From NCBI RefSeq assembly GCF_026427355.1, contig NZ_CP102664.1, positions 806,001-870,000 of the forward strand: 64,000 nt of DNA. Reading direction: 5' to 3'. A program made the translations under genes and the position numbers. A model generated the notes under the pieces. The model was not told the origin of the DNA. It saw only the letters and a program-made list of their open reading frames with translations, and did no database searches. Source of the stretch: Sphingobium sp. JS3065. GTDB taxonomy: Bacteria; Pseudomonadota; Alphaproteobacteria; Sphingomonadales; Sphingomonadaceae. Positions 1 to 64,000 of the stretch are shown piece by piece. How positions within the stretch are numbered: the stretch's first letter is position 1; the number at the start of each line of letters is the position of its first letter.

Positions 1-387
1 GATCTGGCCGATGCCGGTTTCATAATGGTCGACGCCGCTGAAGGTGCGGACGGTGACGATGGCGGCGACGATGAACAGCATTACCGCGACTGCGGCGGCG
101 ATCATGATGTTGCGGGACAGGCGGCGCTGCTGCTCTTCGCTGACGATGGCTTCCAGCGGGGGCAGGTTGACTTCAGCGGCGGCGCTTTTGAGCCGTTCAG
201 CCGCTTCCCAGGCCGCTTCGGCGCGGGCGAAGGCTACGGCATGGCGCGGGTCCGATTCGACCCAACGGCAAATATCGGCTTCGTCCTGCGGACTGGGACC
301 GCTATTAAGCCTTGCCAGCAGGAACGCGGCTTCCGCCTCGATCTTGTCCCTGCTTTCGTAGCCCGAATTTGGTCCCGACGCCTGCAC
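1..387 (-). CDS. FecR-family anti-sigma factor, 3' part missing (window edge)
   Basis: The leftward frame gives an N-terminal cytoplasmic DUF4880-type segment (AEAAFLLARLNSG, then ICRWVESDPRHAVAFARAE), followed by a basic stretch (QQRRLSRN) and one membrane helix rich in Ala/Val/Ile (around residues 90-112). It then enters the periplasmic FecR region and leaves the window. FecR proteins sit in the inner membrane, relay TonB-receptor signals and control a partner ECF sigma factor; the partner is the gene directly upstream. I chose the GTG at 387 because no ATG is available before the conserved segment. This places the start 83 nt inside the sigma gene, longer than the usual few-base overlap, so the start is tentative. 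The receptor of this system must lie left of the window. Confidence 0.8.
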   Translation of the reverse strand, partial: MQASGPNSGYESRDKIEAEAAFLLARLNSGPSPQDEADICRWVESDPRHAVAFARAEAAWEAAERLKSAAAEVNLPPLEAIVSEEQQRRLSRNIMIAAAVAVMLFIVAAIVTVRTFSGVDHYETGIGQI

Positions 388-910
388 GTTCGAAATCCGT
401 TTCCTCACGTTCCGCCCAGGCCCGCATAACTATTGCGATCGCTTTGGCCAGATGTTTTTCAACTGTAGAAACGGATAGAGACATTTCCTCCGCTATTTCC
501 AGCATCGATTTTTCGTGGATGCGGCGAAGAATGAAGACCCGGCGGCATTGTGTCGGAAGCGAATCGACGATTGTCTCGACCTGGCGCAGCGCTTCGCGGG
601 CGTGGAGTTGCGCCTCCACATTATTTTCGCCCTGCAGCAGTTCCAGATCGGCGATGGTTTCGAAACTGACCACCTTGTTCCGGCGGGCGGTGTCGATCAC
701 CAGATTGCGGGCTATGGTGAAGAGATAGGCCCGGCCCGTGGTGACATTTTCCCAGTTTTCAGTGGCATAGGCGCGGGTCAGAACCTCCGCGACCATGTCT
801 TCCAGTTCCTGATTGGCAGGAAGTATCCTCCGGAGGCGCCCACGTAGAGCAGCTTCCTGTGGTAGGATCACTGTCTTGAACCAATTTAGTTTAGCGCGAA
901 CCGTGTGCAC
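305..910 (-). CDS. FecI-like ECF sigma-70 factor
   Basis: A 201-residue ECF sigma factor. Region 2 is visible as ELEDMVAEVLTRAY...GRAYLFTIARNLVIDTARR, and region 4 as LPTQCRRVFILRRIHEKSML followed by the helix-turn-helix IAEEMSLSVSTVEKHLAKA. It should direct RNA polymerase to promoters of a TonB receptor operon when released by the FecR protein encoded downstream. The start is GTG at 910, preceded by an AAGGGGG-like ribosome site. The last 27 or so residues (after EREETDFE) lie beyond region 4 and overlap the FecR gene, so they may be functionally dispensable. The neighbouring gene order sigma then FecR is the standard arrangement. Confidence 0.88.
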   Translation of the reverse strand: MHTVRAKLNWFKTVILPQEAALRGRLRRILPANQELEDMVAEVLTRAYATENWENVTTGRAYLFTIARNLVIDTARRNKVVSFETIADLELLQGENNVEAQLHAREALRQVETIVDSLPTQCRRVFILRRIHEKSMLEIAEEMSLSVSTVEKHLAKAIAIVMRAWAEREETDFERAGVGTKFGLRKQGQDRGGSRVPAGKA

Positions 911-1060
911 GTTGACCCCCTTGATGTCAGCCGCGCCTCTCCCGTTTTTTCACCTATTTGTCATAGTTCAATCATGGATGCAGGGGCCTGTCCAGCGATT
1001 GCGCTGGCATTATTTCCCGTTTCTGTGGAAAACTGACCCTCTGTTGCAGAAATGCGTCGA

Positions 1061-1252
1061 TCAGCCTGGCGGGATTTCCGGCGGGGCGCGGTCCGGCTGG
1101 TCGAAATCCGGTCCTTCCGGAACGATTTCCGGCGGCTGCCCGGCGGGTGTCTCATCCGGCGTGTCCGGCGCGGGCGTTTCCGGGGGCGATTGCGGTTCGA
1201 TGATGTCGGGCGGCGGGACGCCGTCCGGGGTGGGATCGGGTTGGGTGGCCAT
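1061..1252 (-). CDS. Small proline/acid-rich hypothetical protein
   Basis: A 63-residue protein, about one third proline, with repeats of PP, PE and PD (for example PDIIEPQSPPETPAPDTPDE). I chose ATG 1252 because a strong GAAGGAGAT ribosome site lies 7 nt upstream; the frame stays open further upstream but without such a site. It has no signal peptide or membrane segment and is probably disordered. I do not recognise a family or function. Two DnaA-box-like sequences lie 57-76 bases upstream of its start. Confidence 0.5.
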   Translation of the reverse strand: MATQPDPTPDGVPPPDIIEPQSPPETPAPDTPDETPAGQPPEIVPEGPDFDQPDRAPPEIPPG

Positions 1253-1308
1253 GACCGTATCTCCTTCTTGAAGGATACGTTTGGCCATCCCGTGGGTTCC
1301 TGACCGAC

Positions 1309-1328
1309 TTATCCACCGGTTATCCACA
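1309..1328. promoter_or_regulatory. Two tandem DnaA-box-like sites
   Basis: TTATCCACC (1309-1317) is followed by TTATCCACA (1320-1328) in the same orientation, 11 bp apart. The second is a perfect match to the classical DnaA box and the first differs at its last base. They lie between the small proline-rich gene (leftward) and tRNA-Leu (rightward), so DnaA could touch either promoter. Binding is inferred from sequence only. Confidence 0.45.
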
Positions 1329-1393
1329 GGCGTGACCTCTGGGCCTTGCTTCCCGAGACTCTTTTCTCTATGCCGCGCCGACCGGCGACCGAT

Positions 1394-1478
1394 GCGGGCG
1401 TGGCGAAATTGGTAGACGCGCCAGATTTAGGTTCTGGTATCGCAAGATGTGGGGGTTCGAGTCCCTTCGCCCGCACCA
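1394..1478 (+). tRNA. tRNA-Leu (anticodon TAG)
   Basis: 85-nt tRNA with a 7-bp acceptor stem (GCGGGCG with CGCCCGC), anticodon loop containing TTAGG with anticodon TAG, a long class II variable arm, a T-arm with GGTTCGAGTCCC, and an encoded CCA at 1476-1478. It reads codon CUA/CUG-type leucine. It lies 70 nt upstream of trigger factor in the same direction. Confidence 0.95.
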
Positions 1479-1548
1479 GTGCGCCAGAACGTGGACCAGC
1501 GCCAGGCGCCAACGAATTTCAGCTTTAAGAAAGCGTTTGAGAGAAGAG

Positions 1549-3153
1549 ATGCAGACTGTCGAGACGTTGAACGAGGGCCTGAAGCGCGCCTACACCGTGA
1601 CCATCACGTCGAAGGACATCGACGCCCGCGTGGAAAAGGAAGTGGCGGCCATCGCGCCACAGGTCCGCATGCCCGGCTTCCGCCCCGGCAAGGTGCCTGC
1701 CAATCTCGTCAAGAAGATGCACGGCGAATCGTTGCAGCGCGACGCGCTCAACAATTCGATCCAGGACAGCATCCAGAAGCTGATCGCGGACCAGAAACTG
1801 CGTCCGGCGATGCAGCCCTCCGTCGAGCTGGACGAGAATTTCGAGTTCGGCAAGGACGCGGAAGTCAAGGTCGCGCTGGAAGTGCTGCCGGAAATCGCCG
1901 CGCCGAGCGTCGAAGGTTTGAAGCTGGAGCGCCTGACCGTCGAAGTCGCCGATGCGCAGGTCGAGGAGGCCGCAGGCCGCATCGCGACCCAGCAGGGCGC
2001 GCTGGAAGAACATGCCGCCAGCCACAAGGCGAAGGACGGCGACACGCTGACCATCGATTTCGTCGGCAAGATCGACGGTGAGGCCTTTGAAGGCGGTTCG
2101 GCCGAGGATGTGAAGCTGAAGATCGGTTCGGGCCAGTTCATTCCGGGCTTCGAGGAGCAGTTGGCCGGCGTGAAGAAGGGCGACGAGAAGACCATCTCCG
2201 TCACCTTCCCCGAAGATTATGGCGCGGCGCATCTGGCGGGCAAGGAAGCGACCTTCGACATCACGGTCAAGTCGATCCTGGACGCGGATAAGCCCAAGCT
2301 GGACGACGATTTCGCCAAGTCGCTGGGTCTGGAAGGTCTGGAACAGCTCAAGGAACTGTTGAAGGGCCAGATCGAGCAGGAACATAACAGCCTGACCCGC
2401 ACCTATATGAAGCGCAAGCTGCTCGACCAGCTCGCCGCTTCGCACGATTTCGACGTGCCGCCGAGCATGGTGGAAGCCGAATTCAACCAGATTTGGGCGC
2501 AGCTTCAGCATGAAGCGACCCATGAGGAAGATCCGGAAGCCGCCCTGGCCGAGATGGAAGCGGAGAAGGAAGACTATCGCGGCATCGCCGTGCGTCGCGT
2601 CCGCCTGGGCCTGTTGCTGTCCGAAATCGGTCAGGCCAACGGCGTGGTCGTCAACGATCAGGAAATGAACCGTCTGATCATGCAGGCCGCGCAGCAATAC
2701 AGCCCGCAGGATCGCGAGCGTTTTGTGCAATATGTGCGGCAGGATCCGATGGCCGCCGCCCAGCTTCGCGCCCCGCTCTATGAAGACAAGGTGGTCGACT
2801 TCCTGTTCGAAAAGGCCGAGATCACGGACCGCGCTGTCAGCCGTGAGGAATTGGAAGCCGCGATCGAAGCCGAAGACGGCGATCTGAAGCCGCATGTCCA
2901 TGGTCCGGATTGCGGCCATGACCATGATCATGGCGAGAAGCCCAAGGCGAAGAAGGCAGCTCCGAAGAAGAAGGCTGCTGAGGCCGAAGAGGCTCCGGCT
3001 GCTGAGGCTGCTGACGAAGCCCCTGCAAAGAAGGCTCCGGCGAAGAAGGCTGCTGCCAAGAAGGACGAGGCCGTGGTTGAGGAATCCGCTGCCGAGGAAA
3101 AGCCCAAGGCCAAGAAGGCTCCTGCCAAGAAGGCCGCCGCCAAGGCTGAATAA
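1549..3153 (+). CDS. tig: Trigger factor (ribosome-associated chaperone, peptidyl-prolyl isomerase) with extended tail
   Basis: 534 residues, about 100 longer than E. coli trigger factor. The N-terminal ribosome-binding signature MPGFRPGKVP is clear, followed by the FKBP-like isomerase domain (GDTLTIDFVGKIDGEAFEGG, FIPGFEEQLAGVKKG) and the helical chaperone domain. The C-terminus is unusual: a His/Cys-rich patch (residues 449-464, HVHGPDCGHDHDHG) and then about 70 residues of KKAPAKKAAAK-type repeats mixed with acidic EEAPAAEAADE stretches, like histone H1 tails. ATG 1549 is preceded by GAGAAGAG. The gene precedes clpP and clpX as in many bacteria, separated here by a glycosyltransferase. It ends in a strong terminator at 3178. 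Confidence 0.96.
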   Translation: MQTVETLNEGLKRAYTVTITSKDIDARVEKEVAAIAPQVRMPGFRPGKVPANLVKKMHGESLQRDALNNSIQDSIQKLIADQKLRPAMQPSVELDENFEFGKDAEVKVALEVLPEIAAPSVEGLKLERLTVEVADAQVEEAAGRIATQQGALEEHAASHKAKDGDTLTIDFVGKIDGEAFEGGSAEDVKLKIGSGQFIPGFEEQLAGVKKGDEKTISVTFPEDYGAAHLAGKEATFDITVKSILDADKPKLDDDFAKSLGLEGLEQLKELLKGQIEQEHNSLTRTYMKRKLLDQLAASHDFDVPPSMVEAEFNQIWAQLQHEATHEEDPEAALAEMEAEKEDYRGIAVRRVRLGLLLSEIGQANGVVVNDQEMNRLIMQAAQQYSPQDRERFVQYVRQDPMAAAQLRAPLYEDKVVDFLFEKAEITDRAVSREELEAAIEAEDGDLKPHVHGPDCGHDHDHGEKPKAKKAAPKKKAAEAEEAPAAEAADEAPAKKAPAKKAAAKKDEAVVEESAAEEKPKAKKAPAKKAAAKAE

Positions 3154-3177
3154 GGCCGTTTCAGTCTGACTGAATAA

Positions 3178-3211
3178 GCGCCCGGCTTCGCTAGGAAGCG
3201 CGGGCGCTTTT
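3178..3211 (+). terminator. Rho-independent terminator after tig
   Basis: GCGCCCG (3178-3184) pairs with CGGGCGC (3201-3207), with an inner GCTTC/GAAGC stem, and is followed by TTTT. It lies 25 nt after the tig stop codon. Confidence 0.85.
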
Positions 3212-3329
3212 CATTTGTGCCGCGACATGGCAGGTGAAATGTTAATGACATTCCGTCATCTCAGCGAGGGTTGGCCAAAGCACGACAGGTTTCCGGGGCG
3301 GGGCAAGGGCAAAAAAGGTTTGTGGGTTG

Positions 3330-4307
3330 ATGAAGGAATTTCCGGCAGTGGACAGCGAGCAGGGGATCGCAAGCCCACGGATCGCCGTCATCCTGCCTTG
3401 CTATAATGAGGCAGGTGCCATCGTGCAGACGGTGGAGGATTTCCGTCGCGCACTGCCTTCCGCTGAAATCTACGTGTTCGACAATAATAGCAGCGACGGC
3501 AGCCGTGAACTGGCGGCCGGGGCAGGGGCCATCGTCCGCCGCGTCGCTCAGCAGGGCAAGGGCCATGTGGTGCGCCGCATGTTCGCGGATGTGGATGCGG
3601 ATATCTACATCATGGCCGATGGCGACGCGACCTATGAGGCTGCCGCCGCGCCGAAGATGGTTGCGGCGATGCTGGAGGATAATCTCGACATGGTCGTCGG
3701 CTCGCGCCGGAGCGAGATGGAGGAAGCCTATCGCCGGGGCCATCGCTTCGGCAATTGGGCGCTCACCAGCCTCTTGAAACAGCTTTTCGGACGCAGCTTC
3801 ACCGATATTCTTTCGGGCTACCGCGTTTTTTCCCGCCGGTTCGTGAAGAGTTTCCCGGTTCTGTCCGCCGGTTTCGAGATCGAGACGGAAATCAGCGTCC
3901 ATGCGCTGGAACTCGCCATGCCGGTGGCGGAGGTGGTCACCGCCTATGGCGCGCGGCCGGAAGGGTCCGTGAGCAAGCTTTCCACCTATCGCGACGGGTG
4001 GCGCATATTGCGGACGATCATCACGCTTTATCGCATCGAACGGCCGGTCCTCTTCTTCGGGATCATCGCCGCGCTGCTGGCGGCTACGGGGCTTATTCTG
4101 GCGGCGCCGCTGATCCTCACTTATGCGAAGACCGGCCTTGTGCCGCGCTTTCCCACCGCCATATTGGTGACGGGCCTCATGATTCTCGCCACCTTGTCGG
4201 GCATGTGCGGCCTCATCCTCGATACCGTCGTGCGCGGGCGGCGGGAGGTGCGACGGCTGGCCTATCTCGCCTTCAAGGCGCCGTCGGATTTCGCCCGCCG
4301 CGACTGA
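3330..4307 (+). CDS. Family 2 glycosyltransferase with C-terminal membrane helices (dolichol/polyprenyl-phosphate sugar transferase-like)
   Basis: 325 residues. The GT-A fold starts with IAVILPCYNEAGAIVQTV; the nucleotide/metal motif is seen as FDNNSSDGS and MADGDATYE. A DPM1-like pattern GKGHVVRRMFADVDAD and SGYRVFSRRFVKS follow. The C-terminal part has two hydrophobic helices (around residues 240-265 and 275-300), so the protein is probably anchored in the inner membrane and may transfer a sugar to a lipid carrier. ATG 3330 is used; a TTG one codon earlier is possible. It sits between tig and clpP, away from the main polysaccharide locus, so its acceptor is unknown. Confidence 0.8.
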   Translation: MKEFPAVDSEQGIASPRIAVILPCYNEAGAIVQTVEDFRRALPSAEIYVFDNNSSDGSRELAAGAGAIVRRVAQQGKGHVVRRMFADVDADIYIMADGDATYEAAAAPKMVAAMLEDNLDMVVGSRRSEMEEAYRRGHRFGNWALTSLLKQLFGRSFTDILSGYRVFSRRFVKSFPVLSAGFEIETEISVHALELAMPVAEVVTAYGARPEGSVSKLSTYRDGWRILRTIITLYRIERPVLFFGIIAALLAATGLILAAPLILTYAKTGLVPRFPTAILVTGLMILATLSGMCGLILDTVVRGRREVRRLAYLAFKAPSDFARRD

Positions 4308-4399
4308 CGATCAATCTGCGTTGCACGCGCCCCCTTGAACAGTCTGCATTTTGTCCCGATGTAGTGGACGGGCAAAAGCAATCACCCTGAAAGAGCAAA

Positions 4400-5035
4400 A
4401 TGACCGATATCATGTCCGATCCCATGGCCGCTCTGGTCCCCATCGTTATCGAACAGTCCAACCGGGGCGAGCGCAGCTTCGATATTTTTTCGCGCCTTCT
4501 GCGTGAACGGATCATCTTCGTCACCGGTCAGGTAGAGGATCATATGGCCTCGCTGATCGTGGCGCAGTTGCTGTTCCTTGAGTCGGAAAATCCGAAGAAG
4601 GACATCTGGATGTACATCAACTCGCCCGGCGGCGTGGTGACGTCGGGTATGGCGATCCACGACACGATGAAATATATCCGGCCCCAGGTCGGCACCGTCT
4701 GCATCGGTCAGGCCGCCTCCATGGGCAGCTTCCTGCTCGCCGCCGGTGAGCCGGGCAAGCGCATCGCGCTCAGCAATGCCCGCATCATGGTGCACCAGCC
4801 GTCCGGCGGCGCGCAGGGCATGGCGTCGGACATCGAGATCCAGGCCAAGGAAATCCTACGAATCCGCAGCCGCCTGAATAATCTCTATGTGGAATATACC
4901 GGCCGGTCGCTGGAGGAAGTGGAACGGGCGATGGACCGCGACACCTTCCTGGAGGCGCAGGAGGCCAAGGCGTTCGGCCTGGTCGACGAAGTGTTCGACC
5001 GCCGTCCAGCCATCGCGGACACGGCCGAAGGTTAA
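4400..5035 (+). CDS. clpP: ATP-dependent Clp protease proteolytic subunit
   Basis: 211 residues, normal length for ClpP. The catalytic serine lies in IGQAASMGS (Ser107) and the histidine in MVHQPSGG (His132); the strand motif [14 protein letters not shown] is conserved. It forms the two-ring chamber that degrades proteins unfolded by ClpX, which is encoded next. The start ATG 4400 follows GAAAGAGC. The spacing to clpX is 133 nt and holds a GC-rich inverted repeat (ACGCGCCC at 5052 with GGGCGCGT at 5079) without a T-run. Confidence 0.97.
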
Positions 5036-5168
5036 AAACCAAGTTTGCCGCACGCGCCCTTTTCTCCCCTTGTGAAACGGGCGCGTCGCGGTCTAGGATG
5101 ATCCTGGGACCACCATATCCCTCGCTTGAGGCGGCAGTCCGCCTGAAAGAGGGAAGAGAGATTGGCGA

Positions 5169-6437
5169 ATGACTAAGCTTACGGGCTCCGATTCTAAAAG
5201 CACGCTTTACTGCTCCTTCTGCGGCAAGTCGCAGCATGAGGTGCGTAAGCTGATCGCGGGGCCGACCGTGTTCATCTGCGACGAGTGCGTGGAGCTGTGC
5301 AACGACATCATCCGCGAGGAGACCAAGGGCGGTCTCGTCGGCAAGAAGGATGGCGGCGTGCCGACCCCGCAGGAAATCTGCGATGTGCTGGACGATTATG
5401 TGATCGGCCAGAACCGGGCGAAGCGCGTTCTGTCGGTCGCCGTCCACAACCATTACAAGCGCCTGAACCACGGCACCAAGCCGGGCGAGGTGGAACTGGC
5501 CAAATCCAACATCCTGCTCGTCGGTCCGACCGGTTGCGGCAAGACGTTGCTCGCCCAGACGCTGGCCAAGACGTTCGACGTGCCCTTCACCATGGCCGAC
5601 GCCACGACGCTGACCGAGGCGGGCTATGTCGGTGAGGATGTGGAGAACATCATCCTGAAGCTGCTCCAGGCCTCCGACTATAATGTTGAGAAGGCGCAGC
5701 GCGGCATCGTCTATATCGACGAAATCGACAAGATCAGCCGGAAGGCGGAAAATCCTTCGATCACCCGCGACGTGTCGGGCGAGGGTGTGCAGCAGGCGCT
5801 GCTCAAGCTGATGGAAGGCACGACCGCGTCGGTTCCGCCGCAGGGTGGCCGCAAACATCCGCAGCAGGAATTCCTTCAGGTCGACACCACCAATATCCTG
5901 TTCATCTGCGGCGGCGCGTTCGCGGGTCTGGAAAAGATCATCGGTGATCGTCTGGAAGCCAAGTCGATCGGCTTCGGCGCCCATGTGGCGGCCCCCGAAG
6001 AACGCAAGACCGGCGAATTGCTGCGCCAGAGCGAGCCGGAGGATCTGCTGAAATTCGGCCTTATCCCCGAATTCGTCGGCCGACTGCCGGTCATCGCGAC
6101 GCTGGAAGATCTGGACGTGGCCGCTCTGGTCAAGATCCTGGTCGAACCGAAGAACGCGCTGGTGAAGCAATATGCCAAGCTGTTCGACATGGAGAATGTT
6201 GAACTCAGCTTCACCGACGATGCGCTGACCGCCATCGCCAAAAAGGCGATCGAACGGAAGACTGGCGCACGCGGGCTTCGCTCGATCCTGGAGGCGATCC
6301 TGCTCGACACCATGTTCGACCTGCCTTCGATGGAAGGCGTTGGGGAAGTGGTGGTCGACAAGGATGTGGTCGCGGGCAGCAAGGAACCGATTCGCGTGTT
6401 CAGCGAGAAGGACAAGCGGGCCGAAGACGCGGCCTGA
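5169..6437 (+). CDS. clpX: ATP-dependent Clp protease ATP-binding subunit ClpX
   Basis: 422 residues. It has the N-terminal zinc-binding domain with four cysteines (CSFC...CDEC), the Walker A motif GPTGCGKT, Walker B VYIDEIDK, the pore loop GYVG and the IGF-type loop for ClpP docking (IGFGAH). ClpX unfolds substrates and feeds them to ClpP; in Caulobacter relatives it degrades CtrA, which is relevant because chpT is also in this window. Start ATG 5169. The gene ends 26 nt before a strong terminator. Confidence 0.98.
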
Positions 6438-6463
6438 ATCGATCCATTGACGGTTTGAAATTG

Positions 6464-6494
6464 GGGGTCGGCGATGCTTCGCCGGCCCCTTTTT
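6464..6494 (+). terminator. Rho-independent terminator after clpX
   Basis: GGGGTCGGCG (6464-6473) pairs with CGCCGGCCCC (6480-6489) over 10 bp with one G-T pair, followed by five T residues. Confidence 0.9.
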
Positions 6495-6798
6495 CATCGC
6501 CTGTATCGCAAGTGCACAAAAATTCTTGTTGCGTTGCAAAATTGCACCACTGTCAAACTATGACGGTGAAACCAGATTAAATTGTTTAATATCAATAATT
6601 TATTCGGAATAATTTAGATCCCTTGGATGTTGATTGGTCTGGCAGAGGCGTCTGATGGCTTGCGGCAATTATATTGTCGTAAAACTGCAATCGGAGCATC
6701 ACAGGACCGTCGCCATCGGCCGCCACAGGCGACGCCAGCGCCAAAAAGCAAAATAGGGCCGGCGCGACACGCCAAACTTTCAAAGGGACAATGTTCAG
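6495..6798 (+). promoter_or_regulatory. Leader/promoter region of the TonB receptor gene
   Basis: About 300 bases without a gene. The part from 6530 to 6620 is strikingly AT-rich for this genome (TTAAATTGTTTAATATC and following), which fits a promoter or regulator-binding region. I see no convincing paired -35/-10 boxes and no riboswitch fold. Confidence 0.4.
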
Positions 6799-9375
6799 AT
6801 GAAACAGCTTCTTATGTGTAGCGCCGCGCTTGTCGTCGTCGCTGCGCCTATTGCCGCATTTGCGCAGTCGACTGGTTCGATTGACTTTGAGAATGAGATC
6901 ATCGTGACCGGCGCGACGACCCCGAAAGGGCTGGCCGGCGTTGAATTGCCCGAAACGAGCAAGGCCCGTGGCGTTCTGAACCAGGAAATCATCGAGCGCC
7001 AGATTCCGGGGCAATCGGTCAACGACATCATCAACCTGCTGCCCGGCGTCAGTTTCCAGAACAACGATCCCTTCGGTTCGGCTGGCGGCACCATGTATAT
7101 TCGCGGCTTCGACAATACCCGCATCTCGCAGACATTCGACGGCGTTCCGCTGAACGATTCCGGCGGTTATTCGATCTATTCCAGCCAGCAGCTTGATTCT
7201 GAACTGATCGAGCAGGTCAACGTCAACCTGGGCACGACCGATGTGGACAGCCCCACAGCCGCGGCGACGGGATCGACGGTCAACTACCGCACCCGCAACC
7301 CCACCGATGATTTCAGCGTGAAGGTGGTCGGATCGGCCGGCGATTCTTCCTTCTTCCGCATGTTCGGATCGATCGATACCGGCGTGTTCACGCCCTGGGG
7401 CACCAAGGCCTTCTTCGCCGCCAGCAAGGCGACCAACGACACGATTTTCAATAGCCGTGGCGAGATCAGCAAGCAGCAATATAATGCCAAAATCTATCAG
7501 CCGATTGGCGACAATGGCGATTTCATCTCCGTCGCGGCGCATTATAACGAAGCCTATAATAACCGTTTCGGTTCGGTGACGTTCCGCAATGACGGCGTTG
7601 GCACCGTTCCCAGCCGCTTCCCGAACGCTCGCGACGAGCGCGACTATGTGATCCCCTATTGCACCACGCAGATGCCGGCGATCGCAGGCGTTCCGGATGC
7701 CGCCACCAATTGCGGTTCGACCTTCGACGAGCGCGTCAATCCGTCGAAGACCGGCAATATCCGCATCAATTCCCGCTTCACGCTGGCCGACGACCTGATC
7801 CTGACAGTCGATCCCAGCTTCCAATATGTTCGTGCCAATGGCGGGGGTACGGCGACTGCGCGTGAAGGGTTCCGCGACATCGATTCGGGCAGCGGCGTCA
7901 CCAATGCGGTCGGTTACCTCGGCGGCAACCCTTATTTCGGCTATGACGTCAATGGGGACGGCGATCTGCTGGACTCGATCCGCGTGCTCGCGCCCAGCGA
8001 AACCAACACCCGCCGCTACGGCCTGATCGCTTCGCTGCGCTATAATTTCTCCGAGGATCAGTCAGTCCGCATTGCCTACAGCCTTGATTATGCGCGGCAT
8101 CGCCAGACCGGCGAGACCGAATTCCTGCGCAATGACGGCCAGCCGCTGCACGCTTTCCCGGAAGAGGGCAATCCGCTCAAGGATGCGACGGGCTCTATCT
8201 TGCAGAAGCGCGATCGCTTCTCCAAGGCGATCCTGAACCAGCTTGCCGGGGAATATCGCGGCAAGTTCGACGCGCTGACGGTCACGGCTGGCGTGCGCGC
8301 GCCTTTCTTCAAACGCGACCTCAACAATTACTGCGCGACGTCCAGCGCCACCGGCTTTGTCGAATGTTTCGGCACGAACAGCGCGGGCGCGGCGCAATAT
8401 GCGGCGCTCAACCCGACCGTTCAGGGGCCGCAGCGCCGCGTCTTCAAATATGACAAGGTTCTGCCGAACATCGGCCTGACCTATGACGTGACCGATGCGC
8501 TGGGTGTGTTCGGCAACTATTCGAAGGGCTTGCAGGTTCCCGGTACGGACAATCTGTACAACAGCTTCTTCTTCGCGCCGAACACAGCATCGGCCAAGCC
8601 GTCGCCCGAAACAACGGACAATTTCGACCTGGGCGTGCGGTATCGCAGCAGCAAGGTTCAGGCGCAGCTATCGCTCTGGTACACCATCTACCAGAACCGT
8701 CTGGCGTCGGCCTATGACCCGGAGACGGATCGCACACTGTACCGGAATTTGGGGCGCGTCGACAAATATGGCATCGACGGCAGCCTGTCCTATCGTCCGA
8801 TCCCGGAACTGATCTTCTATGCCTTCGGTTCCTATCTGAAGTCGAAGATCAAGGATGACGTGTTGTACGGCGAATGCACTGCCGCAAACGTCTTGGCGGG
8901 TATTGCGGGTTGCGCGGCGGCGGGTGATCCGATCTATGCCCAGACCAGTGGCAAGCGGGAATCTGGTGCGCCGGTCTACTCCATCGGCGGTCGGGCGCAG
9001 GCGACGCTGGGTCCGGTCGAACTGGGCGTGCAGGTGAAGCGGACAGGCCCGCGCTATGTCAACGATCTCAACCGTCCGTTCACCCTGGGCGGCACCATCA
9101 TCGGTGGCGTGGCTGTCAGCGGCGGCACGCAGGTCATGGACGCCAAGGCTCCGGCATATACTTTGGTCGATCTGGACGCGCGCCTCAGCCTTGCGCCGCT
9201 GGGGATGGGCGACAAGACCTATTTGCAGCTCAATGTCAGCAATGTGTTCGACAAGCTCTATTATGGCGGGTTTGACGGGCGTCTCGATGCGGGCTTTGTC
9301 GCGGCCAACAATCTGCCCTTCGTGCAGATCGGTTCGCCGCGCACCTTCATCGGCTCGGTGGTGTTCGGTTTCTGA
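6799..9375 (+). CDS. TonB-dependent outer-membrane receptor
   Basis: 858 residues. It begins with a signal peptide (MKQLLMCSAALVVVAAPIAAFAQ), then a TonB-box-like EIIVTG, a plug domain (NDIINLLPGVSFQN, MYIRGFDNTRISQTFDGVPLND) and a long beta-barrel ending in a phenylalanine (GSVVFGF) as outer-membrane proteins do. TonB receptors import iron complexes, vitamins or sugars using the proton-motive force. It stands alone with its own terminator, and no sigma, hydrolase or permease is adjacent, so the ligand cannot be told. The fecI-fecR pair at the left edge is 6 kb away and not obviously linked. Confidence 0.93.
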   Translation: MKQLLMCSAALVVVAAPIAAFAQSTGSIDFENEIIVTGATTPKGLAGVELPETSKARGVLNQEIIERQIPGQSVNDIINLLPGVSFQNNDPFGSAGGTMYIRGFDNTRISQTFDGVPLNDSGGYSIYSSQQLDSELIEQVNVNLGTTDVDSPTAAATGSTVNYRTRNPTDDFSVKVVGSAGDSSFFRMFGSIDTGVFTPWGTKAFFAASKATNDTIFNSRGEISKQQYNAKIYQPIGDNGDFISVAAHYNEAYNNRFGSVTFRNDGVGTVPSRFPNARDERDYVIPYCTTQMPAIAGVPDAATNCGSTFDERVNPSKTGNIRINSRFTLADDLILTVDPSFQYVRANGGGTATAREGFRDIDSGSGVTNAVGYLGGNPYFGYDVNGDGDLLDSIRVLAPSETNTRRYGLIASLRYNFSEDQSVRIAYSLDYARHRQTGETEFLRNDGQPLHAFPEEGNPLKDATGSILQKRDRFSKAILNQLAGEYRGKFDALTVTAGVRAPFFKRDLNNYCATSSATGFVECFGTNSAGAAQYAALNPTVQGPQRRVFKYDKVLPNIGLTYDVTDALGVFGNYSKGLQVPGTDNLYNSFFFAPNTASAKPSPETTDNFDLGVRYRSSKVQAQLSLWYTIYQNRLASAYDPETDRTLYRNLGRVDKYGIDGSLSYRPIPELIFYAFGSYLKSKIKDDVLYGECTAANVLAGIAGCAAAGDPIYAQTSGKRESGAPVYSIGGRAQATLGPVELGVQVKRTGPRYVNDLNRPFTLGGTIIGGVAVSGGTQVMDAKAPAYTLVDLDARLSLAPLGMGDKTYLQLNVSNVFDKLYYGGFDGRLDAGFVAANNLPFVQIGSPRTFIGSVVFGF

Positions 9376-9398
9376 ACGACCGTTCCGGTGTGAAAAGG

Positions 9399-9425
9399 AA
9401 GGGCGTGGAGAAATCCGCGCCCTTT
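9399..9425. terminator. Bidirectional terminator between the TonB receptor and mtgA
   Basis: AAGGGCGTGG (9399-9408) pairs with CCGCGCCCTT (9415-9424), loop of six, T-rich on the right and A-rich on the left, so it can serve both converging genes. Confidence 0.75.
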
Positions 9426-9426
9426 C

Positions 9427-10125
9427 CTATTTCAGGCAGCTATCCAGCCCGTCGCGCTGGACGATGCCGATGCGGGCGCGGATGCTGTTGCCGTAGCGGC
9501 GGGTGAAGCCGTGCGGATCGATGGCCTTGCGCTTCTTTGGAAGCGGCAGGACGGCGGCCAAACGGGCCGCTTCGGCGCGGGTCAGGTGCTGGGCGCCGTG
9601 ACGGAAATAGCGGATCGCGCCGGCCTGGGCGCCATAGGTGCCGATGCCGGTTTCCGCGACGTTGAGATAGACCTCCATGATCCGGCGCTTGCCCCAGATC
9701 GCTTCGATCAGGAGGGTGAACCAGGCCTCCAGACCCTTGCGGATGAAGCCGCCGCCCTGGAACAGGAAGACATTCTTCGCCGTCTGCTGGCTGATGGTGG
9801 AGCCGCCCCGGATACGGCCGCCGCTGGCATTGTGGCGCATGGCCTGGGCGATGGCGACGGCGTCGAAGCCGTGATGGCTGCAAAAGCGGCTGTCTTCGGC
9901 GGCTATGGCGGCGCGGGCCATGTCCGGGTCCATCTCGTCCAGGCTCATCCAGTCTTTGGTGATGCCATGGGGATCGAAGATCATCGTCCATGTCACTGGC
10001 GGCGGGATGAAACGGTAGATCACCACCATCAGCAGAGACAGGGCGACAAACCCGCCGAGGATTTTGAAGGCGAGGCGGAGCCAGCGCGAACGGCGTCTGG
10101 GGGAGGCGGATTTTGGGGCGGTCAT
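9427..10125 (-). CDS. mtgA: Monofunctional biosynthetic peptidoglycan transglycosylase
   Basis: 232 residues, the usual size. One N-terminal membrane helix (around residues 20-42) is followed by a single GT51 domain with the hallmark motifs EDSRFCSHHGFD (catalytic Glu), RGGSTISQQTAKNVFL, KGLEAWFT and EVYLNVAETG. There is no penicillin-binding transpeptidase domain. It polymerises lipid II into glycan strands on the periplasmic side of the inner membrane. It is transcribed leftward toward the shared terminator. Confidence 0.94.
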   Translation of the reverse strand: MTAPKSASPRRRSRWLRLAFKILGGFVALSLLMVVIYRFIPPPVTWTMIFDPHGITKDWMSLDEMDPDMARAAIAAEDSRFCSHHGFDAVAIAQAMRHNASGGRIRGGSTISQQTAKNVFLFQGGGFIRKGLEAWFTLLIEAIWGKRRIMEVYLNVAETGIGTYGAQAGAIRYFRHGAQHLTRAEAARLAAVLPLPKKRKAIDPHGFTRRYGNSIRARIGIVQRDGLDSCLK

Positions 10126-10224
10126 AACGTCGTGGTAACGTGATTGCCGGACGGTTCAAGTCCTCGCTTTTGGGCGGATACAGGGCGATGCGGGTGGTGG
10201 GACGAGCACCGTTTCTGTGATCAT

Positions 10225-10250
10225 AAAAAAGCCCCGGATCGCTCCGGGGC
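10225..10250 (-). terminator. Rho-independent terminator after rpoH
   Basis: On the minus strand GCCCCGGA-GCGA-TCCGGGGC (10250 to 10231) is followed by a run of six T (10230-10225). It lies 24 nt past the rpoH stop. Confidence 0.9.
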
Positions 10251-10273
10251 CATTTTTTTCTCTGTGGAGGAAC

Positions 10274-11188
10274 TCAGGCAGTGGCGAGACGGGTGATCTT
10301 GCCCAGCTTGTCGCCTGCGATCCGCATCATCGCCTTTTGCAGCTTTTCGAAGGCCCGTACCTCGATCTGGCGGACACGCTCCCGCGATACGCCATAGACC
10401 TGGGACAGTTCCTCCAGCGTCTTGGGTTCTTCGGCCAGGCGGCGTTCGGCAAGAATATGCTTCTCCCGCTCGTTGAGGTCGTCCATCGCCTCCACCAGCA
10501 TGTCGTGGCGCAGTTCGCTTTCCTGCTGGGCGGCGACACGCTCGTCCTGCAACGGATCGGTGTCGGCCAGCCAGTCCTGCCACTGCCCCTCGCCATCCTC
10601 GCGCATCGGCACGTTGAGCGACGTGTCGCCGCCCATCGCCATGCGGCGGTTCATGGATATGACATCCTCCTCCGTGACGCCCAGATCGGTCGCGATCTTC
10701 TTGACGTCGTCGGGATGCAGGTCACCATCCTCGAAGGCTTCGATATTGTTCTTCATCCGGCGCAGGTTGAAGAAAAGCTTCTTCTGCGCGGCGGTCGTGC
10801 CCATCTTCACCAGCGACCAGGACCGCAGGATGAATTCCTGGATCGAGGCGCGAATCCACCACATGGCGTAGGTCGCCAGGCGGAAACCGCGATCCGGCTC
10901 GAACTTCTTCACGCCCTGCATCAGGCCGATATTGCCCTCGCTGATCAGTTCGCTGACCGGCAGGCCGTATCCGCGATAGCCCATGGCGATCTTCGCCACC
11001 AGGCGCAGATGCGACGTCACGAGCTGCGCGGCCGCTTCCGAATCGGCATGCTCGGCATAGCGCTTCGCGAGCATATATTCCTGCTCGGGCGTCAGAATCG
11101 GAAATTTGCGGATTTCCGACAGATAGCGGTTGAGGCTGGCTTCACCGCCCAGCGCTGGAACCGCGGGGACATTGGTCTTTCCGGCCAT
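10274..11188 (-). CDS. rpoH: RNA polymerase heat-shock sigma factor (sigma-32)
   Basis: 304 residues. Region 2 is seen in AAAQLVTSHLRLVAKIAMGYRGYGLP and GFRLATYAMWWIRASIQEFILRSW. The RpoH-specific box QKKLFFNLRR is present, which separates it from RpoD and RpoS. Region 4 ends with LEELSQVYGVSRERVRQIEVRAFEKLQ. It directs transcription of chaperone and protease genes. I chose ATG 11188 (MAGKTNVP), which has an AAAGGTGA ribosome site; the frame is open 63 nt further upstream. Its 5' neighbour rluD reads the same way, 75 nt before. Confidence 0.96.
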   Translation of the reverse strand: MAGKTNVPAVPALGGEASLNRYLSEIRKFPILTPEQEYMLAKRYAEHADSEAAAQLVTSHLRLVAKIAMGYRGYGLPVSELISEGNIGLMQGVKKFEPDRGFRLATYAMWWIRASIQEFILRSWSLVKMGTTAAQKKLFFNLRRMKNNIEAFEDGDLHPDDVKKIATDLGVTEEDVISMNRRMAMGGDTSLNVPMREDGEGQWQDWLADTDPLQDERVAAQQESELRHDMLVEAMDDLNEREKHILAERRLAEEPKTLEELSQVYGVSRERVRQIEVRAFEKLQKAMMRIAGDKLGKITRLATA

Positions 11189-11263
11189 GTCGTCACCTTT
11201 CCCTTTCATGCGCGGCGGAACCCAGAAGAGGCGTTCGAAGCGCCGTCGCAAACTTATCCAAAT

Positions 11264-12214
11264 CTATACGTGAAGCTCGCTTAACAGTTCCTGCATATCG
11301 GCAGGGAGTTCGCTGTCGAAGCTGAGTGCCTCACCCGTTACAGGATGTATGAACCCCAGCCTTTTCGCGTGCAATGCCTGCCTTTTGAAACTCAGCGTTT
11401 CCAGTATCGATTTGAAACCTTTCCTCTCTCTACCGTAAACCGGGTCGCCGATCAAGGGGTGTCCCAGATGCGTCATATGGACGCGAACCTGATGCGTCCG
11501 CCCGGTTTCCAGCTTGCATTCGACCAAAGCCGCGCCACGCAGCTTCTGCAATGTCCGGTAATGGGTCACGGCATGTTTGCCGCGTCCTTCCCGACAAACC
11601 GCCATCTTCTTTCGATCAGCGTCGGAACGGCCGATCCATGTGTCGACCGTGCCGGCGCCCGGTTGAGGCACGCCATAGACGATCGCGGCATAAAGCCGGT
11701 CGATCGAATGGGCGGCGAATTGCTGCGCCAGCCCTTCATGGGCACGATCCGACTTGGCGACGACCAGCAGGCCGGACGTATCCTTGTCGATGCGATGGAC
11801 GATGCCTGGCCGCGCCACGCCGCCGATGCCGGACAATTGGCCCTGGCAATGATGGAGCAGCGCATTGACCAGCGTACCGTCCAGATTGCCCGCCGCCGGA
11901 TGGACGACCAGGCCTGCAGGCTTGTCTATGACGATCAGGTCGGCGTCTTCATGGACGATGGCGAGCGGAATATCCTGCGCGATCGCCTCCGCCGCGACCG
12001 GGGGAGGGAGGGTGATGGCGAAGGCTTGCCCCATCGCCACTTTTAACGAGGGATTGGGGGTGGGGCCTGCGCTTGACACCTGACCCTCTACGATCAGAGC
12101 CTTCAGCCGTTCGCGCGACAGGTCGGGCACCAGCTCGGCAAGCGCCTTGTCGAGCCGCATGCCGTCCTGCGCCTCGCCGATCGTCGCTTCAATGATGGAA
12201 ACCCCCGGAACCAT
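11264..12214 (-). CDS. rluD: 23S rRNA pseudouridine synthase, RluA/RluD family
   Basis: 316 residues. An N-terminal S4 RNA-binding domain (MRLDKALAELVPDLSRERLKALI) precedes the catalytic domain with the diagnostic motif GIVHRIDKDTSGLLVVAKS (catalytic Asp) and the later ETGRTHQVRVHMTHLGHPLIGDPVYG. It isomerises uridines in helix 69 or a related site of 23S rRNA. The gene lies next to rpoH in many alphaproteobacteria. It diverges from the JAMM peptidase gene with only 17 nt between start codons, so the two promoters must overlap. Confidence 0.93.
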   Translation of the reverse strand: MVPGVSIIEATIGEAQDGMRLDKALAELVPDLSRERLKALIVEGQVSSAGPTPNPSLKVAMGQAFAITLPPPVAAEAIAQDIPLAIVHEDADLIVIDKPAGLVVHPAAGNLDGTLVNALLHHCQGQLSGIGGVARPGIVHRIDKDTSGLLVVAKSDRAHEGLAQQFAAHSIDRLYAAIVYGVPQPGAGTVDTWIGRSDADRKKMAVCREGRGKHAVTHYRTLQKLRGAALVECKLETGRTHQVRVHMTHLGHPLIGDPVYGRERKGFKSILETLSFKRQALHAKRLGFIHPVTGEALSFDSELPADMQELLSELHV

Positions 12215-12231
12215 TGCGTAGGGATGTAGGA

Positions 12232-12630
12232 ATGAAGGTCAGGATTGCAAGAGTCCTTTTGGAACAAATCATGTCCGAAGCGGCGGCGGAGCCGAATGAG
12301 GTTTGCGGCCTGCTGCTGGGCGAGCCGGGGCGGATCGACGCGATCCGGCCCGCCGCCAATGTAGCGCCCGATGCGGCGCGGCATTTCGAACTGGATCCGG
12401 CGGCGCTGATCGCGGCGCACCGGGCGGCACGGGCGGGCGGGGCGCGGATCGTGGGACATTATCATTCGCATCCGGGGGGTGTGCCGGTTCCGTCCGTCAC
12501 CGATGCGGCCTGCGCCGTCGCGGACGGCAGTTTGTGGCTGATCGTCGGGGGCGGCGCGGCGCGACTCTGGGTTTCCGCGGGCGAGCATGAAAATGCACGC
12601 TTTGTTGAGGCTTCGCTGGTTATCATGTGA
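12232..12630 (+). CDS. JAMM/Mov34-family metallopeptidase (M67)
   Basis: 132 residues. It carries the complete zinc JAMM signature: an early Glu in EVCGLLLG and then GHYHSHPGGVPVPSVTD (H-x-H, Ser and Asp ligands). Bacterial stand-alone JAMM proteins cleave at the C-terminus of ubiquitin-like or sulfur-carrier proteins, or act on small thiol conjugates; no partner is encoded here. ATG 12232 is chosen because the codons before it have no ribosome site. The gene is followed 95 nt later by chpT. Confidence 0.85.
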   Translation: MKVRIARVLLEQIMSEAAAEPNEVCGLLLGEPGRIDAIRPAANVAPDAARHFELDPAALIAAHRAARAGGARIVGHYHSHPGGVPVPSVTDAACAVADGSLWLIVGGGAARLWVSAGEHENARFVEASLVIM

Positions 12631-12725
12631 GCGAAAGGCGGTGGGCCGGGCTTGCATCATGCGGCGGGGCAGCGCATTAGCCTTTCATTCCCTTCCTGAT
12701 TTTTTTCCGGCGGCAGTGAAACTTC

Positions 12726-13409
12726 ATGACCCATCCGACAGACAGTATCGCTTCTGGCAGTATCGATACCGGCAGCATCGAATTTGCCAGCCTGCTCTGT
12801 TCGCGGCTGTGCCATGACCTGCTCAGCCCCGTGGGTGCGCTCAACAACGGGCTTGAGTTGATGGCGGATGAGACGGACCCGGAAATGCGCCAGCGCTGCC
12901 TGGATCTGCTGGCGGACAGCGCAAAGACTTCGGCCAACAAGCTGAAATTCTTCCGCCTGGCCTTCGGATCGGCGGGCGGTTTCGGGGACGCCGTGCCCAC
13001 GCATGAGGCGCGTGTCGCGATAGAGGGCATGTTCGCCGCTTCCGGCCGGGTGAAGATCGGCTGGCTGGTCGAGGACGATATGCTCGACAAGCTGCCGGTG
13101 AAGGTGCTGCTGAACCTGGCGCTGATCGCGGGCGATGCGCTGGTGCGGGGCGGGCAACTCGACATTGGCGCGGAAAAGCGGCCGGGCGTCACGGAAATCG
13201 TGGTGCGGGCGGAGGGGCCGAAGCTGGTGCTCGATCCCGATTTGCGGGCGGCGCTGGCGGGGACATTGCCGCCGGAAGGGCTGGCTTCGCGGACGTCTGC
13301 GGCCTGGATGGTGCGAGCGCTGGTGACGAGCGCGGGCGGCGATGTCGCGTTGTCGCCGACTGGCGAGCCGGTACTGCTGTTCGGGGCATCCATTCCGGAC
13401 GCATATTAA
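12726..13409 (+). CDS. chpT: Histidine phosphotransferase ChpT
   Basis: 227 residues, close to Caulobacter ChpT. The phosphorylated histidine is in SRLCHDLLSPVGALNNGLELM (His30), followed by the second helix of the dimerisation hairpin, and a degenerate, non-ATP-binding Bergerat-like C-terminal domain. ChpT passes phosphate from the CckA hybrid kinase to CtrA and CpdR, and so controls cell cycle and motility. In this window clpX, the protease that removes CtrA in relatives, is also present. The gene is single and ends 270 nt before the converging glnA. Confidence 0.88.
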   Translation: MTHPTDSIASGSIDTGSIEFASLLCSRLCHDLLSPVGALNNGLELMADETDPEMRQRCLDLLADSAKTSANKLKFFRLAFGSAGGFGDAVPTHEARVAIEGMFAASGRVKIGWLVEDDMLDKLPVKVLLNLALIAGDALVRGGQLDIGAEKRPGVTEIVVRAEGPKLVLDPDLRAALAGTLPPEGLASRTSAAWMVRALVTSAGGDVALSPTGEPVLLFGASIPDAY

Positions 13410-13624
13410 GCGGTTTCCCGCAATTCCTCTGCCAGCAGGGCTATGATAGCGGCGGCGGGCAAGGGGCCGGGCCATTGCCTTCGCCCTTGGCATTTACTGC
13501 GCCGTTCAGGGCTTTTCCCAGCATCATAAGCGATGGGGTAGGCGGGCCTTCCCGCTTTGCCTTGCTTCCCATGCGGTGAAGCGGTTTGGGATCGAAGGCT
13601 TGTTTCTTCCAGTCCGGAGCAAGG

Positions 13625-13655
13625 AAAAGGCCCGGCCGCTTTCGCGACCGGGCCT
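13625..13655 (-). terminator. Rho-independent terminator after glnA
   Basis: On the minus strand GGCCCGGTCGC-GAAA-GCGGCCGGGCC (13654 to 13629) is followed by TTTT. It lies just past the glnA stop at 13680. Confidence 0.9.
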
Positions 13656-13679
13656 CTTTTCCGAACAGTCCCGAAAGGA

Positions 13680-15092
13680 TCAGGCGCTGTAATACATGTC
13701 GAATTCGACCGGCGAGGGAGCCATTTCCCAGCGGTACACTTCGGGCCACTTCAGTTCGATATAGGCTTCGATCTGGTCCTTGGTGAACACGTCGCCCTTC
13801 AGCAGGAAGTCGTGATCGGCCTCCAGGCTGTTGAGCGCTTCACGCAGCGAAGCGCAGACGGTCGGCACCTGGCTCAGTTCCTCCGGCGGCAGATCATAGA
13901 GATTCTTGTCCATCGCGGCGCCCGGATGAATCTTGTTCTCGATGCCGTCGAGGCCCGCCATCAGCAGCGCCGAATAGCAGAGGTACGGATTGGCCATCGC
14001 GTCGGGGAAGCGGAATTCCACCCGCTTCGCCTTGGCGCCCGCGCCGTAGGGAATACGGCAGGAGGCCGAACGGTTGCGGGCCGAATAGGCCAGCAGAACC
14101 GGCGCTTCGAAGCCCGGCACCAAGCGCTTGTAGCTGTTGGTGGTCGGGTTGGTGAAGGCGTTCAGGGCCTTGGCGTGCTTGATGACGCCGCCGATGAAGT
14201 AAAGGCACATGTCGGACAGGCCGGCATAGCCTTCGCCCGCGAACAGCGGCTTGCCACCATCCCAGATCGACATATGGGTGTGCATGCCCGAACCATTGTC
14301 CTGTGCGATCGGCTTGGGCATGAAGGTCGCGGTCTTGCCATAGGCCTGGGCGACGTTCCACACGACATATTTGTAGATCTGCATGCGGTCGGCAGTTTGC
14401 ACCAGCGTGCCGAAGGTCAGGCCGAGCTCGTGCTGGGCAGCAGCCACTTCATGGTGGTGCTTGTCGCAGGGCAGGCCCATTTCGAGCATGGTGGAAACCA
14501 TCTCGGCGCGGATGTCGGTGGCCGGATCGACCGGAGCGACCGGGAAATAACCGCCCTTGGCGCGCGGACGGTGACCCAGGTTGCCGCCTTCATATTCCTT
14601 GCCGGTGTTGGTCGGCAGTTCGATGTCGTCGATCTTGAAATAGCTCTGCGAATAGTCGCTCTCGAAGCGCACATCGTCGAACATGAAAAATTCGGCTTCC
14701 GGACCGACATAGACGGTGTCGCCGAAGCCGGCCGACTTCACGAACGCTTCGGCGCGCTTGGCGGTCGAGCGCGGGTCGCGGGTGTAGAGTTCGCCGGTGT
14801 CGGGTTCCACGATGTCGCAGAACAGGATCAGCATCGGGGTGGCGCTGAACGGATCGACATAGACGGCGTCCAGGTCGGGCTTCAGGATCATGTCCGATTC
14901 GTTGATCGTCTTCCAGCCTTCGATGGAAGAACCGTCGAACATCAGGCCCTGGGTCAGTTCATCCTCGCCCAGCACCGAAGCGACCATGGTCAGGTGCTGC
15001 CACTTGCCCTTGGGATCGGTGAAACGGACATCGACCCATTCGATCTCCTTTTCTTCGATCATCTTCAGGATGTCTTTAGGCGTGTTGGCCAT
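13680..15092 (-). CDS. glnA: Glutamine synthetase, type I
   Basis: 470 residues, the normal length for a GSI-beta enzyme. Recognisable motifs are [14 protein letters not shown], the latch and metal sites in [11 protein letters not shown], the active-site [13 protein letters not shown], and the ATP-binding region [10 protein letters not shown]. The adenylylation loop NLYDLPPEE has its tyrosine, so nitrogen control by adenylyltransferase is expected. It makes glutamine from glutamate and ammonia. Start ATG 15092 (MANTPKD) is preferred over a start 21 nt upstream. It forms an operon with glnB. Confidence 0.98.
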
Positions 15093-15185
15093 GTGAACTT
15101 GCCCTTCTTTCAAATACCCCCCCGAAGGGGCCGGTTGATATGCGTCCGCCAGGCTTCAGCAAGCCGGCGAGAACCTGTTGGAAAA

Positions 15186-15596
<411 letters not shown>

Positions 15597-15765
15597 TCAC
15601 CATGCCCCCCGAAGGCACGAGCCGCCTCTTTTCCCAATCAATTACCGTGCCAAATAGCGAATCGCTGGAAACTGCTTTCCGCGATGCAGCAACTTTTGTC
15701 CATATTGCCCGGATTCAGGGCAATGCCGGGGCGTGCTGCCCAATTTTTGAGCATGGTAACCACGA

Positions 15766-16596
15766 TCAGAGCTTGTAAGGCGGCGCGTCGAGACCCGCCG
15801 GACTCCTGGTGAATATCTCGCAGCCGGTTTCGGTGATGCCGATGCTGTGTTCGAATTGGGCCGAAAGGGTGCGGTCTCGCGTCACCGCCGTCCAGCCGTC
15901 CTCCAGCATCTTCACGCCCGGCTTGCCGATGTTGATCATCGGTTCGATGGTGAAGAACATGCCGGGTTTCAGTTCCGGGCCGGTGCCGGGGCGGCCGACA
16001 TGCACCACTTCCGGACTGTCGTGGAACACGCGGCCCAGGCCATGGCCGCAGAAATCGCGGACGACGCCATAACGATGCTTTTCGGCATGGCGCTGAATGG
16101 CGTGACCGATGTCGCCCAGCGTGTTGCCCGGCCTGGCCTGCTCGATGCCCAGCATCAGGCATTCATAGGTGACCTCGACCAGGCGGCGCGCCTTGATCGG
16201 CGCTTCGCCGCAGATATACATGCGGCTGGTGTCGCCATGCCAGCCGTCGACCAGCGGGGTCACGTCGATATTCAGGATATCGCCGTCCTTCAGCTTCTGA
16301 TCGCCCGGAATGCCATGGCAGATGACGTTGTTGAGCGATATGCAGCAGCTATGCGTATAGCCGCGATAGCCCAGAGTCGCCGGCACGCCGCCGCCGTCCA
16401 GAGTCATGCGGCGGACGATGTCGTCCAGTTCGCCTGTGGTAACGCCCGGAACGACGTGGGGTACCAGCGCGTCCAATATTTCCGCCGCCAGCCGCCCCGC
16501 CTTGCGCATGCCTTCGAAACCGGCCGCGTCATAGAGCTTGATCGCGGTCGAGCGGGAAATCGGCGCGTCCGCCGTCATCGTCATATATTCGGTCAT
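15766..16596 (-). CDS. map: Type I methionine aminopeptidase
   Basis: 276 residues. The five metal ligands are visible in context: DVTPLVDGWHGDTSRMY (two Asp), GHGLGRVFHDSPEVVH (His), MFFTIEPMIN (Glu) and AQFEHSIGITETG (Glu). It removes the initiator methionine from new proteins. ATG 16596 (MTEYMTM) is taken; a second ATG lies 4 codons downstream and an upstream one at 16614. It diverges from the cinA-type gene. Confidence 0.96.
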   Translation of the reverse strand: MTEYMTMTADAPISRSTAIKLYDAAGFEGMRKAGRLAAEILDALVPHVVPGVTTGELDDIVRRMTLDGGGVPATLGYRGYTHSCCISLNNVICHGIPGDQKLKDGDILNIDVTPLVDGWHGDTSRMYICGEAPIKARRLVEVTYECLMLGIEQARPGNTLGDIGHAIQRHAEKHRYGVVRDFCGHGLGRVFHDSPEVVHVGRPGTGPELKPGMFFTIEPMINIGKPGVKMLEDGWTAVTRDRTLSAQFEHSIGITETGCEIFTRSPAGLDAPPYKL

Positions 16597-16676
16597 GGAG
16601 GCGATTATAGGCAAGGATGCGGCATAATGCGAGGGGGCGGCTAGGCATGGCCCACTGCAGAGGCTATGGCCAGCCC

Positions 16677-17438
16677 ATGGCCGACCCCACCCGCATATGG
16701 ACCGCAGCGCTGATCGTGATAGGCGACGAGATTCTCTCGGGCAGGACGCAGGACAGGAATGTGTCCCAGATCGCGACCTGGCTGAACGTGCAGGGTATCC
16801 GCCTGCGCGAAGTCCGGGTGGTCGCGGATGACAGCGACGCGATCGTGGAAGCGGTGAACACGCTGCGCGCGCGGAACGATTATCTGTTCACGACGGGCGG
16901 CATCGGGCCGACTCATGACGACATCACCGTCGACGCCATCGCCGCGGCGCTGGGCGTGGAGGTGGAGATCCATGCAGAGGCGCGGGCGATGCTGTCGGGC
17001 TATTATGAGTCGCGCGGGGGATTGACCGAGGCGCGGCTGCGCATGGCGCGGGCGCCCGCCGGATCGACCCTGATCGAGAACCGGATGTCGGGCGCTCCGG
17101 GCATTCGGCACGGCAATATCTTCATCATGGCGGGCGTGCCGCATATCACCGCGGGGATGCTGGACAGCCTGACCGGAAAGCTGGAGGGCGGTCTGCCGGT
17201 GCTGTCGGCCACCATCGGCTGCTGGGTGGCGGAAAGCGAGATCGCGGACCTGCTCGGCGCGACGGAACGGGCGCATGAGGGGTGCCAGATCGGCAGCTAT
17301 CCCTTTTTTCGCGAGGGGAGGACCGGGGCGAATTTCGTGATCCGCTCGGTCGATGCGGCTGTGCTGGACGGGTGCGTGGCCGATTTGAGCGCCGCGCTGG
17401 AGCAGGGTGGCTGGCCGGTGGTGACCGGGGGGATCTGA
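16677..17438 (+). CDS. CinA N-terminal-type protein (MoaB/Mog-like domain, competence/damage-inducible protein A)
   Basis: 253 residues consisting of only the molybdopterin-binding-like (COG1058) domain: ALIVIGDEILSGRTQDRN, TTGGIGPTHDDITVDAIA, and RMSGAPGIRHGNIFIMAGVP. The C-terminal nicotinamide-nucleotide deamidase domain found in full CinA is absent. In family members the N-terminal domain has ADP-ribose pyrophosphatase-like activity, but the role of the single-domain form is not settled. ATG 16677 is picked by similarity of MADPTRIWTA to family starts; ATG 16647 is possible. Confidence 0.85.
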   Translation: MADPTRIWTAALIVIGDEILSGRTQDRNVSQIATWLNVQGIRLREVRVVADDSDAIVEAVNTLRARNDYLFTTGGIGPTHDDITVDAIAAALGVEVEIHAEARAMLSGYYESRGGLTEARLRMARAPAGSTLIENRMSGAPGIRHGNIFIMAGVPHITAGMLDSLTGKLEGGLPVLSATIGCWVAESEIADLLGATERAHEGCQIGSYPFFREGRTGANFVIRSVDAAVLDGCVADLSAALEQGGWPVVTGGI

Positions 17439-17678
17439 CGGCGCTGCGAAGGCGCTTCCCAATGCCGCGCATTTCTGTCCCACGGGCGCGCCGACGCCCC
17501 TCTCCATTCCTCCGCTAAACCTCTGATCCGCGCCCATATGTGTTTGGGAAGCGGCAGGCTGCGTTGCATCCATGCTGCGCCCGGCGGTATGCTGCGCTGC
17601 GTCAACAGCCGGCTTGTTCCGGCATAAAGGGGTCGTCGGGCTGGGTCGCCTGGGGCTAACCCATGATGAAGGATGAGG
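17439..17678. other. Gene-free stretch between the cinA-type gene and ugd
   Basis: Together with the hairpin and leader this makes a 330-base gap. I see no convincing reading frame with coding character, only GC-rich sequence. It probably holds the promoter of the rightward ugd-GH16 genes. Confidence 0.5.
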
Positions 17679-17711
17679 GTCCGTGCATCCGGTTTTCCGG
17701 AACGGACTTTT
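17679..17711 (+). terminator. Terminator-like hairpin in the ugd leader
   Basis: GTCCGT (17679-17684) pairs with ACGGAC (17702-17707), with an inner TCCGG/CCGGA stem and a TTTT loop, followed by TTTT. It lies about 240 nt after the cinA-type gene and 60 nt before ugd, so it could be a late terminator or an attenuator in the ugd leader. Confidence 0.5.
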
Positions 17712-17770
17712 GCGCCCTTCGATCATCGGTTGGCCGCTGGCGGTAAGCTGTTTGAAGAAGGAGAATGAAG

Positions 17771-19114
17771 ATGCGGATCGTTATGACCGGATCGGGCTAT
17801 GTCGGCCTGGTCTCTGGCGCGTGTCTCGCGGATTTCGGCCATGATGTCATCTGCGTGGACAAGGATGCGCGCAAGATCGAACTGCTCCAGGGCGGTGGCG
17901 TGCCGATCTATGAACCGGGCCTGGCCGACCTGATCGCCCGCAATGCGAAGGCGGGGCGGCTGACCTTCACCACCGATCTGGCCGGATCGGTCGCCCAAGC
18001 GGAGGTGGTGTTCATTGCCGTCGGTACGCCCGCCCGGCGGGGCGACGGTCATGCCGACCTCAGCTATGTCTATGCCGCCGCGCAGGAAATCGCATCCAAC
18101 CTGAGCGGCTTCACCGTCATCGTCACCAAGTCCACCGTCCCGGTCGGCACAGGCGATGAGGTCGACCGCATCATCCGCGAAGCCAATCCCGATGCGCAGT
18201 TCGCCGTAGCCTCCAACCCCGAATTCCTGCGCGAAGGCGCGGCGATCCAGGATTTCAAGCGCCCCGACCGCATCGTCGTGGGCATTGAAGACGAACGCGC
18301 CCGCCCGGTGATGGAGGAGGTGTATCGCCCGCTCTATCTCAACCAGGCGCCGATCCAGTTCACCGGGCGGCGGACCAGCGAACTGATCAAATATGCCGCC
18401 AACGCATTCCTGGCGATGAAGATCACCTATATCAACGAGATGGCCGACCTGTGCGAAAATGTCGGCGCGGACGTTCAGCAGGTGGCGCGGGGCATTGGCC
18501 TGGATAACCGGATCGGTTCGAAATTCCTTCATGCCGGGCCGGGCTATGGCGGCTCCTGCTTCCCGAAGGATACGCTGGCGCTGGTCAAGACAGCGGAGGA
18601 TGCGGGCGCGCCGATCCGCCTCATCGAAACCACCGTGGCGATCAACGAAAGCCGCAAGCGAGCGATGGCGCGCAAGGTAGTCGCCGTGTGCAACGGTTCC
18701 GTGCGCGGCAAGACGATCGCGGTACTGGGCCTGACCTTCAAGCCCAATACGGACGACATGCGCGATGCGCCCTCGCTCTCCATCATCCAGGCCTTGCAGG
18801 ACGGCGGCGCGCAGGTGCGGGCCTATGATCCGGAGGGTATGGACGCTGCCCGCGCGTTGTTGTCGAACGTCGAATTCTGCCAAAACCCCTATAGCGCGGC
18901 CGAAGGGGCGGAGGCGGTCGTCATCGTCACCGAATGGGATGCGCTGCGGGCGCTCGACCTGCCGCGCCTGAAGGGCATCATGAGCGGCGACGGGCTGGTC
19001 GACCTGCGCAACATATACCGGCCGGAGGTGGCGGAAGCCGCGGGCTTCTCTTATGTCAGCGTCGGTCGCGGCGCGACGCCAGAGTTCGAAGAATTGGTCC
19101 AGGCAGCGGAATAG
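17771..19114 (+). CDS. ugd: UDP-glucose 6-dehydrogenase
   Basis: 447 residues. The Rossmann motif GSGYVGLVSGACLADFGHDV, the motif FIAVGTP, the catalytic-cysteine segment GPGYGGSCFPKDT and the C-terminal GLTFKPNTDDMRDAPSL are all intact. It oxidises UDP-glucose to UDP-glucuronate in two NAD-dependent steps in the cytoplasm, providing the acidic sugar for the exopolysaccharide made by the cluster downstream. ATG 17771 has AAGGAG at a good distance (8 nt); ATG 17765 is too close to it. The lead-in contains a terminator-like hairpin. Confidence 0.97.
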   Translation: MRIVMTGSGYVGLVSGACLADFGHDVICVDKDARKIELLQGGGVPIYEPGLADLIARNAKAGRLTFTTDLAGSVAQAEVVFIAVGTPARRGDGHADLSYVYAAAQEIASNLSGFTVIVTKSTVPVGTGDEVDRIIREANPDAQFAVASNPEFLREGAAIQDFKRPDRIVVGIEDERARPVMEEVYRPLYLNQAPIQFTGRRTSELIKYAANAFLAMKITYINEMADLCENVGADVQQVARGIGLDNRIGSKFLHAGPGYGGSCFPKDTLALVKTAEDAGAPIRLIETTVAINESRKRAMARKVVAVCNGSVRGKTIAVLGLTFKPNTDDMRDAPSLSIIQALQDGGAQVRAYDPEGMDAARALLSNVEFCQNPYSAAEGAEAVVIVTEWDALRALDLPRLKGIMSGDGLVDLRNIYRPEVAEAAGFSYVSVGRGATPEFEELVQAAE

Positions 19115-19123
19115 CCGCCAGCC

Positions 19124-19155
19124 GCTTTCCCCTCCCACTTGCCGGAGGGGGAAGC
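19124..19155. repeat. Hairpin of the C-rich type often dispersed in sphingomonad genomes
   Basis: GCTTTCCCCTCC (19124-19135) and GGAGGGGGAAGC (19144-19155) form a 12-bp stem around CACTTGCC, 10 nt after the ugd stop. It lacks a T-run. A related GGGGAGGGGAGG stretch occurs at about 39186. It may act as a weak terminator or an mRNA end stabiliser. Confidence 0.5.
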
Positions 19156-19244
19156 GCAAATCTTCAACTTGATTTCAGTTCCCATCATACCGGTTCTGAA
19201 AGAAGAGCCGTTTTCCTTGTATCGTTTCGCCAAGACAAGAAACC

Positions 19245-19256
19245 GTTCATCGCAAA
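19245..19256 (+). promoter_or_regulatory. Copy 1 of the shared 12-mer GTTCATCGCAAA
   Basis: This 12-mer lies 93 nt before the GH16 gene. Two more perfect copies lie in the intergenic regions around 36.05 and 36.48 kb, all within the polysaccharide locus. It is followed about 40 nt later by TTTGTTAACC. Confidence 0.4.
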
Positions 19257-19348
19257 TTCAGAAAGATTGCGACGAATCGATATTGACGGGAAATTTTTGT
19301 TAACCTTCATGAGAGACCCTACTGGGGTTAACTTCGGGGGTCGCAAAT

Positions 19349-20737
19349 ATGCCTGTCAAAATGACTGGCTCCATTTTTGGAGCCGGAATATCCGTGCTGT
19401 GCGTCGTCGCGGCTGCTGCTGCCACGATCATCACTAATGAGCCGACATCCAATAGCATGTCGACGACAACCAACACTTCGCCGTCATATACCAGCGCGAG
19501 TGCGACATTAACGACATCGACGACCGGTGGTTCCACGACGGCGAGCACGACTTCGGACTTTTCCAGCTTCGACTTCGCCAATGGGACGAAGCTGCCGGGA
19601 AAGGCGACGCTTTCGCTGGTCAACGCCACGTTTCAGCCGGGGGCCAATGTCGCCTATGTGCCGGTGACGCTGGATCGGCCGACGCCCAATACGGTGATTG
19701 CGCGGATCACCACGGTCAACGGCTCGGGCACCTATCGCGCCATTTCCGGCTATAATTACCAGACCGTCGACACGGTCGTGATCTTCCGTCCGGGCGATCC
19801 GCTGGTGCAGACCGTCGCAGTGCCGGTCATCGCCGCTACCGAGGGACAGCAGTTCCAGCTCAAGCTGCGTGAAGTCCCTTGGGGCGGGCTCCAGGGACAA
19901 TCGACGGCGACCGTCACGGCGTCCAGCGCCGCGCAGGCCACCGCCAAGGCGACCGGTACCTTCCGCCAGCCGCGTACCTTCGCGGCGACCGGCACGCTTC
20001 AATTCGAACTCCGCAAGGAAACGCACAAACGCTCGCCCGATGGCGGGTGGGACCGCTGGGCGACCTCGCTCGCCAATGGCCGGATGCAGCTCGCCAATGG
20101 CGAAACCGGGCTGTACCTCGATTCCAGCATTTTCCCCGGCATCGAAGGCCCGGTCTATTGGGGATCGAGCGGACTGGTGCTGCACAGCCAGAAGCTCAAG
20201 ACGCCAATCAGCTATGGCGGGCGGACCTGGTATTATGGCGCGACAGTGCTGGACGGGCGCAACTTCCTGGCGTCGCAGATCGGCTATGGCCAATATGTGT
20301 GGGAAGCCAGGATGCCCGATCGCCGCGGTTCATGGCCTGCCTTCTGGCTGATTTCCACCAGCGGCTGGCCGCCGGAAATCGATGTCTATGAGGGCTTCGG
20401 TTATCAAAGCTATTGGGATTTCGATCGTCATGTCGCCCATACCCTCCATGTCGGGGCCAACAGCACCCGATATGATGCGCGGGGCGTCACCATCCAGACG
20501 CAGCAGGCCTATGGCCTCAGCGGCTATAGCCAGGGCTTCCATCGTTTCGCCGTGGATATCCAGCGCGACTATATCACCTGGTTCGTGGATGGCGTGGAAA
20601 CCTATCAGTCGGTCAATCCGTTCAGGGGTTTCCGATTCTATCCGATCATGGACGTCGCGGTGAAGACCAACAGCGCCTATGACGATGGTTCTGGCGACAT
20701 GATCATCAAGAGCTTCGAAATCTACCGCGCGCCATAA
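19349..20737 (+). CDS. Secreted GH16-family glycanase with N-terminal beta-sandwich domain
   Basis: 462 residues. An N-terminal hydrophobic segment (GAGISVLCVVAAAAATIIT) acts as signal or anchor, then a 40-residue Ser/Thr linker, then a Calx-beta-like module (about residues 80-190). The C-terminal GH16 domain carries WPPEIDVYEGFG: Glu343 and Glu348 are the expected nucleophile and acid/base of the ExDxxE motif. Relatives cut beta-1,3/1,4 glucans or trim bacterial exopolysaccharides. Its place between ugd and the export operon suggests it processes the polymer made here. The gene is convergent with the next GT2 and the two overlap by 16 bp at their 3' ends. Confidence 0.88.
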   Translation: MPVKMTGSIFGAGISVLCVVAAAAATIITNEPTSNSMSTTTNTSPSYTSASATLTTSTTGGSTTASTTSDFSSFDFANGTKLPGKATLSLVNATFQPGANVAYVPVTLDRPTPNTVIARITTVNGSGTYRAISGYNYQTVDTVVIFRPGDPLVQTVAVPVIAATEGQQFQLKLREVPWGGLQGQSTATVTASSAAQATAKATGTFRQPRTFAATGTLQFELRKETHKRSPDGGWDRWATSLANGRMQLANGETGLYLDSSIFPGIEGPVYWGSSGLVLHSQKLKTPISYGGRTWYYGATVLDGRNFLASQIGYGQYVWEARMPDRRGSWPAFWLISTSGWPPEIDVYEGFGYQSYWDFDRHVAHTLHVGANSTRYDARGVTIQTQQAYGLSGYSQGFHRFAVDIQRDYITWFVDGVETYQSVNPFRGFRFYPIMDVAVKTNSAYDDGSGDMIIKSFEIYRAP

Positions 20738-21642
20738 TGGCTCTGGGCGCCTCCCGCGAGGGCATAGAGGCGCCCCCAGCTTTTCACCCACTGCCCGGCG
20801 ATGTCGACGCGGCGCGCGCCGGGCAGCAGCAGGGCGGCCAGCCCGGCCGTCCGCAATGCCAATATGGCGATGGATCGGACCAGCAGTTTCGCCGTGCCGA
20901 TCCGGCCGGGCAGGACCCTGCGCCGCGCCATCGTCTCCGTGCAGCCGATGCGCCACATGCGTTTCAGCACCCAGGAAAGGCGCGCGCGTTCCGCTGGCAC
21001 CCATTCGCTGACCCGCGCATCGGGCGACCAGCCGAAACGCGCCCCCGCATCGCGCAGCCGGGCCAGGAAATCCAGATCCTCCCCGCCGCTGTGGTTGAAG
21101 CGCGGATCGAAGAAGGGCGCGGCGATCATCGCGAAGGCGCGGCGGCTGACCAGCAGATTGTTGCTGGCCCACAGCATGCCGGTGGCGCCCCATGGCCGAT
21201 CCTCCGCCCGGAACACCAATGTTTCCCGTGCCCATCGCGGCGGCTGGCCTACGAAACGGCTGTCCACCGGCCCGGCGACGACATCCGCGCCGACCTGCGC
21301 CTGACAGATCAGCAACGCATCCAGCCAGCCCGGCTGCGGCCATTCATCATCGTCGATCATGGCCAGGAAGCGCATCGCCGGATCGTCCAGCGCGGCCACG
21401 GCGATGGCGTTGCGCACCGCGCAAAGCCCTGGCTCCGCCACTGTCAGCAGCGTCACCGGCAGCCCGTATCCCTCCGTCAGCAGGGTGCGGACGACGGCGG
21501 CCCCCTCCTGGCCGATGGGGTCGTTGTCGGCCACCAGCACCATCACGTCATGGCGGTCGGCTATGCCGGGCAGCGTTTCCAGCAGATGGCGAAGCTGCGC
21601 GGGGCGGCGGAAGGTTGGAATGGCGATCCAGACGGCAGGCAT
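20722..21642 (-). CDS. Family 2 glycosyltransferase (last gene of the EPS operon)
   Basis: 306 residues. The GT-A start VWIAIPTFRRPAQLRHLLETL, nucleotide-binding VLVADNDP, and the metal motif MIDDDEWPQPGW are clear; SGGEDLDFLARLRDAG holds the ED base motif. Two weakly hydrophobic stretches near the C-terminus may associate with the membrane. It closely resembles the GT2 at 25775 in layout (short IPT/IAT opening, DNDP, DDDEW/S). ATG 21642 overlaps the stop of the acyltransferase by 1 nt, so translation is coupled. Confidence 0.88.
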   Translation of the reverse strand: MPAVWIAIPTFRRPAQLRHLLETLPGIADRHDVMVLVADNDPIGQEGAAVVRTLLTEGYGLPVTLLTVAEPGLCAVRNAIAVAALDDPAMRFLAMIDDDEWPQPGWLDALLICQAQVGADVVAGPVDSRFVGQPPRWARETLVFRAEDRPWGATGMLWASNNLLVSRRAFAMIAAPFFDPRFNHSGGEDLDFLARLRDAGARFGWSPDARVSEWVPAERARLSWVLKRMWRIGCTETMARRRVLPGRIGTAKLLVRSIAILALRTAGLAALLLPGARRVDIAGQWVKSWGRLYALAGGAQSHYGAR

Positions 21643-22727
21643 CAGGCGGCTGCCTCCACGGCGGGCTTGCGGTTGCGGCCGCCACGCTGGAGCCATTTGA
21701 TGAATTGGTGCCCGCGCACCTCGACCAGCGCATAGCTCGCCCAGCAGAGGAGCCACGTCGCCACCAGCATGGCGGCGATGATCAGCCCGTCGAAACCGGT
21801 GATCCCATGCCTGTGCGCGACCCCCATGCCGCGCGCGAACACGTCGCGCACCAGCGGATGCCAGAGGTAGATGGAATAGCTGATGAGGCCCAGATGAAAG
21901 CTGACCGGATTGGCCATGACCGCCCGCGCCGCCGCGCCGTTATAATAGCAGCTCAGCACCAGCAGCGGCATCAGGCACACCGCCAGCACGTCAGCCTCTC
22001 CAGGCAGCAGCAGCGCCAGCGCGATCAGCCCGCAGACGGCCGCGAAGCCGCCTCTCCGATCGATCAGCCGCCTGCACCACGGTTTTTCCGCGCAGCGATA
22101 GCTGAGCACGCCCAGCGAGAAACCGGCAATGCAGCGCGCCAATGTCCAAACCGTATCGCTGTCATTGACGTCCAGCGGCCCGCTGGCGCCCAGGCCCGAC
22201 CCCGCGACCAGCGCCAATATCCCTACGCACAGCAGGCCCTGCAACCATGCCCATCGGGAAAAGGCGATGATCGCGATCAGCGGATAGATCAGATAGGCGG
22301 CGACTTCCGTGCTGACAGACCAGCTATTTCCCGCAATCGGCTCCGTGCCCCAGCCCCAGCTTTGTATCATCAGCAAATTGGTGGCGACATTGGGCAGGTT
22401 GAGGTCGATGGCCTGATTGCCCGACACGTTCAGGATGATCCGCGCCATGAACACCAAAGTCACGATCAGGTGCAGCGGCCACACCCGCGCCATGCGGTTG
22501 AACAGGAAGTCGACATAGCTCGCCCGCCCCGGATGGTTCACCACCCGGTCGTGATAACCAAAGGAAATGACGAAGCCGCTCAGGATGAAGAATAGATCGA
22601 CCGCCAGATAGGCCCGCGAGAAAAGCGGCATCCGAAAGGCTTCGAACGCCGGATTATGCGGAATATGGTACAGCAGCACTGAAACAGCCGCGACGCCGCG
22701 CAGGCCGGTGAGGGAGGAAATTCTCAT
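21642..22727 (-). CDS. Acyltransferase family 3 membrane protein (polysaccharide O-acyltransferase)
   Basis: 361 residues with about ten membrane helices. The family signature RISSLTGLRGVAAVSVLLYH (active-site His) is at the N-terminus, followed by LAVDLFFILSGFVISF and FNRMARVWPLH. Such proteins add acetyl or other acyl groups to sugars on the lipid carrier in the inner membrane, as GumF/GumG do for xanthan. ATG 22727 overlaps the end of the GH10 gene by 4 nt. The C-terminal tail is basic. Confidence 0.92.
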   Translation of the reverse strand: MRISSLTGLRGVAAVSVLLYHIPHNPAFEAFRMPLFSRAYLAVDLFFILSGFVISFGYHDRVVNHPGRASYVDFLFNRMARVWPLHLIVTLVFMARIILNVSGNQAIDLNLPNVATNLLMIQSWGWGTEPIAGNSWSVSTEVAAYLIYPLIAIIAFSRWAWLQGLLCVGILALVAGSGLGASGPLDVNDSDTVWTLARCIAGFSLGVLSYRCAEKPWCRRLIDRRGGFAAVCGLIALALLLPGEADVLAVCLMPLLVLSCYYNGAAARAVMANPVSFHLGLISYSIYLWHPLVRDVFARGMGVAHRHGITGFDGLIIAAMLVATWLLCWASYALVEVRGHQFIKWLQRGGRNRKPAVEAAA

Positions 22728-23854
22728 GCGCGGCTTCTCCCCATGGGCGGTGCGGCGTCGAATGCGGCGGCGATGGCGTCCCACAGCGGCTTGCGGCGCA
22801 TGGCGTCGTCCAGCGGCAGCACGCGGGAAAGCTGGCCATCGGGCCATTTGTAATCGGGATAGTTGGACAGCCAGCTATAGCGGTCCGACAGGCCCCAGCA
22901 GAGGACGGAGCGCATCGCCGGATTGTCCAGCGCCACGTCCAGAAACGCCTTGGCCACGGCGGCGATTTCACTGTCGCGCTTGTCGGGACTGGGTGGTCCG
23001 CCCCTGTCCGCGACGTCGAATTCCGTCACCGACAGCGCCAGGCCATAACCGCTCAGATCGTTCAGGAAGCGGGCGAAAAGCGCCTGGTCGAACCGCTCAT
23101 TATAAGGTTTCAAATGGCCCTGGATGCCGACCGCGTCGACCGGCACTTTCCGCGCCATCAACCGGTCGAGCAGTTTCAGCATCGCCGTCCGCCGCCGCTC
23201 GCACCGGGGGGAGTCATGCTCCAGCCCGAAATCGGTCAGGAACAGCGTCGCCTTGGGGTCCGTCGCCCGTGCATGGTGGAAGGCGATGTCGATATAATCC
23301 TCACCCAGCGCCTGCATCCACATGCTGTTGGCGCGCATGCCGTCGGCACGGCCTTCCTTGGGTTCGACGGCTTCGTTGACCACGTCCCATTCGCCGATCC
23401 TGCCGGCATAGCGGGGCATGGCGACGTCGATATAGCTGGTCATCAGCTTTTCGCGCCCCGCCTTGTCGGCGATTTTCAGCGCCGGTTCCAGCCATTTGGG
23501 CTGGGCCGCATACCAGACCAGCGCATGGCCCCTGGCGCCCATTCCATGCTTCTGCGCGAAGGCGATGATCTGGTCGGCGCCACTGAAATCATATTTGCCG
23601 GGCTTGGGCTCGGTGGTGCCGCGCTTCAGTTCATATTCCTGGACCACCATGTCGCATTCGCGGGCGACGGCGGCGGTGAAATCGGGGTCTTCGCGCAATT
23701 GCCGGGACTTGATCGCCGCGCCGAAATTGCGGCCAGACCGGCGGGCATGGGCGGCAAGACCCTCGGATGAGATACGCGCCTCCGCCCGGCTGGACGGCAC
23801 GGGCGAACAGGCGCCCAGCGCCAATGCCCCGGCCAGGAATTCGCGCCGCTTCAC
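22724..23854 (-). CDS. GH10-family glycoside hydrolase (endo-xylanase-like), exported
   Basis: 376 residues. The start is GTG 23854, overlapping the upstream stop by 4 nt. The N-terminus MKRREFLAGALALGAC has twin arginines and a lipobox-like LALGAC (Cys16), so it may be exported by Tat and lipidated. The catalytic acid/base lies in GEWDVVNEAVEP (Glu161) and the nucleophile in LSVTEFDVAD (Glu278); both are intact. GH10 enzymes usually cut beta-1,4-xylan. Inside an export operon it more likely trims or releases the cell's own polymer. Confidence 0.9.
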   Translation of the reverse strand: MKRREFLAGALALGACSPVPSSRAEARISSEGLAAHARRSGRNFGAAIKSRQLREDPDFTAAVARECDMVVQEYELKRGTTEPKPGKYDFSGADQIIAFAQKHGMGARGHALVWYAAQPKWLEPALKIADKAGREKLMTSYIDVAMPRYAGRIGEWDVVNEAVEPKEGRADGMRANSMWMQALGEDYIDIAFHHARATDPKATLFLTDFGLEHDSPRCERRRTAMLKLLDRLMARKVPVDAVGIQGHLKPYNERFDQALFARFLNDLSGYGLALSVTEFDVADRGGPPSPDKRDSEIAAVAKAFLDVALDNPAMRSVLCWGLSDRYSWLSNYPDYKWPDGQLSRVLPLDDAMRRKPLWDAIAAAFDAAPPMGRSRA

Positions 23855-24819
23855 AGCCGTTGCCCCTTGCCCGCCAGCATATGGGAAAAATCGATCCAGC
23901 GGTCGGAAATGCGGCGGTAGACGGGATCGGGCATGACGATCTGCAACAGCACCGTCGCCGCCAGCCGTGGTCCGAAGGCGCCCCGGCAGACCGCGCCCAG
24001 ATAATAGCGCATCGCCTGCCGCCTGCTGGTCGGCCAGATGCTCTTCGCGGCATGCCAGCCCATATAGGCGGAAAAGGCGCGGGGGCTGATATGCGGGCGC
24101 AGATCCCGGAGCCAGGTCAGGCTGCCGATGCTGCCGCGCACCTGCGAAAGCCGGTCGTCGGAATCCCGGTCGGCCCAGATCGTGCCGGGCCGTTCCGTCA
24201 TCACGAAGCGCGCACCGGCGAGCGACAGGCGCATCGCGAAATCGGTATCGTCGCCGAATTTCACATCCTCCCGATAGCGCACCCGCTTCGCCAGCCCCCG
24301 GCCCAGCGCCATGCTGCTGGTCTGGATGAAGCCCCGGTCGCACATCAGATAGCGGTCCATCGTCTCGCCGCTGGCGATGGCGCGGGGGGGCTTCAGGAAA
24401 TTGCGCCCTTCGCCCCGGTCGGCCAGCACCTGGCCATAGGCGACCACATCCTCACTTTCCTGCACCAGCGGCAGCAGGTCGGCCAGATGATGCGGCAGGA
24501 AACGGTCGTCGCAATCGAGGAAGGCGATATAGCGCCCCCGCGCATGGTCTATGCCCTTGTTCCGGGCGGCCGCCGCGCCGCGATTTTCCTGGACGATGAT
24601 CTTCAGGCGCGGGTCGTTGATCGCGCCCAGCGCAACCTCCGTCCCGTCGGTCGATCCGTCGACCACCACGATCACCTCTATGATCGCGATGGTCTGTTCC
24701 AGCGCGGACATGACTGCCGCCACCACAGCGTCGCGCCGCTGATAGGTCGGGATCACCACGGAAAAAAGAGGCGTGGCGGCGGTAGCCCGCAAGCTGGAAG
24801 GAGGTTGCCATGCGGTCAT
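23851..24819 (-). CDS. Family 2 glycosyltransferase
   Basis: 322 residues. The GT-A core FSVVIPTYQRRDAVVAAVMSAL, VVDGSTDGTE, and the acceptor/metal motif IAFLDCDDRFLPHHL are present, plus the base region KFGDDTDFAMRLSLAG. The C-terminal 80 residues carry amphipathic helices (SAYMGWHAAKSIWP). It is similar in plan to the next enzyme (24819), suggesting an old duplication. ATG 24819 shares one base with the stop of that gene. It adds one sugar to the lipid-linked repeat unit; donor unknown. Confidence 0.9.
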   Translation of the reverse strand: MTAWQPPSSLRATAATPLFSVVIPTYQRRDAVVAAVMSALEQTIAIIEVIVVVDGSTDGTEVALGAINDPRLKIIVQENRGAAAARNKGIDHARGRYIAFLDCDDRFLPHHLADLLPLVQESEDVVAYGQVLADRGEGRNFLKPPRAIASGETMDRYLMCDRGFIQTSSMALGRGLAKRVRYREDVKFGDDTDFAMRLSLAGARFVMTERPGTIWADRDSDDRLSQVRGSIGSLTWLRDLRPHISPRAFSAYMGWHAAKSIWPTSRRQAMRYYLGAVCRGAFGPRLAATVLLQIVMPDPVYRRISDRWIDFSHMLAGKGQRL

Positions 24820-25778
24820 CACGAACCTGCTCCGCCATGGGCCGCTTCCGCCTTGCCGAACCGCAGGACGAAACCGTTGACCAGCGATCTGTAAAGCGGC
24901 TTGGGCAGGTAGGAACGCAGCACCTGCCGGGCGATCACGCGGGGCGGAACGCCGCCCGCCACCATGCCGACGGCCAGATCCTTGATCGCGACGACCGGTT
25001 TGATCGGGGCCATATGATAGGCCAGCACCGTGGCGCGATAGCCCCGCCGCGCCCGGTTGGTCAGCATATGGCCGCACCGGTCGAGCCAGTCGAGCGAGGT
25101 CTCATAGCCCTTCACATAGGAAGTCCGTCCCGCCTCCGTCGCGTCCAGCCACACCGTCAGCGGCTGGTCGATCATCCGGAACCGCGCCCCCGCGCCCTGA
25201 AGCCGGACGCAGAAGTCGAGATCCTGCCCCTTTTTCAGGGCCGGGTCGAAGAGAACCTCCTGCGCCATCGCCGTGGGCACGATCATGGTGCTGGTCTGCA
25301 TGAACTGATTGGCGCAGAACAGATATTCGCCCACATCCTCACCCTCGCGAATGCCGCGATCCGGGCGTATCCAATAGCGGTCGACGCCCCGGTCCACCTT
25401 CATGCGGGAATAGAGCACGGTGCTGCCGTCGTCCCCGGCCAGCGCCTTCGCCATGATGGAAAGCTTGCCCGGCAGGAACAGGTCGTCGGAATCGAGGAAG
25501 GCGATATAGCGTCCTTCCGCCGCCAATATGCCCCGGTTGCGCGCCGCGCCGCCGCCCGCATTGTCCTGCCTGATATAGCGGACGCGGGGGTCGCCTATGG
25601 CGTCGATGGCCGGGCCGGGATTGTCGCGGGAACCGTCATCGACGACGACGATCTCGAAATCCTGCCAGTCCTGCGCCAGGACGGAGCGGATGGTGGCACC
25701 GACGATATCCGCCCGGTTGTAGAGCGGGATGACGACGGAGAAAAAGGGCTGCCTGTTCAGGGGAGCGGCATCGCTCAT
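24819..25778 (-). CDS. Family 2 glycosyltransferase
   Basis: 319 residues. Motifs: FSVVIPLYNRADIVGATIRSVL, VVVDDGSRDN, IAFLDSDDLFLPGKL and the ED-like KKGQDLDFCVRLQGAG. The segments QFMQTSTMIVP and RALVNGFV-type C-terminus match the neighbouring GT2 (FIQTSSMAL), so the two are probably paralogues with different donor or acceptor. ATG 25778 overlaps the stop of the upstream gene by 4 nt. Cytoplasmic, peripheral at the inner membrane. Confidence 0.9.
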   Translation of the reverse strand: MSDAAPLNRQPFFSVVIPLYNRADIVGATIRSVLAQDWQDFEIVVVDDGSRDNPGPAIDAIGDPRVRYIRQDNAGGGAARNRGILAAEGRYIAFLDSDDLFLPGKLSIMAKALAGDDGSTVLYSRMKVDRGVDRYWIRPDRGIREGEDVGEYLFCANQFMQTSTMIVPTAMAQEVLFDPALKKGQDLDFCVRLQGAGARFRMIDQPLTVWLDATEAGRTSYVKGYETSLDWLDRCGHMLTNRARRGYRATVLAYHMAPIKPVVAIKDLAVGMVAGGVPPRVIARQVLRSYLPKPLYRSLVNGFVLRFGKAEAAHGGAGS

Positions 25779-26704
25779 GCGCCATGCACCTTTCGATATT
25801 CTTCATAATGAACGCCCGCGAGACCGGCGATCTTGCCGGCGGCGCGGTAAAGCTTGCCCAGGCGCTCGACCCGCTTGCCCCGGTCGAGCGTCGTGACCGC
25901 GCCCAGCGAACCGACCAGGAAGCCCGCGACGATGCGCGGCGCTTCGCTCAGCAGGGTACGCAGGCGGCCCTTGTGGAAACGCTCCACCATCATGTCGGTC
26001 ATGCCGACGCGATAGCCGCGCATCAGCAGCCACTTGGCGGTGACGCGGCTGGCCGGGATCAATTCGGTGACGACCGCCTCCTCCGACCAGGCGAAGCGGA
26101 AGCCCTTGCGCCGCATGCGGGTGAAGAGCTGCTTGTCCGACCCGCCGGTCAACGCCATCCGCTCGTCGAACGGACGATCCCCCATGGCGCGGAGGGCCGC
26201 CGCCGTCATCAGCACATTGGCGGTACTGTCGACCAGCGCGACCGGCCCCGACTGTCCACGCCGCTTGGGGGCGAGCAGGGGATGGCGGGCGGCCCATGGC
26301 GCGATGGCGCTGTCCATCTCCCGCAGCACTGCGCCGCCGACCACATCGGCCTGATGACGAAGCGCCGTGTCCATCATGGCGTCGATCCAGCCGGGGGAGG
26401 CGGACTCGTCATCGTCCAGCATGGCGACATGGGTCACGCCGGGCCGGGCCAGCGCGGCGGCGACCAGCGCGTTGCGCACCAGCGGAATGCCGCGCTCCGC
26501 CACCAGCAGCGCCTCTATCGGCCAGCGATAGCCCTGCGCCGCCAGCCGCTCGACAACCGCCATGCCTTCCTGCCGGTCCGCGTCATTGTCGGCCACCAAT
26601 ATGTCCAGATCGTGCCGCGTCTGCTGCGCGGCGAGGGACTCCAACGTCCGCCGCAAACCCTGCGGCCGGTTGCACGTTGCGATGCAGACGATGATCCTAG
26701 CCAT
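25775..26704 (-). CDS. Family 2 glycosyltransferase
   Basis: 309 residues. Opening IIVCIATCNRPQGLRRTLESL, DILVADNDADRQ, metal motif VAMLDDDESASPGW, and TGGSDKQLFTRMRRKG as the base region. It shows the same plan as the GT2 at 20722. The ATG at 26704 lies inside the end of the ligase/polymerase gene (8 nt overlap, ATGGCTAG), which fits translational coupling. The sugar it transfers cannot be told. Confidence 0.9.
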   Translation of the reverse strand: MARIIVCIATCNRPQGLRRTLESLAAQQTRHDLDILVADNDADRQEGMAVVERLAAQGYRWPIEALLVAERGIPLVRNALVAAALARPGVTHVAMLDDDESASPGWIDAMMDTALRHQADVVGGAVLREMDSAIAPWAARHPLLAPKRRGQSGPVALVDSTANVLMTAAALRAMGDRPFDERMALTGGSDKQLFTRMRRKGFRFAWSEEAVVTELIPASRVTAKWLLMRGYRVGMTDMMVERFHKGRLRTLLSEAPRIVAGFLVGSLGAVTTLDRGKRVERLGKLYRAAGKIAGLAGVHYEEYRKVHGA

Positions 26705-28058
26705 TCACGGTCTCCGCCTGTTTCAGATGCCGCCGGCTCCAGATCGGGCGCGGCTTGGCCTTGAAGGTTGCATGCGCGGTCGCGACCGCTGCGAGGAAGA
26801 TCACCCAGACCTGGCGATCCTTGTCGAAGAAGCTGGTTTCCAGCAGATTCTGGTACATGACGAAGACCCAGATCGCGAAGGCCGGGACCATCAGCGCCTG
26901 GTTCTCCCTGGTGGAGCCGGTCAGGAACCAGTAGGCGGGCAGGACCAGGAAGCTGATCAGCAGCAGGACCAGGCCCAGCGGTCCGGTCGTCACCCAGATT
27001 TCCAGATAGCCGTCATGCGAATGCGCCGTCAGCATCTGGAATTGCTGGTTCAGATAGTCGAAGGCGGGGCTGTTGGCGCCCACTTGCCAAAATCCCCCGA
27101 AACCCGCGCCCAGATAGGGGTGGTCCGCCAGATAATCCAGCGGCACCCGCCAGATCGACACGCGCCCGGTGAAGGATGTGGGGTCGGCGAACAGCCTTTC
27201 TATGGCCGGTTGATAGGCGATGTAGAGGCCCAGGAACCCGACCATGCCGAAACCCAGCATCAACAGCAATATCGCGCGTTTCTGGGTATTGTCGCTCAAT
27301 GCGCGATAGATGTTGCTGATCGCCAGCATGCCGACGCACAGGGCGAGCGAAGTCTTGCTCTTGGTCCCTATCACGAAGACGAAGGCCAGGATCGCGAACA
27401 GGATGTAATACCATTTGCGCTTGTCGATCCAGCTATTGCCGCAGACGATGAAGCACAGCGCCATGACGGCCCCGGCGATATTCTTGTGGAAGAAGAAACC
27501 GCGCCACGCCCCGATCAACGCCTTGTCGCTTTCCGTGGGCGGGTGGACCGCCGCGGGCGTCAGCGGCAACGACACCCAGCAGATGATCAGCGACACGATC
27601 AGCGCGGCGCGCAGGGAATTGAACAGCCGTTCCGGCCCGATCAGCGACAGAGCGCAGAAGGTGATGTAGATCACGATCAACTGCTGCATCGCCCGCTTGA
27701 AGGACACGAACGGCGCGACGCCCCAGGTGCAGGTGATGAAGAACCAGACCAGCATGATCGCCAGCGGCCAGAAGGTGAACCGGTATTTCAGCGGCTCCTT
27801 CCGCATCACCTGCACGGCGGTCAGCAGCAGGGCGAAGCCAATGAACAGGGCCTGTTTGAAAAGGTCCGATCCGTCATTGGCTTCGGCCATCGCCACCAGT
27901 TCTTCCTGCGTGCGCGACGCGAAAGGCTGCTGCCCGATGAAGACCATCATCAGGAAGACGAAGTAGAAGACCTGCGCCACCCAGACGAGCTTTGAACTGC
28001 CGCTGTCCGCCCCGGTGGCCGGGGCAGCGAATCCGCCGCGATGCCAGCTTGTCGCCAT
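26697..28058 (-). CDS. O-antigen ligase/polymerase-family membrane protein (Wzy-like)
   Basis: 453 residues with about eleven membrane helices. The Wzy_C/WaaL signature is seen as GRVSIWRVPLDYLADHPYLGAGFGGFW, followed by the large periplasmic loop and the histidine motif TAHSHDGYLEIWVTTG. In a cluster with a flippase, chain-length protein and export protein it is most likely the polymerase that joins repeat units in the periplasm. ATG 28058 lies 2 nt after the flippase stop. Confidence 0.88.
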   Translation of the reverse strand: MATSWHRGGFAAPATGADSGSSKLVWVAQVFYFVFLMMVFIGQQPFASRTQEELVAMAEANDGSDLFKQALFIGFALLLTAVQVMRKEPLKYRFTFWPLAIMLVWFFITCTWGVAPFVSFKRAMQQLIVIYITFCALSLIGPERLFNSLRAALIVSLIICWVSLPLTPAAVHPPTESDKALIGAWRGFFFHKNIAGAVMALCFIVCGNSWIDKRKWYYILFAILAFVFVIGTKSKTSLALCVGMLAISNIYRALSDNTQKRAILLLMLGFGMVGFLGLYIAYQPAIERLFADPTSFTGRVSIWRVPLDYLADHPYLGAGFGGFWQVGANSPAFDYLNQQFQMLTAHSHDGYLEIWVTTGPLGLVLLLISFLVLPAYWFLTGSTRENQALMVPAFAIWVFVMYQNLLETSFFDKDRQVWVIFLAAVATAHATFKAKPRPIWSRRHLKQAETVNG

Positions 28059-28060
28059 GG

Positions 28061-29365
28061 TCAGGCGGCCTCCCGCCGGTCGCGCCGCCATTGGCGGTCG
28101 AGCCGCCAGATGCCCAGCATCATGACGAGTTGGGACAGCACGACGCCGCCGACGGAAAAGACGGGCGGGGCGCCCAGCACCAGCAGCGTCACGGCGATCA
28201 GGCCGACGACGCAACTGCGCATGCTCTGCGCGGCGAGCGGGCGGAAGGCGCGCCGGGCCTGCGTCATGACGCTCATCGGCGTCTGCACGCACTGGACGAG
28301 GGAGAGAAGGGCGCAAAGACCCACCGCGATCATGACCAATTGGTGGTCCAGCGTGGGTTTCAGGATCAGTCCCGGAAAGAAGCCGAGCGCGATCGCCGAC
28401 ACCGCGCAGGTCGCCAGCCACAGCATGAGGAGCGCGCCCATGAACAGCCGTTCCGACCGGATCGCCGCGCCATGATCGCCCTGCGCGACGGCGCGGGTCA
28501 TGCGGGGGCGCTCCAACTGGGTGAGGGCGGTGATGCAGACATTGACGGGGCGGAAGAACAACATCCCCACCGCAATCGGCGCGAAGGCGGTCGGCCCGGC
28601 GAGCAGCGTCACGATATAGCTGTGCGAGTTGGAGGTGGCTTCGGTCGACAGCACGCCCACCAGCGTCCAGGCCGATTGTTCCCTCCACACAGGGCGATAG
28701 GCGCCAATAGCGCGGCCCGGCCCCATGGCGAAATGCCGCCGCAGATAGGTGATGCCGAAGGGCAGCAGTCCCACGAGGCTTGCGCCGACCAGCAGGCCGC
28801 CGATGGTGGGCAGGTCCGCCCCCGTCCGCATCGCGATCAGCAGCCCGGCCAGGATCGTGCCGGCATAGGCTATGTCCGACCGGGCGGCCCGCGCCGGGGT
28901 ATGATGTGCATAGGCGTTGGACCGCCCGAACCAACGGATCAGCGACAGCGTTCCCGCCAGCCCGAACAGCAAAGCCGCCATGGGAGAGGCTGTCGCCCAT
29001 GCAATCGCCGCGCAGATCAGGCCCTGGCTGGCCGCCAGCATCAGATTGACGGGGAAGAAGAAGTCGAAGCTTTTCTTCTCCGTCCCGTCGTCCTGCCCAT
29101 CGCCCTGGTTCACCGCGATGGTGTAGGGCGTAGACACCAAGGCATTGGACAGGCTGTAGCCGAACTGGATGATCACCAGCAGGAAGGCCAGCGTGCCGAT
29201 GGCCGCCGTCCCCAGATGGTGGATCGAGAAGATCTGGACCAGCAAATGGCTGATAGAGACGATGGCCGACGACAGGCTGGCCAGCCCAAAGCGGCTGAAC
29301 AGGCTGCCAAGCCGCTGGACGCGGCCCGTCACCGGAGGGTGTTCAGCCGCCTGGGCCTCAGCCAT
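28061..29365 (-). CDS. Polysaccharide repeat-unit flippase (Wzx/MATE-like)
   Basis: 434 residues with twelve or so predicted membrane helices, starting FGLASLSSAIVSISHLLVQIFSI. It has no soluble domain. Placement between the WecG transferase and the polymerase gene, and the lack of any ABC exporter in the cluster, support a Wzx/Wzy-type pathway, where it flips lipid-linked repeat units to the periplasm. Motifs in this family are weak, so the call rests on topology and context. It overlaps the WecG gene by 8 nt. Confidence 0.85.
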   Translation of the reverse strand: MAEAQAAEHPPVTGRVQRLGSLFSRFGLASLSSAIVSISHLLVQIFSIHHLGTAAIGTLAFLLVIIQFGYSLSNALVSTPYTIAVNQGDGQDDGTEKKSFDFFFPVNLMLAASQGLICAAIAWATASPMAALLFGLAGTLSLIRWFGRSNAYAHHTPARAARSDIAYAGTILAGLLIAMRTGADLPTIGGLLVGASLVGLLPFGITYLRRHFAMGPGRAIGAYRPVWREQSAWTLVGVLSTEATSNSHSYIVTLLAGPTAFAPIAVGMLFFRPVNVCITALTQLERPRMTRAVAQGDHGAAIRSERLFMGALLMLWLATCAVSAIALGFFPGLILKPTLDHQLVMIAVGLCALLSLVQCVQTPMSVMTQARRAFRPLAAQSMRSCVVGLIAVTLLVLGAPPVFSVGGVVLSQLVMMLGIWRLDRQWRRDRREAA

Positions 29366-30170
29366 GGCGGTGTTTCCAGATCAGCCACAGCGCATGCGGA
29401 TTGGTGGTGATATAGCGCCAGGCCAGTTCCTTGGGCCGCGTCGCCATCCGGTGCAGCCATTCGAAACCCGATTTCTGCATCCACATGGGCGCACGCGGAT
29501 AATCGCCGGTAATATAGTTGAACAGGCCGCCGCAGGTGACGATCCACCCCGCCTTGATCCGGTGCCGGTTCCGCACGCAAAAGGCCTGCTCGCGGGGCTT
29601 GCCGGTGCCGACCCAGAGGACGTCGGGCGCGGCCGCATTGATCGCGTCGATCACCGCGTCCTCCTCTTCCGGCTTCCAGAATCCGTTGCGGCGTCCGGCC
29701 AGTTGCAATCCGGGCGCCAGCCTCAATATTTCCGTGGCGCAGGCGGAGTTCACTTTCTCCTCGGCACCGAGCAGATAGTAGCTCACGCCCGCGTCCGCCG
29801 CGCGTTTCAGGCTGTCGGTGAACATGTCCGTTGTGCTGGACCGGTCGGCGATATGCGGCCCGCCGAACCAGCGGGACGCCATGACGATGATCTGCCCATC
29901 GGCATGGATCAGGTCCGCCTGCGCCAGATTGGCCCGGAAATCCGGGTCGCTGGCATTCATCGACAGGCCCTGCCCATTGGCGTCGAAGATCAGTTGGGGC
30001 GGATGGTTCAAGCTTCGCCGAAGCGGCGCTTCGACCAGCATCTTGTCGATCAGCGCATCCAGCGACAGGGTGGAGACGGGCAGGCCGCCGACATGAGCGA
30101 CGGGCGCTTCATGCTCTACGCCGGGCGACGGCAGGGGCTGGTGACGCGCCAGCGCTTGTTCGGCGCTCAT
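29358..30170 (-). CDS. WecG/TagA/CpsF (GT26) glycosyltransferase, GumM-like
   Basis: 270 residues. Family hallmarks: PQLIFDANGQGLSMNASDPD and LAQADLIHADGQIIVMASR (active-site Asp region), LLGAEEKVN, and DVLWVGTGKPREQAF with the final GGLFNYITGDYPRAP and GFEWLHRM. Members add a glucuronate, mannosaminuronate or similar sugar to polyprenyl-linked acceptors; GumM adds the glucuronate of xanthan made from Ugd product, and ugd is in this locus. ATG 30170 overlaps the upstream stop by 4 nt. Confidence 0.92.
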   Translation of the reverse strand: MSAEQALARHQPLPSPGVEHEAPVAHVGGLPVSTLSLDALIDKMLVEAPLRRSLNHPPQLIFDANGQGLSMNASDPDFRANLAQADLIHADGQIIVMASRWFGGPHIADRSSTTDMFTDSLKRAADAGVSYYLLGAEEKVNSACATEILRLAPGLQLAGRRNGFWKPEEEDAVIDAINAAAPDVLWVGTGKPREQAFCVRNRHRIKAGWIVTCGGLFNYITGDYPRAPMWMQKSGFEWLHRMATRPKELAWRYITTNPHALWLIWKHRHG

Positions 30171-31087
30171 GCGATCACCGTCCCGGCGATGGGCACGCCA
30201 TGGCGGTCGAGATCGTCGATCACGCGCCGCATGTCGGCAATCGCCGTATCGCCGCGCCGCGCCACGATGACCACCGCGTCGAAGCCCGCCAATATGCTGC
30301 CATAGGGCGTCTGCTCGCCCTTGCGCTCGGCCAGGTAGAACAGCATCGACGTGTCGCGCAGCCCCCAGCCATTGGCCGTTTCAGCCAGCGGGCCGCGGGT
30401 GATGAGGCTCGCCGCGCTGCCGGAAGCCCGGCCCGCCGTCATCAGCCACAATCCCTCCACCGCCGTTTTGGCGGCGGGCAGCAACGCCGCGCTGCCCATC
30501 AATTGTTCGGCAAGGCCGGCCTTGTTGGCGATGCGGAACAGCCGGTCCAGCGATGGCCGCCCCATGTCGACGTCGATCAGCATCGTCTGCCCATCCATCT
30601 GCGCCAGCACGACCGCCAGATTGGCGGCCATGATCGCCGCTTCGTCGCCCGCCTCTATGGCCAGCACCGCCAGCCGCAGGGATGCGGGATCGCCTTCCTT
30701 GGCCACGGCGCGCATCTTGGCGCGGATCGTCCGCACCTTGGCGGCATAGGCATTGGCGGGGTCGAAAGCGGCGACCACCAGCGGATCGACCCGCTGGTCG
30801 CCCTCCTGCAGCAAGGCGAAGCCGCCCTGCAGGGCCGCGAGTATCCCCGCATCCTCCGGGTTCAACAGCCCCAGATCTACCGCCGCGTCATGCAGCGCCA
30901 GACCTTGCGAGCGGGCATGGGCCTCTACCTTGTGCACATCGGCTTCGGCCAGAAAGCCATGCTCCACCGCGAGCCGAGCGAAATTATGGCTGTCGCGGGC
31001 GCGGGGGCGCAGCGTGCTCGCGCCGCCGCCTCCGATGCCGCCCGACGCGAGTTGAGGCGGGGCGCCCGCCGTGGAACGCAGTCTCAT
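30167..31087 (-). CDS. BY-kinase/ParA-like protein without Walker A, with MshEN-like N-terminal domain
   Basis: 306 residues. Residues 34-95 (NFARLAVEHGFLAEADVHKV, then DLGLLNPEDAGILAALQGG) have the repeated helical look of the MshEN/GspE N-terminal domain, which in other proteins can bind cyclic di-GMP. Residues 115-305 align with CpsD/Wzc tyrosine kinases: SLRLAVLAIEAGDEAAIMAA replaces the GEGKS P-loop, while the second motif TMLIDVDMGRPSLDRLF is kept. The lysine and serine of Walker A are missing and there is no C-terminal tyrosine cluster. I infer a non-catalytic regulator of the chain-length protein encoded next. HfsB of the Caulobacter holdfast system is a possible counterpart. Confidence 0.72.
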   Translation of the reverse strand: MRLRSTAGAPPQLASGGIGGGGASTLRPRARDSHNFARLAVEHGFLAEADVHKVEAHARSQGLALHDAAVDLGLLNPEDAGILAALQGGFALLQEGDQRVDPLVVAAFDPANAYAAKVRTIRAKMRAVAKEGDPASLRLAVLAIEAGDEAAIMAANLAVVLAQMDGQTMLIDVDMGRPSLDRLFRIANKAGLAEQLMGSAALLPAAKTAVEGLWLMTAGRASGSAASLITRGPLAETANGWGLRDTSMLFYLAERKGEQTPYGSILAGFDAVVIVARRGDTAIADMRRVIDDLDRHGVPIAGTVIA

Positions 31088-32442
31088 GCGGCCTCCTGCT
31101 GCTTGAAGAACTTCGCCTGGCGAACGGGGACCGGCGTCAGTTCGGTGATAACGTCCACTTCGGTCGCGCGGGCCACGCCAGCGGCCGAGCGAACGCGGGG
31201 ATGGATGATTTCCATGAGGATGACGGCAGCGGTGCCGCCGACCAGACCCAGCGCGATCCCGCCGATCAGCCAGAGCATGATATTGGGCTTGGCGGGCAGC
31301 AGGGGCACCGTCGCCTCGTCCAGCGGGCTGGCGTTGGGCTGGGATATCTGGCTCTTCAGAACCGCCTCGTTGAAACGCTGGCGCACCGTGTCGTAGGTTT
31401 GCCGGGCCGCGTCGACGTCGCGCTGGAGGACCATCAACTGGTCCTGCACGTCGGACATGCGGATCATGCGGTCTTCCTGGCCCGCCATATTGGATTTGAG
31501 ATCGCCTTCGCGACGGTTGGCCGCCACGCTGTTGGCGCTGACCGCCCCGGCCTGGCTGGACCGCGCTGCCGCCAGCTTCGACTGAAGCTCCGACAATTGC
31601 GCGCTTGCCGCCGCCATGGTCGGATGATTGGGGCCAAGCGTCTTTTGCAGTTCGGAAACCCTGGCCGATTGTTCGGCCACCTGCTGCTGCAAATTCTGGA
31701 CGATCAGCGACCCTTCGATATCGGACACCGAACCCGCGCCAGCCTTCGACCGGGCAGCGGCGGCTTCCGCCTGCGCCTGCGTCAACTGATAGGACATGTT
31801 CTTGAGCTTCTCCGCCTCAAGGTCCATGCGGTTGATGCCGATAATGTCGTGCGCCCGCTGGAAATCCGACAGCTTCTTCTGCGCCAGTTCATAGCGGCGG
31901 CGCACTTCCTGCGTCTGCTCGTCGAACCATTTGGCTGAACCGCGTGCCGGGGACGCGCGCAATTCCACCTGTTCCCGCATGTAGATTTTGGCGATCAGAT
32001 TGGCGACCTTCGCCGCGACCTGCGGATCTGGCGACAGATATTGGATCTGGAGCACGTTGCTCTGCCGCCCGGTGGTGACGGTCATGTTCTTGCCCACCAT
32101 GGCGGCGGCATTTTGCAGCCGTGCATCGGCCGGCATATCCACCGGCATGGCGTCGACGAAGCCCGCTTCCCTGGCGACGGCGTTCAACACCTTGGCGCTG
32201 CGGATGATGTCCGTCTGGGTGCCCAGGATGGAGTCCGTGTCCGGCTTCGTTCCCTGCGCCGCATTGGTGTCGGTCGGGTCCGTCTGCGACAGGTCCAGCA
32301 GCAGCGACGCCGTGCCCATATAGAGCCGTGGCTGGAGGAAGGCGGCGATCGCTACAACCAGGAACAATATGCCCCCGATCATCGCCGCCGTGCGCCAGCG
32401 CGCCTGAAGCGAGGCCAGCAAATCGATGGGGTTCATGCTCAT
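31084..32442 (-). CDS. Wzz/Wzc-type polysaccharide co-polymerase (chain-length determinant), no kinase domain
   Basis: 452 residues. One membrane helix near the N-terminus (TAAMIGGILFLVVAIAAF), a long periplasmic coiled-coil region (LEAEKLKNMSYQLTQAQAEA and SELQKTLGPNHPTMAAASAQ), and a second helix with the proline-containing lead PLLPAKPNIMLWLIGG. The cytoplasmic tail is only about 35 residues and has no kinase, so the partner is the kinase-like protein encoded next (4-nt overlap). The split arrangement is like sphingan GelC/GelE and holdfast HfsA/HfsB. It controls chain length and links to the Wza-like pore. Confidence 0.92.
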   Translation of the reverse strand: MSMNPIDLLASLQARWRTAAMIGGILFLVVAIAAFLQPRLYMGTASLLLDLSQTDPTDTNAAQGTKPDTDSILGTQTDIIRSAKVLNAVAREAGFVDAMPVDMPADARLQNAAAMVGKNMTVTTGRQSNVLQIQYLSPDPQVAAKVANLIAKIYMREQVELRASPARGSAKWFDEQTQEVRRRYELAQKKLSDFQRAHDIIGINRMDLEAEKLKNMSYQLTQAQAEAAAARSKAGAGSVSDIEGSLIVQNLQQQVAEQSARVSELQKTLGPNHPTMAAASAQLSELQSKLAAARSSQAGAVSANSVAANRREGDLKSNMAGQEDRMIRMSDVQDQLMVLQRDVDAARQTYDTVRQRFNEAVLKSQISQPNASPLDEATVPLLPAKPNIMLWLIGGIALGLVGGTAAVILMEIIHPRVRSAAGVARATEVDVITELTPVPVRQAKFFKQQEAA

Positions 32443-33842
32443 AACCCGTCCACTCCCTTGAGCAGGGCGCGCATTTCCTCCGCGGGCGTCTGGACAGGCG
32501 GTGCGATCTGCACCGGCTGCTTCGCCATCAGCAGCAGGAACTGCGGCGCCAGCGTATCTTCGAACATCCACAGTTCGCCATTGGGGGTCGCGACCAGGGC
32601 GGGTTGCAGCCGCGCCATGGCGTCGCGCGCCTGGCTTTCGTTGATCGACCCGCCGCCCAGCACGTCACGGCCCAGATTCACCAGCCGTTCGTAGCTGATC
32701 GCCGACATTTGCGATGCCACTATGGCGGACAACGCAATCATCCGGCGCGACGATCCGGCCTCCCACAGGATGCGCCGGAACAACGCATGGGTCTGGCCGC
32801 TCATCTCCTCCCAATCCTCCAGCGCGGAGGCCAGCCCCTGCTCGATATCGGAAAGGGTCATGCGGTCGCGCCCGGCGGCTTCCGTCACCAGCGCCGCCTG
32901 CATGCCGAACAGCCGGGCATGATAGGGCGACCCCATGGCCGCGCTCGCCAGCATGTCCAGCGCGTCGTCATCGATGGCGAGGCGCGCATTATTGGCGCAG
33001 CTCAGCAACAACCGCTCCAGTTCCGGCTTGGGGATCGGCGCAACCCGTTGCGGCGCGAGGTGGCGGCGCAGCGAGGGATGGGCCGCGATCAGCCCGTCTA
33101 TGTCGCTGGCGATGCCGACCAGCACGACCTGCACCGGCGAATGGATGTCGGTCAGCAGTTTCAGCAGCGTCGCCACGTCCTGCTTGGCGGTTTCGGACTG
33201 CACCCGGTCATATTCGTCGATGATCAGAATGGAGCGTTCCCGCACCTCCTCCACCAGCAGGGCGGACAGGCGGGACACGTCCAGCGGCTCGCTGATCATT
33301 TTGCGCGCCCGTTCCTGCCCCGCGCCGCTCATCGGCAATTCGGTCAGGAAGGGGCGGAAGAGGGAATCGAAATCCGCCTCTCCATTGGCGGAGGCATAGA
33401 GGGCGATGCAGCCCGCCTCATCCGCCAGATCGCCGAACACGCGGGCGAGGGAGGTCTTGCCCGACCCCCGCGTGCCGAAGATCACCGCATGCTTGCGCTG
33501 CACGACGATCGCCTCGACCAGCTTTTCCAACTCGCTGTTGCGCCCGGCCAGCCCGTGGCGGTCCGTCACCGGCATGGCGGTGTTGAAGGCGGCATAGATA
33601 CTGTCGCGACGCAGGCTGATCGGCTTGACCGGCGCAGCCATGGCGCTCATCGACAGCGGACGGGGCGCCGGGCTTTCGGCTGCTTCCTGCCGAAAACCCG
33701 GCAGAACCGGCGTGTCGAGATAGAGCGGCACTTCGTCGGGAATGACGCGCTCGTTGCGCTTCTCATTGCTTCGCGTCAGGGACAGGAACCGGTCGAAAAG
33801 TCCGGATCGTTGCTGCGTGAAGCCTTGATCGAGTGTCGTCAA
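32439..33842 (-). CDS. AAA-type ATPase inside the EPS export operon
   Basis: 467 residues. After about 90 poorly ordered residues comes a NTPase core: HAVIFGTRGSGKTSLARVFG (Walker A, residues 122-130) and RSILIIDEYDRVQSETAKQD (Walker B, 205-212), a sensor-like VVLVGIASDIDGL, and a helical C-terminal part. It resembles the AAA_16/Orc-like ATPases rather than GspA or kinases. No membrane segment is seen. The start is TTG 33842, overlapping the stop of the Wza-like gene by 4 nt. Role unknown; the position between pore and co-polymerase genes suggests assembly or gating of the exporter. Confidence 0.8.
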   Translation of the reverse strand: MTTLDQGFTQQRSGLFDRFLSLTRSNEKRNERVIPDEVPLYLDTPVLPGFRQEAAESPAPRPLSMSAMAAPVKPISLRRDSIYAAFNTAMPVTDRHGLAGRNSELEKLVEAIVVQRKHAVIFGTRGSGKTSLARVFGDLADEAGCIALYASANGEADFDSLFRPFLTELPMSGAGQERARKMISEPLDVSRLSALLVEEVRERSILIIDEYDRVQSETAKQDVATLLKLLTDIHSPVQVVLVGIASDIDGLIAAHPSLRRHLAPQRVAPIPKPELERLLLSCANNARLAIDDDALDMLASAAMGSPYHARLFGMQAALVTEAAGRDRMTLSDIEQGLASALEDWEEMSGQTHALFRRILWEAGSSRRMIALSAIVASQMSAISYERLVNLGRDVLGGGSINESQARDAMARLQPALVATPNGELWMFEDTLAPQFLLLMAKQPVQIAPPVQTPAEEMRALLKGVDGL

Positions 33843-34633
33843 AAGAGCTTCTCCCGGATGATGAGGACATCTTCAGGCTTCACCGGATCGTCCAGATTGG
33901 CCTGTATTTCCTTCCCCTCCCGCCGGACTTTTATCCTTTTGGTCGAACCCGCCAGCGTCGGTCCGCCAGCCAGCGCCAATGCCTGCCGGAAGCTTTGCCC
34001 CGGCACATAGGAAAAGGCGCCGGGCTGCTGGACCTGGCCGTAGACATAGACTTTCTCCGCCGGCGGCACGAACAGCGTGTCGCCCGCCTTCAGCGGCCGC
34101 ATCGCGCCCGCCGCCATGTCGGCCAGCGAAATGCGCACCGGTCCGCTGCCGTCTGCGGGGGTCAGGATGACGGCGTTGGCGCCATCCTTGGTCGACCCGC
34201 CCGCCTTGGCGAGCATCGACGCCACCGTATAGTCGCGGTCGAGCGGATAATTGCCCGCCTCCGGCACATTGCCCAGGACCGTGACGAAACGGCTGACATA
34301 ATTACTGACTTCCACGCTGACGGATGGTTTGGTGAGGTAACCGCCGCTGGCATAACCCGCCTCTATATCCTGCGCGAGTTGCGATGTCGTCTTGCCCTTT
34401 GCCGGCATGGGACCGACCAGCGCCAGGACGACGGTGCCGTCCTCCTTGATGCGGGTGGTGGTCGACAGGTCGGGCTGACCGAAGACGGATATCTTCAGTT
34501 CATCGTTCGGACCGAGTTGATAGCCAGTCGTCGAGGCGGCGCCCGCGGCATTCTGTGCAGTCGCGGCCACCGGGCCTGCAATCATCAGCAGGGCGGACAG
34601 ACTTTTGAAGAGAGTTGCAGCTTTCACAGCCAT
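33839..34633 (-). CDS. Wza-like polysaccharide export protein
   Basis: 264 residues. A signal peptide (LFKSLSALLMIAGPVAATAQ) is followed by the polysaccharide-export domain YQLGPNDELKISVFGQPDLS...TRIKEDGTVVLALVGPMPAKG and two SLBB repeats (VTVLGNVPEAGNYPL; VYVYGQVQQPGAFSYVPGQ). No lipobox cysteine is present, unlike classical Wza. It should form the periplasmic/outer-membrane passage for the polymer. It follows the outer-membrane barrel gene, 21 nt apart. Confidence 0.9.
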   Translation of the reverse strand: MAVKAATLFKSLSALLMIAGPVAATAQNAAGAASTTGYQLGPNDELKISVFGQPDLSTTTRIKEDGTVVLALVGPMPAKGKTTSQLAQDIEAGYASGGYLTKPSVSVEVSNYVSRFVTVLGNVPEAGNYPLDRDYTVASMLAKAGGSTKDGANAVILTPADGSGPVRISLADMAAGAMRPLKAGDTLFVPPAEKVYVYGQVQQPGAFSYVPGQSFRQALALAGGPTLAGSTKRIKVRREGKEIQANLDDPVKPEDVLIIREKLF

Positions 34634-34654
34634 TGGCTCCCAAAATTGTGAGGA

Positions 34655-35938
34655 TCAAAAATGCAGGGCCGTACCCAACGTCACTTGCGTGCCGCTATAG
34701 TTGGAGACGCCGGTATCGGTTCTGCGGATATAATGCTGGACATCGAGCGAAAGATCGAAACGGTCCGAAAGTTTCCTGGTCACCAGTGCGCCAAAGCGAC
34801 GATTGCGATCAGCCGTGATCGAATAGGGACGAAGCGCCGCGTCCTGCCGAAACTTGCGCCGGTCCCACTCCGCATAAAGTCCCGCGGATGTCAGATCGGA
34901 GATCGAGAATTCGCCCTGGATGCGATAACTGGTGTCTATCGCGAAACCGCTCGCGATCAGGCTGTCGTTGATGATGGCCCGCTCCGTCATCGCGGTCAGC
35001 TTCAGGCGCGGAATGGCGGTGGTCGAAAGCGCAACCTTCCATCCCAGGCCGTTATATTCGCCCACCGCCGCGCTGTCGCTGCTCACGTCCAGCCAGCGGA
35101 CATCGGCGTCGATCTGCGTGATCGGGCTGACGGACCGCTGGAAACGCAGGCCATAGCTGTTGATGCGGTTCTCTATCCCCAGCGCGTCGCGCTTGCTGTT
35201 CACCCGCTCATAATAGGCGGTCAACGTACCCAGGCTGGGCTTGCTATAGCCCACGCCACCCATGAAGCTGTCGCTAGTCTGGTCGGCATAATCGAACTGG
35301 TCGGCGTTGCGCGTGGTGTTCCGCTCATAGCTCGCCACCGGGAACAGCCCCGGCCGCTCGCAAGTGAAATCCGCGCCGAGAGTGCCGAATTTCTGAAGGT
35401 TTTCGGTGGCCGAATTGAGGTCGCCATAATCGGCCCGCTGCTGGCGATAGGCCGCATGAGGCGTGATGAGGCAGGTCGCGCCGAAGCGGATATTCGCCTT
35501 CGCCGCCGTGTCCAGCCGCAGTTTGCTGCGCTGGTTTTCGGAGACGAAACGGTCATAGCCTATCTTGCCGCGCAGAAGGATGTCGTGGCGTCCAACGGGC
35601 ATGCCGTAAGTCGCCTCCAGCGATGGCGTGACGATCAGATCGTCTTTCGGATTTTCGACCCTGTCATCGACACGATAGACATTGTCGTCATACAAAAGAT
35701 CAAGCCCAGCCGTCAGGTGAAGCCCATATTCCCGAAGGCGCTTTTGCTCATCGGCGGACTGAACTCGCTTTTGGCCCGTCATGCCATTATTTTCCTGCGC
35801 ATGAAGGACGTCAGGCGTGGTCACGACAACTGATACGCCGCCCAACATCATGATCATCATGACGCGCGACCATTGGAATTCATCTTTGCAGGACGCACGA
35901 AAGCGGCCCCATAAGCGCGGTTCATTGCATATTATCAA
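34655..35938 (-). CDS. Outer-membrane beta-barrel protein of the EPS export locus
   Basis: 427 residues. After a hydrophobic leader (MMIMMLGGVSVVVTTPDVLHAQ) the rest is a run of alternating polar/hydrophobic strands ending with GTQVTLGTALHF, typical of a barrel with a terminal Phe. It resembles the barrels that accompany Wza-like proteins in sphingan and PEP-CTERM loci. The frame opens at TTG 35938; an ATG at 35860 that begins the hydrophobic leader is equally likely. It is the first gene of the leftward operon, so the promoter should lie in 35939-36050. Confidence 0.82.
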   Translation of the reverse strand: MIICNEPRLWGRFRASCKDEFQWSRVMMIMMLGGVSVVVTTPDVLHAQENNGMTGQKRVQSADEQKRLREYGLHLTAGLDLLYDDNVYRVDDRVENPKDDLIVTPSLEATYGMPVGRHDILLRGKIGYDRFVSENQRSKLRLDTAAKANIRFGATCLITPHAAYRQQRADYGDLNSATENLQKFGTLGADFTCERPGLFPVASYERNTTRNADQFDYADQTSDSFMGGVGYSKPSLGTLTAYYERVNSKRDALGIENRINSYGLRFQRSVSPITQIDADVRWLDVSSDSAAVGEYNGLGWKVALSTTAIPRLKLTAMTERAIINDSLIASGFAIDTSYRIQGEFSISDLTSAGLYAEWDRRKFRQDAALRPYSITADRNRRFGALVTRKLSDRFDLSLDVQHYIRRTDTGVSNYSGTQVTLGTALHF

Positions 35939-36042
35939 TCTTATCGACCCTTATTGCATTGCAGCAATCAGGGCATGCTAGTAGGATTTCGCCGTAACAC
36001 CACTGCCTGAAAAACAGCTTGTCGCGCCAAAACAACGACTCA

Positions 36043-36054
36043 GTTCATCGCAAA
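36043..36054 (+). promoter_or_regulatory. Copy 2 of the shared 12-mer GTTCATCGCAAA
   Basis: Perfect copy 105 nt upstream of the operon-leading barrel gene (relative to that leftward gene it is in reverse orientation). It partly overlaps the T-tract of the neighbouring terminator, which weakens a purely regulatory reading. Confidence 0.4.
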
Positions 36055-36086
36055 AGAGGGCGCGGCAGGTCATCCTGCCGCGCCCT
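36052..36086 (-). terminator. Rho-independent terminator after the 85-residue small protein gene
   Basis: A perfect 13-bp stem AGGGCGCGGCAGG / CCTGCCGCGCCCT (36057-36069 with 36074-36086) with a four-base loop; on the minus strand it is followed by CTTTTG. Confidence 0.9.
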
Positions 36087-36130
36087 GAAGCCGTTAATCT
36101 GAGAGAAAGCTTAAGGTAGAGCGATTCCGC

Positions 36131-36388
36131 TCAGACGATCAGCCAGGCAATCGCCGCCACCGCGCCGACAAAGGCCAATATGCCCGCCCAGCGCGAGACG
36201 AACTGCACACCGCGTTCGGCCCGATCGGCCATGGTGACGGACCCGGCATAGGCCGGAACGTCACGACGGGTTTCCGCCGTTTCGATTAACGAAGGTGCGC
36301 CTGCAACTGCTGCAAATTCTTCCGCCACGTCGATATTCCCGCCGCCCGATTTGTGAACGACGCTAATATCCGATTTTGCGGTTAACAA
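36131..36388 (-). CDS. Small tail-anchored membrane protein (SRWAG type), copy A
   Basis: 85 residues, starting at TTG 36388 (start uncertain). The first 55 residues are polar; the C-terminus is one membrane helix: FVSRWAGILAFVGAVAAIAWLIV. The same SRWAG-then-helix ending occurs in the 77-residue protein at 38293. No known family recognised. It lies between the EPS operon and the initiating transferase gene, in the same direction, and has its own strong terminator, so it is a separate transcript or the end of the transferase one. Confidence 0.6.
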   Translation of the reverse strand: MLTAKSDISVVHKSGGGNIDVAEEFAAVAGAPSLIETAETRRDVPAYAGSVTMADRAERGVQFVSRWAGILAFVGAVAAIAWLIV

Positions 36389-36479
36389 ATAGTTGGGGCG
36401 AGGGGGCCGCGGGCCTCTGTTTGTCGCATATGACGGCGAATATGCGCCGAATTGTGCGGCCGGCCATCGGAAATCAACG

Positions 36480-36491
36480 GTTCATCGCAAA
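36480..36491 (+). promoter_or_regulatory. Copy 3 of the shared 12-mer GTTCATCGCAAA
   Basis: Perfect copy 92 nt upstream of the small SRWAG protein gene, in the 229-base gap after the initiating transferase. With TTTGTTAACC just upstream of that gene (about 36379-36388, minus strand) it repeats the pair of motifs seen before the GH16 gene. Confidence 0.4.
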
Positions 36492-36617
36492 TTTGGTTTT
36501 CAGCGGGGAACCTTTTTTCTTCCTCGGAGTGTTAGCGGCCCTTCCGAGTCGTCCTTTCCCAAGTCCTTCCATCGACGGTCGGGGCGGTGGAAATACGCAC
36601 CGACATCGGCGCCAGCC

Positions 36618-38009
36618 TCAATAAGCATTTCTATGCACCAGCACGTTGAGCGTCCCGAACAGGATCGCGATATCCCGCATCAGGCTCCATCCGTGCAGAT
36701 ATTCCAGATCGGCCTCGACACGGTTCAATATATCCCGCCGCGTTTCCGTCGCGCCGCGAAAGCCGCGGATTTGCGCCAGCCCGGTAATTCCCGGCTTCAA
36801 CGCATGGCGATGCCAATATTGGCGGTCGACCTGCCAGAAGAGCTGCTCCTCCGCCGTCGAACCCAGTGCATGGGGGCGTGGCCCGACCAGGCTCATCTCG
36901 CCCAGCAGGACGTTGATCAGTTGCGGCAGTTCATCGATGCTGGTCTTGCGGATGAAGGCGCCGATCCGCGTGATCCGGTTGTCGTCCCGCTGGGTGGATG
37001 TGGCCCCCGCGGCGTCGCATTGCTCCACCTTCATGCTGCGGAATTTCAGGATATGGAACAGCATGTTGCCGCGCCCGATCCTTTCCTGCCGGAAAAAGAT
37101 CGGTCCCGGCGAGTCCAGCTTGATCAGGATCGCCACCACCGCCATCAGCGGGGCCAGCGCGATCAGCACCGGAACCGTCAGGGCGATGTCCAGCAGCCGC
37201 TTCTTCGCCCGGTTGGCCAGGTTCAGCGGGCCCCGCGACACCACCAGGGTCGGCGTCCCGCGATAGGTCTGCACGGCGAGCGGCGCCATCGGGTCCAGTT
37301 CCGGCACGATGATCTCACCCAATATATTGCCGCCTTTCAGCATTTGCGCCCAGTCGGCCTTGCGTTCCGCCGGGCAGGAGATGACGGCGCGATCATAATC
37401 GCGCAGCAGCGTCCCCAGCCGATGCAGCATATAGGGATCGTCCAGATCCGCCCGAAGCCCGATGGCTCCTGCATCCACGATCACCATGCCACTGACGTCG
37501 CGGGGAATGGCGCCGTCGTCGATGATCAGCAACTGCGCGAACAGCCCATCGGGAAAGTTCCGGCGAACCGTCTGCACGATCATCAACCGTTGCAGCACGA
37601 GCAAAGTCGCGCTGCACAAGATTCCGCCCGAAATCCCCAGGCGTGACAATTGTCCCGTCGCCTTCAGAGAGAACAGTACGAGCAGGAAGATCAGTAATGT
37701 ACCTGCGAACGCCATGGTCGCGCTGCGGCAGGACTGCGTCATGCGGGTCAGGCAATGGGGATTATAGGCCTGATTGTGGAAGGCCAGGACCGCATAGACG
37801 ATCATGCCGCCCGTCAGGGCCTGCCATTGCCCGTCCGACAGCCATGGCATGCCGGCCGCGCGCAACCCGAAGGCAAAGCCTGTAGCAAGCGCGACCAGAT
37901 CGGCGACAAGCAACAACAGGCACAGCCAAAGCCGCGCATTCCGTTGCCCCGCGGCCGTGGCAGGCTGGCGACTGGGAACACCTTCGATCGCCAGATCAAT
38001 TTTCGACAT
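36618..38009 (-). CDS. Initiating polyprenyl glycosylphosphotransferase (undecaprenyl-phosphate sugar phosphotransferase)
   Basis: 463 residues. Four or five N-terminal membrane helices, a cytoplasmic middle domain, then the catalytic sugar-transferase domain: KRLLDIALTVPVLIALAPLM (re-entrant helix), SPGPIFFRQERIGRG, FHILKFRSM, RKTSIDELPQLINVLLGEMSLVGPRPH and ALKPGITGLAQIRGF. It moves a sugar phosphate from a nucleotide sugar onto undecaprenyl phosphate, the first step of the repeat unit, as GelB/SpsB, GumD or HfsE do. ATG 38009 (MSKIDLA) has AAAGGG upstream. It is detached from the main operon. Confidence 0.93.
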   Translation of the reverse strand: MSKIDLAIEGVPSRQPATAAGQRNARLWLCLLLLVADLVALATGFAFGLRAAGMPWLSDGQWQALTGGMIVYAVLAFHNQAYNPHCLTRMTQSCRSATMAFAGTLLIFLLVLFSLKATGQLSRLGISGGILCSATLLVLQRLMIVQTVRRNFPDGLFAQLLIIDDGAIPRDVSGMVIVDAGAIGLRADLDDPYMLHRLGTLLRDYDRAVISCPAERKADWAQMLKGGNILGEIIVPELDPMAPLAVQTYRGTPTLVVSRGPLNLANRAKKRLLDIALTVPVLIALAPLMAVVAILIKLDSPGPIFFRQERIGRGNMLFHILKFRSMKVEQCDAAGATSTQRDDNRITRIGAFIRKTSIDELPQLINVLLGEMSLVGPRPHALGSTAEEQLFWQVDRQYWHRHALKPGITGLAQIRGFRGATETRRDILNRVEADLEYLHGWSLMRDIAILFGTLNVLVHRNAY

Positions 38010-38015
38010 CTGCAA

Positions 38016-38292
38016 CCCTTTTTATGTCTTGACGTCAAACGGGGTGCCGCCTGCAGGCAGCGCGTTAACCATCAGACATCCGCAGCCTTTTGTTTTATGC
38101 TGCATGGCAACAGGACATAAATGCGGAGGGCTTACAATCGGGCCTGGGGTGCGCGGACCCGCTTTTCCGATGATCCGTTTGTCCTGAAGGACGTTCCGCC
38201 CCAGATTTGAGACGACCTGAAAAGTCACTGTGCCGCAACCGCAGCGTGGATCGATCTCTGGCCGGCCTGCACGCCCCGAATCATGAGCGGGA
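38016..38292. other. Gap upstream of the initiating transferase gene
   Basis: About 277 bases with no convincing gene; the part nearest 38016 is relatively AT-rich and contains GTTAACC at 38063, so the transferase promoter probably lies here. Confidence 0.4.
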
Positions 38293-38526
38293 TCAGCGAA
38301 TTATCCACCAGCCCAGCAAACAAAGCGCCAGGAGAAGCGCAACAGGCCCTGCCCAGCGCGATATCCGCTGGATCGCCACTTCTGCTTCGTCATGAGGAAA
38401 ATTCCAGCGGACCCGCCCATTGCCCTTCTTCCCCCGCTCCGGATGAACCGGATCGGGGCGAGCGACGGATGGCGGCACTTTCGCAACGCCGCCCTTGTCT
38501 TGCGGTTGGGGAGAAAGGTCGATCAT
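38293..38526 (-). CDS. Small tail-anchored membrane protein (SRWAG type), copy B
   Basis: 77 residues from ATG 38526. A proline- and charge-rich N-terminal half (QDKGGVAKVPPSVARPDPVH) is followed by AIQRISRWAGPVALLLALCLLGWWIIR, a single C-terminal helix with almost no tail. The SRWAG junction and helix match the protein at 36131. The two genes bracket the initiating transferase gene in the same direction. Function unknown. Confidence 0.55.
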   Translation of the reverse strand: MIDLSPQPQDKGGVAKVPPSVARPDPVHPERGKKGNGRVRWNFPHDEAEVAIQRISRWAGPVALLLALCLLGWWIIR

Positions 38527-38686
38527 CTATTCACCCCGCTCATCGCAACGCGATCTGTCGACAGAATAGCTCGACTGGCCGAAAAGGAAAGCCAATTTGG
38601 GGCATTCAGCTGTGGCAAAAGCATCCGGGGGCGGATCATTCCAATAGGCGCTTGGATGAAATGCCTGGCATGATATCCTGCCGATC

Positions 38687-39157
38687 ATGAAACAGGATCG
38701 ACAGATCGACACGATCGACCGAAAGATCATCGCGGCCTTGCAGGAGGATGCAACGCTCAGCCATGCCGATCTGGGCGAGCGGGTAGGGGCCTCCAGCGCC
38801 TCCTGCTGGCGCCGGATCAAGGCGCTGGAGGCGGCGGGCATCCTCGCTGGCACGGTCCGGCTGGTCGATCCGGAAAAGGTCGGGCGCGGGGTCAACGTCC
38901 TTTGCAACATCCGCATGCGCAGCCACGCGCAGGAGGCCCGCCGCGCCTTCGAACAGTTCGTCGACGGCAGGCCGGAAATCGTGGAATGTTTCTCCATGTC
39001 GGGGGAATGGGACTATCTGCTGCGCGTCGTGGTGGCGGATGTCGCGGATTATAACCGCTTCCTGATGATGACCCTGCTGGGACACCCCTCGGTTGCGGGG
39101 GCCGCCTCGCACTTCGCCCTGTCCATGACGAAATTCACTACCGCCCTGCCGGTGTAG
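38687..39157 (+). CDS. Lrp/AsnC-family transcriptional regulator
   Basis: 156 residues. The helix-turn-helix ALQEDATLSHADLGERVGASSASCWRRIKALEAAGIL is at the N-terminus, and the RAM ligand-binding domain (ECFSMSGEWDYLLRVVVADVADYNRFL) follows. Members bind amino acids and form octamers. No amino-acid gene is next to it in the window, so the target is unknown. It is the last gene before the island boundary and probably belongs to the host chromosome. Confidence 0.92.
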   Translation: MKQDRQIDTIDRKIIAALQEDATLSHADLGERVGASSASCWRRIKALEAAGILAGTVRLVDPEKVGRGVNVLCNIRMRSHAQEARRAFEQFVDGRPEIVECFSMSGEWDYLLRVVVADVADYNRFLMMTLLGHPSVAGAASHFALSMTKFTTALPV

Positions 39158-39244
39158 CGGTCTGCAACTCATTTTCCCACCGAAGCGGGGAGGGGAGGTG
39201 AGGGGCGCGCCGCAACGCTCGCCGCTTGAATTTATGGGTGATCG

Positions 39245-39289
39245 TGGTGGACGCACTAGGGCTCGAACCTAGGACCCGCTGATTAAGAG
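39245..39289 (-). repeat. att-like repeat 1: 3' end of tRNA-Lys(CTT)
   Basis: 45 bases identical to 59357-59401. Read on the minus strand it runs from CTCTTAATCAGCGGGTCC through a full T-arm (CTAGG-TTCGAGC-CCTAG) to TGCGTCCACCA. The 5' half is not a normal tRNA: the anticodon stem partner is lost. However TGCGTCC at 39306-39312 can pair with the acceptor strand, so this may be a decayed 68-nt tRNA rather than a pure fragment. Confidence 0.85.
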
Positions 39290-39379
39290 GACTCTTTCGT
39301 CCGTATGCGTCCATTCCTTGCCGTGAGTCTCAGGCCGATGGGGAAACGCGCGCCCGGGACGACAAAGTTTTGTCCTTCC

Positions 39380-41821
39380 TCAGAACTTATAGCGCAGCTC
39401 GAGCATATAGGTGCGCGGATCTCCCGGGATCAGCGTATTCACCTGATAGATTTCGCCAACCTGAAGCCCGCCGGTATAATAGACTTTGTTGAAGGCGTTC
39501 TTCAGGTTTGCGGTAAGCGACCAGCCGGCGGTTTCATCCTCCACGCCGACACGGAAATTCGCGAGCGTATAAGGAGCCATCCGCGTGCCCGCCGAGTTCG
39601 CCGAGCGGGGCGAGGTAAAGCTTTCGGATTGGTAATAGACGTCGCCATGCAGCGTGAACGCCAGGTTGCTGCTGCCCAAGGGCACGGTCACGTCGGCAAA
39701 AGCCGATCCATTATATTTCGGCGTGTTGGGCACGCGATCATACAATACAGGCCTGCCCAGTAGGGTCACATTGCCGTTGGTGAACTCCGCTTCAGTGTAG
39801 TTGAAACTGCCTCCAAGCGAGAGCCACTGCAGCGGCTTGACCTGCGCGTCGACCTCGGCTCCGTAGGTGCGCGCCTGGGGAACATTGACGGTCAATGCTG
39901 CCGGGCCGTTGTTGACGAGCGCGAAGCCCGCACGCTGGCTGTTCGCGATCCAGTTGTAGAACAGTGCAAGGCTGGCGCGAACCGGCCGCCCGCCGATCCG
40001 TCCATTGAACTTGGTGCCGAGCTCGGCATCTGTCACGCGCTCGGCGTCATAGCTGTCACCGCCGACCTGGGCGCTGCCGACAATGGGAGCGACGGCAGCG
40101 TTGAACCCGCCGCTTTTGTAGGCCCTGCGGCTATTGGCATAGATCAGCAGGCTTGGGTCCGCCTGATACTGGACGCCCAGGGTCCAGCTGAAATTCTCGA
40201 AAGTCCGGCTCTGGTCATAGTCGAAACCGGCCGGGGCCGGATCGCCCAGCGCAACTCGGAAGGAATCCTGCGGCTTGACATGCTTGGCGGCGGTTTCGCG
40301 CGTATAGCGTCCGCCGGCGGTCAGCGCGATGCCGCTCTCTCCCAAATGGTAGGTGCCCTGGGCATATCCGGCATAGGTACGGTTCGCGTTCTTGGTGGCG
40401 TTGCGCTGCTGGACGCCGCCGAAGACGACATCGAAGAAGGTCGAGGTCTGGTCGAAATAGGTAGACTCATATGAGTAAAAGCCGCCGAATACATATTCGA
40501 GACGCCCTTCGAGGGCTTTACCGAGAAGCTGCATCTCCGCCGAGAACTGCTCGATATCGCTTATCTGCGGTGCGGCTTCCGATCCGGTAACCGACAGGCC
40601 GTAGGGTGTACCATCGGAATCGGTGGCATTCTTCGACTTGATATTGACGTAACCGATAATGTTCTTGATCGCGATATCATCGGCGATATCGAACCGCGTG
40701 GTGTTGGTGACTACCGTATTGCGCGATCGATAGAAATTCGCGCCGTCCTGCGCCACCCTGAAGGGACCGCGGGCGTTTTGTTCGGCGAGCACCTGACTGA
40801 TTCCGCCAGCCGGATGCGCCGGATTGGCGAAATAGGCATTGTAGAAGGAAGCGACCATGGGATTGACCGGCGGACAGCCACCGGGAAATTGGGCGAAACC
40901 CTGGAGCGTGCATTGGCCGGTGAGGGCAGCGATCGGATTGGCGGTGCCGGCATAGAGAAACTGCGCGGGAATGAAGGGTGCGTCCGTGCCCGTGAACGGC
41001 ATCAGGCCGGAAATGACCGCCTCGGTATTCTCGCTGTCGATATGCGTGTAATCGGCAACGAGTTCGTTCGTGATGTTCGGACCTAGCTTTATGGAGAGGC
41101 TGGGGCGGAAGCCATAGCTTTCCTGGTCGCCTTCGCTGCCGCCGGTCAGGAGGTTGCGCTGGAACCCGTCACGCCCGCGATAGAAGCCGGCCACGCGCAG
41201 CATCACTTGATCGGCTGATAGCGGTGCGTTGATCGCGCCTTCGAGCTTGTACTGATCATAGTTGCCGTAGAGCGCGCTGACATAGCCACCAAATTCGTCC
41301 GTCGGCTTCTGCGTCGCATAGAGCAGGGCGCCGCCCGTTGCACTACGGCCGAACAGCGTGCCTTGCGGCCCCTTGAGCACCTGGACCGACGCCAGGTCAT
41401 AGAAAGTCGAAGCCCCGGCGAGCGAGCCGATCTGCACTTCATTGATATAAGGAAGGACGCCCGGGCGGCTGTTGCTGAAGGGATCCTGGGATTGCCCGCG
41501 CAGCGAGAAGTAGAGCTGATTGGACGACACGCCGCCGCGAACCTGCAGCCCCGGTGTGGCCTGGCGCAGGTCATATTCGGAAACGATATTCGCCTTTGCG
41601 AGCGTGTCCCCGGAAACTGCGGCGACAGCGACCGGGGTGCGTGACAGGCTCTCGTCGCGCCGCCGCGCGGTCACCATGATATCGGCTATTGCGCCATCGG
41701 TTTCTGCAGTGGTTGCCGGGGTGGCCGGGTGTCCGGCGTCCTGGTCCTGCGCCGCCGCCGAGCCGCTCCAGCAAACCGAAAACACAGATGCGAGCAGCGC
41801 AATCCGTACATTGTGGCGCAT
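39380..41821 (-). CDS. TonB-dependent receptor of the catabolic island
   Basis: 813 residues. Signal peptide (RIALLASVFSVCWSGSAAAQ), a plug with IADIMVTARRRDESLSRTPVAVAAVSG, LRQATPGLQVRGGVSSNQL and VLKGPQGTLFGRSATGGALLY, and a barrel ending in MLELRYKF. This branch (IMVTARR start) is abundant in sphingomonads in loci for degradation of plant, steroid or aromatic compounds, and less so for iron. Its island context suggests uptake of the hydrophobic substrate degraded by the neighbours. It is transcribed leftward, away from the regulator. Confidence 0.93.
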   Translation of the reverse strand: MRHNVRIALLASVFSVCWSGSAAAQDQDAGHPATPATTAETDGAIADIMVTARRRDESLSRTPVAVAAVSGDTLAKANIVSEYDLRQATPGLQVRGGVSSNQLYFSLRGQSQDPFSNSRPGVLPYINEVQIGSLAGASTFYDLASVQVLKGPQGTLFGRSATGGALLYATQKPTDEFGGYVSALYGNYDQYKLEGAINAPLSADQVMLRVAGFYRGRDGFQRNLLTGGSEGDQESYGFRPSLSIKLGPNITNELVADYTHIDSENTEAVISGLMPFTGTDAPFIPAQFLYAGTANPIAALTGQCTLQGFAQFPGGCPPVNPMVASFYNAYFANPAHPAGGISQVLAEQNARGPFRVAQDGANFYRSRNTVVTNTTRFDIADDIAIKNIIGYVNIKSKNATDSDGTPYGLSVTGSEAAPQISDIEQFSAEMQLLGKALEGRLEYVFGGFYSYESTYFDQTSTFFDVVFGGVQQRNATKNANRTYAGYAQGTYHLGESGIALTAGGRYTRETAAKHVKPQDSFRVALGDPAPAGFDYDQSRTFENFSWTLGVQYQADPSLLIYANSRRAYKSGGFNAAVAPIVGSAQVGGDSYDAERVTDAELGTKFNGRIGGRPVRASLALFYNWIANSQRAGFALVNNGPAALTVNVPQARTYGAEVDAQVKPLQWLSLGGSFNYTEAEFTNGNVTLLGRPVLYDRVPNTPKYNGSAFADVTVPLGSSNLAFTLHGDVYYQSESFTSPRSANSAGTRMAPYTLANFRVGVEDETAGWSLTANLKNAFNKVYYTGGLQVGEIYQVNTLIPGDPRTYMLELRYKF

Positions 41822-42019
41822 TTTAACCTCTCCTCTTTCTGTCGATCACCGCCGATTCTTTCGGTCGCTTTGCAAAAGAGCGAGTGAGTGGCGCTATCGA
41901 TCTGAAGTCGATCTGCCGACCAAGGGAGGTTGGAACAACCGTTGTCGATTACAAAATCATCGACCTTGACTTACACGGCATGTCGTTGGGCAAGCGGTGG
42001 TCACAGTCGCCTGCTGGCC

Positions 42020-42655
42020 TCATGCGAGAAGCGCCGGAATCATGAAATCACTGATATAGGCGCTACGTTGCGCATCGTCGGTGGCCAGCGCATTGGGATG
42101 CGTTAGTAGCCAGAATTGCTGATAGGTAATCCAGCGCACTGCGCCATGGAATTCCAGGTCGGGACGTATGATTCCGGCATCGCGGTAGCGCTCCAGGATC
42201 GGCATCCAGATCGCCTCCAGCGTAGCGATGAGGTCGGAAGAATTCAGGGTGAGTTCCGCCATATAGGGCGCGACCCTGGGATCGAGGGCCTCATCGAAGA
42301 GCGGGAACGACCTGGCGGCGCGAAGCTGTGCCATGAAGATGTCGGTGAGAACAGCCGCGGACGGCGCGCGGGCGACAGCCTCGCGCATCGCGTCGGGATG
42401 CAGCTGCTCGATATGACGCACATAGACGCCGACCAGGAGAGCATCCTTGCTGCGGAAATATTTGTAGATGGTCTGCCGCGCGATGCCCGCCGCCCGCGCG
42501 ACATCATCCATGCTGAATTTGGCGACGGTGAAGCGCTGGATTACGGGCAATGCGGCCTGGAGGATCCGATCGCACATCTGCGCCCGAAGCGCCGGGGCGT
42601 TACCGGAGGTTTCGGGCACCGATCGATCGACAAGGGTGGTAATCTGCCGGCTCAT
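42020..42655 (-). CDS. TetR/AcrR-family repressor
   Basis: 211 residues. The N-terminal DNA-binding domain FTVAKFSMDDVARAAGIARQTIYKYFRSKDALLVGV is a textbook TetR helix-turn-helix; the C-terminal part is a variable ligand pocket. ATG 42655 overlaps the stop of the oxygenase gene by 4 nt, so both share a transcript and the regulator probably controls the oxygenase. A palindrome CGACAA-N10-TTGTCG in the promoter region to the right (44003-44024) is a candidate operator. Confidence 0.92.
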   Translation of the reverse strand: MSRQITTLVDRSVPETSGNAPALRAQMCDRILQAALPVIQRFTVAKFSMDDVARAAGIARQTIYKYFRSKDALLVGVYVRHIEQLHPDAMREAVARAPSAAVLTDIFMAQLRAARSFPLFDEALDPRVAPYMAELTLNSSDLIATLEAIWMPILERYRDAGIIRPDLEFHGAVRWITYQQFWLLTHPNALATDDAQRSAYISDFMIPALLA

Positions 42656-43959
42656 GGGTGGACGAGAATCTCTTTCGCGCGGGATTCGAATTTCTTCATG
42701 CCGTGGATGACGTCTTCCGGATCGGCAACTTCCGTCTCGCCCTTGCGCAGCCGGGTCGCCGCCCCGAAGGCATCGAGCGCGCGCAACGCCTTTTCCTCAT
42801 CGTTCCGCCCGGTCAGGAGCGATGCCCGGTCAAACAGAGCGACGAAGGGGCGCGCCGCCGGCACGAGATACCGCAGCCGGTTATTGGGTATCGCAAGCTG
42901 CTCGCAGATATCGTCCCCGGCCCAGGCCCGCATCAGGCCATAGGTGAGCCTCTTCTTCTGATTCACGGTCATGTGCTTCGCGATGAATGCGGGAATAACC
43001 TCATATCCCTCGATTTCCTCCTCGCACATATAGTCGCTCAACGCCTTCATCAATGCGCGGCACCCTTCGTCCGCCGGATGCTCGAGCAGCCGGATCAGTG
43101 CCGACTTGGCTTGCAGGTCCTGCCAATCGGTGAAGTTCGCTGCTTCGGGAATGCCCATGATATGCCCGATATAACGCCATAGGGCGGTGATGTCTTCGAT
43201 CTCCTGCGCGCTCAGGCCGACGCCGACCTTGCGGAGCGCGTTCACCACCGCCTCGCAGAACAGACAGCCCATGGTGTAGACGGAGTCGGTATTGCTGACG
43301 ACCATTCCCCAGTCCGCCCAGTCCCAATGCGGGCTGCGCGAGAGATGGTAGCGCACCGCGGCATGGATCCAGCGCACATTCATCGTTATGCGGAAACCGT
43401 CGCCGTTACGGCGCATACCGTCGGGCTTGGAGGAGCTTGCCGCCCAGCGCAGTGTCTCGACGAGGCGCTGTCCGGCTTGGCTGCGCTCGATCAGACGGCG
43501 GCTCAGCACCAGGGGCCTGGATCCGCCATAGGTGCGAAAGCCTGCTCCGATCGCACCATAGGCCAACGCCATGACAACCAGCTTACCAGACCGCCAGTAG
43601 GCGATGCTCCCGCGATGAAGCTGATCCCAGTCGACCCATGAAGGGGGATTGTCGACATCCGTGAAGAGCGCGATCAGCTCGGCTGGCGGATTGTCCACCG
43701 ATCCGATTCCATGGTTCACCGCCTGCTCGAAAATTTCCTTGGCGCGGGCGGCTCCGCCCTCTCCCTCGACCAGAGCCTTATAGGCCGCATAGCCCAGCTC
43801 GTCGCCGGTCTTGAAGTCCTCCACGATCACCTCGACCGCGTCCCGGCCGAATCGGCTGATGGCTTCCTCATAATTGACGGTCCGGCCGAGGGCGCGTCCG
43901 GGGCACAGATCGGCCGGAACATCGAGCCCGGCGGGGCGAGGCAGAGTGATCGCATTCAT
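42652..43959 (-). CDS. DUF2236 oxygenase (MpaB / latex-clearing-protein-like)
   Basis: 435 residues. The family core is recognisable: RITMNVRWIHAAVRYHL (residues 190-206) with the His expected to bind heme, then WADWGMVVSNTDSVYT and RYIGHIMGIPE. Characterised relatives are the rubber oxygenase Lcp, which cleaves double bonds of polyisoprene, and fungal MpaB, which cleaves the farnesyl chain in mycophenolic acid synthesis. No signal peptide is seen, so the enzyme is probably cytoplasmic. It is divergent from the acyl-CoA genes, consistent with a first oxidative cleavage that yields an aldehyde for the later steps. Confidence 0.8.
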   Translation of the reverse strand: MNAITLPRPAGLDVPADLCPGRALGRTVNYEEAISRFGRDAVEVIVEDFKTGDELGYAAYKALVEGEGGAARAKEIFEQAVNHGIGSVDNPPAELIALFTDVDNPPSWVDWDQLHRGSIAYWRSGKLVVMALAYGAIGAGFRTYGGSRPLVLSRRLIERSQAGQRLVETLRWAASSSKPDGMRRNGDGFRITMNVRWIHAAVRYHLSRSPHWDWADWGMVVSNTDSVYTMGCLFCEAVVNALRKVGVGLSAQEIEDITALWRYIGHIMGIPEAANFTDWQDLQAKSALIRLLEHPADEGCRALMKALSDYMCEEEIEGYEVIPAFIAKHMTVNQKKRLTYGLMRAWAGDDICEQLAIPNNRLRYLVPAARPFVALFDRASLLTGRNDEEKALRALDAFGAATRLRKGETEVADPEDVIHGMKKFESRAKEILVHP

Positions 43960-44002
43960 AGGTCATCCTCCAACATGCCGCCTTTGCAGCATCATCAATC
44001 GG

Positions 44003-44024
44003 CGACAAAATACCATACTTGTCG
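44003..44024. promoter_or_regulatory. Candidate operator in the divergent promoter region
   Basis: Palindrome CGACAA-N10-TTGTCG between the oxygenase and the first acyl-CoA dehydrogenase. A further half site TTTGTCGC (44025-44032) adjoins it. It lies 44 nt from the oxygenase start and 172 nt from the dehydrogenase start. Size and symmetry suit TetR binding. Confidence 0.45.
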
Positions 44025-44195
44025 TTTGTCGCAATCCTGTTTAAGATGCTCTTATGCGATGTTCCCCAGACAGCTGGAGAGCCGCGCGGTCGCCCGCAGC
44101 CCATTTTTTTGTCAGCCAGGGCTGTTGTTGGGGAGGGCAACTGGCCGATACTGCCCGCCAAACAGATATTCTCGGCAGATTGGGAGAGGCAAAAG

Positions 44196-45371
44196 ATGCT
44201 GCCACGCGAATTCACGGAAGAACATCAGCAGTTCCGCGAGACATATCGACGCTTTCTGGCCGCCGAGATCGTGCCGCACATGGAAGCCTGGCGCGAAGAG
44301 GGGATTGTCGATCGCGCCGCATTTCTGAAGGCCGGCGAGCAGGGCCTGCTGATGGTCTGGCCGGACGAGAAATATGGCGGCATCGGCGACAGCGATTTTC
44401 GCTTTGAGCAGATCATCATCGAAGAAAATGCCTATGCCCGAACAAGCGACTGGTATTGCACGCTGCATTCGCGCCTTGCAGCACCCTATTTCACGCGGTT
44501 CGGCAACCAGGAGCTGATCGACCGCTTCTTCCCCGATTTCGTCGCCGGTAGGAAAATTCTTGCGATTGCCATGTCCGAACCGGCCGCCGGTAGTGATCTT
44601 GCCGGCATCAAGACCCGCGCTGTGGACAAGGGCGATCACTGGCTCCTCAACGGAGCGAAGACCTATATATCCAACGGCATCAATGCCGATGTCGTGATCG
44701 TCGCCGCAAAAACGGGAGGGCCCGAGGAGCGTCACAACATGACGCTGTTCGTGGTCGAACGCGGCATGGAAGGCTTCGAGCGCGGCCGCAAGCTCAAGAA
44801 GATGGGCAAGATGGCCCAGGATACGGCGGAACTCTACTTCAACGACGTGAAGGTTCCCAAAGAGAATGTGCTCGGCGAGGTCGGCAAAGGCTTCAAGCAT
44901 CTCATGCACGGACTTGCCGAGGAACGGCTGATCGGGTCGGTGGGCTATCTTTCGACCGCGCAGCTGTCGTGGGATCTGACCAGGGATTTCGTCAAGGACC
45001 GCAAGGTCTTCGGCCAGCCGCTGTCGGATATGCAGAACACGCAGTTCAAGATGGCCGAAATGCGCACGCGTCTCGACATCGCGCAGATCTATGTCGATCA
45101 GTGCGTCAGGTCGTTCAATGCCGGCGTCCTCTCCACCGAGGACGCCGCGCGCGCCAAGCTGACCACGAGCGAGCTTGCGGTGGAATCCGCCGATCTCGGC
45201 GTGCAGCTTCACGGCGGTGCCGGCTACATGGATGAATATCCCATCAGCCGCCAGTTCACCGATGCACGCATCGCTACGATCTACGCCGGCAGTTCCGAAA
45301 TCATGAAGCTGATTATCAGCCGCCAGTGCCTTTCGGACAATTATGTGCCGTTCAACACCCGCAATTTCTAG
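44196..45371 (+). CDS. Acyl-CoA dehydrogenase (E254-type, long/branched-chain like)
   Basis: 391 residues with the FAD-dehydrogenase motifs MSEPAAGSDLAGIKT, LLNGAKTYISNG, and QLHGGAGYMDEYPISRQFTD. Where short/medium-chain enzymes have a catalytic Glu in YEGTxxI, this protein has YAGSSEI; an alternative Glu sits in the GLAEERLIGS helix, as in isovaleryl-CoA and long-chain enzymes. It should make the alpha-beta double bond in an acyl-CoA, reducing FAD. ATG 44196 follows GGGAGAGG. It heads a run of closely spaced rightward genes. Confidence 0.92.
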   Translation: MLPREFTEEHQQFRETYRRFLAAEIVPHMEAWREEGIVDRAAFLKAGEQGLLMVWPDEKYGGIGDSDFRFEQIIIEENAYARTSDWYCTLHSRLAAPYFTRFGNQELIDRFFPDFVAGRKILAIAMSEPAAGSDLAGIKTRAVDKGDHWLLNGAKTYISNGINADVVIVAAKTGGPEERHNMTLFVVERGMEGFERGRKLKKMGKMAQDTAELYFNDVKVPKENVLGEVGKGFKHLMHGLAEERLIGSVGYLSTAQLSWDLTRDFVKDRKVFGQPLSDMQNTQFKMAEMRTRLDIAQIYVDQCVRSFNAGVLSTEDAARAKLTTSELAVESADLGVQLHGGAGYMDEYPISRQFTDARIATIYAGSSEIMKLIISRQCLSDNYVPFNTRNF

Positions 45372-45393
45372 CACGACATTTCAGGAGCAGGAC

Positions 45394-46161
45394 ATGGAGT
45401 TGGAAAACAAGGTCGCGATCATCACTGGCGGCGCGTCGGGGCTCGGGCGGGCGACCGCCGAAAAATTTCACGCGGCCGGCGCCAAAGTGGCGATCTTCGA
45501 CCTCAACGACGAAGCCGGCAACGCGCTGGCCGCGGCGCTGGGCGAAGGCGCGCTTTACCGCAATGTGAACGTCGCCGAAGAAGAAGGCGTGCAGGCAGCG
45601 ATCAGCGATGTCGTCGGCCAGTTCGGAAGAATCGACATCTGTTGCAATTTCGCTGGCATCGGCGGGGCGCAGCGGATTCTCGGCAAGGATGGCGTCTATC
45701 CCCTCGCCAAGTTCCGCGGCGTCATCGACGTCAATCTCGTAGGCACGTTCAATGTTCTCCGGCTTGCCGCCGAGCAGATGGCGAAAAACGAGCCTGATGC
45801 GTTCGGCCAGCGCGGGGTCGTCATCAATACCGCCTCGGTCGCGGCTTATGACGGCCAAATCGGGCAGATCGCCTACAGCGCGTCCAAGGCGGCGATCGTC
45901 GGCATGACGCTGACTGCGGCGCGGGATCTGTCTTCCTACGGCATTCGCGTCAACACCATCGTTCCGGGCCTGATCGATACGCCGCTGCTCGCCAAGCTGC
46001 CCCAAGCCGCCCGCGACGCGCTGGGACAGCAGGTGCTGTTCCCCAAGCGGCTCGGCCAGGCGGAGGAGATCGCTGCGACCGCCGCGTTCATCGTGGCAAG
46101 CGACTATCTCAACGCCGAATGCATCCGTCTCGATGGCGGCATCCGTATGCCGCCCAAGTGA
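45394..46161 (+). CDS. Short-chain dehydrogenase/reductase, 3-hydroxyacyl-CoA dehydrogenase type
   Basis: 255 residues. The cofactor motif ITGGASGLGRATAEKFHAAGAKVAIFDLND (Asp after the second strand, so NAD preferred), NFAGIGG, and the catalytic YSASK with upstream Ser (INTASVAAYD) are intact. The sequence resembles type-10 HSD enzymes that oxidise 3-hydroxyacyl-CoA with methyl branches. It would carry out the third step of beta-oxidation here. ATG 45394 follows AGGAG. Confidence 0.9.
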   Translation: MELENKVAIITGGASGLGRATAEKFHAAGAKVAIFDLNDEAGNALAAALGEGALYRNVNVAEEEGVQAAISDVVGQFGRIDICCNFAGIGGAQRILGKDGVYPLAKFRGVIDVNLVGTFNVLRLAAEQMAKNEPDAFGQRGVVINTASVAAYDGQIGQIAYSASKAAIVGMTLTAARDLSSYGIRVNTIVPGLIDTPLLAKLPQAARDALGQQVLFPKRLGQAEEIAATAAFIVASDYLNAECIRLDGGIRMPPK

Positions 46162-46184
46162 CAGGTCATCGACAGGAACCCGCC

Positions 46185-47336
46185 ATGAGCCCACTCAACG
46201 GCTATACCGTCATTGAGCTTGCCGGCATCGGTCCCGCGCCCATGGCCGGCATGATGCTGGCCGACATGGGCGCTGAGGTGATCCGGATCGAGCGCTCGAC
46301 AAGCGTGAGCGAACGGCGCGCGAAGGATGTGAGCCTGCGCGGCAAGAAGTCGGTTATGCTCGATCTCAAGGATCCGCGCGCGGTTCGTGCGCTGCTGCAG
46401 ATGATCGAGAGCGCCGACGTGCTGATCGACCCCTATCGGCCGCTCACCTGCGAGAAGCTCGGCATCGGACCCGACGAATGCCTGTCGCGCAATCCGAGGC
46501 TCGTATTCGCCAGGATGACCGGATGGGGCCAGCATGGACCCCAAGCGATGGCGGCGGGGCATGACATCAACTATATCGCGCTCACCGGCGCGCTGCATGC
46601 CATCGGGCGTGCCGGTGAGAGGCCGGTGGTGCCGCTCAACCTCGTCGGCGATATGGGGGGCGGTGGCACACTCCTGGTCGTGGGTATATTGGCTGCGCTT
46701 CTGGAGACCCGCGGGTCGGGTAAGGGACAGGTCGTGGATTGCGCGATGGTCGACGGCGCGATCCAGCAGATGTGGATGTTCCAGGGCATGCTCGCCGCCG
46801 GCGCATGGGACGACGGCGCGCGGGAAGCCAATCTCCTCGATGGCGGAGCCTATTTCTACGACTGCTACGAATGTGCCGACGGCCGCTATATCAGCCTGGG
46901 GGCGATCGAGCCGCAATTCCACGCGACCATGATCACCCTTCTGGGTCTCGATCCCGGTGACTTTGCGGACCAGCACGACAAGACGCAATGGCCAGCACTC
47001 AAGCAGGCCATAGCCGCTGCCGTGCGCACGAAGACGCGAGACGAATGGTGCCGTATCATGGAGGGAACCGACGCTTGTTTCGCGCCCGTCCTGCGCATGT
47101 CGGAGGCGCCCGCGCATCCGGCCAACGTCGCGCGCGAATGCTTTGTCGAGATCGACGGTGTCGTGCAGGCGGTGCCCGCGCCGCGCTTCAGCCGGACGCC
47201 ATCGCGGGTCCGTCGCGGTGCTCCGGTCCCGGGCGAGCATACGGCACAGGTGCTCGCGGCGATGGGGATCGCGCCCTGCGATGTCGCGGCGCTCGCAAAA
47301 GGCGTGGGTACGGGAGGATCTGCCGATGCTCCCTGA
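46185..47336 (+). CDS. Alpha-methylacyl-CoA racemase (CaiB/BaiF superfamily)
   Basis: 383 residues. The catalytic pair of the racemase branch is kept: His126 in AGHDINYIALTGALHAIGR and Asp156 in VPLNLVGDMGGGG, the same positions as in the mycobacterial enzyme. CoA-transferases of the superfamily lack this pair. It inverts the 2-methyl centre of an acyl-CoA so that dehydrogenases, which take only the S form, can proceed. This strongly points to a methyl-branched substrate (isoprenoid or sterol side chain). Its end overlaps the next gene by 11 nt. Confidence 0.93.
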   Translation: MSPLNGYTVIELAGIGPAPMAGMMLADMGAEVIRIERSTSVSERRAKDVSLRGKKSVMLDLKDPRAVRALLQMIESADVLIDPYRPLTCEKLGIGPDECLSRNPRLVFARMTGWGQHGPQAMAAGHDINYIALTGALHAIGRAGERPVVPLNLVGDMGGGGTLLVVGILAALLETRGSGKGQVVDCAMVDGAIQQMWMFQGMLAAGAWDDGAREANLLDGGAYFYDCYECADGRYISLGAIEPQFHATMITLLGLDPGDFADQHDKTQWPALKQAIAAAVRTKTRDEWCRIMEGTDACFAPVLRMSEAPAHPANVARECFVEIDGVVQAVPAPRFSRTPSRVRRGAPVPGEHTAQVLAAMGIAPCDVAALAKGVGTGGSADAP

Positions 47337-48117
47337 AGAACCCGGGCAGACCGTGTCGGTCGAAATCCAGGACGCCGTGGCCATCGTCACCCTTGATCGT
47401 CCCGATGCGCAGAACGCCTTTAATACGGCGTTGCGCGGCGATCTGTCGCAGGCCATTCGAGCGGTAGAGGAAAACACGGCTGTCAGAGCCGTTGTTCTGA
47501 CCGGCCGCGGACGCAATTTCAGCGCCGGGGCCGATCTCAACGACAGGGACCGGAAAGACCCTTCGGTCGAGCGGATGCTGAACGAGGAATATACCCCCAT
47601 GCTGCTGGCGATCATGCGGTCGGCCAAGCCATGGGTCGGTGCAATCAATGGGGCCGCCGCCGGTATCGGGTCGTCCTTCGCGCTCGCCTGCGACCTGTCG
47701 GTTATGGGCGAAAGCGCCTGCCTCTACCAGGCATTTGTGGCGATCGGTCTGATTCCGGATGGAGGGGCCTCCTGGCATCTGGTGCGAACGCTTGGCTTCA
47801 AGCGCGCCTTCGAGATGATGATCGCCGGAGAACGGATTTCGGCGGAACGATGCCTGGCGCTCGGCCTCACCAATCGCGTCGTCCCGGATGCGCTATTGCT
47901 CGACCAAGGCCTTGCCCTCGCGAGGCAGCTTGCGGTCAAGGCGCCCCTCGCGGTGGCGCGCACCAAGGCAGCAGTACGTTTTTCGGCCGATCATCCGATC
48001 GAAGCGGTCATGCCGTTCGAAGCCCGTTTGCAGCAGGCGTGTACGGATAGCGAAGACTTCAAGGAAGGTGTGGCCGCCTTCCGCGCCAAACGCGCCGCCA
48101 CGTTCCTCGGACTGTGA
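47326..48117 (+). CDS. Crotonase-family enoyl-CoA hydratase/isomerase, PaaG-like
   Basis: 263 residues. The oxyanion motif FSAGADLND and GAAAGIGSSFALACDLSV are present. The active-site segment reads FVAIGLIPDGGASW, which matches the isomerase-type members (PaaG: Asp in GLIPD) more than the classical hydratase with Glu. So it may shift a double bond (delta-3 to delta-2), as needed when unsaturated isoprenoid chains are degraded. GGAGG precedes ATG 47326. Confidence 0.88.
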   Translation: MLPEEPGQTVSVEIQDAVAIVTLDRPDAQNAFNTALRGDLSQAIRAVEENTAVRAVVLTGRGRNFSAGADLNDRDRKDPSVERMLNEEYTPMLLAIMRSAKPWVGAINGAAAGIGSSFALACDLSVMGESACLYQAFVAIGLIPDGGASWHLVRTLGFKRAFEMMIAGERISAERCLALGLTNRVVPDALLLDQGLALARQLAVKAPLAVARTKAAVRFSADHPIEAVMPFEARLQQACTDSEDFKEGVAAFRAKRAATFLGL

Positions 48118-48148
48118 ACCGCAACAAGCCCACGCGAAGGTATCGACC

Positions 48149-49309
48149 ATGGATTTCTCGTTAAGCTCCGATCAACAGGCACTTCAGGAAACCGCCAGGC
48201 AGTTCGCCCAGCGCGAACTCCCGACGATCGCGCGCGACCTGGAGGAGCGCAATATTCCTCCTTCGCGCGAGCTCGTGCGGCGATATGCCGAGCTTGGCTT
48301 TCTCGGCATCAACGTCGCGCCCGAATATGGCGGGCTTGGCCTTGGTAATCTCGAAGCACTGCTCGTCGTGGAGGAGTTCGCGAAGATTTCCTCGGCGGTC
48401 GCCTTTCCGGTCTTCGAATCCTGTGTCGGCCCGGTGCGTGCCATCGAGCATTTCGGCACCGAGGCCCTGAAGCGGAGGATCATTCCCAAGGTCTGCGGTG
48501 GCGAAGCCATTGTCGCGGTCTCGATGTCCGAGCCCGACGCCGGCAGCGCGCTCACCGACCTGCGCGCGCGCGGCGAGATCACGGCCGATGCCGTCATCCT
48601 CAACGGCAGCAAGCGCTGGTGTTCGGGCGGCGGCCATGCCGATGGCTATGTCGTCTATTGCCGGCTCTCCGATGCACCGGGGGCAAACGGTATCGGCGCG
48701 GTGTTCGTCGACAAGGGCACGCCGGGAATGACCTACGGCCCCAATGAGAGTCTGATGGGTTTCCGCGGCGTTCCGTCGAGCGACATCCATTTCGACAATG
48801 CCGCGGTTCCCCTCGACAACATCGTTGTCCCCGCCGGCGGCTTCAAGCAGCTGATGGAGGCCTTCGATCTCGAGCGCTGCGGCAATGCGACCATGGCGCT
48901 GGGCCAGGCTTCCGGCGCGCTCGAGGAGGTGCTCGCCTATGTCCAGGAACGCCGGCAGTTCGGTAAGCCCATCATCGACTTCCAGGCCGTCCAGCTGCGC
49001 ATCGCCGAGATGCAGATGCGCGTCGACGCCGCGCGCCTGCTGATCTACCGCGCGGCGGCCAACGCGCAGATGGGCCTTCCTTCGATGCTCGAATCCTCGC
49101 TCGCCAAATGCTTTGCCAATGAGATCGCACGCGAAGTGACCGGCCATGCGGTCCAGCTGATGGGCGCCTATGGCTATTCGCGCGAGTTCCCGATGGAGCG
49201 GCGGCTGCGCGATGCCTGGGGATGGGGCATCGCGGGCGGCGCGGTCGATATCCAGAAGGTCAATATCGCGAGCGCTTTGATCGGCCGGCGTTTCGATCAG
49301 CGGCGGTGA
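48149..49309 (+). CDS. Acyl-CoA dehydrogenase, second copy
   Basis: 386 residues. It has the dehydrogenase motifs GINVAPEYGGLG, SMSEPDAGSALTDLRA, VQLMGAYGYSREFPMERRLRDAW. The usual YEGT segment is altered to IAGGAVDIQK; a Glu is available in DLERCGNATMALG. It is divergent from the copy at 44196, so the two probably act on chain lengths or branching of different kinds. It starts 31 nt after the crotonase gene and abuts the nitroreductase gene (2 nt gap). Confidence 0.9.
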   Translation: MDFSLSSDQQALQETARQFAQRELPTIARDLEERNIPPSRELVRRYAELGFLGINVAPEYGGLGLGNLEALLVVEEFAKISSAVAFPVFESCVGPVRAIEHFGTEALKRRIIPKVCGGEAIVAVSMSEPDAGSALTDLRARGEITADAVILNGSKRWCSGGGHADGYVVYCRLSDAPGANGIGAVFVDKGTPGMTYGPNESLMGFRGVPSSDIHFDNAAVPLDNIVVPAGGFKQLMEAFDLERCGNATMALGQASGALEEVLAYVQERRQFGKPIIDFQAVQLRIAEMQMRVDAARLLIYRAAANAQMGLPSMLESSLAKCFANEIAREVTGHAVQLMGAYGYSREFPMERRLRDAWGWGIAGGAVDIQKVNIASALIGRRFDQRR

Positions 49310-49311
49310 CG

Positions 49312-49980
49312 ATGGACGTGCGCGAAGCGCTTCATGCGCGCCAGTCGACCCGCGGCTTCCTCGACAGGCCGGTCGCCCCGGACCTCCTGGCAAGCATATT
49401 TGAGGCGGCGCAGCGGGCGCCGTCCAACTGCAATACCCAGCCCTGGCAGACGATTGTCGTGTCGGGGAAGGCACGAGACCAGCTGGCGCGCCTGCTCGCC
49501 GAGCATCTCGCCGGCGGCGCATCCCCGGCGCCCGACTTCGGCCCATCGGTGTTGCCGGCCTTTGAAGGTGTCTATCGGGACCGGCAGCATGCCGCTGCGG
49601 CCGAGCTTTACGCCGCAATGGGGATCGAGCGCGGCGACAAGGTCGCCCGCGCGCAGGCCTCCCAGCGAAACTGGGCCTTTTTCGGTGCCCCGCATGTGGC
49701 GCTGTTCACCATGCAGCGGGGGCTGGGTTTGATGGGCGCTGTCGATGTCGGCGGCTATGCCCATGGCCTGGCGCTGATGATGACGGCTAGCGGCATAGGC
49801 AGTTGCCCCCAGGCATCGCTTGCCTATTTCCCGGCGCCCATACGCGAATATCTGGATATTCCGGTGAACATGGGCATATTGTTCGGCATGTCCTTCGGCT
49901 ATCCTGATCCCGACGCTCCATCCAATCGTGCCCGGACCGGACGCGCGGCGGTCATAGATGCCGTGCGGCTCGTGGAATGA
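49312..49980 (+). CDS. FMN-dependent nitroreductase-family oxidoreductase
   Basis: 222 residues. The FMN site is visible as ALHARQSTRGFLDRP and APSNCNTQPWQTIVVSG, with GIGSCPQASL near the C-terminus. Family members reduce nitro groups, quinones or enones. Within a beta-oxidation cluster it could reduce an enone, or a 2,4-dienoyl-type intermediate, but nothing in the sequence fixes the substrate. It is translationally adjacent to the dehydrogenase before it (ATG two bases after the stop). Confidence 0.85.
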   Translation: MDVREALHARQSTRGFLDRPVAPDLLASIFEAAQRAPSNCNTQPWQTIVVSGKARDQLARLLAEHLAGGASPAPDFGPSVLPAFEGVYRDRQHAAAAELYAAMGIERGDKVARAQASQRNWAFFGAPHVALFTMQRGLGLMGAVDVGGYAHGLALMMTASGIGSCPQASLAYFPAPIREYLDIPVNMGILFGMSFGYPDPDAPSNRARTGRAAVIDAVRLVE

Positions 49981-50007
49981 GGAAAGCCGACGGCCGATAG
50001 CCGCGTC

Positions 50008-51006
50008 ATGCGTGAGACATCCGTTCCGATCCGTCTTGTCAGGGCCGTTCTGAAACATTGCGGCGACTTCGAACTCGACCAGCGTGAGTTGCTCGCGCAG
50101 GCGGGCATCTCCCCCCGCCTCGTCGAAGAAGAGGCGGCGCGGGTATCAATCGAGCGGTTCGCGCAACTGCAGGTCGTGACCATCCTCGCGATGCAGGATG
50201 AAGGCCTGGGCTATCTGACGCGCCGCCTGCCGGTGGGCACATGGTCGATGATGTGTCACGCCACGCGGAACGCACGTAGTTTTCGCGAGGCGCTCAACCG
50301 CTACTGCCGGTTTTTTACCATTCTCGACATGGGATTCACGCTGACGCCGGTCGAGGACGGAGACTCGGCGGGCGTTCGGTTCACGCATGATCCAGGCTGG
50401 CCTGTCGACCTCTTCATTAGCGAACGCGCGCTCTTCAAATGCAGCCGCTACAGTTCCTGGCTCATGCAGGAGGATATCGTCATCACTGCTGTCGCGTTGT
50501 CAGGCGCCGATCCCGGCCACGGAGACGAGTATCGTTTCCTGTTCAACGGCGCCCCGGTGACCTTCGACCTGCCATTTGACGAGATCCGTTTTTCCGCGAG
50601 CTATCTCGATCGCGCCATCGCGCTCGACGACCAGACCGTACGGCGCTTCCTTCGCGCGCCGACACTGATGCTTCTGAGCGAAGAATATCGGAATACCAGC
50701 TGGACGAACCGGGTGCGCAGGGAACTGCGCAAGGACATGCCGCACCTCAAAGGCATGGAAGAGATCGCCGACGCACTTGCCGTCCACCCGCAGACCTTGC
50801 GCCGGCGTCTGGCCGACGAGGGCCAGTCGTTCAAGCAGATCATCGACGATCTCCATCGCGATACTGCCCTCTATTATCTGGGAAGGCGCGGCATGAGCGT
50901 CGAGGAAGTCGCCTGGCGCGCGGGTTTCGCCGAGACCAGCACCTTCATTCGGGCCTTCAAGCGATGGACGGCGATGACCCCTTACGCGTATCGCAAGGGC
51001 CTCTAG
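50008..51006 (+). CDS. AraC-family transcriptional regulator (OruR-like)
   Basis: 332 residues. The N-terminal ligand domain is of the Arabinose_bd type (RLPVGTWSMMCHATRNARSFREALNRYCRFF); the C-terminus has two helix-turn-helix units (IADALAVHPQTLRRRLADEGQSFKQI, VEEVAWRAGFAETSTFIRAFKRW). Such regulators often activate lipid or steroid catabolic genes. It sits between the two groups of catabolic genes and could activate both. Confidence 0.92.
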   Translation: MRETSVPIRLVRAVLKHCGDFELDQRELLAQAGISPRLVEEEAARVSIERFAQLQVVTILAMQDEGLGYLTRRLPVGTWSMMCHATRNARSFREALNRYCRFFTILDMGFTLTPVEDGDSAGVRFTHDPGWPVDLFISERALFKCSRYSSWLMQEDIVITAVALSGADPGHGDEYRFLFNGAPVTFDLPFDEIRFSASYLDRAIALDDQTVRRFLRAPTLMLLSEEYRNTSWTNRVRRELRKDMPHLKGMEEIADALAVHPQTLRRRLADEGQSFKQIIDDLHRDTALYYLGRRGMSVEEVAWRAGFAETSTFIRAFKRWTAMTPYAYRKGL

Positions 51007-51170
51007 CGGCGGCAGGGTCATGCTTCGACTCCGCGCTGTTATTTGAGGTCGGTATTTTTGTCGGGCGCGACCATTGTTGCCGGCGGTTATCGGCGGCATC
51101 CCCGTGAAAACAGACCGATGGAGCGGAGCACTTCTCCGCGCCGACCGTCCGCACGAATGGGAGAGCGAGA

Positions 51171-51935
51171 TTGACTGCAGATGTTCTTACCCGCCGCGAA
51201 GATGGCATCCTGGTGGTAACGATCAACCGTCCCGATGCCCGGAATGCCGCCAACAAGGCGGTCGCAGAAGGCATTGCCGCGGCTGCCGATACGCTCGATG
51301 GCGATGACAGCCTGCGGGTCGGTATCCTGACGGGCGCCGGCGGCACATTCTGTTCGGGCATGGATCTCAAGGCCTTCGTGACCGGGGAGCGTCCGGTCAT
51401 CGAAGGACGAGGATTTTGCGGGATCGTCCAGCGTCCGCCGCTCAAGCCCCTGATCGCCGCCGTCGAAGGCTATGCGCTTGCCGGCGGTTTCGAGCTTGCG
51501 ATCGCCTGCGACCTGATCGTGGCCGCCGCCAACAGCAAATTCGGCATTCCCGAAGCGAAACGCGGCCTAGTCGCCAATGCAGGCGGGCTCTTGCGTTTGC
51601 CGCGTCAGATCCCGCCGCGCATCGCCAAGGAACTGGCATTGACAGGCGAGTTCCTGAGCGCGGAGCGCGCGCTTCAATATGGCCTCATCAATGCCGTGGC
51701 CGAGCCGGGTGGGGCGCTTGATCTCGCCCTCGATCTTGCGCGCAAGATATCGGCCAATGCGCCGCTCGCGATCGCGGCCAGCAAGCGGGTCATCGACGAG
51801 TCGCAGGACTGGTCGACCGAGGAGATGTTCGATCGGCAGGCGAAGATCAGCCGGCCGATCTTCGACAGTGCCGATGCGATCGAGGGGGCCAAGGCCTTTG
51901 CCGAAAAGCGCGCGCCGAACTGGAAAGGTATCTGA
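51171..51935 (+). CDS. Enoyl-CoA hydratase (crotonase family), hydratase type
   Basis: 254 residues. TTG 51171 is the start (MTADVLTRREDG), with GGGAGAG upstream. Motifs: FCSGMDLKAF, GYALAGGFELAIACDLIVAA and FGIPEAKRGLVANAGGLLRLP, where the Glu of IPEAK is the hydratase residue. It complements the PaaG-like crotonase: this one hydrates the double bond. It heads a four-gene run with the thiolase (2 nt), aldehyde dehydrogenase and CoA ligase. Confidence 0.9.
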   Translation: MTADVLTRREDGILVVTINRPDARNAANKAVAEGIAAAADTLDGDDSLRVGILTGAGGTFCSGMDLKAFVTGERPVIEGRGFCGIVQRPPLKPLIAAVEGYALAGGFELAIACDLIVAAANSKFGIPEAKRGLVANAGGLLRLPRQIPPRIAKELALTGEFLSAERALQYGLINAVAEPGGALDLALDLARKISANAPLAIAASKRVIDESQDWSTEEMFDRQAKISRPIFDSADAIEGAKAFAEKRAPNWKGI

Positions 51936-51937
51936 AA

Positions 51938-53188
51938 ATGTCCAAGGCATCGGCCAATCAGGCCCTGATCATCGATGCATGCCGCACGCCGCGGGGAATC
52001 GGCCGCGCTGGCAAGGGCGCGCTGTCGGGCCTGCATCCCCAGCATCTCACCTCGTCCGTACTGCGCGCGATCGCCGAACGGAATGGCATCGACACCGGAG
52101 AGGTTGACGACGTGATCTGGGGAACCAGCTCCCAGATCGGTGAGCAGTCTGGCGATCTGGGGCGCATGGGCGCGCTGGACGCGGGATATGACGTGCGCGC
52201 CAGCGGCGTGACCCTGAGCCGCTTCTGCGGTTCCGGCATCACGTCTGTCGCGCTTGCGGCCTCGTCCATCGCTGCCGGTCATGAGGATCTGATGATCGGC
52301 GGCGGCACCGAGATGATGTCCAAATACGGCCCCGGCACCGCCGTGAGCGCGGTGTTCATGGACCGCGACAATCTCCGGCTGCGCGCCTTGCATCCGCAGT
52401 CCAACCAGGGCGTGTGCGCCGATGCGATCGCGACGCTGGAGGGTATTGGCCGGGAGGAGCTCGATGCGCTGGCCGCGCTCAGCCAGCAGCGGGCTGACGT
52501 CGCGATCCGCGAAGGACGGTTCGACCGATCGCTCGTGCCGGTCTATCATGAGGACGGCACGCTCGCGCTCGATCATGAGGAATATCCGCGCCCGTCGACC
52601 ACGGCTGAAACCCTTGCCGAGCTCAAGCCTGCCTTCGCAGCGCTTGCCGACTCACCGCTGGATGGGGATGGCACGACCTATCGCAGCCTGATCCTGAATA
52701 AATTTCCGGACCTAGCGATCAATCATGTCCACCATGCAGGCAATTCCTCTGGCGTCGTCGATGGCGCCGCGGCGGTGCTACTGGCGTCGCGGGACTTTGC
52801 CGACGCCCATGGACTAAAGCCGCGCGCCCGGGTCGTGACCGCCGTCAATGTCGGCGACTCGCCCACACTCATGCTCAACGCGCCGGTTCCCGCGGCCCGC
52901 AAGGCACTTGCCCGAGCAGGATTGTCCCCGGAAGACATCGACCTGTTCGAAGTCAATGAGGCGTTTGCCGTGGTGACCGAGAAGTTTATCCGCGACCTCG
53001 ATCTCGATCGCGAGAAGGTCAATGTGAACGGCGGCGCCATAGCACTCGGTCATCCGATCGGCGCAACCGGCGCGATCCTGATCGGCACGCTGCTCGACGA
53101 ACTCGAGCGGCGCGACAAACAGTTCGGGCTGGTCACCATGTGCGCGGCGGGCGGCATGGCGCCGGCGATCATCATCGAACGCATCTAG
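51938..53188 (+). CDS. Acetyl-CoA acyltransferase (thiolase)
   Basis: 416 residues. The nucleophile is Cys97 in VTLSRFCGSGITSV; NEAFAVV, the His in GGAIALGHPIGATGAIL, and the second cysteine in MCAAGGMAP are all conserved. It cleaves 3-ketoacyl-CoA to release acetyl- or propionyl-CoA, the last step of each cycle. The long insertion is of the degradative FadA type rather than the biosynthetic one. Confidence 0.94.
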   Translation: MSKASANQALIIDACRTPRGIGRAGKGALSGLHPQHLTSSVLRAIAERNGIDTGEVDDVIWGTSSQIGEQSGDLGRMGALDAGYDVRASGVTLSRFCGSGITSVALAASSIAAGHEDLMIGGGTEMMSKYGPGTAVSAVFMDRDNLRLRALHPQSNQGVCADAIATLEGIGREELDALAALSQQRADVAIREGRFDRSLVPVYHEDGTLALDHEEYPRPSTTAETLAELKPAFAALADSPLDGDGTTYRSLILNKFPDLAINHVHHAGNSSGVVDGAAAVLLASRDFADAHGLKPRARVVTAVNVGDSPTLMLNAPVPAARKALARAGLSPEDIDLFEVNEAFAVVTEKFIRDLDLDREKVNVNGGAIALGHPIGATGAILIGTLLDELERRDKQFGLVTMCAAGGMAPAIIIERI

Positions 53189-53206
53189 ACCAACAGGGAA
53201 GAGACA

Positions 53207-54628
53207 GTGGCTCCTTCATCCGAATTTCCGATGCTGATCGACGGTTCGCTGGTTGCCGGCGCAGCGAGCATGCCCGTCGTAAATCCCGCAACGGGTCAGG
53301 TCTTCACCGAGGCGCCTGATGCCTCCGCCGAGCAGCTCGATCTTGTGATTACGGCCGCGAAGCGTGCCTTTCCGGCATGGTCAGAGCGGCCGATCGCCGA
53401 GCGGCAAGGCTTGCTGATCAAGGCAGCCGAGGCGATCACCGCCCATACGGACGAACTGACCGCGCTCCTCACCCGCGAACAGGGCAAGCCCCTGGCGGCC
53501 GCCACCGCCGAAATCCAGGCGTCCCTAGGCTGGTTCCACTATTTCGCCCAGATGACGCCGCCCGTTCTCGTCAGCGAAGACAGCGAGACGCGGCGGGTTG
53601 AGACCCGCTACGTCCCCCTTGGCGTCGTCTGCGCAATCTCGCCGTGGAATTTTCCGGTCATGCTATCCTGCTGGAAGATCGTCCCGGCGCTGCTCGCGGG
53701 CAATACGGTGGTGTTGAAACCTTCGCCCTTCACGCCCCTCACGATGCTTCGCATCGGAGCCCTGCTCAAGGACGTGTTTCCGGCCGGCGTGCTCAACATC
53801 ATCACCGGTGGTGATACGCTTGGTCCGAAGATGACAGCGCACCCCGGCTTCGCCAAGATCAGCTTCACCGGCTCGACCGCCACCGGCAAGCTCGTGATGC
53901 AAAGCGCCTCGGAGACGATGAAGCGCATCACGCTCGAACTGGGCGGCAACGATGCCGCTATCATCATGCCGGACATTGACCTGGATGCGGTTGCGCTCAA
54001 GATCTTCATGGGCGCCTTCTATAACAGCGCGCAGGTCTGTACTGCGACCAAGCGGCTCTACGTTCATGAAGCAATCTATGATGCGCTGCGCGATCGCTTT
54101 GTGGCGCTCGCCCAGGCGATGAAGCTCGGGGACGGCGCGGAGGAAGGCACTGTCTTTGGGCCGATTCAGAATGAACGGCAGTATCGCCGGGTCAAGGCGC
54201 TGATCGAGGAGGCGCGGCAGCAGGGTCTGACCATCATCGAAGGGCCGCAAGGACCGCAAGGGGGCGGCTATTTCGTCCCGATCACCATCGTCGACAATCC
54301 GCCGGACGATGCCAGGGTCGTTACCGAAGAGGCCTTCGGTCCCGTCCTCCCGCTGCTCAAGTTCAGCAATGTCGACGATGCGATCCGCCGGGCCAATGCG
54401 AGCGAGTTCGGACTGGCCGGCGCCGTATGGTCTCGCGATGTGCACAAGGCCGTCGAGATCGCCAGCCGCCTGGAAACCGGGACGGTCTGGATCAACGAGA
54501 ACCTCTATCTGCCGCCCACCGCACCCTTCGCCGGTCACAAGCAATCGGGGCTCGGGGTCGAAAACGGCATGGACGGGCTGTTGCAATATATGGATCCCAA
54601 GACGATCTATATTCCCAAGGCAGCCTGA
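53207..54628 (+). CDS. NAD(P)-dependent aldehyde dehydrogenase
   Basis: 473 residues. Motifs: ISPWNFPVML, the cofactor site SFTGSTATGKLVMQ, catalytic Glu in ITLELGGNDAAI and catalytic Cys in NSAQVCTATKR. Start GTG 53207 after AGGGAAGAG. It oxidises an aldehyde to the acid; within this island it fits the product of the oxygenase cleavage, giving the substrate for the CoA ligase encoded next. Confidence 0.93.
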   Translation: MAPSSEFPMLIDGSLVAGAASMPVVNPATGQVFTEAPDASAEQLDLVITAAKRAFPAWSERPIAERQGLLIKAAEAITAHTDELTALLTREQGKPLAAATAEIQASLGWFHYFAQMTPPVLVSEDSETRRVETRYVPLGVVCAISPWNFPVMLSCWKIVPALLAGNTVVLKPSPFTPLTMLRIGALLKDVFPAGVLNIITGGDTLGPKMTAHPGFAKISFTGSTATGKLVMQSASETMKRITLELGGNDAAIIMPDIDLDAVALKIFMGAFYNSAQVCTATKRLYVHEAIYDALRDRFVALAQAMKLGDGAEEGTVFGPIQNERQYRRVKALIEEARQQGLTIIEGPQGPQGGGYFVPITIVDNPPDDARVVTEEAFGPVLPLLKFSNVDDAIRRANASEFGLAGAVWSRDVHKAVEIASRLETGTVWINENLYLPPTAPFAGHKQSGLGVENGMDGLLQYMDPKTIYIPKAA

Positions 54629-54670
54629 GGATCAGGCGATGCCCAACTTCAGCGAGTGCGAGAACTGAAG

Positions 54671-56215
54671 ATGCAACATCCGGCACAGCATGCCAGAGAG
54701 ATGCCCGACAAACCGGCCTATATCATGGCCGGCACGGGGAAGGTCGTGACCTATGGCGAGTTGGATCGCAGGTCCACCCAGATCGCCCGGCTGTTTCGCA
54801 GCCTCGGATTGGGAGCGGGCGACCATATTGCGCTGCTTCTCCCCAACGACGAGCATTTCATGCAGATCTGTTGGGGCGCGCAGCGATCGGGGCTGATCTA
54901 CACGCCAATCAGCACGCATCTCAAGCGGGACGAGATCGGCTATATCCTTCAGAACAGCGACGCGGCGCTGCTGGTGACGAGCGCGGCGTTTGCGCCGCTC
55001 ATATGCGAGGGCGAGCAAGCCGGCATCGCATTGCCACATCTTTTCCTGGTCGACGGGGCAGCGCCGGGGTTTGCCTCATGGCCGGAAGCGATCGCCGCCC
55101 AGTCCGACCAGCCCATTGCCGACGAGCAGGCCGGCGCCCGCATGGTCTATACCTCGGGGACGACCGGGCAGCCGAAGGGCGTGCTGTCCGACTTCACGCC
55201 CGGGACGCCGATCGGCACAATGCCCGCCAAGCTAGCCGGCATGGCGAAGATATTCGGCATCGATGAGCAGACGGTGTTGCTCTCTCCGGCGCCGCTCTAT
55301 CATTCGGCACCACTGGGCTTCGTCCACATCGTGATGCATCTGGGCGGAACAGCGGTGATCCTCGACAAGTTCGACGCCGAAGCCGCGCTTCGTGCCATCG
55401 AAACCTACCGGGTCACGCACAGCCAATGGGTTCCGATCATGTTCCACCGGATGCTGGCTCTGGAGGAGCGCGTACGCGAGTCCTACGATCTCTCCAGCCA
55501 TCGCGTCGCGATCCATGCCGCCGCCCCATGCCCGGTCGAGCTCAAGCGTCGCATGATCGCGTGGTGGGGCCCGATCCTCGCGGAATATTACGCCTCGACC
55601 GAGTCAACGGGGTTCACGGCGATCGACACGCCAGAATGGCTTGCCCACCCCGGTTCCGTCGGCCGCGCGAAGGGCTCGACGATCCATATCCTCGATGACG
55701 ATGGCGAGGAACTGCCGTCCGGCGAGGTCGGCATGGTCTTCTTCGAGGCGGCAAAGGGGCGCTTTGCCTACTACAAGGATCCCGACAAGACCGCCGCGTC
55801 CTATAACGACCAGGGCTGGGCGAGCGTCGGCGATCTCGGCTATGTCGACGAAGAGGGCTATCTCTATCTCACCGACCGCAAGAGCTTCATGATCATCTCA
55901 GGCGGAGTGAACATCTACCCGCAGGAGATCGAGAATCTGTTGCTGGGGCATCCCAAGGTCGCCGACGTCGCCGTCATCGGCATTCCCAATGAAGAATTCG
56001 GCGAAGAGGTGAAGGCGGTGGTCCAGCCGCGTAGCTGGGAAGAGGCCGGGGCCGACCTGGCTCTCGAATTGACCGTGTGGTGCCGTGACCGGCTCGCTAA
56101 TCTCAAAGTGCCTAGATCGTTCGATTTTGAACGCGAGTTGCCGCGGCAGGAAAATGGAAAGCTCTACAAGAAACTGATCATCGATCACTATCTTCGGAAT
56201 CATGCAAGAAGTTAA
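54671..56215 (+). CDS. Acyl-CoA synthetase (AMP-forming)
   Basis: 514 residues. P-loop MVYTSGTTGQPKGVLSD, YASTESTGFTAID, GDLGYVDEEGYLYLTDRKSFMIISGG and the catalytic Lys in RQENGKLYKK are present. It activates a carboxylic acid to its CoA thioester, the entry step to the beta-oxidation genes. ATG 54671 is chosen because a GTG 15 nt earlier has no ribosome site. It is the last intact gene before the IS remnants. Confidence 0.93.
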   Translation: MQHPAQHAREMPDKPAYIMAGTGKVVTYGELDRRSTQIARLFRSLGLGAGDHIALLLPNDEHFMQICWGAQRSGLIYTPISTHLKRDEIGYILQNSDAALLVTSAAFAPLICEGEQAGIALPHLFLVDGAAPGFASWPEAIAAQSDQPIADEQAGARMVYTSGTTGQPKGVLSDFTPGTPIGTMPAKLAGMAKIFGIDEQTVLLSPAPLYHSAPLGFVHIVMHLGGTAVILDKFDAEAALRAIETYRVTHSQWVPIMFHRMLALEERVRESYDLSSHRVAIHAAAPCPVELKRRMIAWWGPILAEYYASTESTGFTAIDTPEWLAHPGSVGRAKGSTIHILDDDGEELPSGEVGMVFFEAAKGRFAYYKDPDKTAASYNDQGWASVGDLGYVDEEGYLYLTDRKSFMIISGGVNIYPQEIENLLLGHPKVADVAVIGIPNEEFGEEVKAVVQPRSWEEAGADLALELTVWCRDRLANLKVPRSFDFERELPRQENGKLYKKLIIDHYLRNHARS

Positions 56216-56233
56216 TGATCGCTTGAACTGGCA

Positions 56234-56620
56234 CTACTTTGGCAGATTGTCTTTAGGACTGTCGGTGGGACGGAGGCCGCAGTGTGGGCATGGTTTGTCC
56301 GGCGGTTTGGCAGATGGCGGCATGGCTGCGATGCAGGCCTTGGCGACCTTCATATCGTGGACATTTCCGGGAGTTATCATCAGCACCCAAGGACGGCCCC
56401 TCCCGTCGCAGATGGCATAAACCTTGGAGTTTCGTCCACCGCGTGTCTGGCTCGGCCCAGCGCACGAAGCGGTTGTAAAGCGTCTTCTTCGGTCCCATAA
56501 ACCGGCGGACAATCGCCCCAGCGCCCGCCGCATTGCAACGCATGGACGATCCCGGACAGCACCCGGCGATCATCAACCCGCCGCGCACCCTTGCCGTTGA
56601 CCGGCAGCAGCTCCTCGCCG
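56234..56620 (-). pseudogene. IS5-family transposase remnant, frameshifted and internally deleted
   Basis: Fragments in three frames, in the expected order, match IS5-group transposases: EELLPVNGKGARRVDDRRVL then LSGIVHALQCGGRWGDCPPVY; PKKTLYNRFVRWAE after a frame change; and SKVYAICDGRGRPWVLMITP after a deletion that removes the middle of the protein. It cannot make active transposase. It directly follows the CoA ligase gene and marks decay at the island's right end. Confidence 0.75.
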
Positions 56621-56640
56621 GAAGCATTGAATCACGCGAT

Positions 56641-57000
56641 CACGGCGATGGGAATCCAGAGGGTTCTGTGAGGTCGCGCGGGGTTGGTTGTGCGTCATGG
56701 CGCGGTGCGCGACCTCATTGAAGCCGGATTGAGCGCACTCGCTGGCTGGGCAGACGCTATGGGGTTAGTGGCTTCTGTCCCGGTCCTTGTCGAGGAACAG
56801 GCGGTCGTGAGAGGGGGCTGACCGGAGACGGAGGCGTCCGGGACGGTATGAAGGCCGAAGTGGGCAATGGTTGCGCGAGGGCAAGGGTGAGCGGCAAGTA
56901 CCGTAATGTCGGTCTAGGCGGAGGATGACTGCGGCCCTCCGTGCGCCAGTTGGCTGCGTCGCCGTGGTGCCGTCATGATCAGGGAGGAAATAACGCTGGT
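56641..57000. other. Gene-free stretch between the IS5 and IS91 remnants
   Basis: About 360 bases without a credible gene. Leftward open frames here are GC-shadow only. It probably contains the outer end of the IS91-type element and other debris; I could not define its boundary. Confidence 0.4.
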
Positions 57001-58187
57001 TCATGGCTTTGCCGGCGGTCCGCGCGCTCGCCACGCCGTATCGCGCGGCATTGTCGCAACGATCCGTAACGTCCCGCCGCAACATGGGCAGACGGTGGGA
57101 TCGAAATCGGCGCACTTGGGATGTGGCAAGGCGATGTCGTGGTCGGACGTCACCGGCCGCGTAATCACCAGCAGGGAGCGGATCGTCGCAAGCCGGGCAC
57201 GACGGCACCCGTTGGCGAGAAAACCGTAGTGGCGGATGCGATGGAAGCGGTCGGGCAGAGTATGGAGCAGGAACCGGCGAATAAACTCGTCGGCAGCCAA
57301 AGCCATATGCTTTTGGGCATTGCCATGCCGATAGTCGCGCCAACGGAAGGTGACGGTTGCATCGGCCATGCTGACGAGACGACTGTTGGAGATAGCGACG
57401 CGGTGGGTGTGGCGGCCCAGATAGGCGAGAACATGCGCCGGTGAGCCAAAGGGCGGCTTGGCGTAGACCACCCAGGACATCTTGCGCAGCGACCTGAGCG
57501 TGGCGACAAAGGCGCGGCTGTCGCTGAGACCGCCAAGTGCCCCGAAGAACTGCAGGCGTCCGGCCTCATCCGCTGCCTGTAGCCGCGCCAGGAACAGTCG
57601 GCGGAAAAGGCGCGAGAGCACGGGGATCGGTAGAAAGAAGCGCGGTTACAGGTGATCCAACGGGAGCCGTCGGCCGACAGTGCGCCGCCCGGAACGAGGC
57701 AGTGGATATGCGGATGGTGCGTGAGCGTCTGCCCCCAGGTATGAAGAATGGCGATAAAGCCGAGCTCGCCGCCGAGATGCTTGGGATCAGCGCCGAGCGT
57801 CTTGAGCGTCTCGGCCACCGCGTCGAACAAGATGGCGTAGACCAGAACTTTGTTTTGATAGGCGATCGCCGCAACCTCGGCGGGCACGGTGAATACGACG
57901 TGGAAATAGGGCACCGGCAGAAGGTCGGCTTCGCGCGCGGCCAGCCATCGTTCGCGCGCGATCCCCTGACACTTTGGGCAGTGCCGATTGCGGCAACTAT
58001 TGTACGAGACCCGGCTATGGCCGCAGTTGTCGCAGGCCTCGACATGGCCGCCGAGCGCTGGGGTCCGGCACAGCTCGATCGCCGCCATGACCCGCCGTTC
58101 AACGCGGCCAAGGTGGCCGTCATGGGCAATGCGGTAAGGAGGGCCATGGCGGCGGAATATATCCGCCACCTCCAGCTCCGGACGCAC
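57001..58187 (-). pseudogene. IS91-family transposase, broken by a frameshift
   Basis: The N-terminal part is intact with the zinc motif CDNCGHSRVSYNSCRNRHCPKC-like region (Cys residues around 70-100) and the HUH site THHPHIHCLVPGG. Near 57648 a single base is missing (AACCGCGC where AACCCGCGC would keep frame), and the rest continues in the next frame as LSRLFRRLFLARLQAADEAG through the two-tyrosine region to stop at 57001. The element would have moved by rolling-circle replication. GTG 58187 is the likely start, 11 nt after the recombinase stop. Confidence 0.8.
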
Positions 58188-58197
58188 AGCGGCGGCC

Positions 58198-59060
58198 TCA
58201 GCTGGGCGGCACCACGTCCAGGCTGAGACGGTCGAGCGGGCTTTGAGTCGTGGCGATCGTGGTCGTCGCGACATGGGTGTAGCGCGCTGTCGTCGATAGC
58301 TGGCTGTGCCCGAGCAAAACCTGGATGATCCGGATATCGACCCCGTTCTCGAGCAGGTGCGTCGCGAAACTATGCCGCAGCGTGTGAACGCTGACCCGCT
58401 TGGTCAATCCTGCCGCCTTGGTGGCTGACCGGCAGGCGGCGTGAAGACAGGTCGTGGTGATCGGCGTATCGGCGCTGCGTCCGGGGAACAGAAAATCCTG
58501 CGGGTGGGCGAGCCGCCAATAAGTCCGCAGGATCCCAAGCAACTGCGCCGAGAGCGATCCTTGGCGCCCTTGCCGTGGCGAACCTGGATCACCATCCGGT
58601 CGCTGTCGATGTCCGTAACCTTCAGACTTGCAGCTTCAGAGGCGCGCAATCCTGCGGCATAGGCGGTGGTCAGTGCGGCGCGCGCCTTCAATGATGGCAC
58701 CGCCTCCAGGAAGCGCACGACCTCGTCGGCGCTCAGGATCGTTGGCAGCTTGCGCGGCATGCGCGCATAGACGATCCGCTCCGGGATCTCCGCCCGATCC
58801 AGCGTGACGCCGTAGAAAAAGCGAAGCGCGCATACGATCTGGTTCAAAGAGCCCCAGGAAATGCCCTGCGACACCAGATAGACCTGAAATGCGCGGACAT
58901 CTTCAGGCCCCAGCCGATCCGGTGATCGCCCGAAATAGCGACTGAACTTCGTCACCGCGTGCAGATAGGAGCGTTGCGTGGCGGGGGACAGGTTGCGCAA
59001 GCTCATGTCGTCGATCATACGACGGCGCAGCGGGCTGACCGTTACTGTGACGTCTGTCAT
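58198..59060 (-). pseudogene. Tyrosine recombinase of the IS91-type element, frameshifted
   Basis: An XerC/D-like integrase: N-terminal SAM-like domain (MSLRNLSPATQRSYLHAVTKF), then catalytic [24 protein letters not shown] and [16 protein letters not shown]. The frame breaks at about 58560, where DR should be followed by a stretch that a small deletion has removed; from [15 protein letters not shown] it continues in another frame. Catalytic residues are all present but in two pieces. It is the usual first gene of IS91 elements of this kind. Confidence 0.8.
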
Positions 59061-59356
59061 GGGATAAACTCCTGGTGAGGGGTTGGTCTTCAGCAACCAA
59101 ATCCTCCCACCAGGGGGTCATTCTCGCCAGCCCCCAGGCACCAGTCGAGCGTCAGCGAGTTCGTTCAATCCACTTATTGGGTCTGGACCCTAAGCACAGC
59201 TTTGGCAGATTTTGACGAAGAGTTTGCGAAGGACCAAGTCCACAGTGCGGACATCGTGAGTCCTCACGCTGCTACCTAGGGAGCTACCTAGCGCGAAATG
59301 AAGTGGAGACCCGAACGCCAATGTTGTCTGTAACACATTGGTATATGTCTGAAAAA
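59061..59356. other. Gap between the IS91 recombinase and the att repeat
   Basis: About 300 bases. The part near 59110 is probably the end of the IS91-type element. No gene seen. Confidence 0.4.
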
Positions 59357-59401
59357 TGGTGGACGCACTAGGGCTCGAACCTAGGACCCGCTGATTAAGA
59401 G
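59357..59401 (-). repeat. att-like repeat 2: 3' end of tRNA-Lys(CTT)
   Basis: Identical over 45 bases to 39245-39289. To its right the sequence (AAATTGGATTCAACG) bears no resemblance to a tRNA 5' half, so this is an attachment-site fragment, not a gene. Confidence 0.88.
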
Positions 59402-59578
59402 AAATTGGATTCAACGTCTCACCGCGAAATTTCATAGTACATCGCGTCACCATGTTACAGGAAATTCCCTTATGTTTCCTTGTATTAATGGTAAAATTGC
59501 GTCATCCTCCCGAACATGGAGGTGTGTGGCATCCCTTCCAATTTGTAGCGCAATTTGTAGCGCAAAATCGAGGCTGAC

Positions 59579-60982
59579 ATGGCAACGAAGAAATTTTCTG
59601 ATCCTTGGATTCGCGGCCTGAAGGCCGCCCCAGAAGGGGGACGGGACGAGTGGCACGACGAGGCCGAAACAGGACTATTAGTTACGATCAATCCCAAGCG
59701 TCGGGTGACATTCTGGCTCTATGCGCGATACCCGAAAGGAGATGGGACGTGCGGAGCTCCTAGTCGCAGAGTGCTAGGAGATTTTTGTCCTGCGGACGCC
59801 AAGGATCGCATCTACATTGTCAAGAAGGGTGTGCCCGCCCTTGCCTTGGACGAAGCGCGGCAGAAGGCCCGAGAATGGAAGGCCGCGATTGCGGATGGCA
59901 TTGACCCTAGTCGACCTGCTCAGCCGGTAGATGAAGAGCCGCAGGCGGTATTGGAGACGATTGCGACGGTTTTTGTCGAGTTTTTCAAGCGCCATGTTAT
60001 GAAAGAGGGTCAGAAGGACGGCCGTGGTAGACCTCTGGCTCCGCTGCGTTCTGCAAAGGAGATCAAGCGGATTTTCGATCACTATATCTTGGAAGACCTA
60101 ACCGGCAATGAGCGGTGGCGAAATCGTCCGATCGCTTCAATCACGCGCCGCGATGTAACCGAGTTACTCGATACAATTCAGGATAACAATGGAGCTACTC
60201 AAGCGGATGCCGTGCTCGCACAGCTCAGCTCCATGTTCAACTGGTACGCGGCGCGGGGAGACGATTTCGTGTCTCCAATTGTGCGGGGAATGAAGCGAAC
60301 TAAATCTTCCGAGCGCAAACGCAAGCGTATTCTGAGTGACGAGGAAATCCGCATATTCTGGCAGGCTTGCGGGACGCAGGAGGTATTCGGTGTTTTCTGC
60401 CAGCTATTGTTGCTGACTCTTCAGAGGCGCGAAAAACTGCGGTTGATGCACCGGGACTATGTTACGTCCGATGGACTGTGGACGATCCCGACGGAAGATC
60501 GAGAGAAGGGTAATGCCGAGTATGTTCGGCTATCTCCCATGGCGATGCAGATCGTTAAGAAGCAGCCTACGACGCCGACCCGACCATTTGTTTTCCAGGG
60601 ACGCTTGGCTGGTCCGATCAACGGCTTCACTGACGCCAAGGCGGAACTGGATGCCAAGATGGAGGAAATCGCCGGTCACCCTATCCCACACTGGGTCCTG
60701 CACGATCTGCGCCGGACCGGAAAGACGCTGATGATACGAGCAGGCGTCTCGCCGCATGTCTCTGAGCGAGTGCTTGGGCATGTCATTCCAGGCGTAGAAG
60801 GTGTCTATGATCAGCACGACTACCTCGCTGAAAAGACGGAAGCCCTTCGTCAGCTTGCGTCATTGGTGGCGCGGATACTCAATCCGAAGGACAACGTCGT
60901 TCCGATGAAGGCTCGCAGCCGGTCTCGATCGAACAGTCAAATGGAGCAAAAGGCAGAAGCAGAAAGAACTGCTATAAACTAG
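59579..60982 (+). CDS. Tyrosine-type site-specific integrase (phage integrase family)
   Basis: 467 residues. The N-terminal arm-binding domain begins KFSDPWIRGLKAAPEGGRDEW; the core-binding part holds TRRDVTELLDTIQDNNG. Catalytic residues are seen in LLTLQRREKLRLM (Arg), HDLRRTGKT (His-x-x-Arg), LGHVIPGVEGVYDQHDY (His and Tyr). It lies 178 nt from the att repeat and reads away from it, the normal position for an integrase at a tRNA-integrated element. Codon use appears less GC-rich than the core genes. Confidence 0.93.
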   Translation: MATKKFSDPWIRGLKAAPEGGRDEWHDEAETGLLVTINPKRRVTFWLYARYPKGDGTCGAPSRRVLGDFCPADAKDRIYIVKKGVPALALDEARQKAREWKAAIADGIDPSRPAQPVDEEPQAVLETIATVFVEFFKRHVMKEGQKDGRGRPLAPLRSAKEIKRIFDHYILEDLTGNERWRNRPIASITRRDVTELLDTIQDNNGATQADAVLAQLSSMFNWYAARGDDFVSPIVRGMKRTKSSERKRKRILSDEEIRIFWQACGTQEVFGVFCQLLLLTLQRREKLRLMHRDYVTSDGLWTIPTEDREKGNAEYVRLSPMAMQIVKKQPTTPTRPFVFQGRLAGPINGFTDAKAELDAKMEEIAGHPIPHWVLHDLRRTGKTLMIRAGVSPHVSERVLGHVIPGVEGVYDQHDYLAEKTEALRQLASLVARILNPKDNVVPMKARSRSRSNSQMEQKAEAERTAIN

Positions 60983-61149
60983 CTTTACCTACGGATGTGG
61001 AACTGGGCCTTCGGGGTAAAGCAGGGGAAGCAAGCCCTTGATTTGCGGTATGCCAATTGCCCCTGATTACCCTTCGTTTCCCTAAATGTGCCACGGAAAT
61101 GCTGCTGGGCGGGCTCACGCTTCTCGTCCGTCGGGCACAGGACCGCGCG

Positions 61150-61488
61150 CTAGTTTGTCGACTTTGGCTTTCCGTTGGCGCGGTTCAGCTCGATGAGAAG
61201 CCAATCCCGAAACTTGCCCATATAGCCGCCTGCATCGGCAGCGATCTGCGCCAGCAGTTCATCGCTCAACTCATCTTGTTTGAGATCGAGATCACGCAGC
61301 GCACGTTTCACCATGTGGCTTTGGAAAACGAAAATCGCATTGCGCAAATATCCACGCACGATTTTTTCGATCTTTCTATCATCTCCTTTGGCGGCATGGA
61401 TGAGCTTTTCTATGGCCAGAACGGTGGGATCGGGCTCAGCCATCGTCTGACGCATTTCCGGTGTAAGCTGCATCTCCTCGTCGTGCAT
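61150..61488 (-). CDS. Hypothetical protein
   Basis: 112 residues, charged and mainly helical (PTVLAIEKLIHAAKGDDRKI, ALRDLDLKQDELSDELLAQI). No signal peptide or membrane helix. ATG 61488 or ATG 61473 are possible starts; the latter has GAGGAG directly upstream. No family recognised. It reads toward the integrase gene. Confidence 0.55.
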   Translation of the reverse strand: MHDEEMQLTPEMRQTMAEPDPTVLAIEKLIHAAKGDDRKIEKIVRGYLRNAIFVFQSHMVKRALRDLDLKQDELSDELLAQIAADAGGYMGKFRDWLLIELNRANGKPKSTN

Positions 61489-61888
61489 GGATCAGTCCGG
61501 CTCTATTGCTTAAGGCATAACGACATGGTCGCATGGGCGACGCAGGCGGGCAAGGCATCAGTTGCGATGCTTTGCCAAGAAAACCAGCCGCATACGATTG
61601 GGCATCCCGCCATAGAGAAGGCGACGCGGCTGCCGGACGGGTATTGCCATGGTTTTGCGGTGTAGCGCGAGATGTTCTCCTGCATCGTTAAAGGGGCAGA
61701 GGACGTAGGAATATTCGTTTATGTTAACCAATTCGGCACCGAAATTCCCCTCCGAAAGGCACCTTGCCGGACGGATGAATTCGAGCATCATGCTCATTGG
61801 ACTATTTTGTTCAGAATAGCCGGGGGGCAACCAGACGTTGGGGCATCGGCACGGTTCGCCCGATGCACCCGAATGGGATGGAGAGCGA
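61489..61888. other. Gap with only weak open frames
   Basis: About 400 bases. The best leftward frame (61558-61797, 79 residues, MSMMLEFIRPARC start) has no ribosome site and no recognisable family, so I do not call it a gene. Confidence 0.35.
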
Positions 61889-62386
61889 ATGCCCATGCGA
61901 CAGGAAGCCCGAATTGAACCCATGCTGGACGACACAGGCCGTCCGGCTGTTTTTGCACCTCTTTGCAGGTCGATCATCAGCGCAAGAGCGGAGTCGGCCA
62001 CCATGTTCGGCTCTTTATGCTCCGATCCAGGATGCGAAATGCTGCTCGATCTTTACTGGCGCGACAGCCAGGGATTGAAGACTTCTCTCACCAGCTTCTG
62101 CCTCGCGTCGAAAGCGTCGGAGATGACCGGTCGGCGATGCCTTGCCGAGATGGAGGCGCAACGCATCGTCGAGCGCTTCCCTGATCCCTTCGACAAACGC
62201 CGCATATATGTTCGGCTGACGGCGACTGGGCGGGATAAGATGGATGCCTGCTTCCAGACCTTGCTGTCCGGATATGCGCAAACCTGTCACGACTGCGCCC
62301 GCAAATGCGGAGACGCTCCAGACGGGGCCCGGCAGGAAGTCCCGTTCTGCATCGCGATTGACGGTGTCCGCCAGTTTCGGCGTTAG
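61889..62386 (+). CDS. MarR-like winged-helix regulator
   Basis: 165 residues. A winged-helix pattern is visible: LDLYWRDSQGLKTSLTSFCL, KASEMTGRRCLAEMEAQRIV (recognition helix) and the wing RFPDPFDKRRIYVRLTATGRDKMD, which is the MarR signature position. The N-terminal 30 and C-terminal 45 residues are atypical; the latter has three cysteines (CHDCARKCGD). It could control transfer or maintenance genes of the element. ATG 61889 is preceded by GGAG. Confidence 0.65.
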   Translation: MPMRQEARIEPMLDDTGRPAVFAPLCRSIISARAESATMFGSLCSDPGCEMLLDLYWRDSQGLKTSLTSFCLASKASEMTGRRCLAEMEAQRIVERFPDPFDKRRIYVRLTATGRDKMDACFQTLLSGYAQTCHDCARKCGDAPDGARQEVPFCIAIDGVRQFRR

Positions 62387-62570
62387 AAGCTCGGAGCCGA
62401 TATCGGTAGTCGATCAATAGGCCGACGTAGCGTTCAGTGCTATGCCGGTGAAACGGGCACGCGCTACCCGTTGATACGACCTGCGATCATACTGACAGCG
62501 GGCGTCGGCCGCGGCCTGAAGAGAAGGAGGAGTGGGGCGAGGGAGTTTTCCCTATGCTGGAGTTCCTCCC

Positions 62571-63557
62571 ATGGCCCTGTCGCGCACGAGCGCCGATCCG
62601 CGCCTGCATGCCGCTGCCGCCAATATCGTCAAATCACTCGGTGGAACATGGAAGCCATCGGGCGCGATGTGCCGTTGCCCTGCGCACGACGACCATCGCC
62701 CCAGCCTGTCGGTCCGGGTCGGCGAGCATAGCATATTGTTCAAGTGCTTTGCCGGCTGTTCCACGATTGATGTCATCCGCGCGCTGCGCAGCGACAGGCG
62801 GCCTATCCCGACGGCCGACGCTGAAGCGGAATTCGCACGCGCGGATGGCAGCGAGCGACGGTTGGCCGGCCGGATCCGTTCGCTCTGGAAGGAAGCGCGT
62901 GCCGTTACCGATACGCCGGCGGGCGTCTATATGGCGACGCGTGGTTTCAACGAGCCGCATCCGGCGCTGCGCTACCATGATCATGTGCCGCTCGGCCGGG
63001 GCGCCGACGTCCGTTTCCGTCCGGCGCTGCTCGCCGCCGTTGAAGCCGACACCGGCGTCATAGCACTCGAACGGCTGTTCCTCGACCCCCGGACCGGATT
63101 GCCGGCCACTGATCTCGATCCGCCCAAACTGATGCTGGGTCGCCCGCACGGTGGCACCGTCCGTTTCGGGGCCGCCACCGATGTGCTGGGGCTGGCCGAG
63201 GGCTGGGAGACCGCCTGGTCCGCTCATTTGCTGCTCGGCATCCCCGTCTGGGCCGCGCTTGGTGCTGACCGCTTCCCCCTGGTCACTGTGCCTGAGCGGG
63301 TTGAACGCCTCTTCCTCCTTCACGACAACGACCTTTCCGGTCGGCGCGGCGCGGCACGGGCGAAACAGGCGCATGCGCGAGACGGCCGGTCGATCGAGCC
63401 GCTGCCTCCACCGCCGGGCTTCAATGACTGGAACGACCTCTACCGGGCGAGGGGAAGGGGGAGGGGGAGGGAGATGGTTGCGGAATGCAGGCTGATGATC
63501 GGCCGCGTCCCGCACATTCCGACACGCGCAGCGGCATGGGCGTCCAGCCAACCCTGA
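62571..63557 (+). CDS. Toprim-domain protein with CHC2-like zinc finger (mobile-element primase-like)
   Basis: 328 residues. The zinc-binding part is MCRCPAHDDHRPSLSV...FKCFAGCS; the Toprim half has LGLAEGWETAWSAH (Glu) and FLLHDNDLSGRRGAARA (Asp-x-Asp). This layout is that of P4/TraC-type primases and of proteins encoded on integrative elements. It could prime replication of the transferred strand. The C-terminal helicase is lacking. ATG 62571 lies downstream of a GGAGG-rich stretch. Confidence 0.8.
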   Translation: MALSRTSADPRLHAAAANIVKSLGGTWKPSGAMCRCPAHDDHRPSLSVRVGEHSILFKCFAGCSTIDVIRALRSDRRPIPTADAEAEFARADGSERRLAGRIRSLWKEARAVTDTPAGVYMATRGFNEPHPALRYHDHVPLGRGADVRFRPALLAAVEADTGVIALERLFLDPRTGLPATDLDPPKLMLGRPHGGTVRFGAATDVLGLAEGWETAWSAHLLLGIPVWAALGADRFPLVTVPERVERLFLLHDNDLSGRRGAARAKQAHARDGRSIEPLPPPPGFNDWNDLYRARGRGRGREMVAECRLMIGRVPHIPTRAAAWASSQP

Positions 63558-63593
63558 ACGCGAGCCTGCTACAATCCACACAGGAGACGAGCC

Positions 63594-64000
63594 TTGACCT
63601 CGCTACAACCGAGCTATCCCTCCACGCTGCCGCTCGCCAGTATCGTGAAGGGCGACAATCCCCGCCGGTATTTCGACCGGAAGAAGCACGAGGAGATGGT
63701 GGCTTCCATCCGGCAGCGCGGCATACTCCAGCCCATATTGCTCCGGCCGAAGGACGACGTCTATGCCATCGTCGCCGGCGAGCGTCGGTACAGGGCAGGG
63801 CTGGAAGTCTATGGGCTCGACGGCGAAGTGCCGGTCATCATCCGCGTGATGACGGACCAGGAAGCGCTCGATGCCGCGATCGCCGAGAATGACGACCGTG
63901 ACGATCCGTCGGAGACCGAGCAGGCCGATGCCGCCGTCCGCTACCTCGCGGCATGCAACGGCGACCGCGCCGAGGCCGCACGGCGACTGGCCTGGTCCCG
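63594..64000 (+). CDS. ParB/RepB/Spo0J-family partition-like protein, C-terminal part beyond window
   Basis: 135 residues visible from TTG 63594, with CAGGAGACGAG as ribosome site. The ParB nuclease-like domain is clear: LASIVKGDNPRRYFDRKKHE, IRQRGILQPILLRP, IVAGERRYRAGLEVYG, IAENDDRDDPSETEQ, followed by the beginning of a helix-turn-helix region (NGDRAEAARRLAWS). Proteins of this type appear in mobile elements, including PRTRC clusters. It may act in stability of the element. Confidence 0.8.
   Translation, partial: MTSLQPSYPSTLPLASIVKGDNPRRYFDRKKHEEMVASIRQRGILQPILLRPKDDVYAIVAGERRYRAGLEVYGLDGEVPVIIRVMTDQEALDAAIAENDDRDDPSETEQADAAVRYLAACNGDRAEAARRLAWS

Follow-up and report, generated by a model that had tools for sequence, protein, structure and literature searches.

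The presence of a DUF2236 oxygenase amid genes of acyl-CoA metabolism in Sphingobium sp. JS3065 raises the questions of whether these genes form a unit and which compound such a unit would degrade. The window, that is, the whole stretch of DNA analysed (64,000 nucleotides of NZ_CP102664.1, GCF_026427355.1), contains a block of 14 genes at 39380-56215, which an earlier note had read, from its letters, as a candidate mobile island for the degradation of isoprenoid chains. Families were assigned with Pfam profiles and NCBIfam models, each judged against its own cut-off. Every enzyme class named in the earlier note is present as an open frame on the strand given there, whereas the TetR, nitroreductase-family (NTR) and AraC genes had been missed.

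39380..41821, minus strand, TonB-dependent receptor, 813 aa (PF00593 at 115.7 bits, PF07715; 81% in the same-genus genome G1566)
42020..42655, minus strand, TetR-family regulator (PF00440; 4-bp overlap with the oxygenase gene)
42652..43959, minus strand, MpaB/Lcp-type haem oxygenase, 435 aa (PF09995, DUF2236; Pfam, fold and haem-site residues)
44196..45371, plus strand, acyl-CoA dehydrogenase 1, LCAD-like (Pfam; top PDB relatives 2pg0 and the mitochondrial long-chain acyl-CoA dehydrogenase 8w0t)
45394..46161, plus strand, short-chain dehydrogenase (SDR), candidate 3-hydroxyacyl-CoA dehydrogenase (PF00106)
46185..47336, plus strand, alpha-methylacyl-CoA racemase, AMACR/MCR (PF02515; 1x74 at E 4e-115; H126, D156)
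47326..48117, plus strand, crotonase 1, PaaG/isomerase-like (PF00378; PRK05981 and PaaG models, both under cut-off)
48149..49309, plus strand, acyl-CoA dehydrogenase 2 (Pfam; 82% in Hydrocarboniphaga)
49312..49980, plus strand, nitroreductase-family flavoprotein, NTR (PF00881; NfnB 2wzv at E 1e-35)
50008..51006, plus strand, AraC-family regulator with Arabinose_bd domain (PF12625, PF12833)
51171..51935, plus strand, crotonase 2, enoyl-CoA hydratase type (PRK08252 at 403.6 bits, cut-off 282)
51938..53188, plus strand, acyl-CoA thiolase (PRK06025 at 728.8 bits, cut-off 568)
53207..54628, plus strand, aldehyde dehydrogenase (best PRK13473, 434 bits; none of the 25 NCBIfam models listed over cut-off)
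54656..56215, plus strand, acyl-CoA ligase, FadD4-like (FadD4 model at 620 bits, under its cut-off of 850)

The block is a transferable unit. In G1566, window positions 39384-56193 are colinear in one 16.9-kb alignment with 80.3% DNA identity, located elsewhere on the chromosome, and the limits first proposed for the block therefore match the unit almost exactly. The block sits on a genomic island integrated at a tRNA-Lys site; the island suggested earlier is supported, and it is sharpened by the end points of colinearity and by exact repeats among the following features.

39245..39289, no strand, left direct repeat and island boundary, 3' half of tRNA-Lys(CTT) (45-bp exact repeat)
57001..58274, minus strand, IS91-like transposase split over two frames (overlapping ORFs; family by reading alone)
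58404..59096, minus strand, XerC-like tyrosine recombinase ORF between the repeats (family by reading alone)
59357..59401, no strand, right direct repeat, tRNA-Lys 3' half (45-bp exact repeat)
59579..60982, plus strand, ORF of a tyrosine integrase directly outside the right repeat (family by reading alone)

Repeats of the tRNA 3' end are found on both sides, an integrase lies close by, and the tRNA-Lys is intact at this site in all four relatives scanned (two genes in three of them, one in the other). Colinearity with same-genus genomes stops at 39153 in five of six and at 39289 in the sixth, and window DNA 59351-59765 is 99.8% identical to sequence adjoining tRNA-Lys in another genome, G1539. 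As to the far end of the element, no more repeat copies were found to the right of 59357, nor any tRNA within the next 116 kb.

The earlier note had proposed looking for the gene set in other genomes, and besides G1566 this search found a Hydrocarboniphaga MAG and a series of actinobacterial loci. The MAG carries 13 of the 14 genes, rearranged and at 52-82% identity; its receptor is just 31% identical to that of the block over 226 residues and is not conserved. In the family of Antrihabitans (Actinomycetota), homologues at a 35% identity limit lie near MpaB at 13 of 18 loci for AMACR (absent from 5) and at 14 of 18 for NTR (absent from 4; 0 of 19 arbitrary stretches), the 18 loci being mutually related and drawn from 16 genomes, and the three other PF09995 loci in the comparison all coming from one genome. 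These counts refer to 20-kb stretches, the ends of which may cut a cluster, and among the arbitrary stretches L070 turned out to be a beta-oxidation cluster whose AMACR match, at 29%, falls under the limit. The TetR protein recurs at 56, 52 and 50% identity in loci L002, L003 and L010, respectively; L003 has an MpaB at 68% and neither AMACR nor NTR within 21 kb, and L010 has AMACR and no NTR. The linkage between the oxygenase and enzymes of acyl-CoA metabolism is thus supported as conserved in Alpha- and Gammaproteobacteria and in Actinomycetota, and the recurrence in Hydrocarboniphaga, G1566 and the 18 loci rules out chance clustering. The view of the actinobacterial set as a close copy of the block was dropped because, at 35% identity, the CoA ligase has a homologue at none of the 18 loci and the aldehyde dehydrogenase at only two. 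A limited literature search found no account of such a combination in a Gram-negative, in line with the novelty claimed for it; related clusters are, however, also present in actinobacteria.

The oxygenase proved to be the Lcp/MpaB relative that had been proposed, with 56.7 bits on PF09995 MPAB_Lcp_cat (gathering cut-off 23), and is the sole PF09995 gene of the host genome. The structural comparison suggested earlier recovered the Lcp fold including its N- and C-terminal parts, at 19% identity, and the nearest fold relatives among the matches listed are Lcp and t-anethole oxygenase (TAO, 8s1j). Arg165 (81 of 82 alignment rows, one gap) and the proximal His199 (82 of 82) of the haem site align with Arg164 and His198 of LcpK30. 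The position of the distal Lys167 of Lcp, a residue reported as conserved in only 59% of Lcps, is occupied by Glu168 in all 82 rows, and the Lcp catalytic base Glu148 maps to a gapped stretch of the alignment with LcpK30. Inspected by eye, the N-terminus, MNAITLPRPAGLDVPADL, has neither a twin Arg nor a hydrophobic stretch, and the enzyme is probably cytoplasmic. Long polymers would be out of its reach because no secretion signal is evident by eye and the host has a single PF09995 gene, which makes rubber an unlikely substrate.

The racemase, of the CoA-transferase III family, has the His and Asp noted earlier: His126 and Asp156, which we take to be the catalytic pair by MCR numbering, fall in motifs aligned with 1x74. 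NTR and AMACR also occur as a pair, without MpaB, in a host cluster designated C5. The pairing of the two enzymes in general suggests an unrecognised step of reduction and epimerisation.

On balance, we lean towards reading the block as a single catabolic regulon. Its substrate would be an isoprenoid-type compound that is hydrophobic, unsaturated and methyl-branched. The TonB receptor would import the compound, and the cytoplasmic haem enzyme would use O2 to split a C=C bond into an aldehyde and a ketone, a reaction suggested by analogy with LcpK30, fungal MpaB and Nro1. The aldehyde dehydrogenase could then yield the acid and the FadD4-like ligase its CoA ester. Both acyl-CoA dehydrogenases (the LCAD-like one and the second), the hydratase, the SDR and the thiolase would carry this ester through beta-oxidation, and the PaaG-like crotonase would move double bonds; the families are as assigned above and their order is putative. 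NTR may reduce an enoyl- or dienoyl-CoA and so leave an alpha-methyl centre whose configuration is mixed or wrong. AMACR would epimerise this centre so that dehydrogenation can continue; a need of the NTR product for AMACR would explain why the two travel together. The TetR and AraC proteins may sense the substrate or an intermediate. Several observations count against the isoprenoid regulon, namely the Glu at the Lys167 position, the gapped Glu148 and the low identity to Lcp; the aldehyde dehydrogenase and ligase with few or no close homologues at the actinobacterial loci, and the loci without AMACR or NTR; the NTR-AMACR pair without MpaB in the host, and a receptor unlike that of Hydrocarboniphaga. 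The profiles also found no Old-Yellow-type dienoyl-CoA reductase among the 14 genes.

A less likely but serious rival substrate is a steroid or triterpenoid whose side chain is unsaturated (e.g. at delta-22 or delta-24); the oxygenase would cut this chain to an aldehyde for side-chain beta-oxidation, and genes elsewhere would handle the rings. Sterol-like side chains are serious candidates because the host has, on another contig (C2), three full-length KstD-like genes, all under the curated cut-off, one of them with paired acyl-CoA dehydrogenases, crotonases, a thiolase and a sulfatase beside it. Two tandem dehydrogenases at most actinobacterial loci also fit this substrate, as do the Mce-type uptake genes at some, genes of a type tied to sterol uptake (PMC6678751). 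However, the profiles found no ring-degradation gene among the 14, and the KstD matches are no proof of steroid use, since the model also has matches in every one of the 14 control genomes, never over its cut-off. A haem oxidase of some other reaction, set in an otherwise ordinary branched-chain acyl-CoA pathway, seems an improbable identity for the PF09995 protein: the invariant Glu168 and the C5 pair would fit, but the characterised relatives LcpK30, fungal MpaB and Nro1 have been described as C=C cleavers. Cleavage of an aryl-alkene (a phenylpropene) to an aromatic aldehyde in the manner of t-anethole oxygenase, which would make the block one of aromatic catabolism, is likewise improbable, even with the fold that appears to be shared with the aryl-alkene cleaver 8s1j. 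The Atu/Liu route of acyclic terpene utilisation is marked by a geranyl-CoA-type biotin carboxylase in its cluster; none is found among the 14 genes (four PF01039 matches, two of them strong, lie elsewhere in the genome), and this route is ruled out.

The isoprenoid regulon draws on the oxygenase fold and haem site, the racemase, the island and the linkage, and the substrate class proposed in the earlier note stays a candidate. A bolder and doubtful extension would be a widespread, horizontally transferred 'intracellular ozonolysis', in which internal C=C bonds of squalene-like or other linear isoprenoids are opened in the cytoplasm by a haem dioxygenase resembling Lcp, NTR is a new type of dienoyl- or enoyl-CoA reductase paired with AMACR, and an actinobacterial Baeyer-Villiger oxygenase and hydrolase remove the ketone half. 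If true, it would provide genes for the cleavage of squalene to geranylacetone by strain Y-11 (a 1975 paper cited in PMC4149027), for which a limited literature search that led to this strain found no named gene. Across Actinomycetota as well as Alpha- and Gammaproteobacteria, one PF09995 branch is tied to conserved partner enzymes, so that growth and deletion experiments can test its substrate class. According to a 2018 statement, sequenced Gram-negatives lack Lcp (PMC6311187); a probably cytoplasmic Lcp relative on a transferable proteobacterial block widens the search range to isoprenoids, sterols and perhaps synthetic rubbers.

Among known systems, t-anethole oxygenase of Stenotrophomonas maltophilia appears to have a fold related to that of the block oxygenase and cleaves an alkene. 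Cleavage by TAO is haem chemistry. The enzyme was called a flavoprotein in PMC3774712 (2013); for oxygenases that contain haem and cleave C=C bonds, PMC12724181 refers to Purwani 2024. Fungal MpaB/MpaB' of mycophenolic acid synthesis, of the same Pfam family and compared by description only, cleaves a prenyl-chain C=C to an acid (PMC12724181), whereas it is ER-bound and biosynthetic. Nro1, the nitrile rubber oxygenase of Gordonia sp. J1A, also belongs to the MpaB family and, compared by description only, is a proposed C=C cleaver with an Lcp-like predicted structure; unlike the block oxygenase, it is membrane-bound and has the distal Lys in its authors' alignment (PMC12724181, from which the word racemase is absent). 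The LcpK30/actinobacterial rubber pathway (lcp-oxiAB, mcr, beta-oxidation), for which a racemase requirement has been reported, resembles the block in the near-full-chain oxygenase fold, in the proximal His, Arg and Thr at the haem and in the logic from aldehyde to acid to CoA ester, whereas the block oxygenase is 19% identical to LcpK30, with Glu for the distal Lys and no secretion signal evident by eye, and the block has an aldehyde dehydrogenase in place of oxiAB and unites oxygenase and beta-oxidation genes at a single site.

The block at window 39380-56215 comprises 14 open genes. Those encoding a TonB receptor, a TetR regulator and the PF09995 (MpaB/Lcp-type) oxygenase (42652-43959) lie on the minus strand, the TetR and oxygenase genes overlapping by 4 bp. 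The plus-strand row begins 236 bp from these genes and encodes, in order, acyl-CoA dehydrogenase 1 (ACAD1), an SDR, an alpha-methylacyl-CoA racemase (AMACR), crotonase 1 (ECH1), acyl-CoA dehydrogenase 2 (ACAD2), a nitroreductase-family flavoprotein (NTR), an AraC regulator, crotonase 2, a thiolase, an aldehyde dehydrogenase (ALDH) and a CoA ligase. This row is likely to form one or two operons, since its intergenic distances range from -11 to 31 bp, with the exception of 164 bp 3' of the AraC gene. The racemase retains the catalytic His/Asp claimed for it in the earlier note, within the motifs AGHDINYI (His126) and NLVGDMGG (Asp156); its closest matches, at E 4e-115 to 3e-104, are structures of MCR and FAR racemases, followed by CoA transferases at 1e-36.

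Linkage was assessed in 18 core stretches of 20 kb around MpaB-type genes from 16 genomes in the family of Antrihabitans. The controls were three stretches around other PF09995 genes, all of them in G397, together with 19 stretches picked arbitrarily from 11 of the same genomes.

Table. Gene occurrence in core stretches, in those around other PF09995 genes and in arbitrary ones, in that order (limits: 35% identity, E 1e-20).
AMACR: 13/18; 0/3; 0/19
NTR: 14/18; 0/3; 0/19
ACAD1: 14/18; 0/3; 2/19
ECH1: 12/18; 0/3; 0/19
Thiolase: 7/18; 0/3; 1/19
ALDH: 2/18; 0/3; 1/19
CoA ligase: 0/18; 0/3; 0/19
FMO/Baeyer-Villiger-like oxygenase (Pfam FMO-like; PtlE model far below cut-off): 13/18; 0/3; 1/19
Alpha/beta hydrolase: 15/18; 0/3; 0/19
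Fused double TetR: 17/18; 0/3; 0/19
FadD11-like ligase (model below cut-off): 12/18; 0/3; 0/19
YrbE-like (named by reading locus L003): 8/18; 1/3; 1/19
Two Mce-like proteins (named by reading L003): 6/18 each; 0/3 and 1/3; 0/19 each

Fisher values against the arbitrary stretches were 2e-6 for AMACR and 5e-7 for NTR, and are overstated because the core loci are related. At the 35% limit, AMACR was missing from core loci L044, L045, L047, L059 and L060, and NTR from L044, L045, L046 and L060; L044 and L045 are second copies, the AMACR-linked copies in the same genomes being L054 and L057. Among five further loci, AMACR was found in four (L002, L010, L013, L014; absent from L003) and NTR in three (L002, L013, L014; absent from L003 and L010); the same YrbE-like gene also occurs in L010, L013 and L014, and the Mce-like genes in L010. 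A second MpaB type, 41-42% identical to that of the window and with different neighbours, was seen at L044, L045 and L043:3910-5316, in three genomes that also carry the AMACR-linked type.

A search for the same gene set in other genomes recovered the whole block in G1566, of the same genus, where a single alignment covers window 39384-56193 (80.3% DNA identity; proteins 77-95%) at a chromosomal place different from the window's tRNA-Lys site. A Hydrocarboniphaga MAG, the sole match at E 1e-100 when 85 genomes of its order were searched, holds 13 of the 14 genes in rearranged order (52-82% identity), the missing one being a close receptor. At E 1e-60 the oxygenase was found in 2/94 genus genomes (its own and G1566) and in 1/396 genomes of the order sample, namely its own. 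Actinomycetota loci include those of Antrihabitans (L003) and a Rhodococcus sp. USK10 plasmid (L010; AMACR 54%, MpaB 70%), with MpaB identity mostly 36-42% in remoter ones. Counting Antrihabitans throughout, matches occurred in 19/331 genomes of its family at E 1e-70 and, at E 1e-120, in 3/397 (order sample) and 2/396 (phylum sample). The gene-block observation was right and stronger than first claimed. About 13 kb before its block copy, G1566 also carries a partial paralogous set (L126/L123, G1566:C1:654001-694000) of ACAD1 (83%), AMACR (64%) and ACAD2 (84%), past which lie a MaoC-type hydratase, a Thiolase_C_1 protein and a GMC oxidoreductase.

The proposal of a mobile island is borne out by 45-bp exact repeats of the tRNA-Lys 3' half at both ends (39245-39289 and 59357-59401, spaced 20,112 bp), which enclose an IS91-like element along with all 14 genes. 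Colinearity of six same-genus genomes with the window stops at 39153 (five) or 39289 (one), and a tRNA scan of four of them found intact tRNA-Lys(CTT) genes at this place, two in tandem in three genomes and one in the other; scanning of the 116 kb right of the window yielded no tRNA. An integrase starts just past the right repeat, and its start region is 99.8% identical to DNA adjoining tRNA-Lys in G1539, which holds other DNA at this site; the tRNA-Lys(CTT) site is an insertion hotspot. The IS91-like transposase (57001-58274) is apparently a decayed copy, its ORFs lying in two frames that overlap. A GH10 glycoside hydrolase (22724-24343) lies in a stretch seemingly unrelated to the block.

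In a maximum-likelihood tree of 79 oxygenase sequences, five proteobacterial rows grouped with P0007 (host unknown) with support 100/96; because of P0007, the proteobacterial rows by themselves do not form one side of a branch. The sister group contains Antrihabitans, Rhodococcus, Gordonia and Haloechinothrix, and both are nested in a larger set in which every named member is actinobacterial. With midpoint rooting only, this topology fits passage from Actinomycetota to Proteobacteria, followed by movement of the whole block among Proteobacteria.

Families, fold, haem-site residues, conserved linkage and transfer as a unit are established for the block. We infer that the oxygenase, probably located inside the cell, binds haem, and its reaction and substrate class are likewise predicted; the nitroreductase would act as a reductase in a pathway of putative step order. 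Degradation of an isoprenoid chain, as first suggested, is a plausible but unproven reading, based on three points: the family relatives LcpK30 (latex clearing protein), fungal MpaB and Nro1 (nitrile rubber oxygenase of Gordonia sp. J1A) are described as cleaving isoprenoid or diene chains; AMACR is reported essential for polyisoprene and methyl-branched isoprenoids (as cited in PMC8538451 and PMC9108482); and the actinobacterial companion genes suit a ketone product.

Against this stand the host's KstD-like genes and beta-oxidation cluster on contig C2, the reported service of Mce-type genes in sterol uptake too, and t-anethole oxygenase, an aryl-alkene cleaver of related fold. In the C2 cluster (L099, G000:C2:971001-991000), which possibly serves steroid-type degradation, a KstD-like gene that scores below cut-off is accompanied by paired acyl-CoA dehydrogenases, crotonases, a thiolase, an IclR regulator and a sulfatase. 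An NTR-AMACR pair without MpaB occurs on the 148.6-kb host contig C5 (L085, G000:C5:8001-28000), and therefore neither depends on the oxygenase. There, a second AMACR (54%) adjoins a nitroreductase (40%). Both belong to another catabolic cluster, which also contains acyl-CoA dehydrogenases and genes for an amidohydrolase, a nitronate monooxygenase/FabK-like protein and an MFS protein.

No publication describing a cluster in which an MpaB-family oxygenase stands together with AMACR and a nitroreductase was found in a search excluding most subscription journals. The nearest precedent, reported in PMC9108482, is a Streptomyces scaffold carrying an alpha-methylacyl-CoA racemase, a TetR gene, lcp2 and an MpaB-family gene. 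The block described here links an Lcp/MpaB-type oxygenase, probably intracellular, to an almost complete set of enzymes for branched-chain degradation, and has been transferred as a unit.
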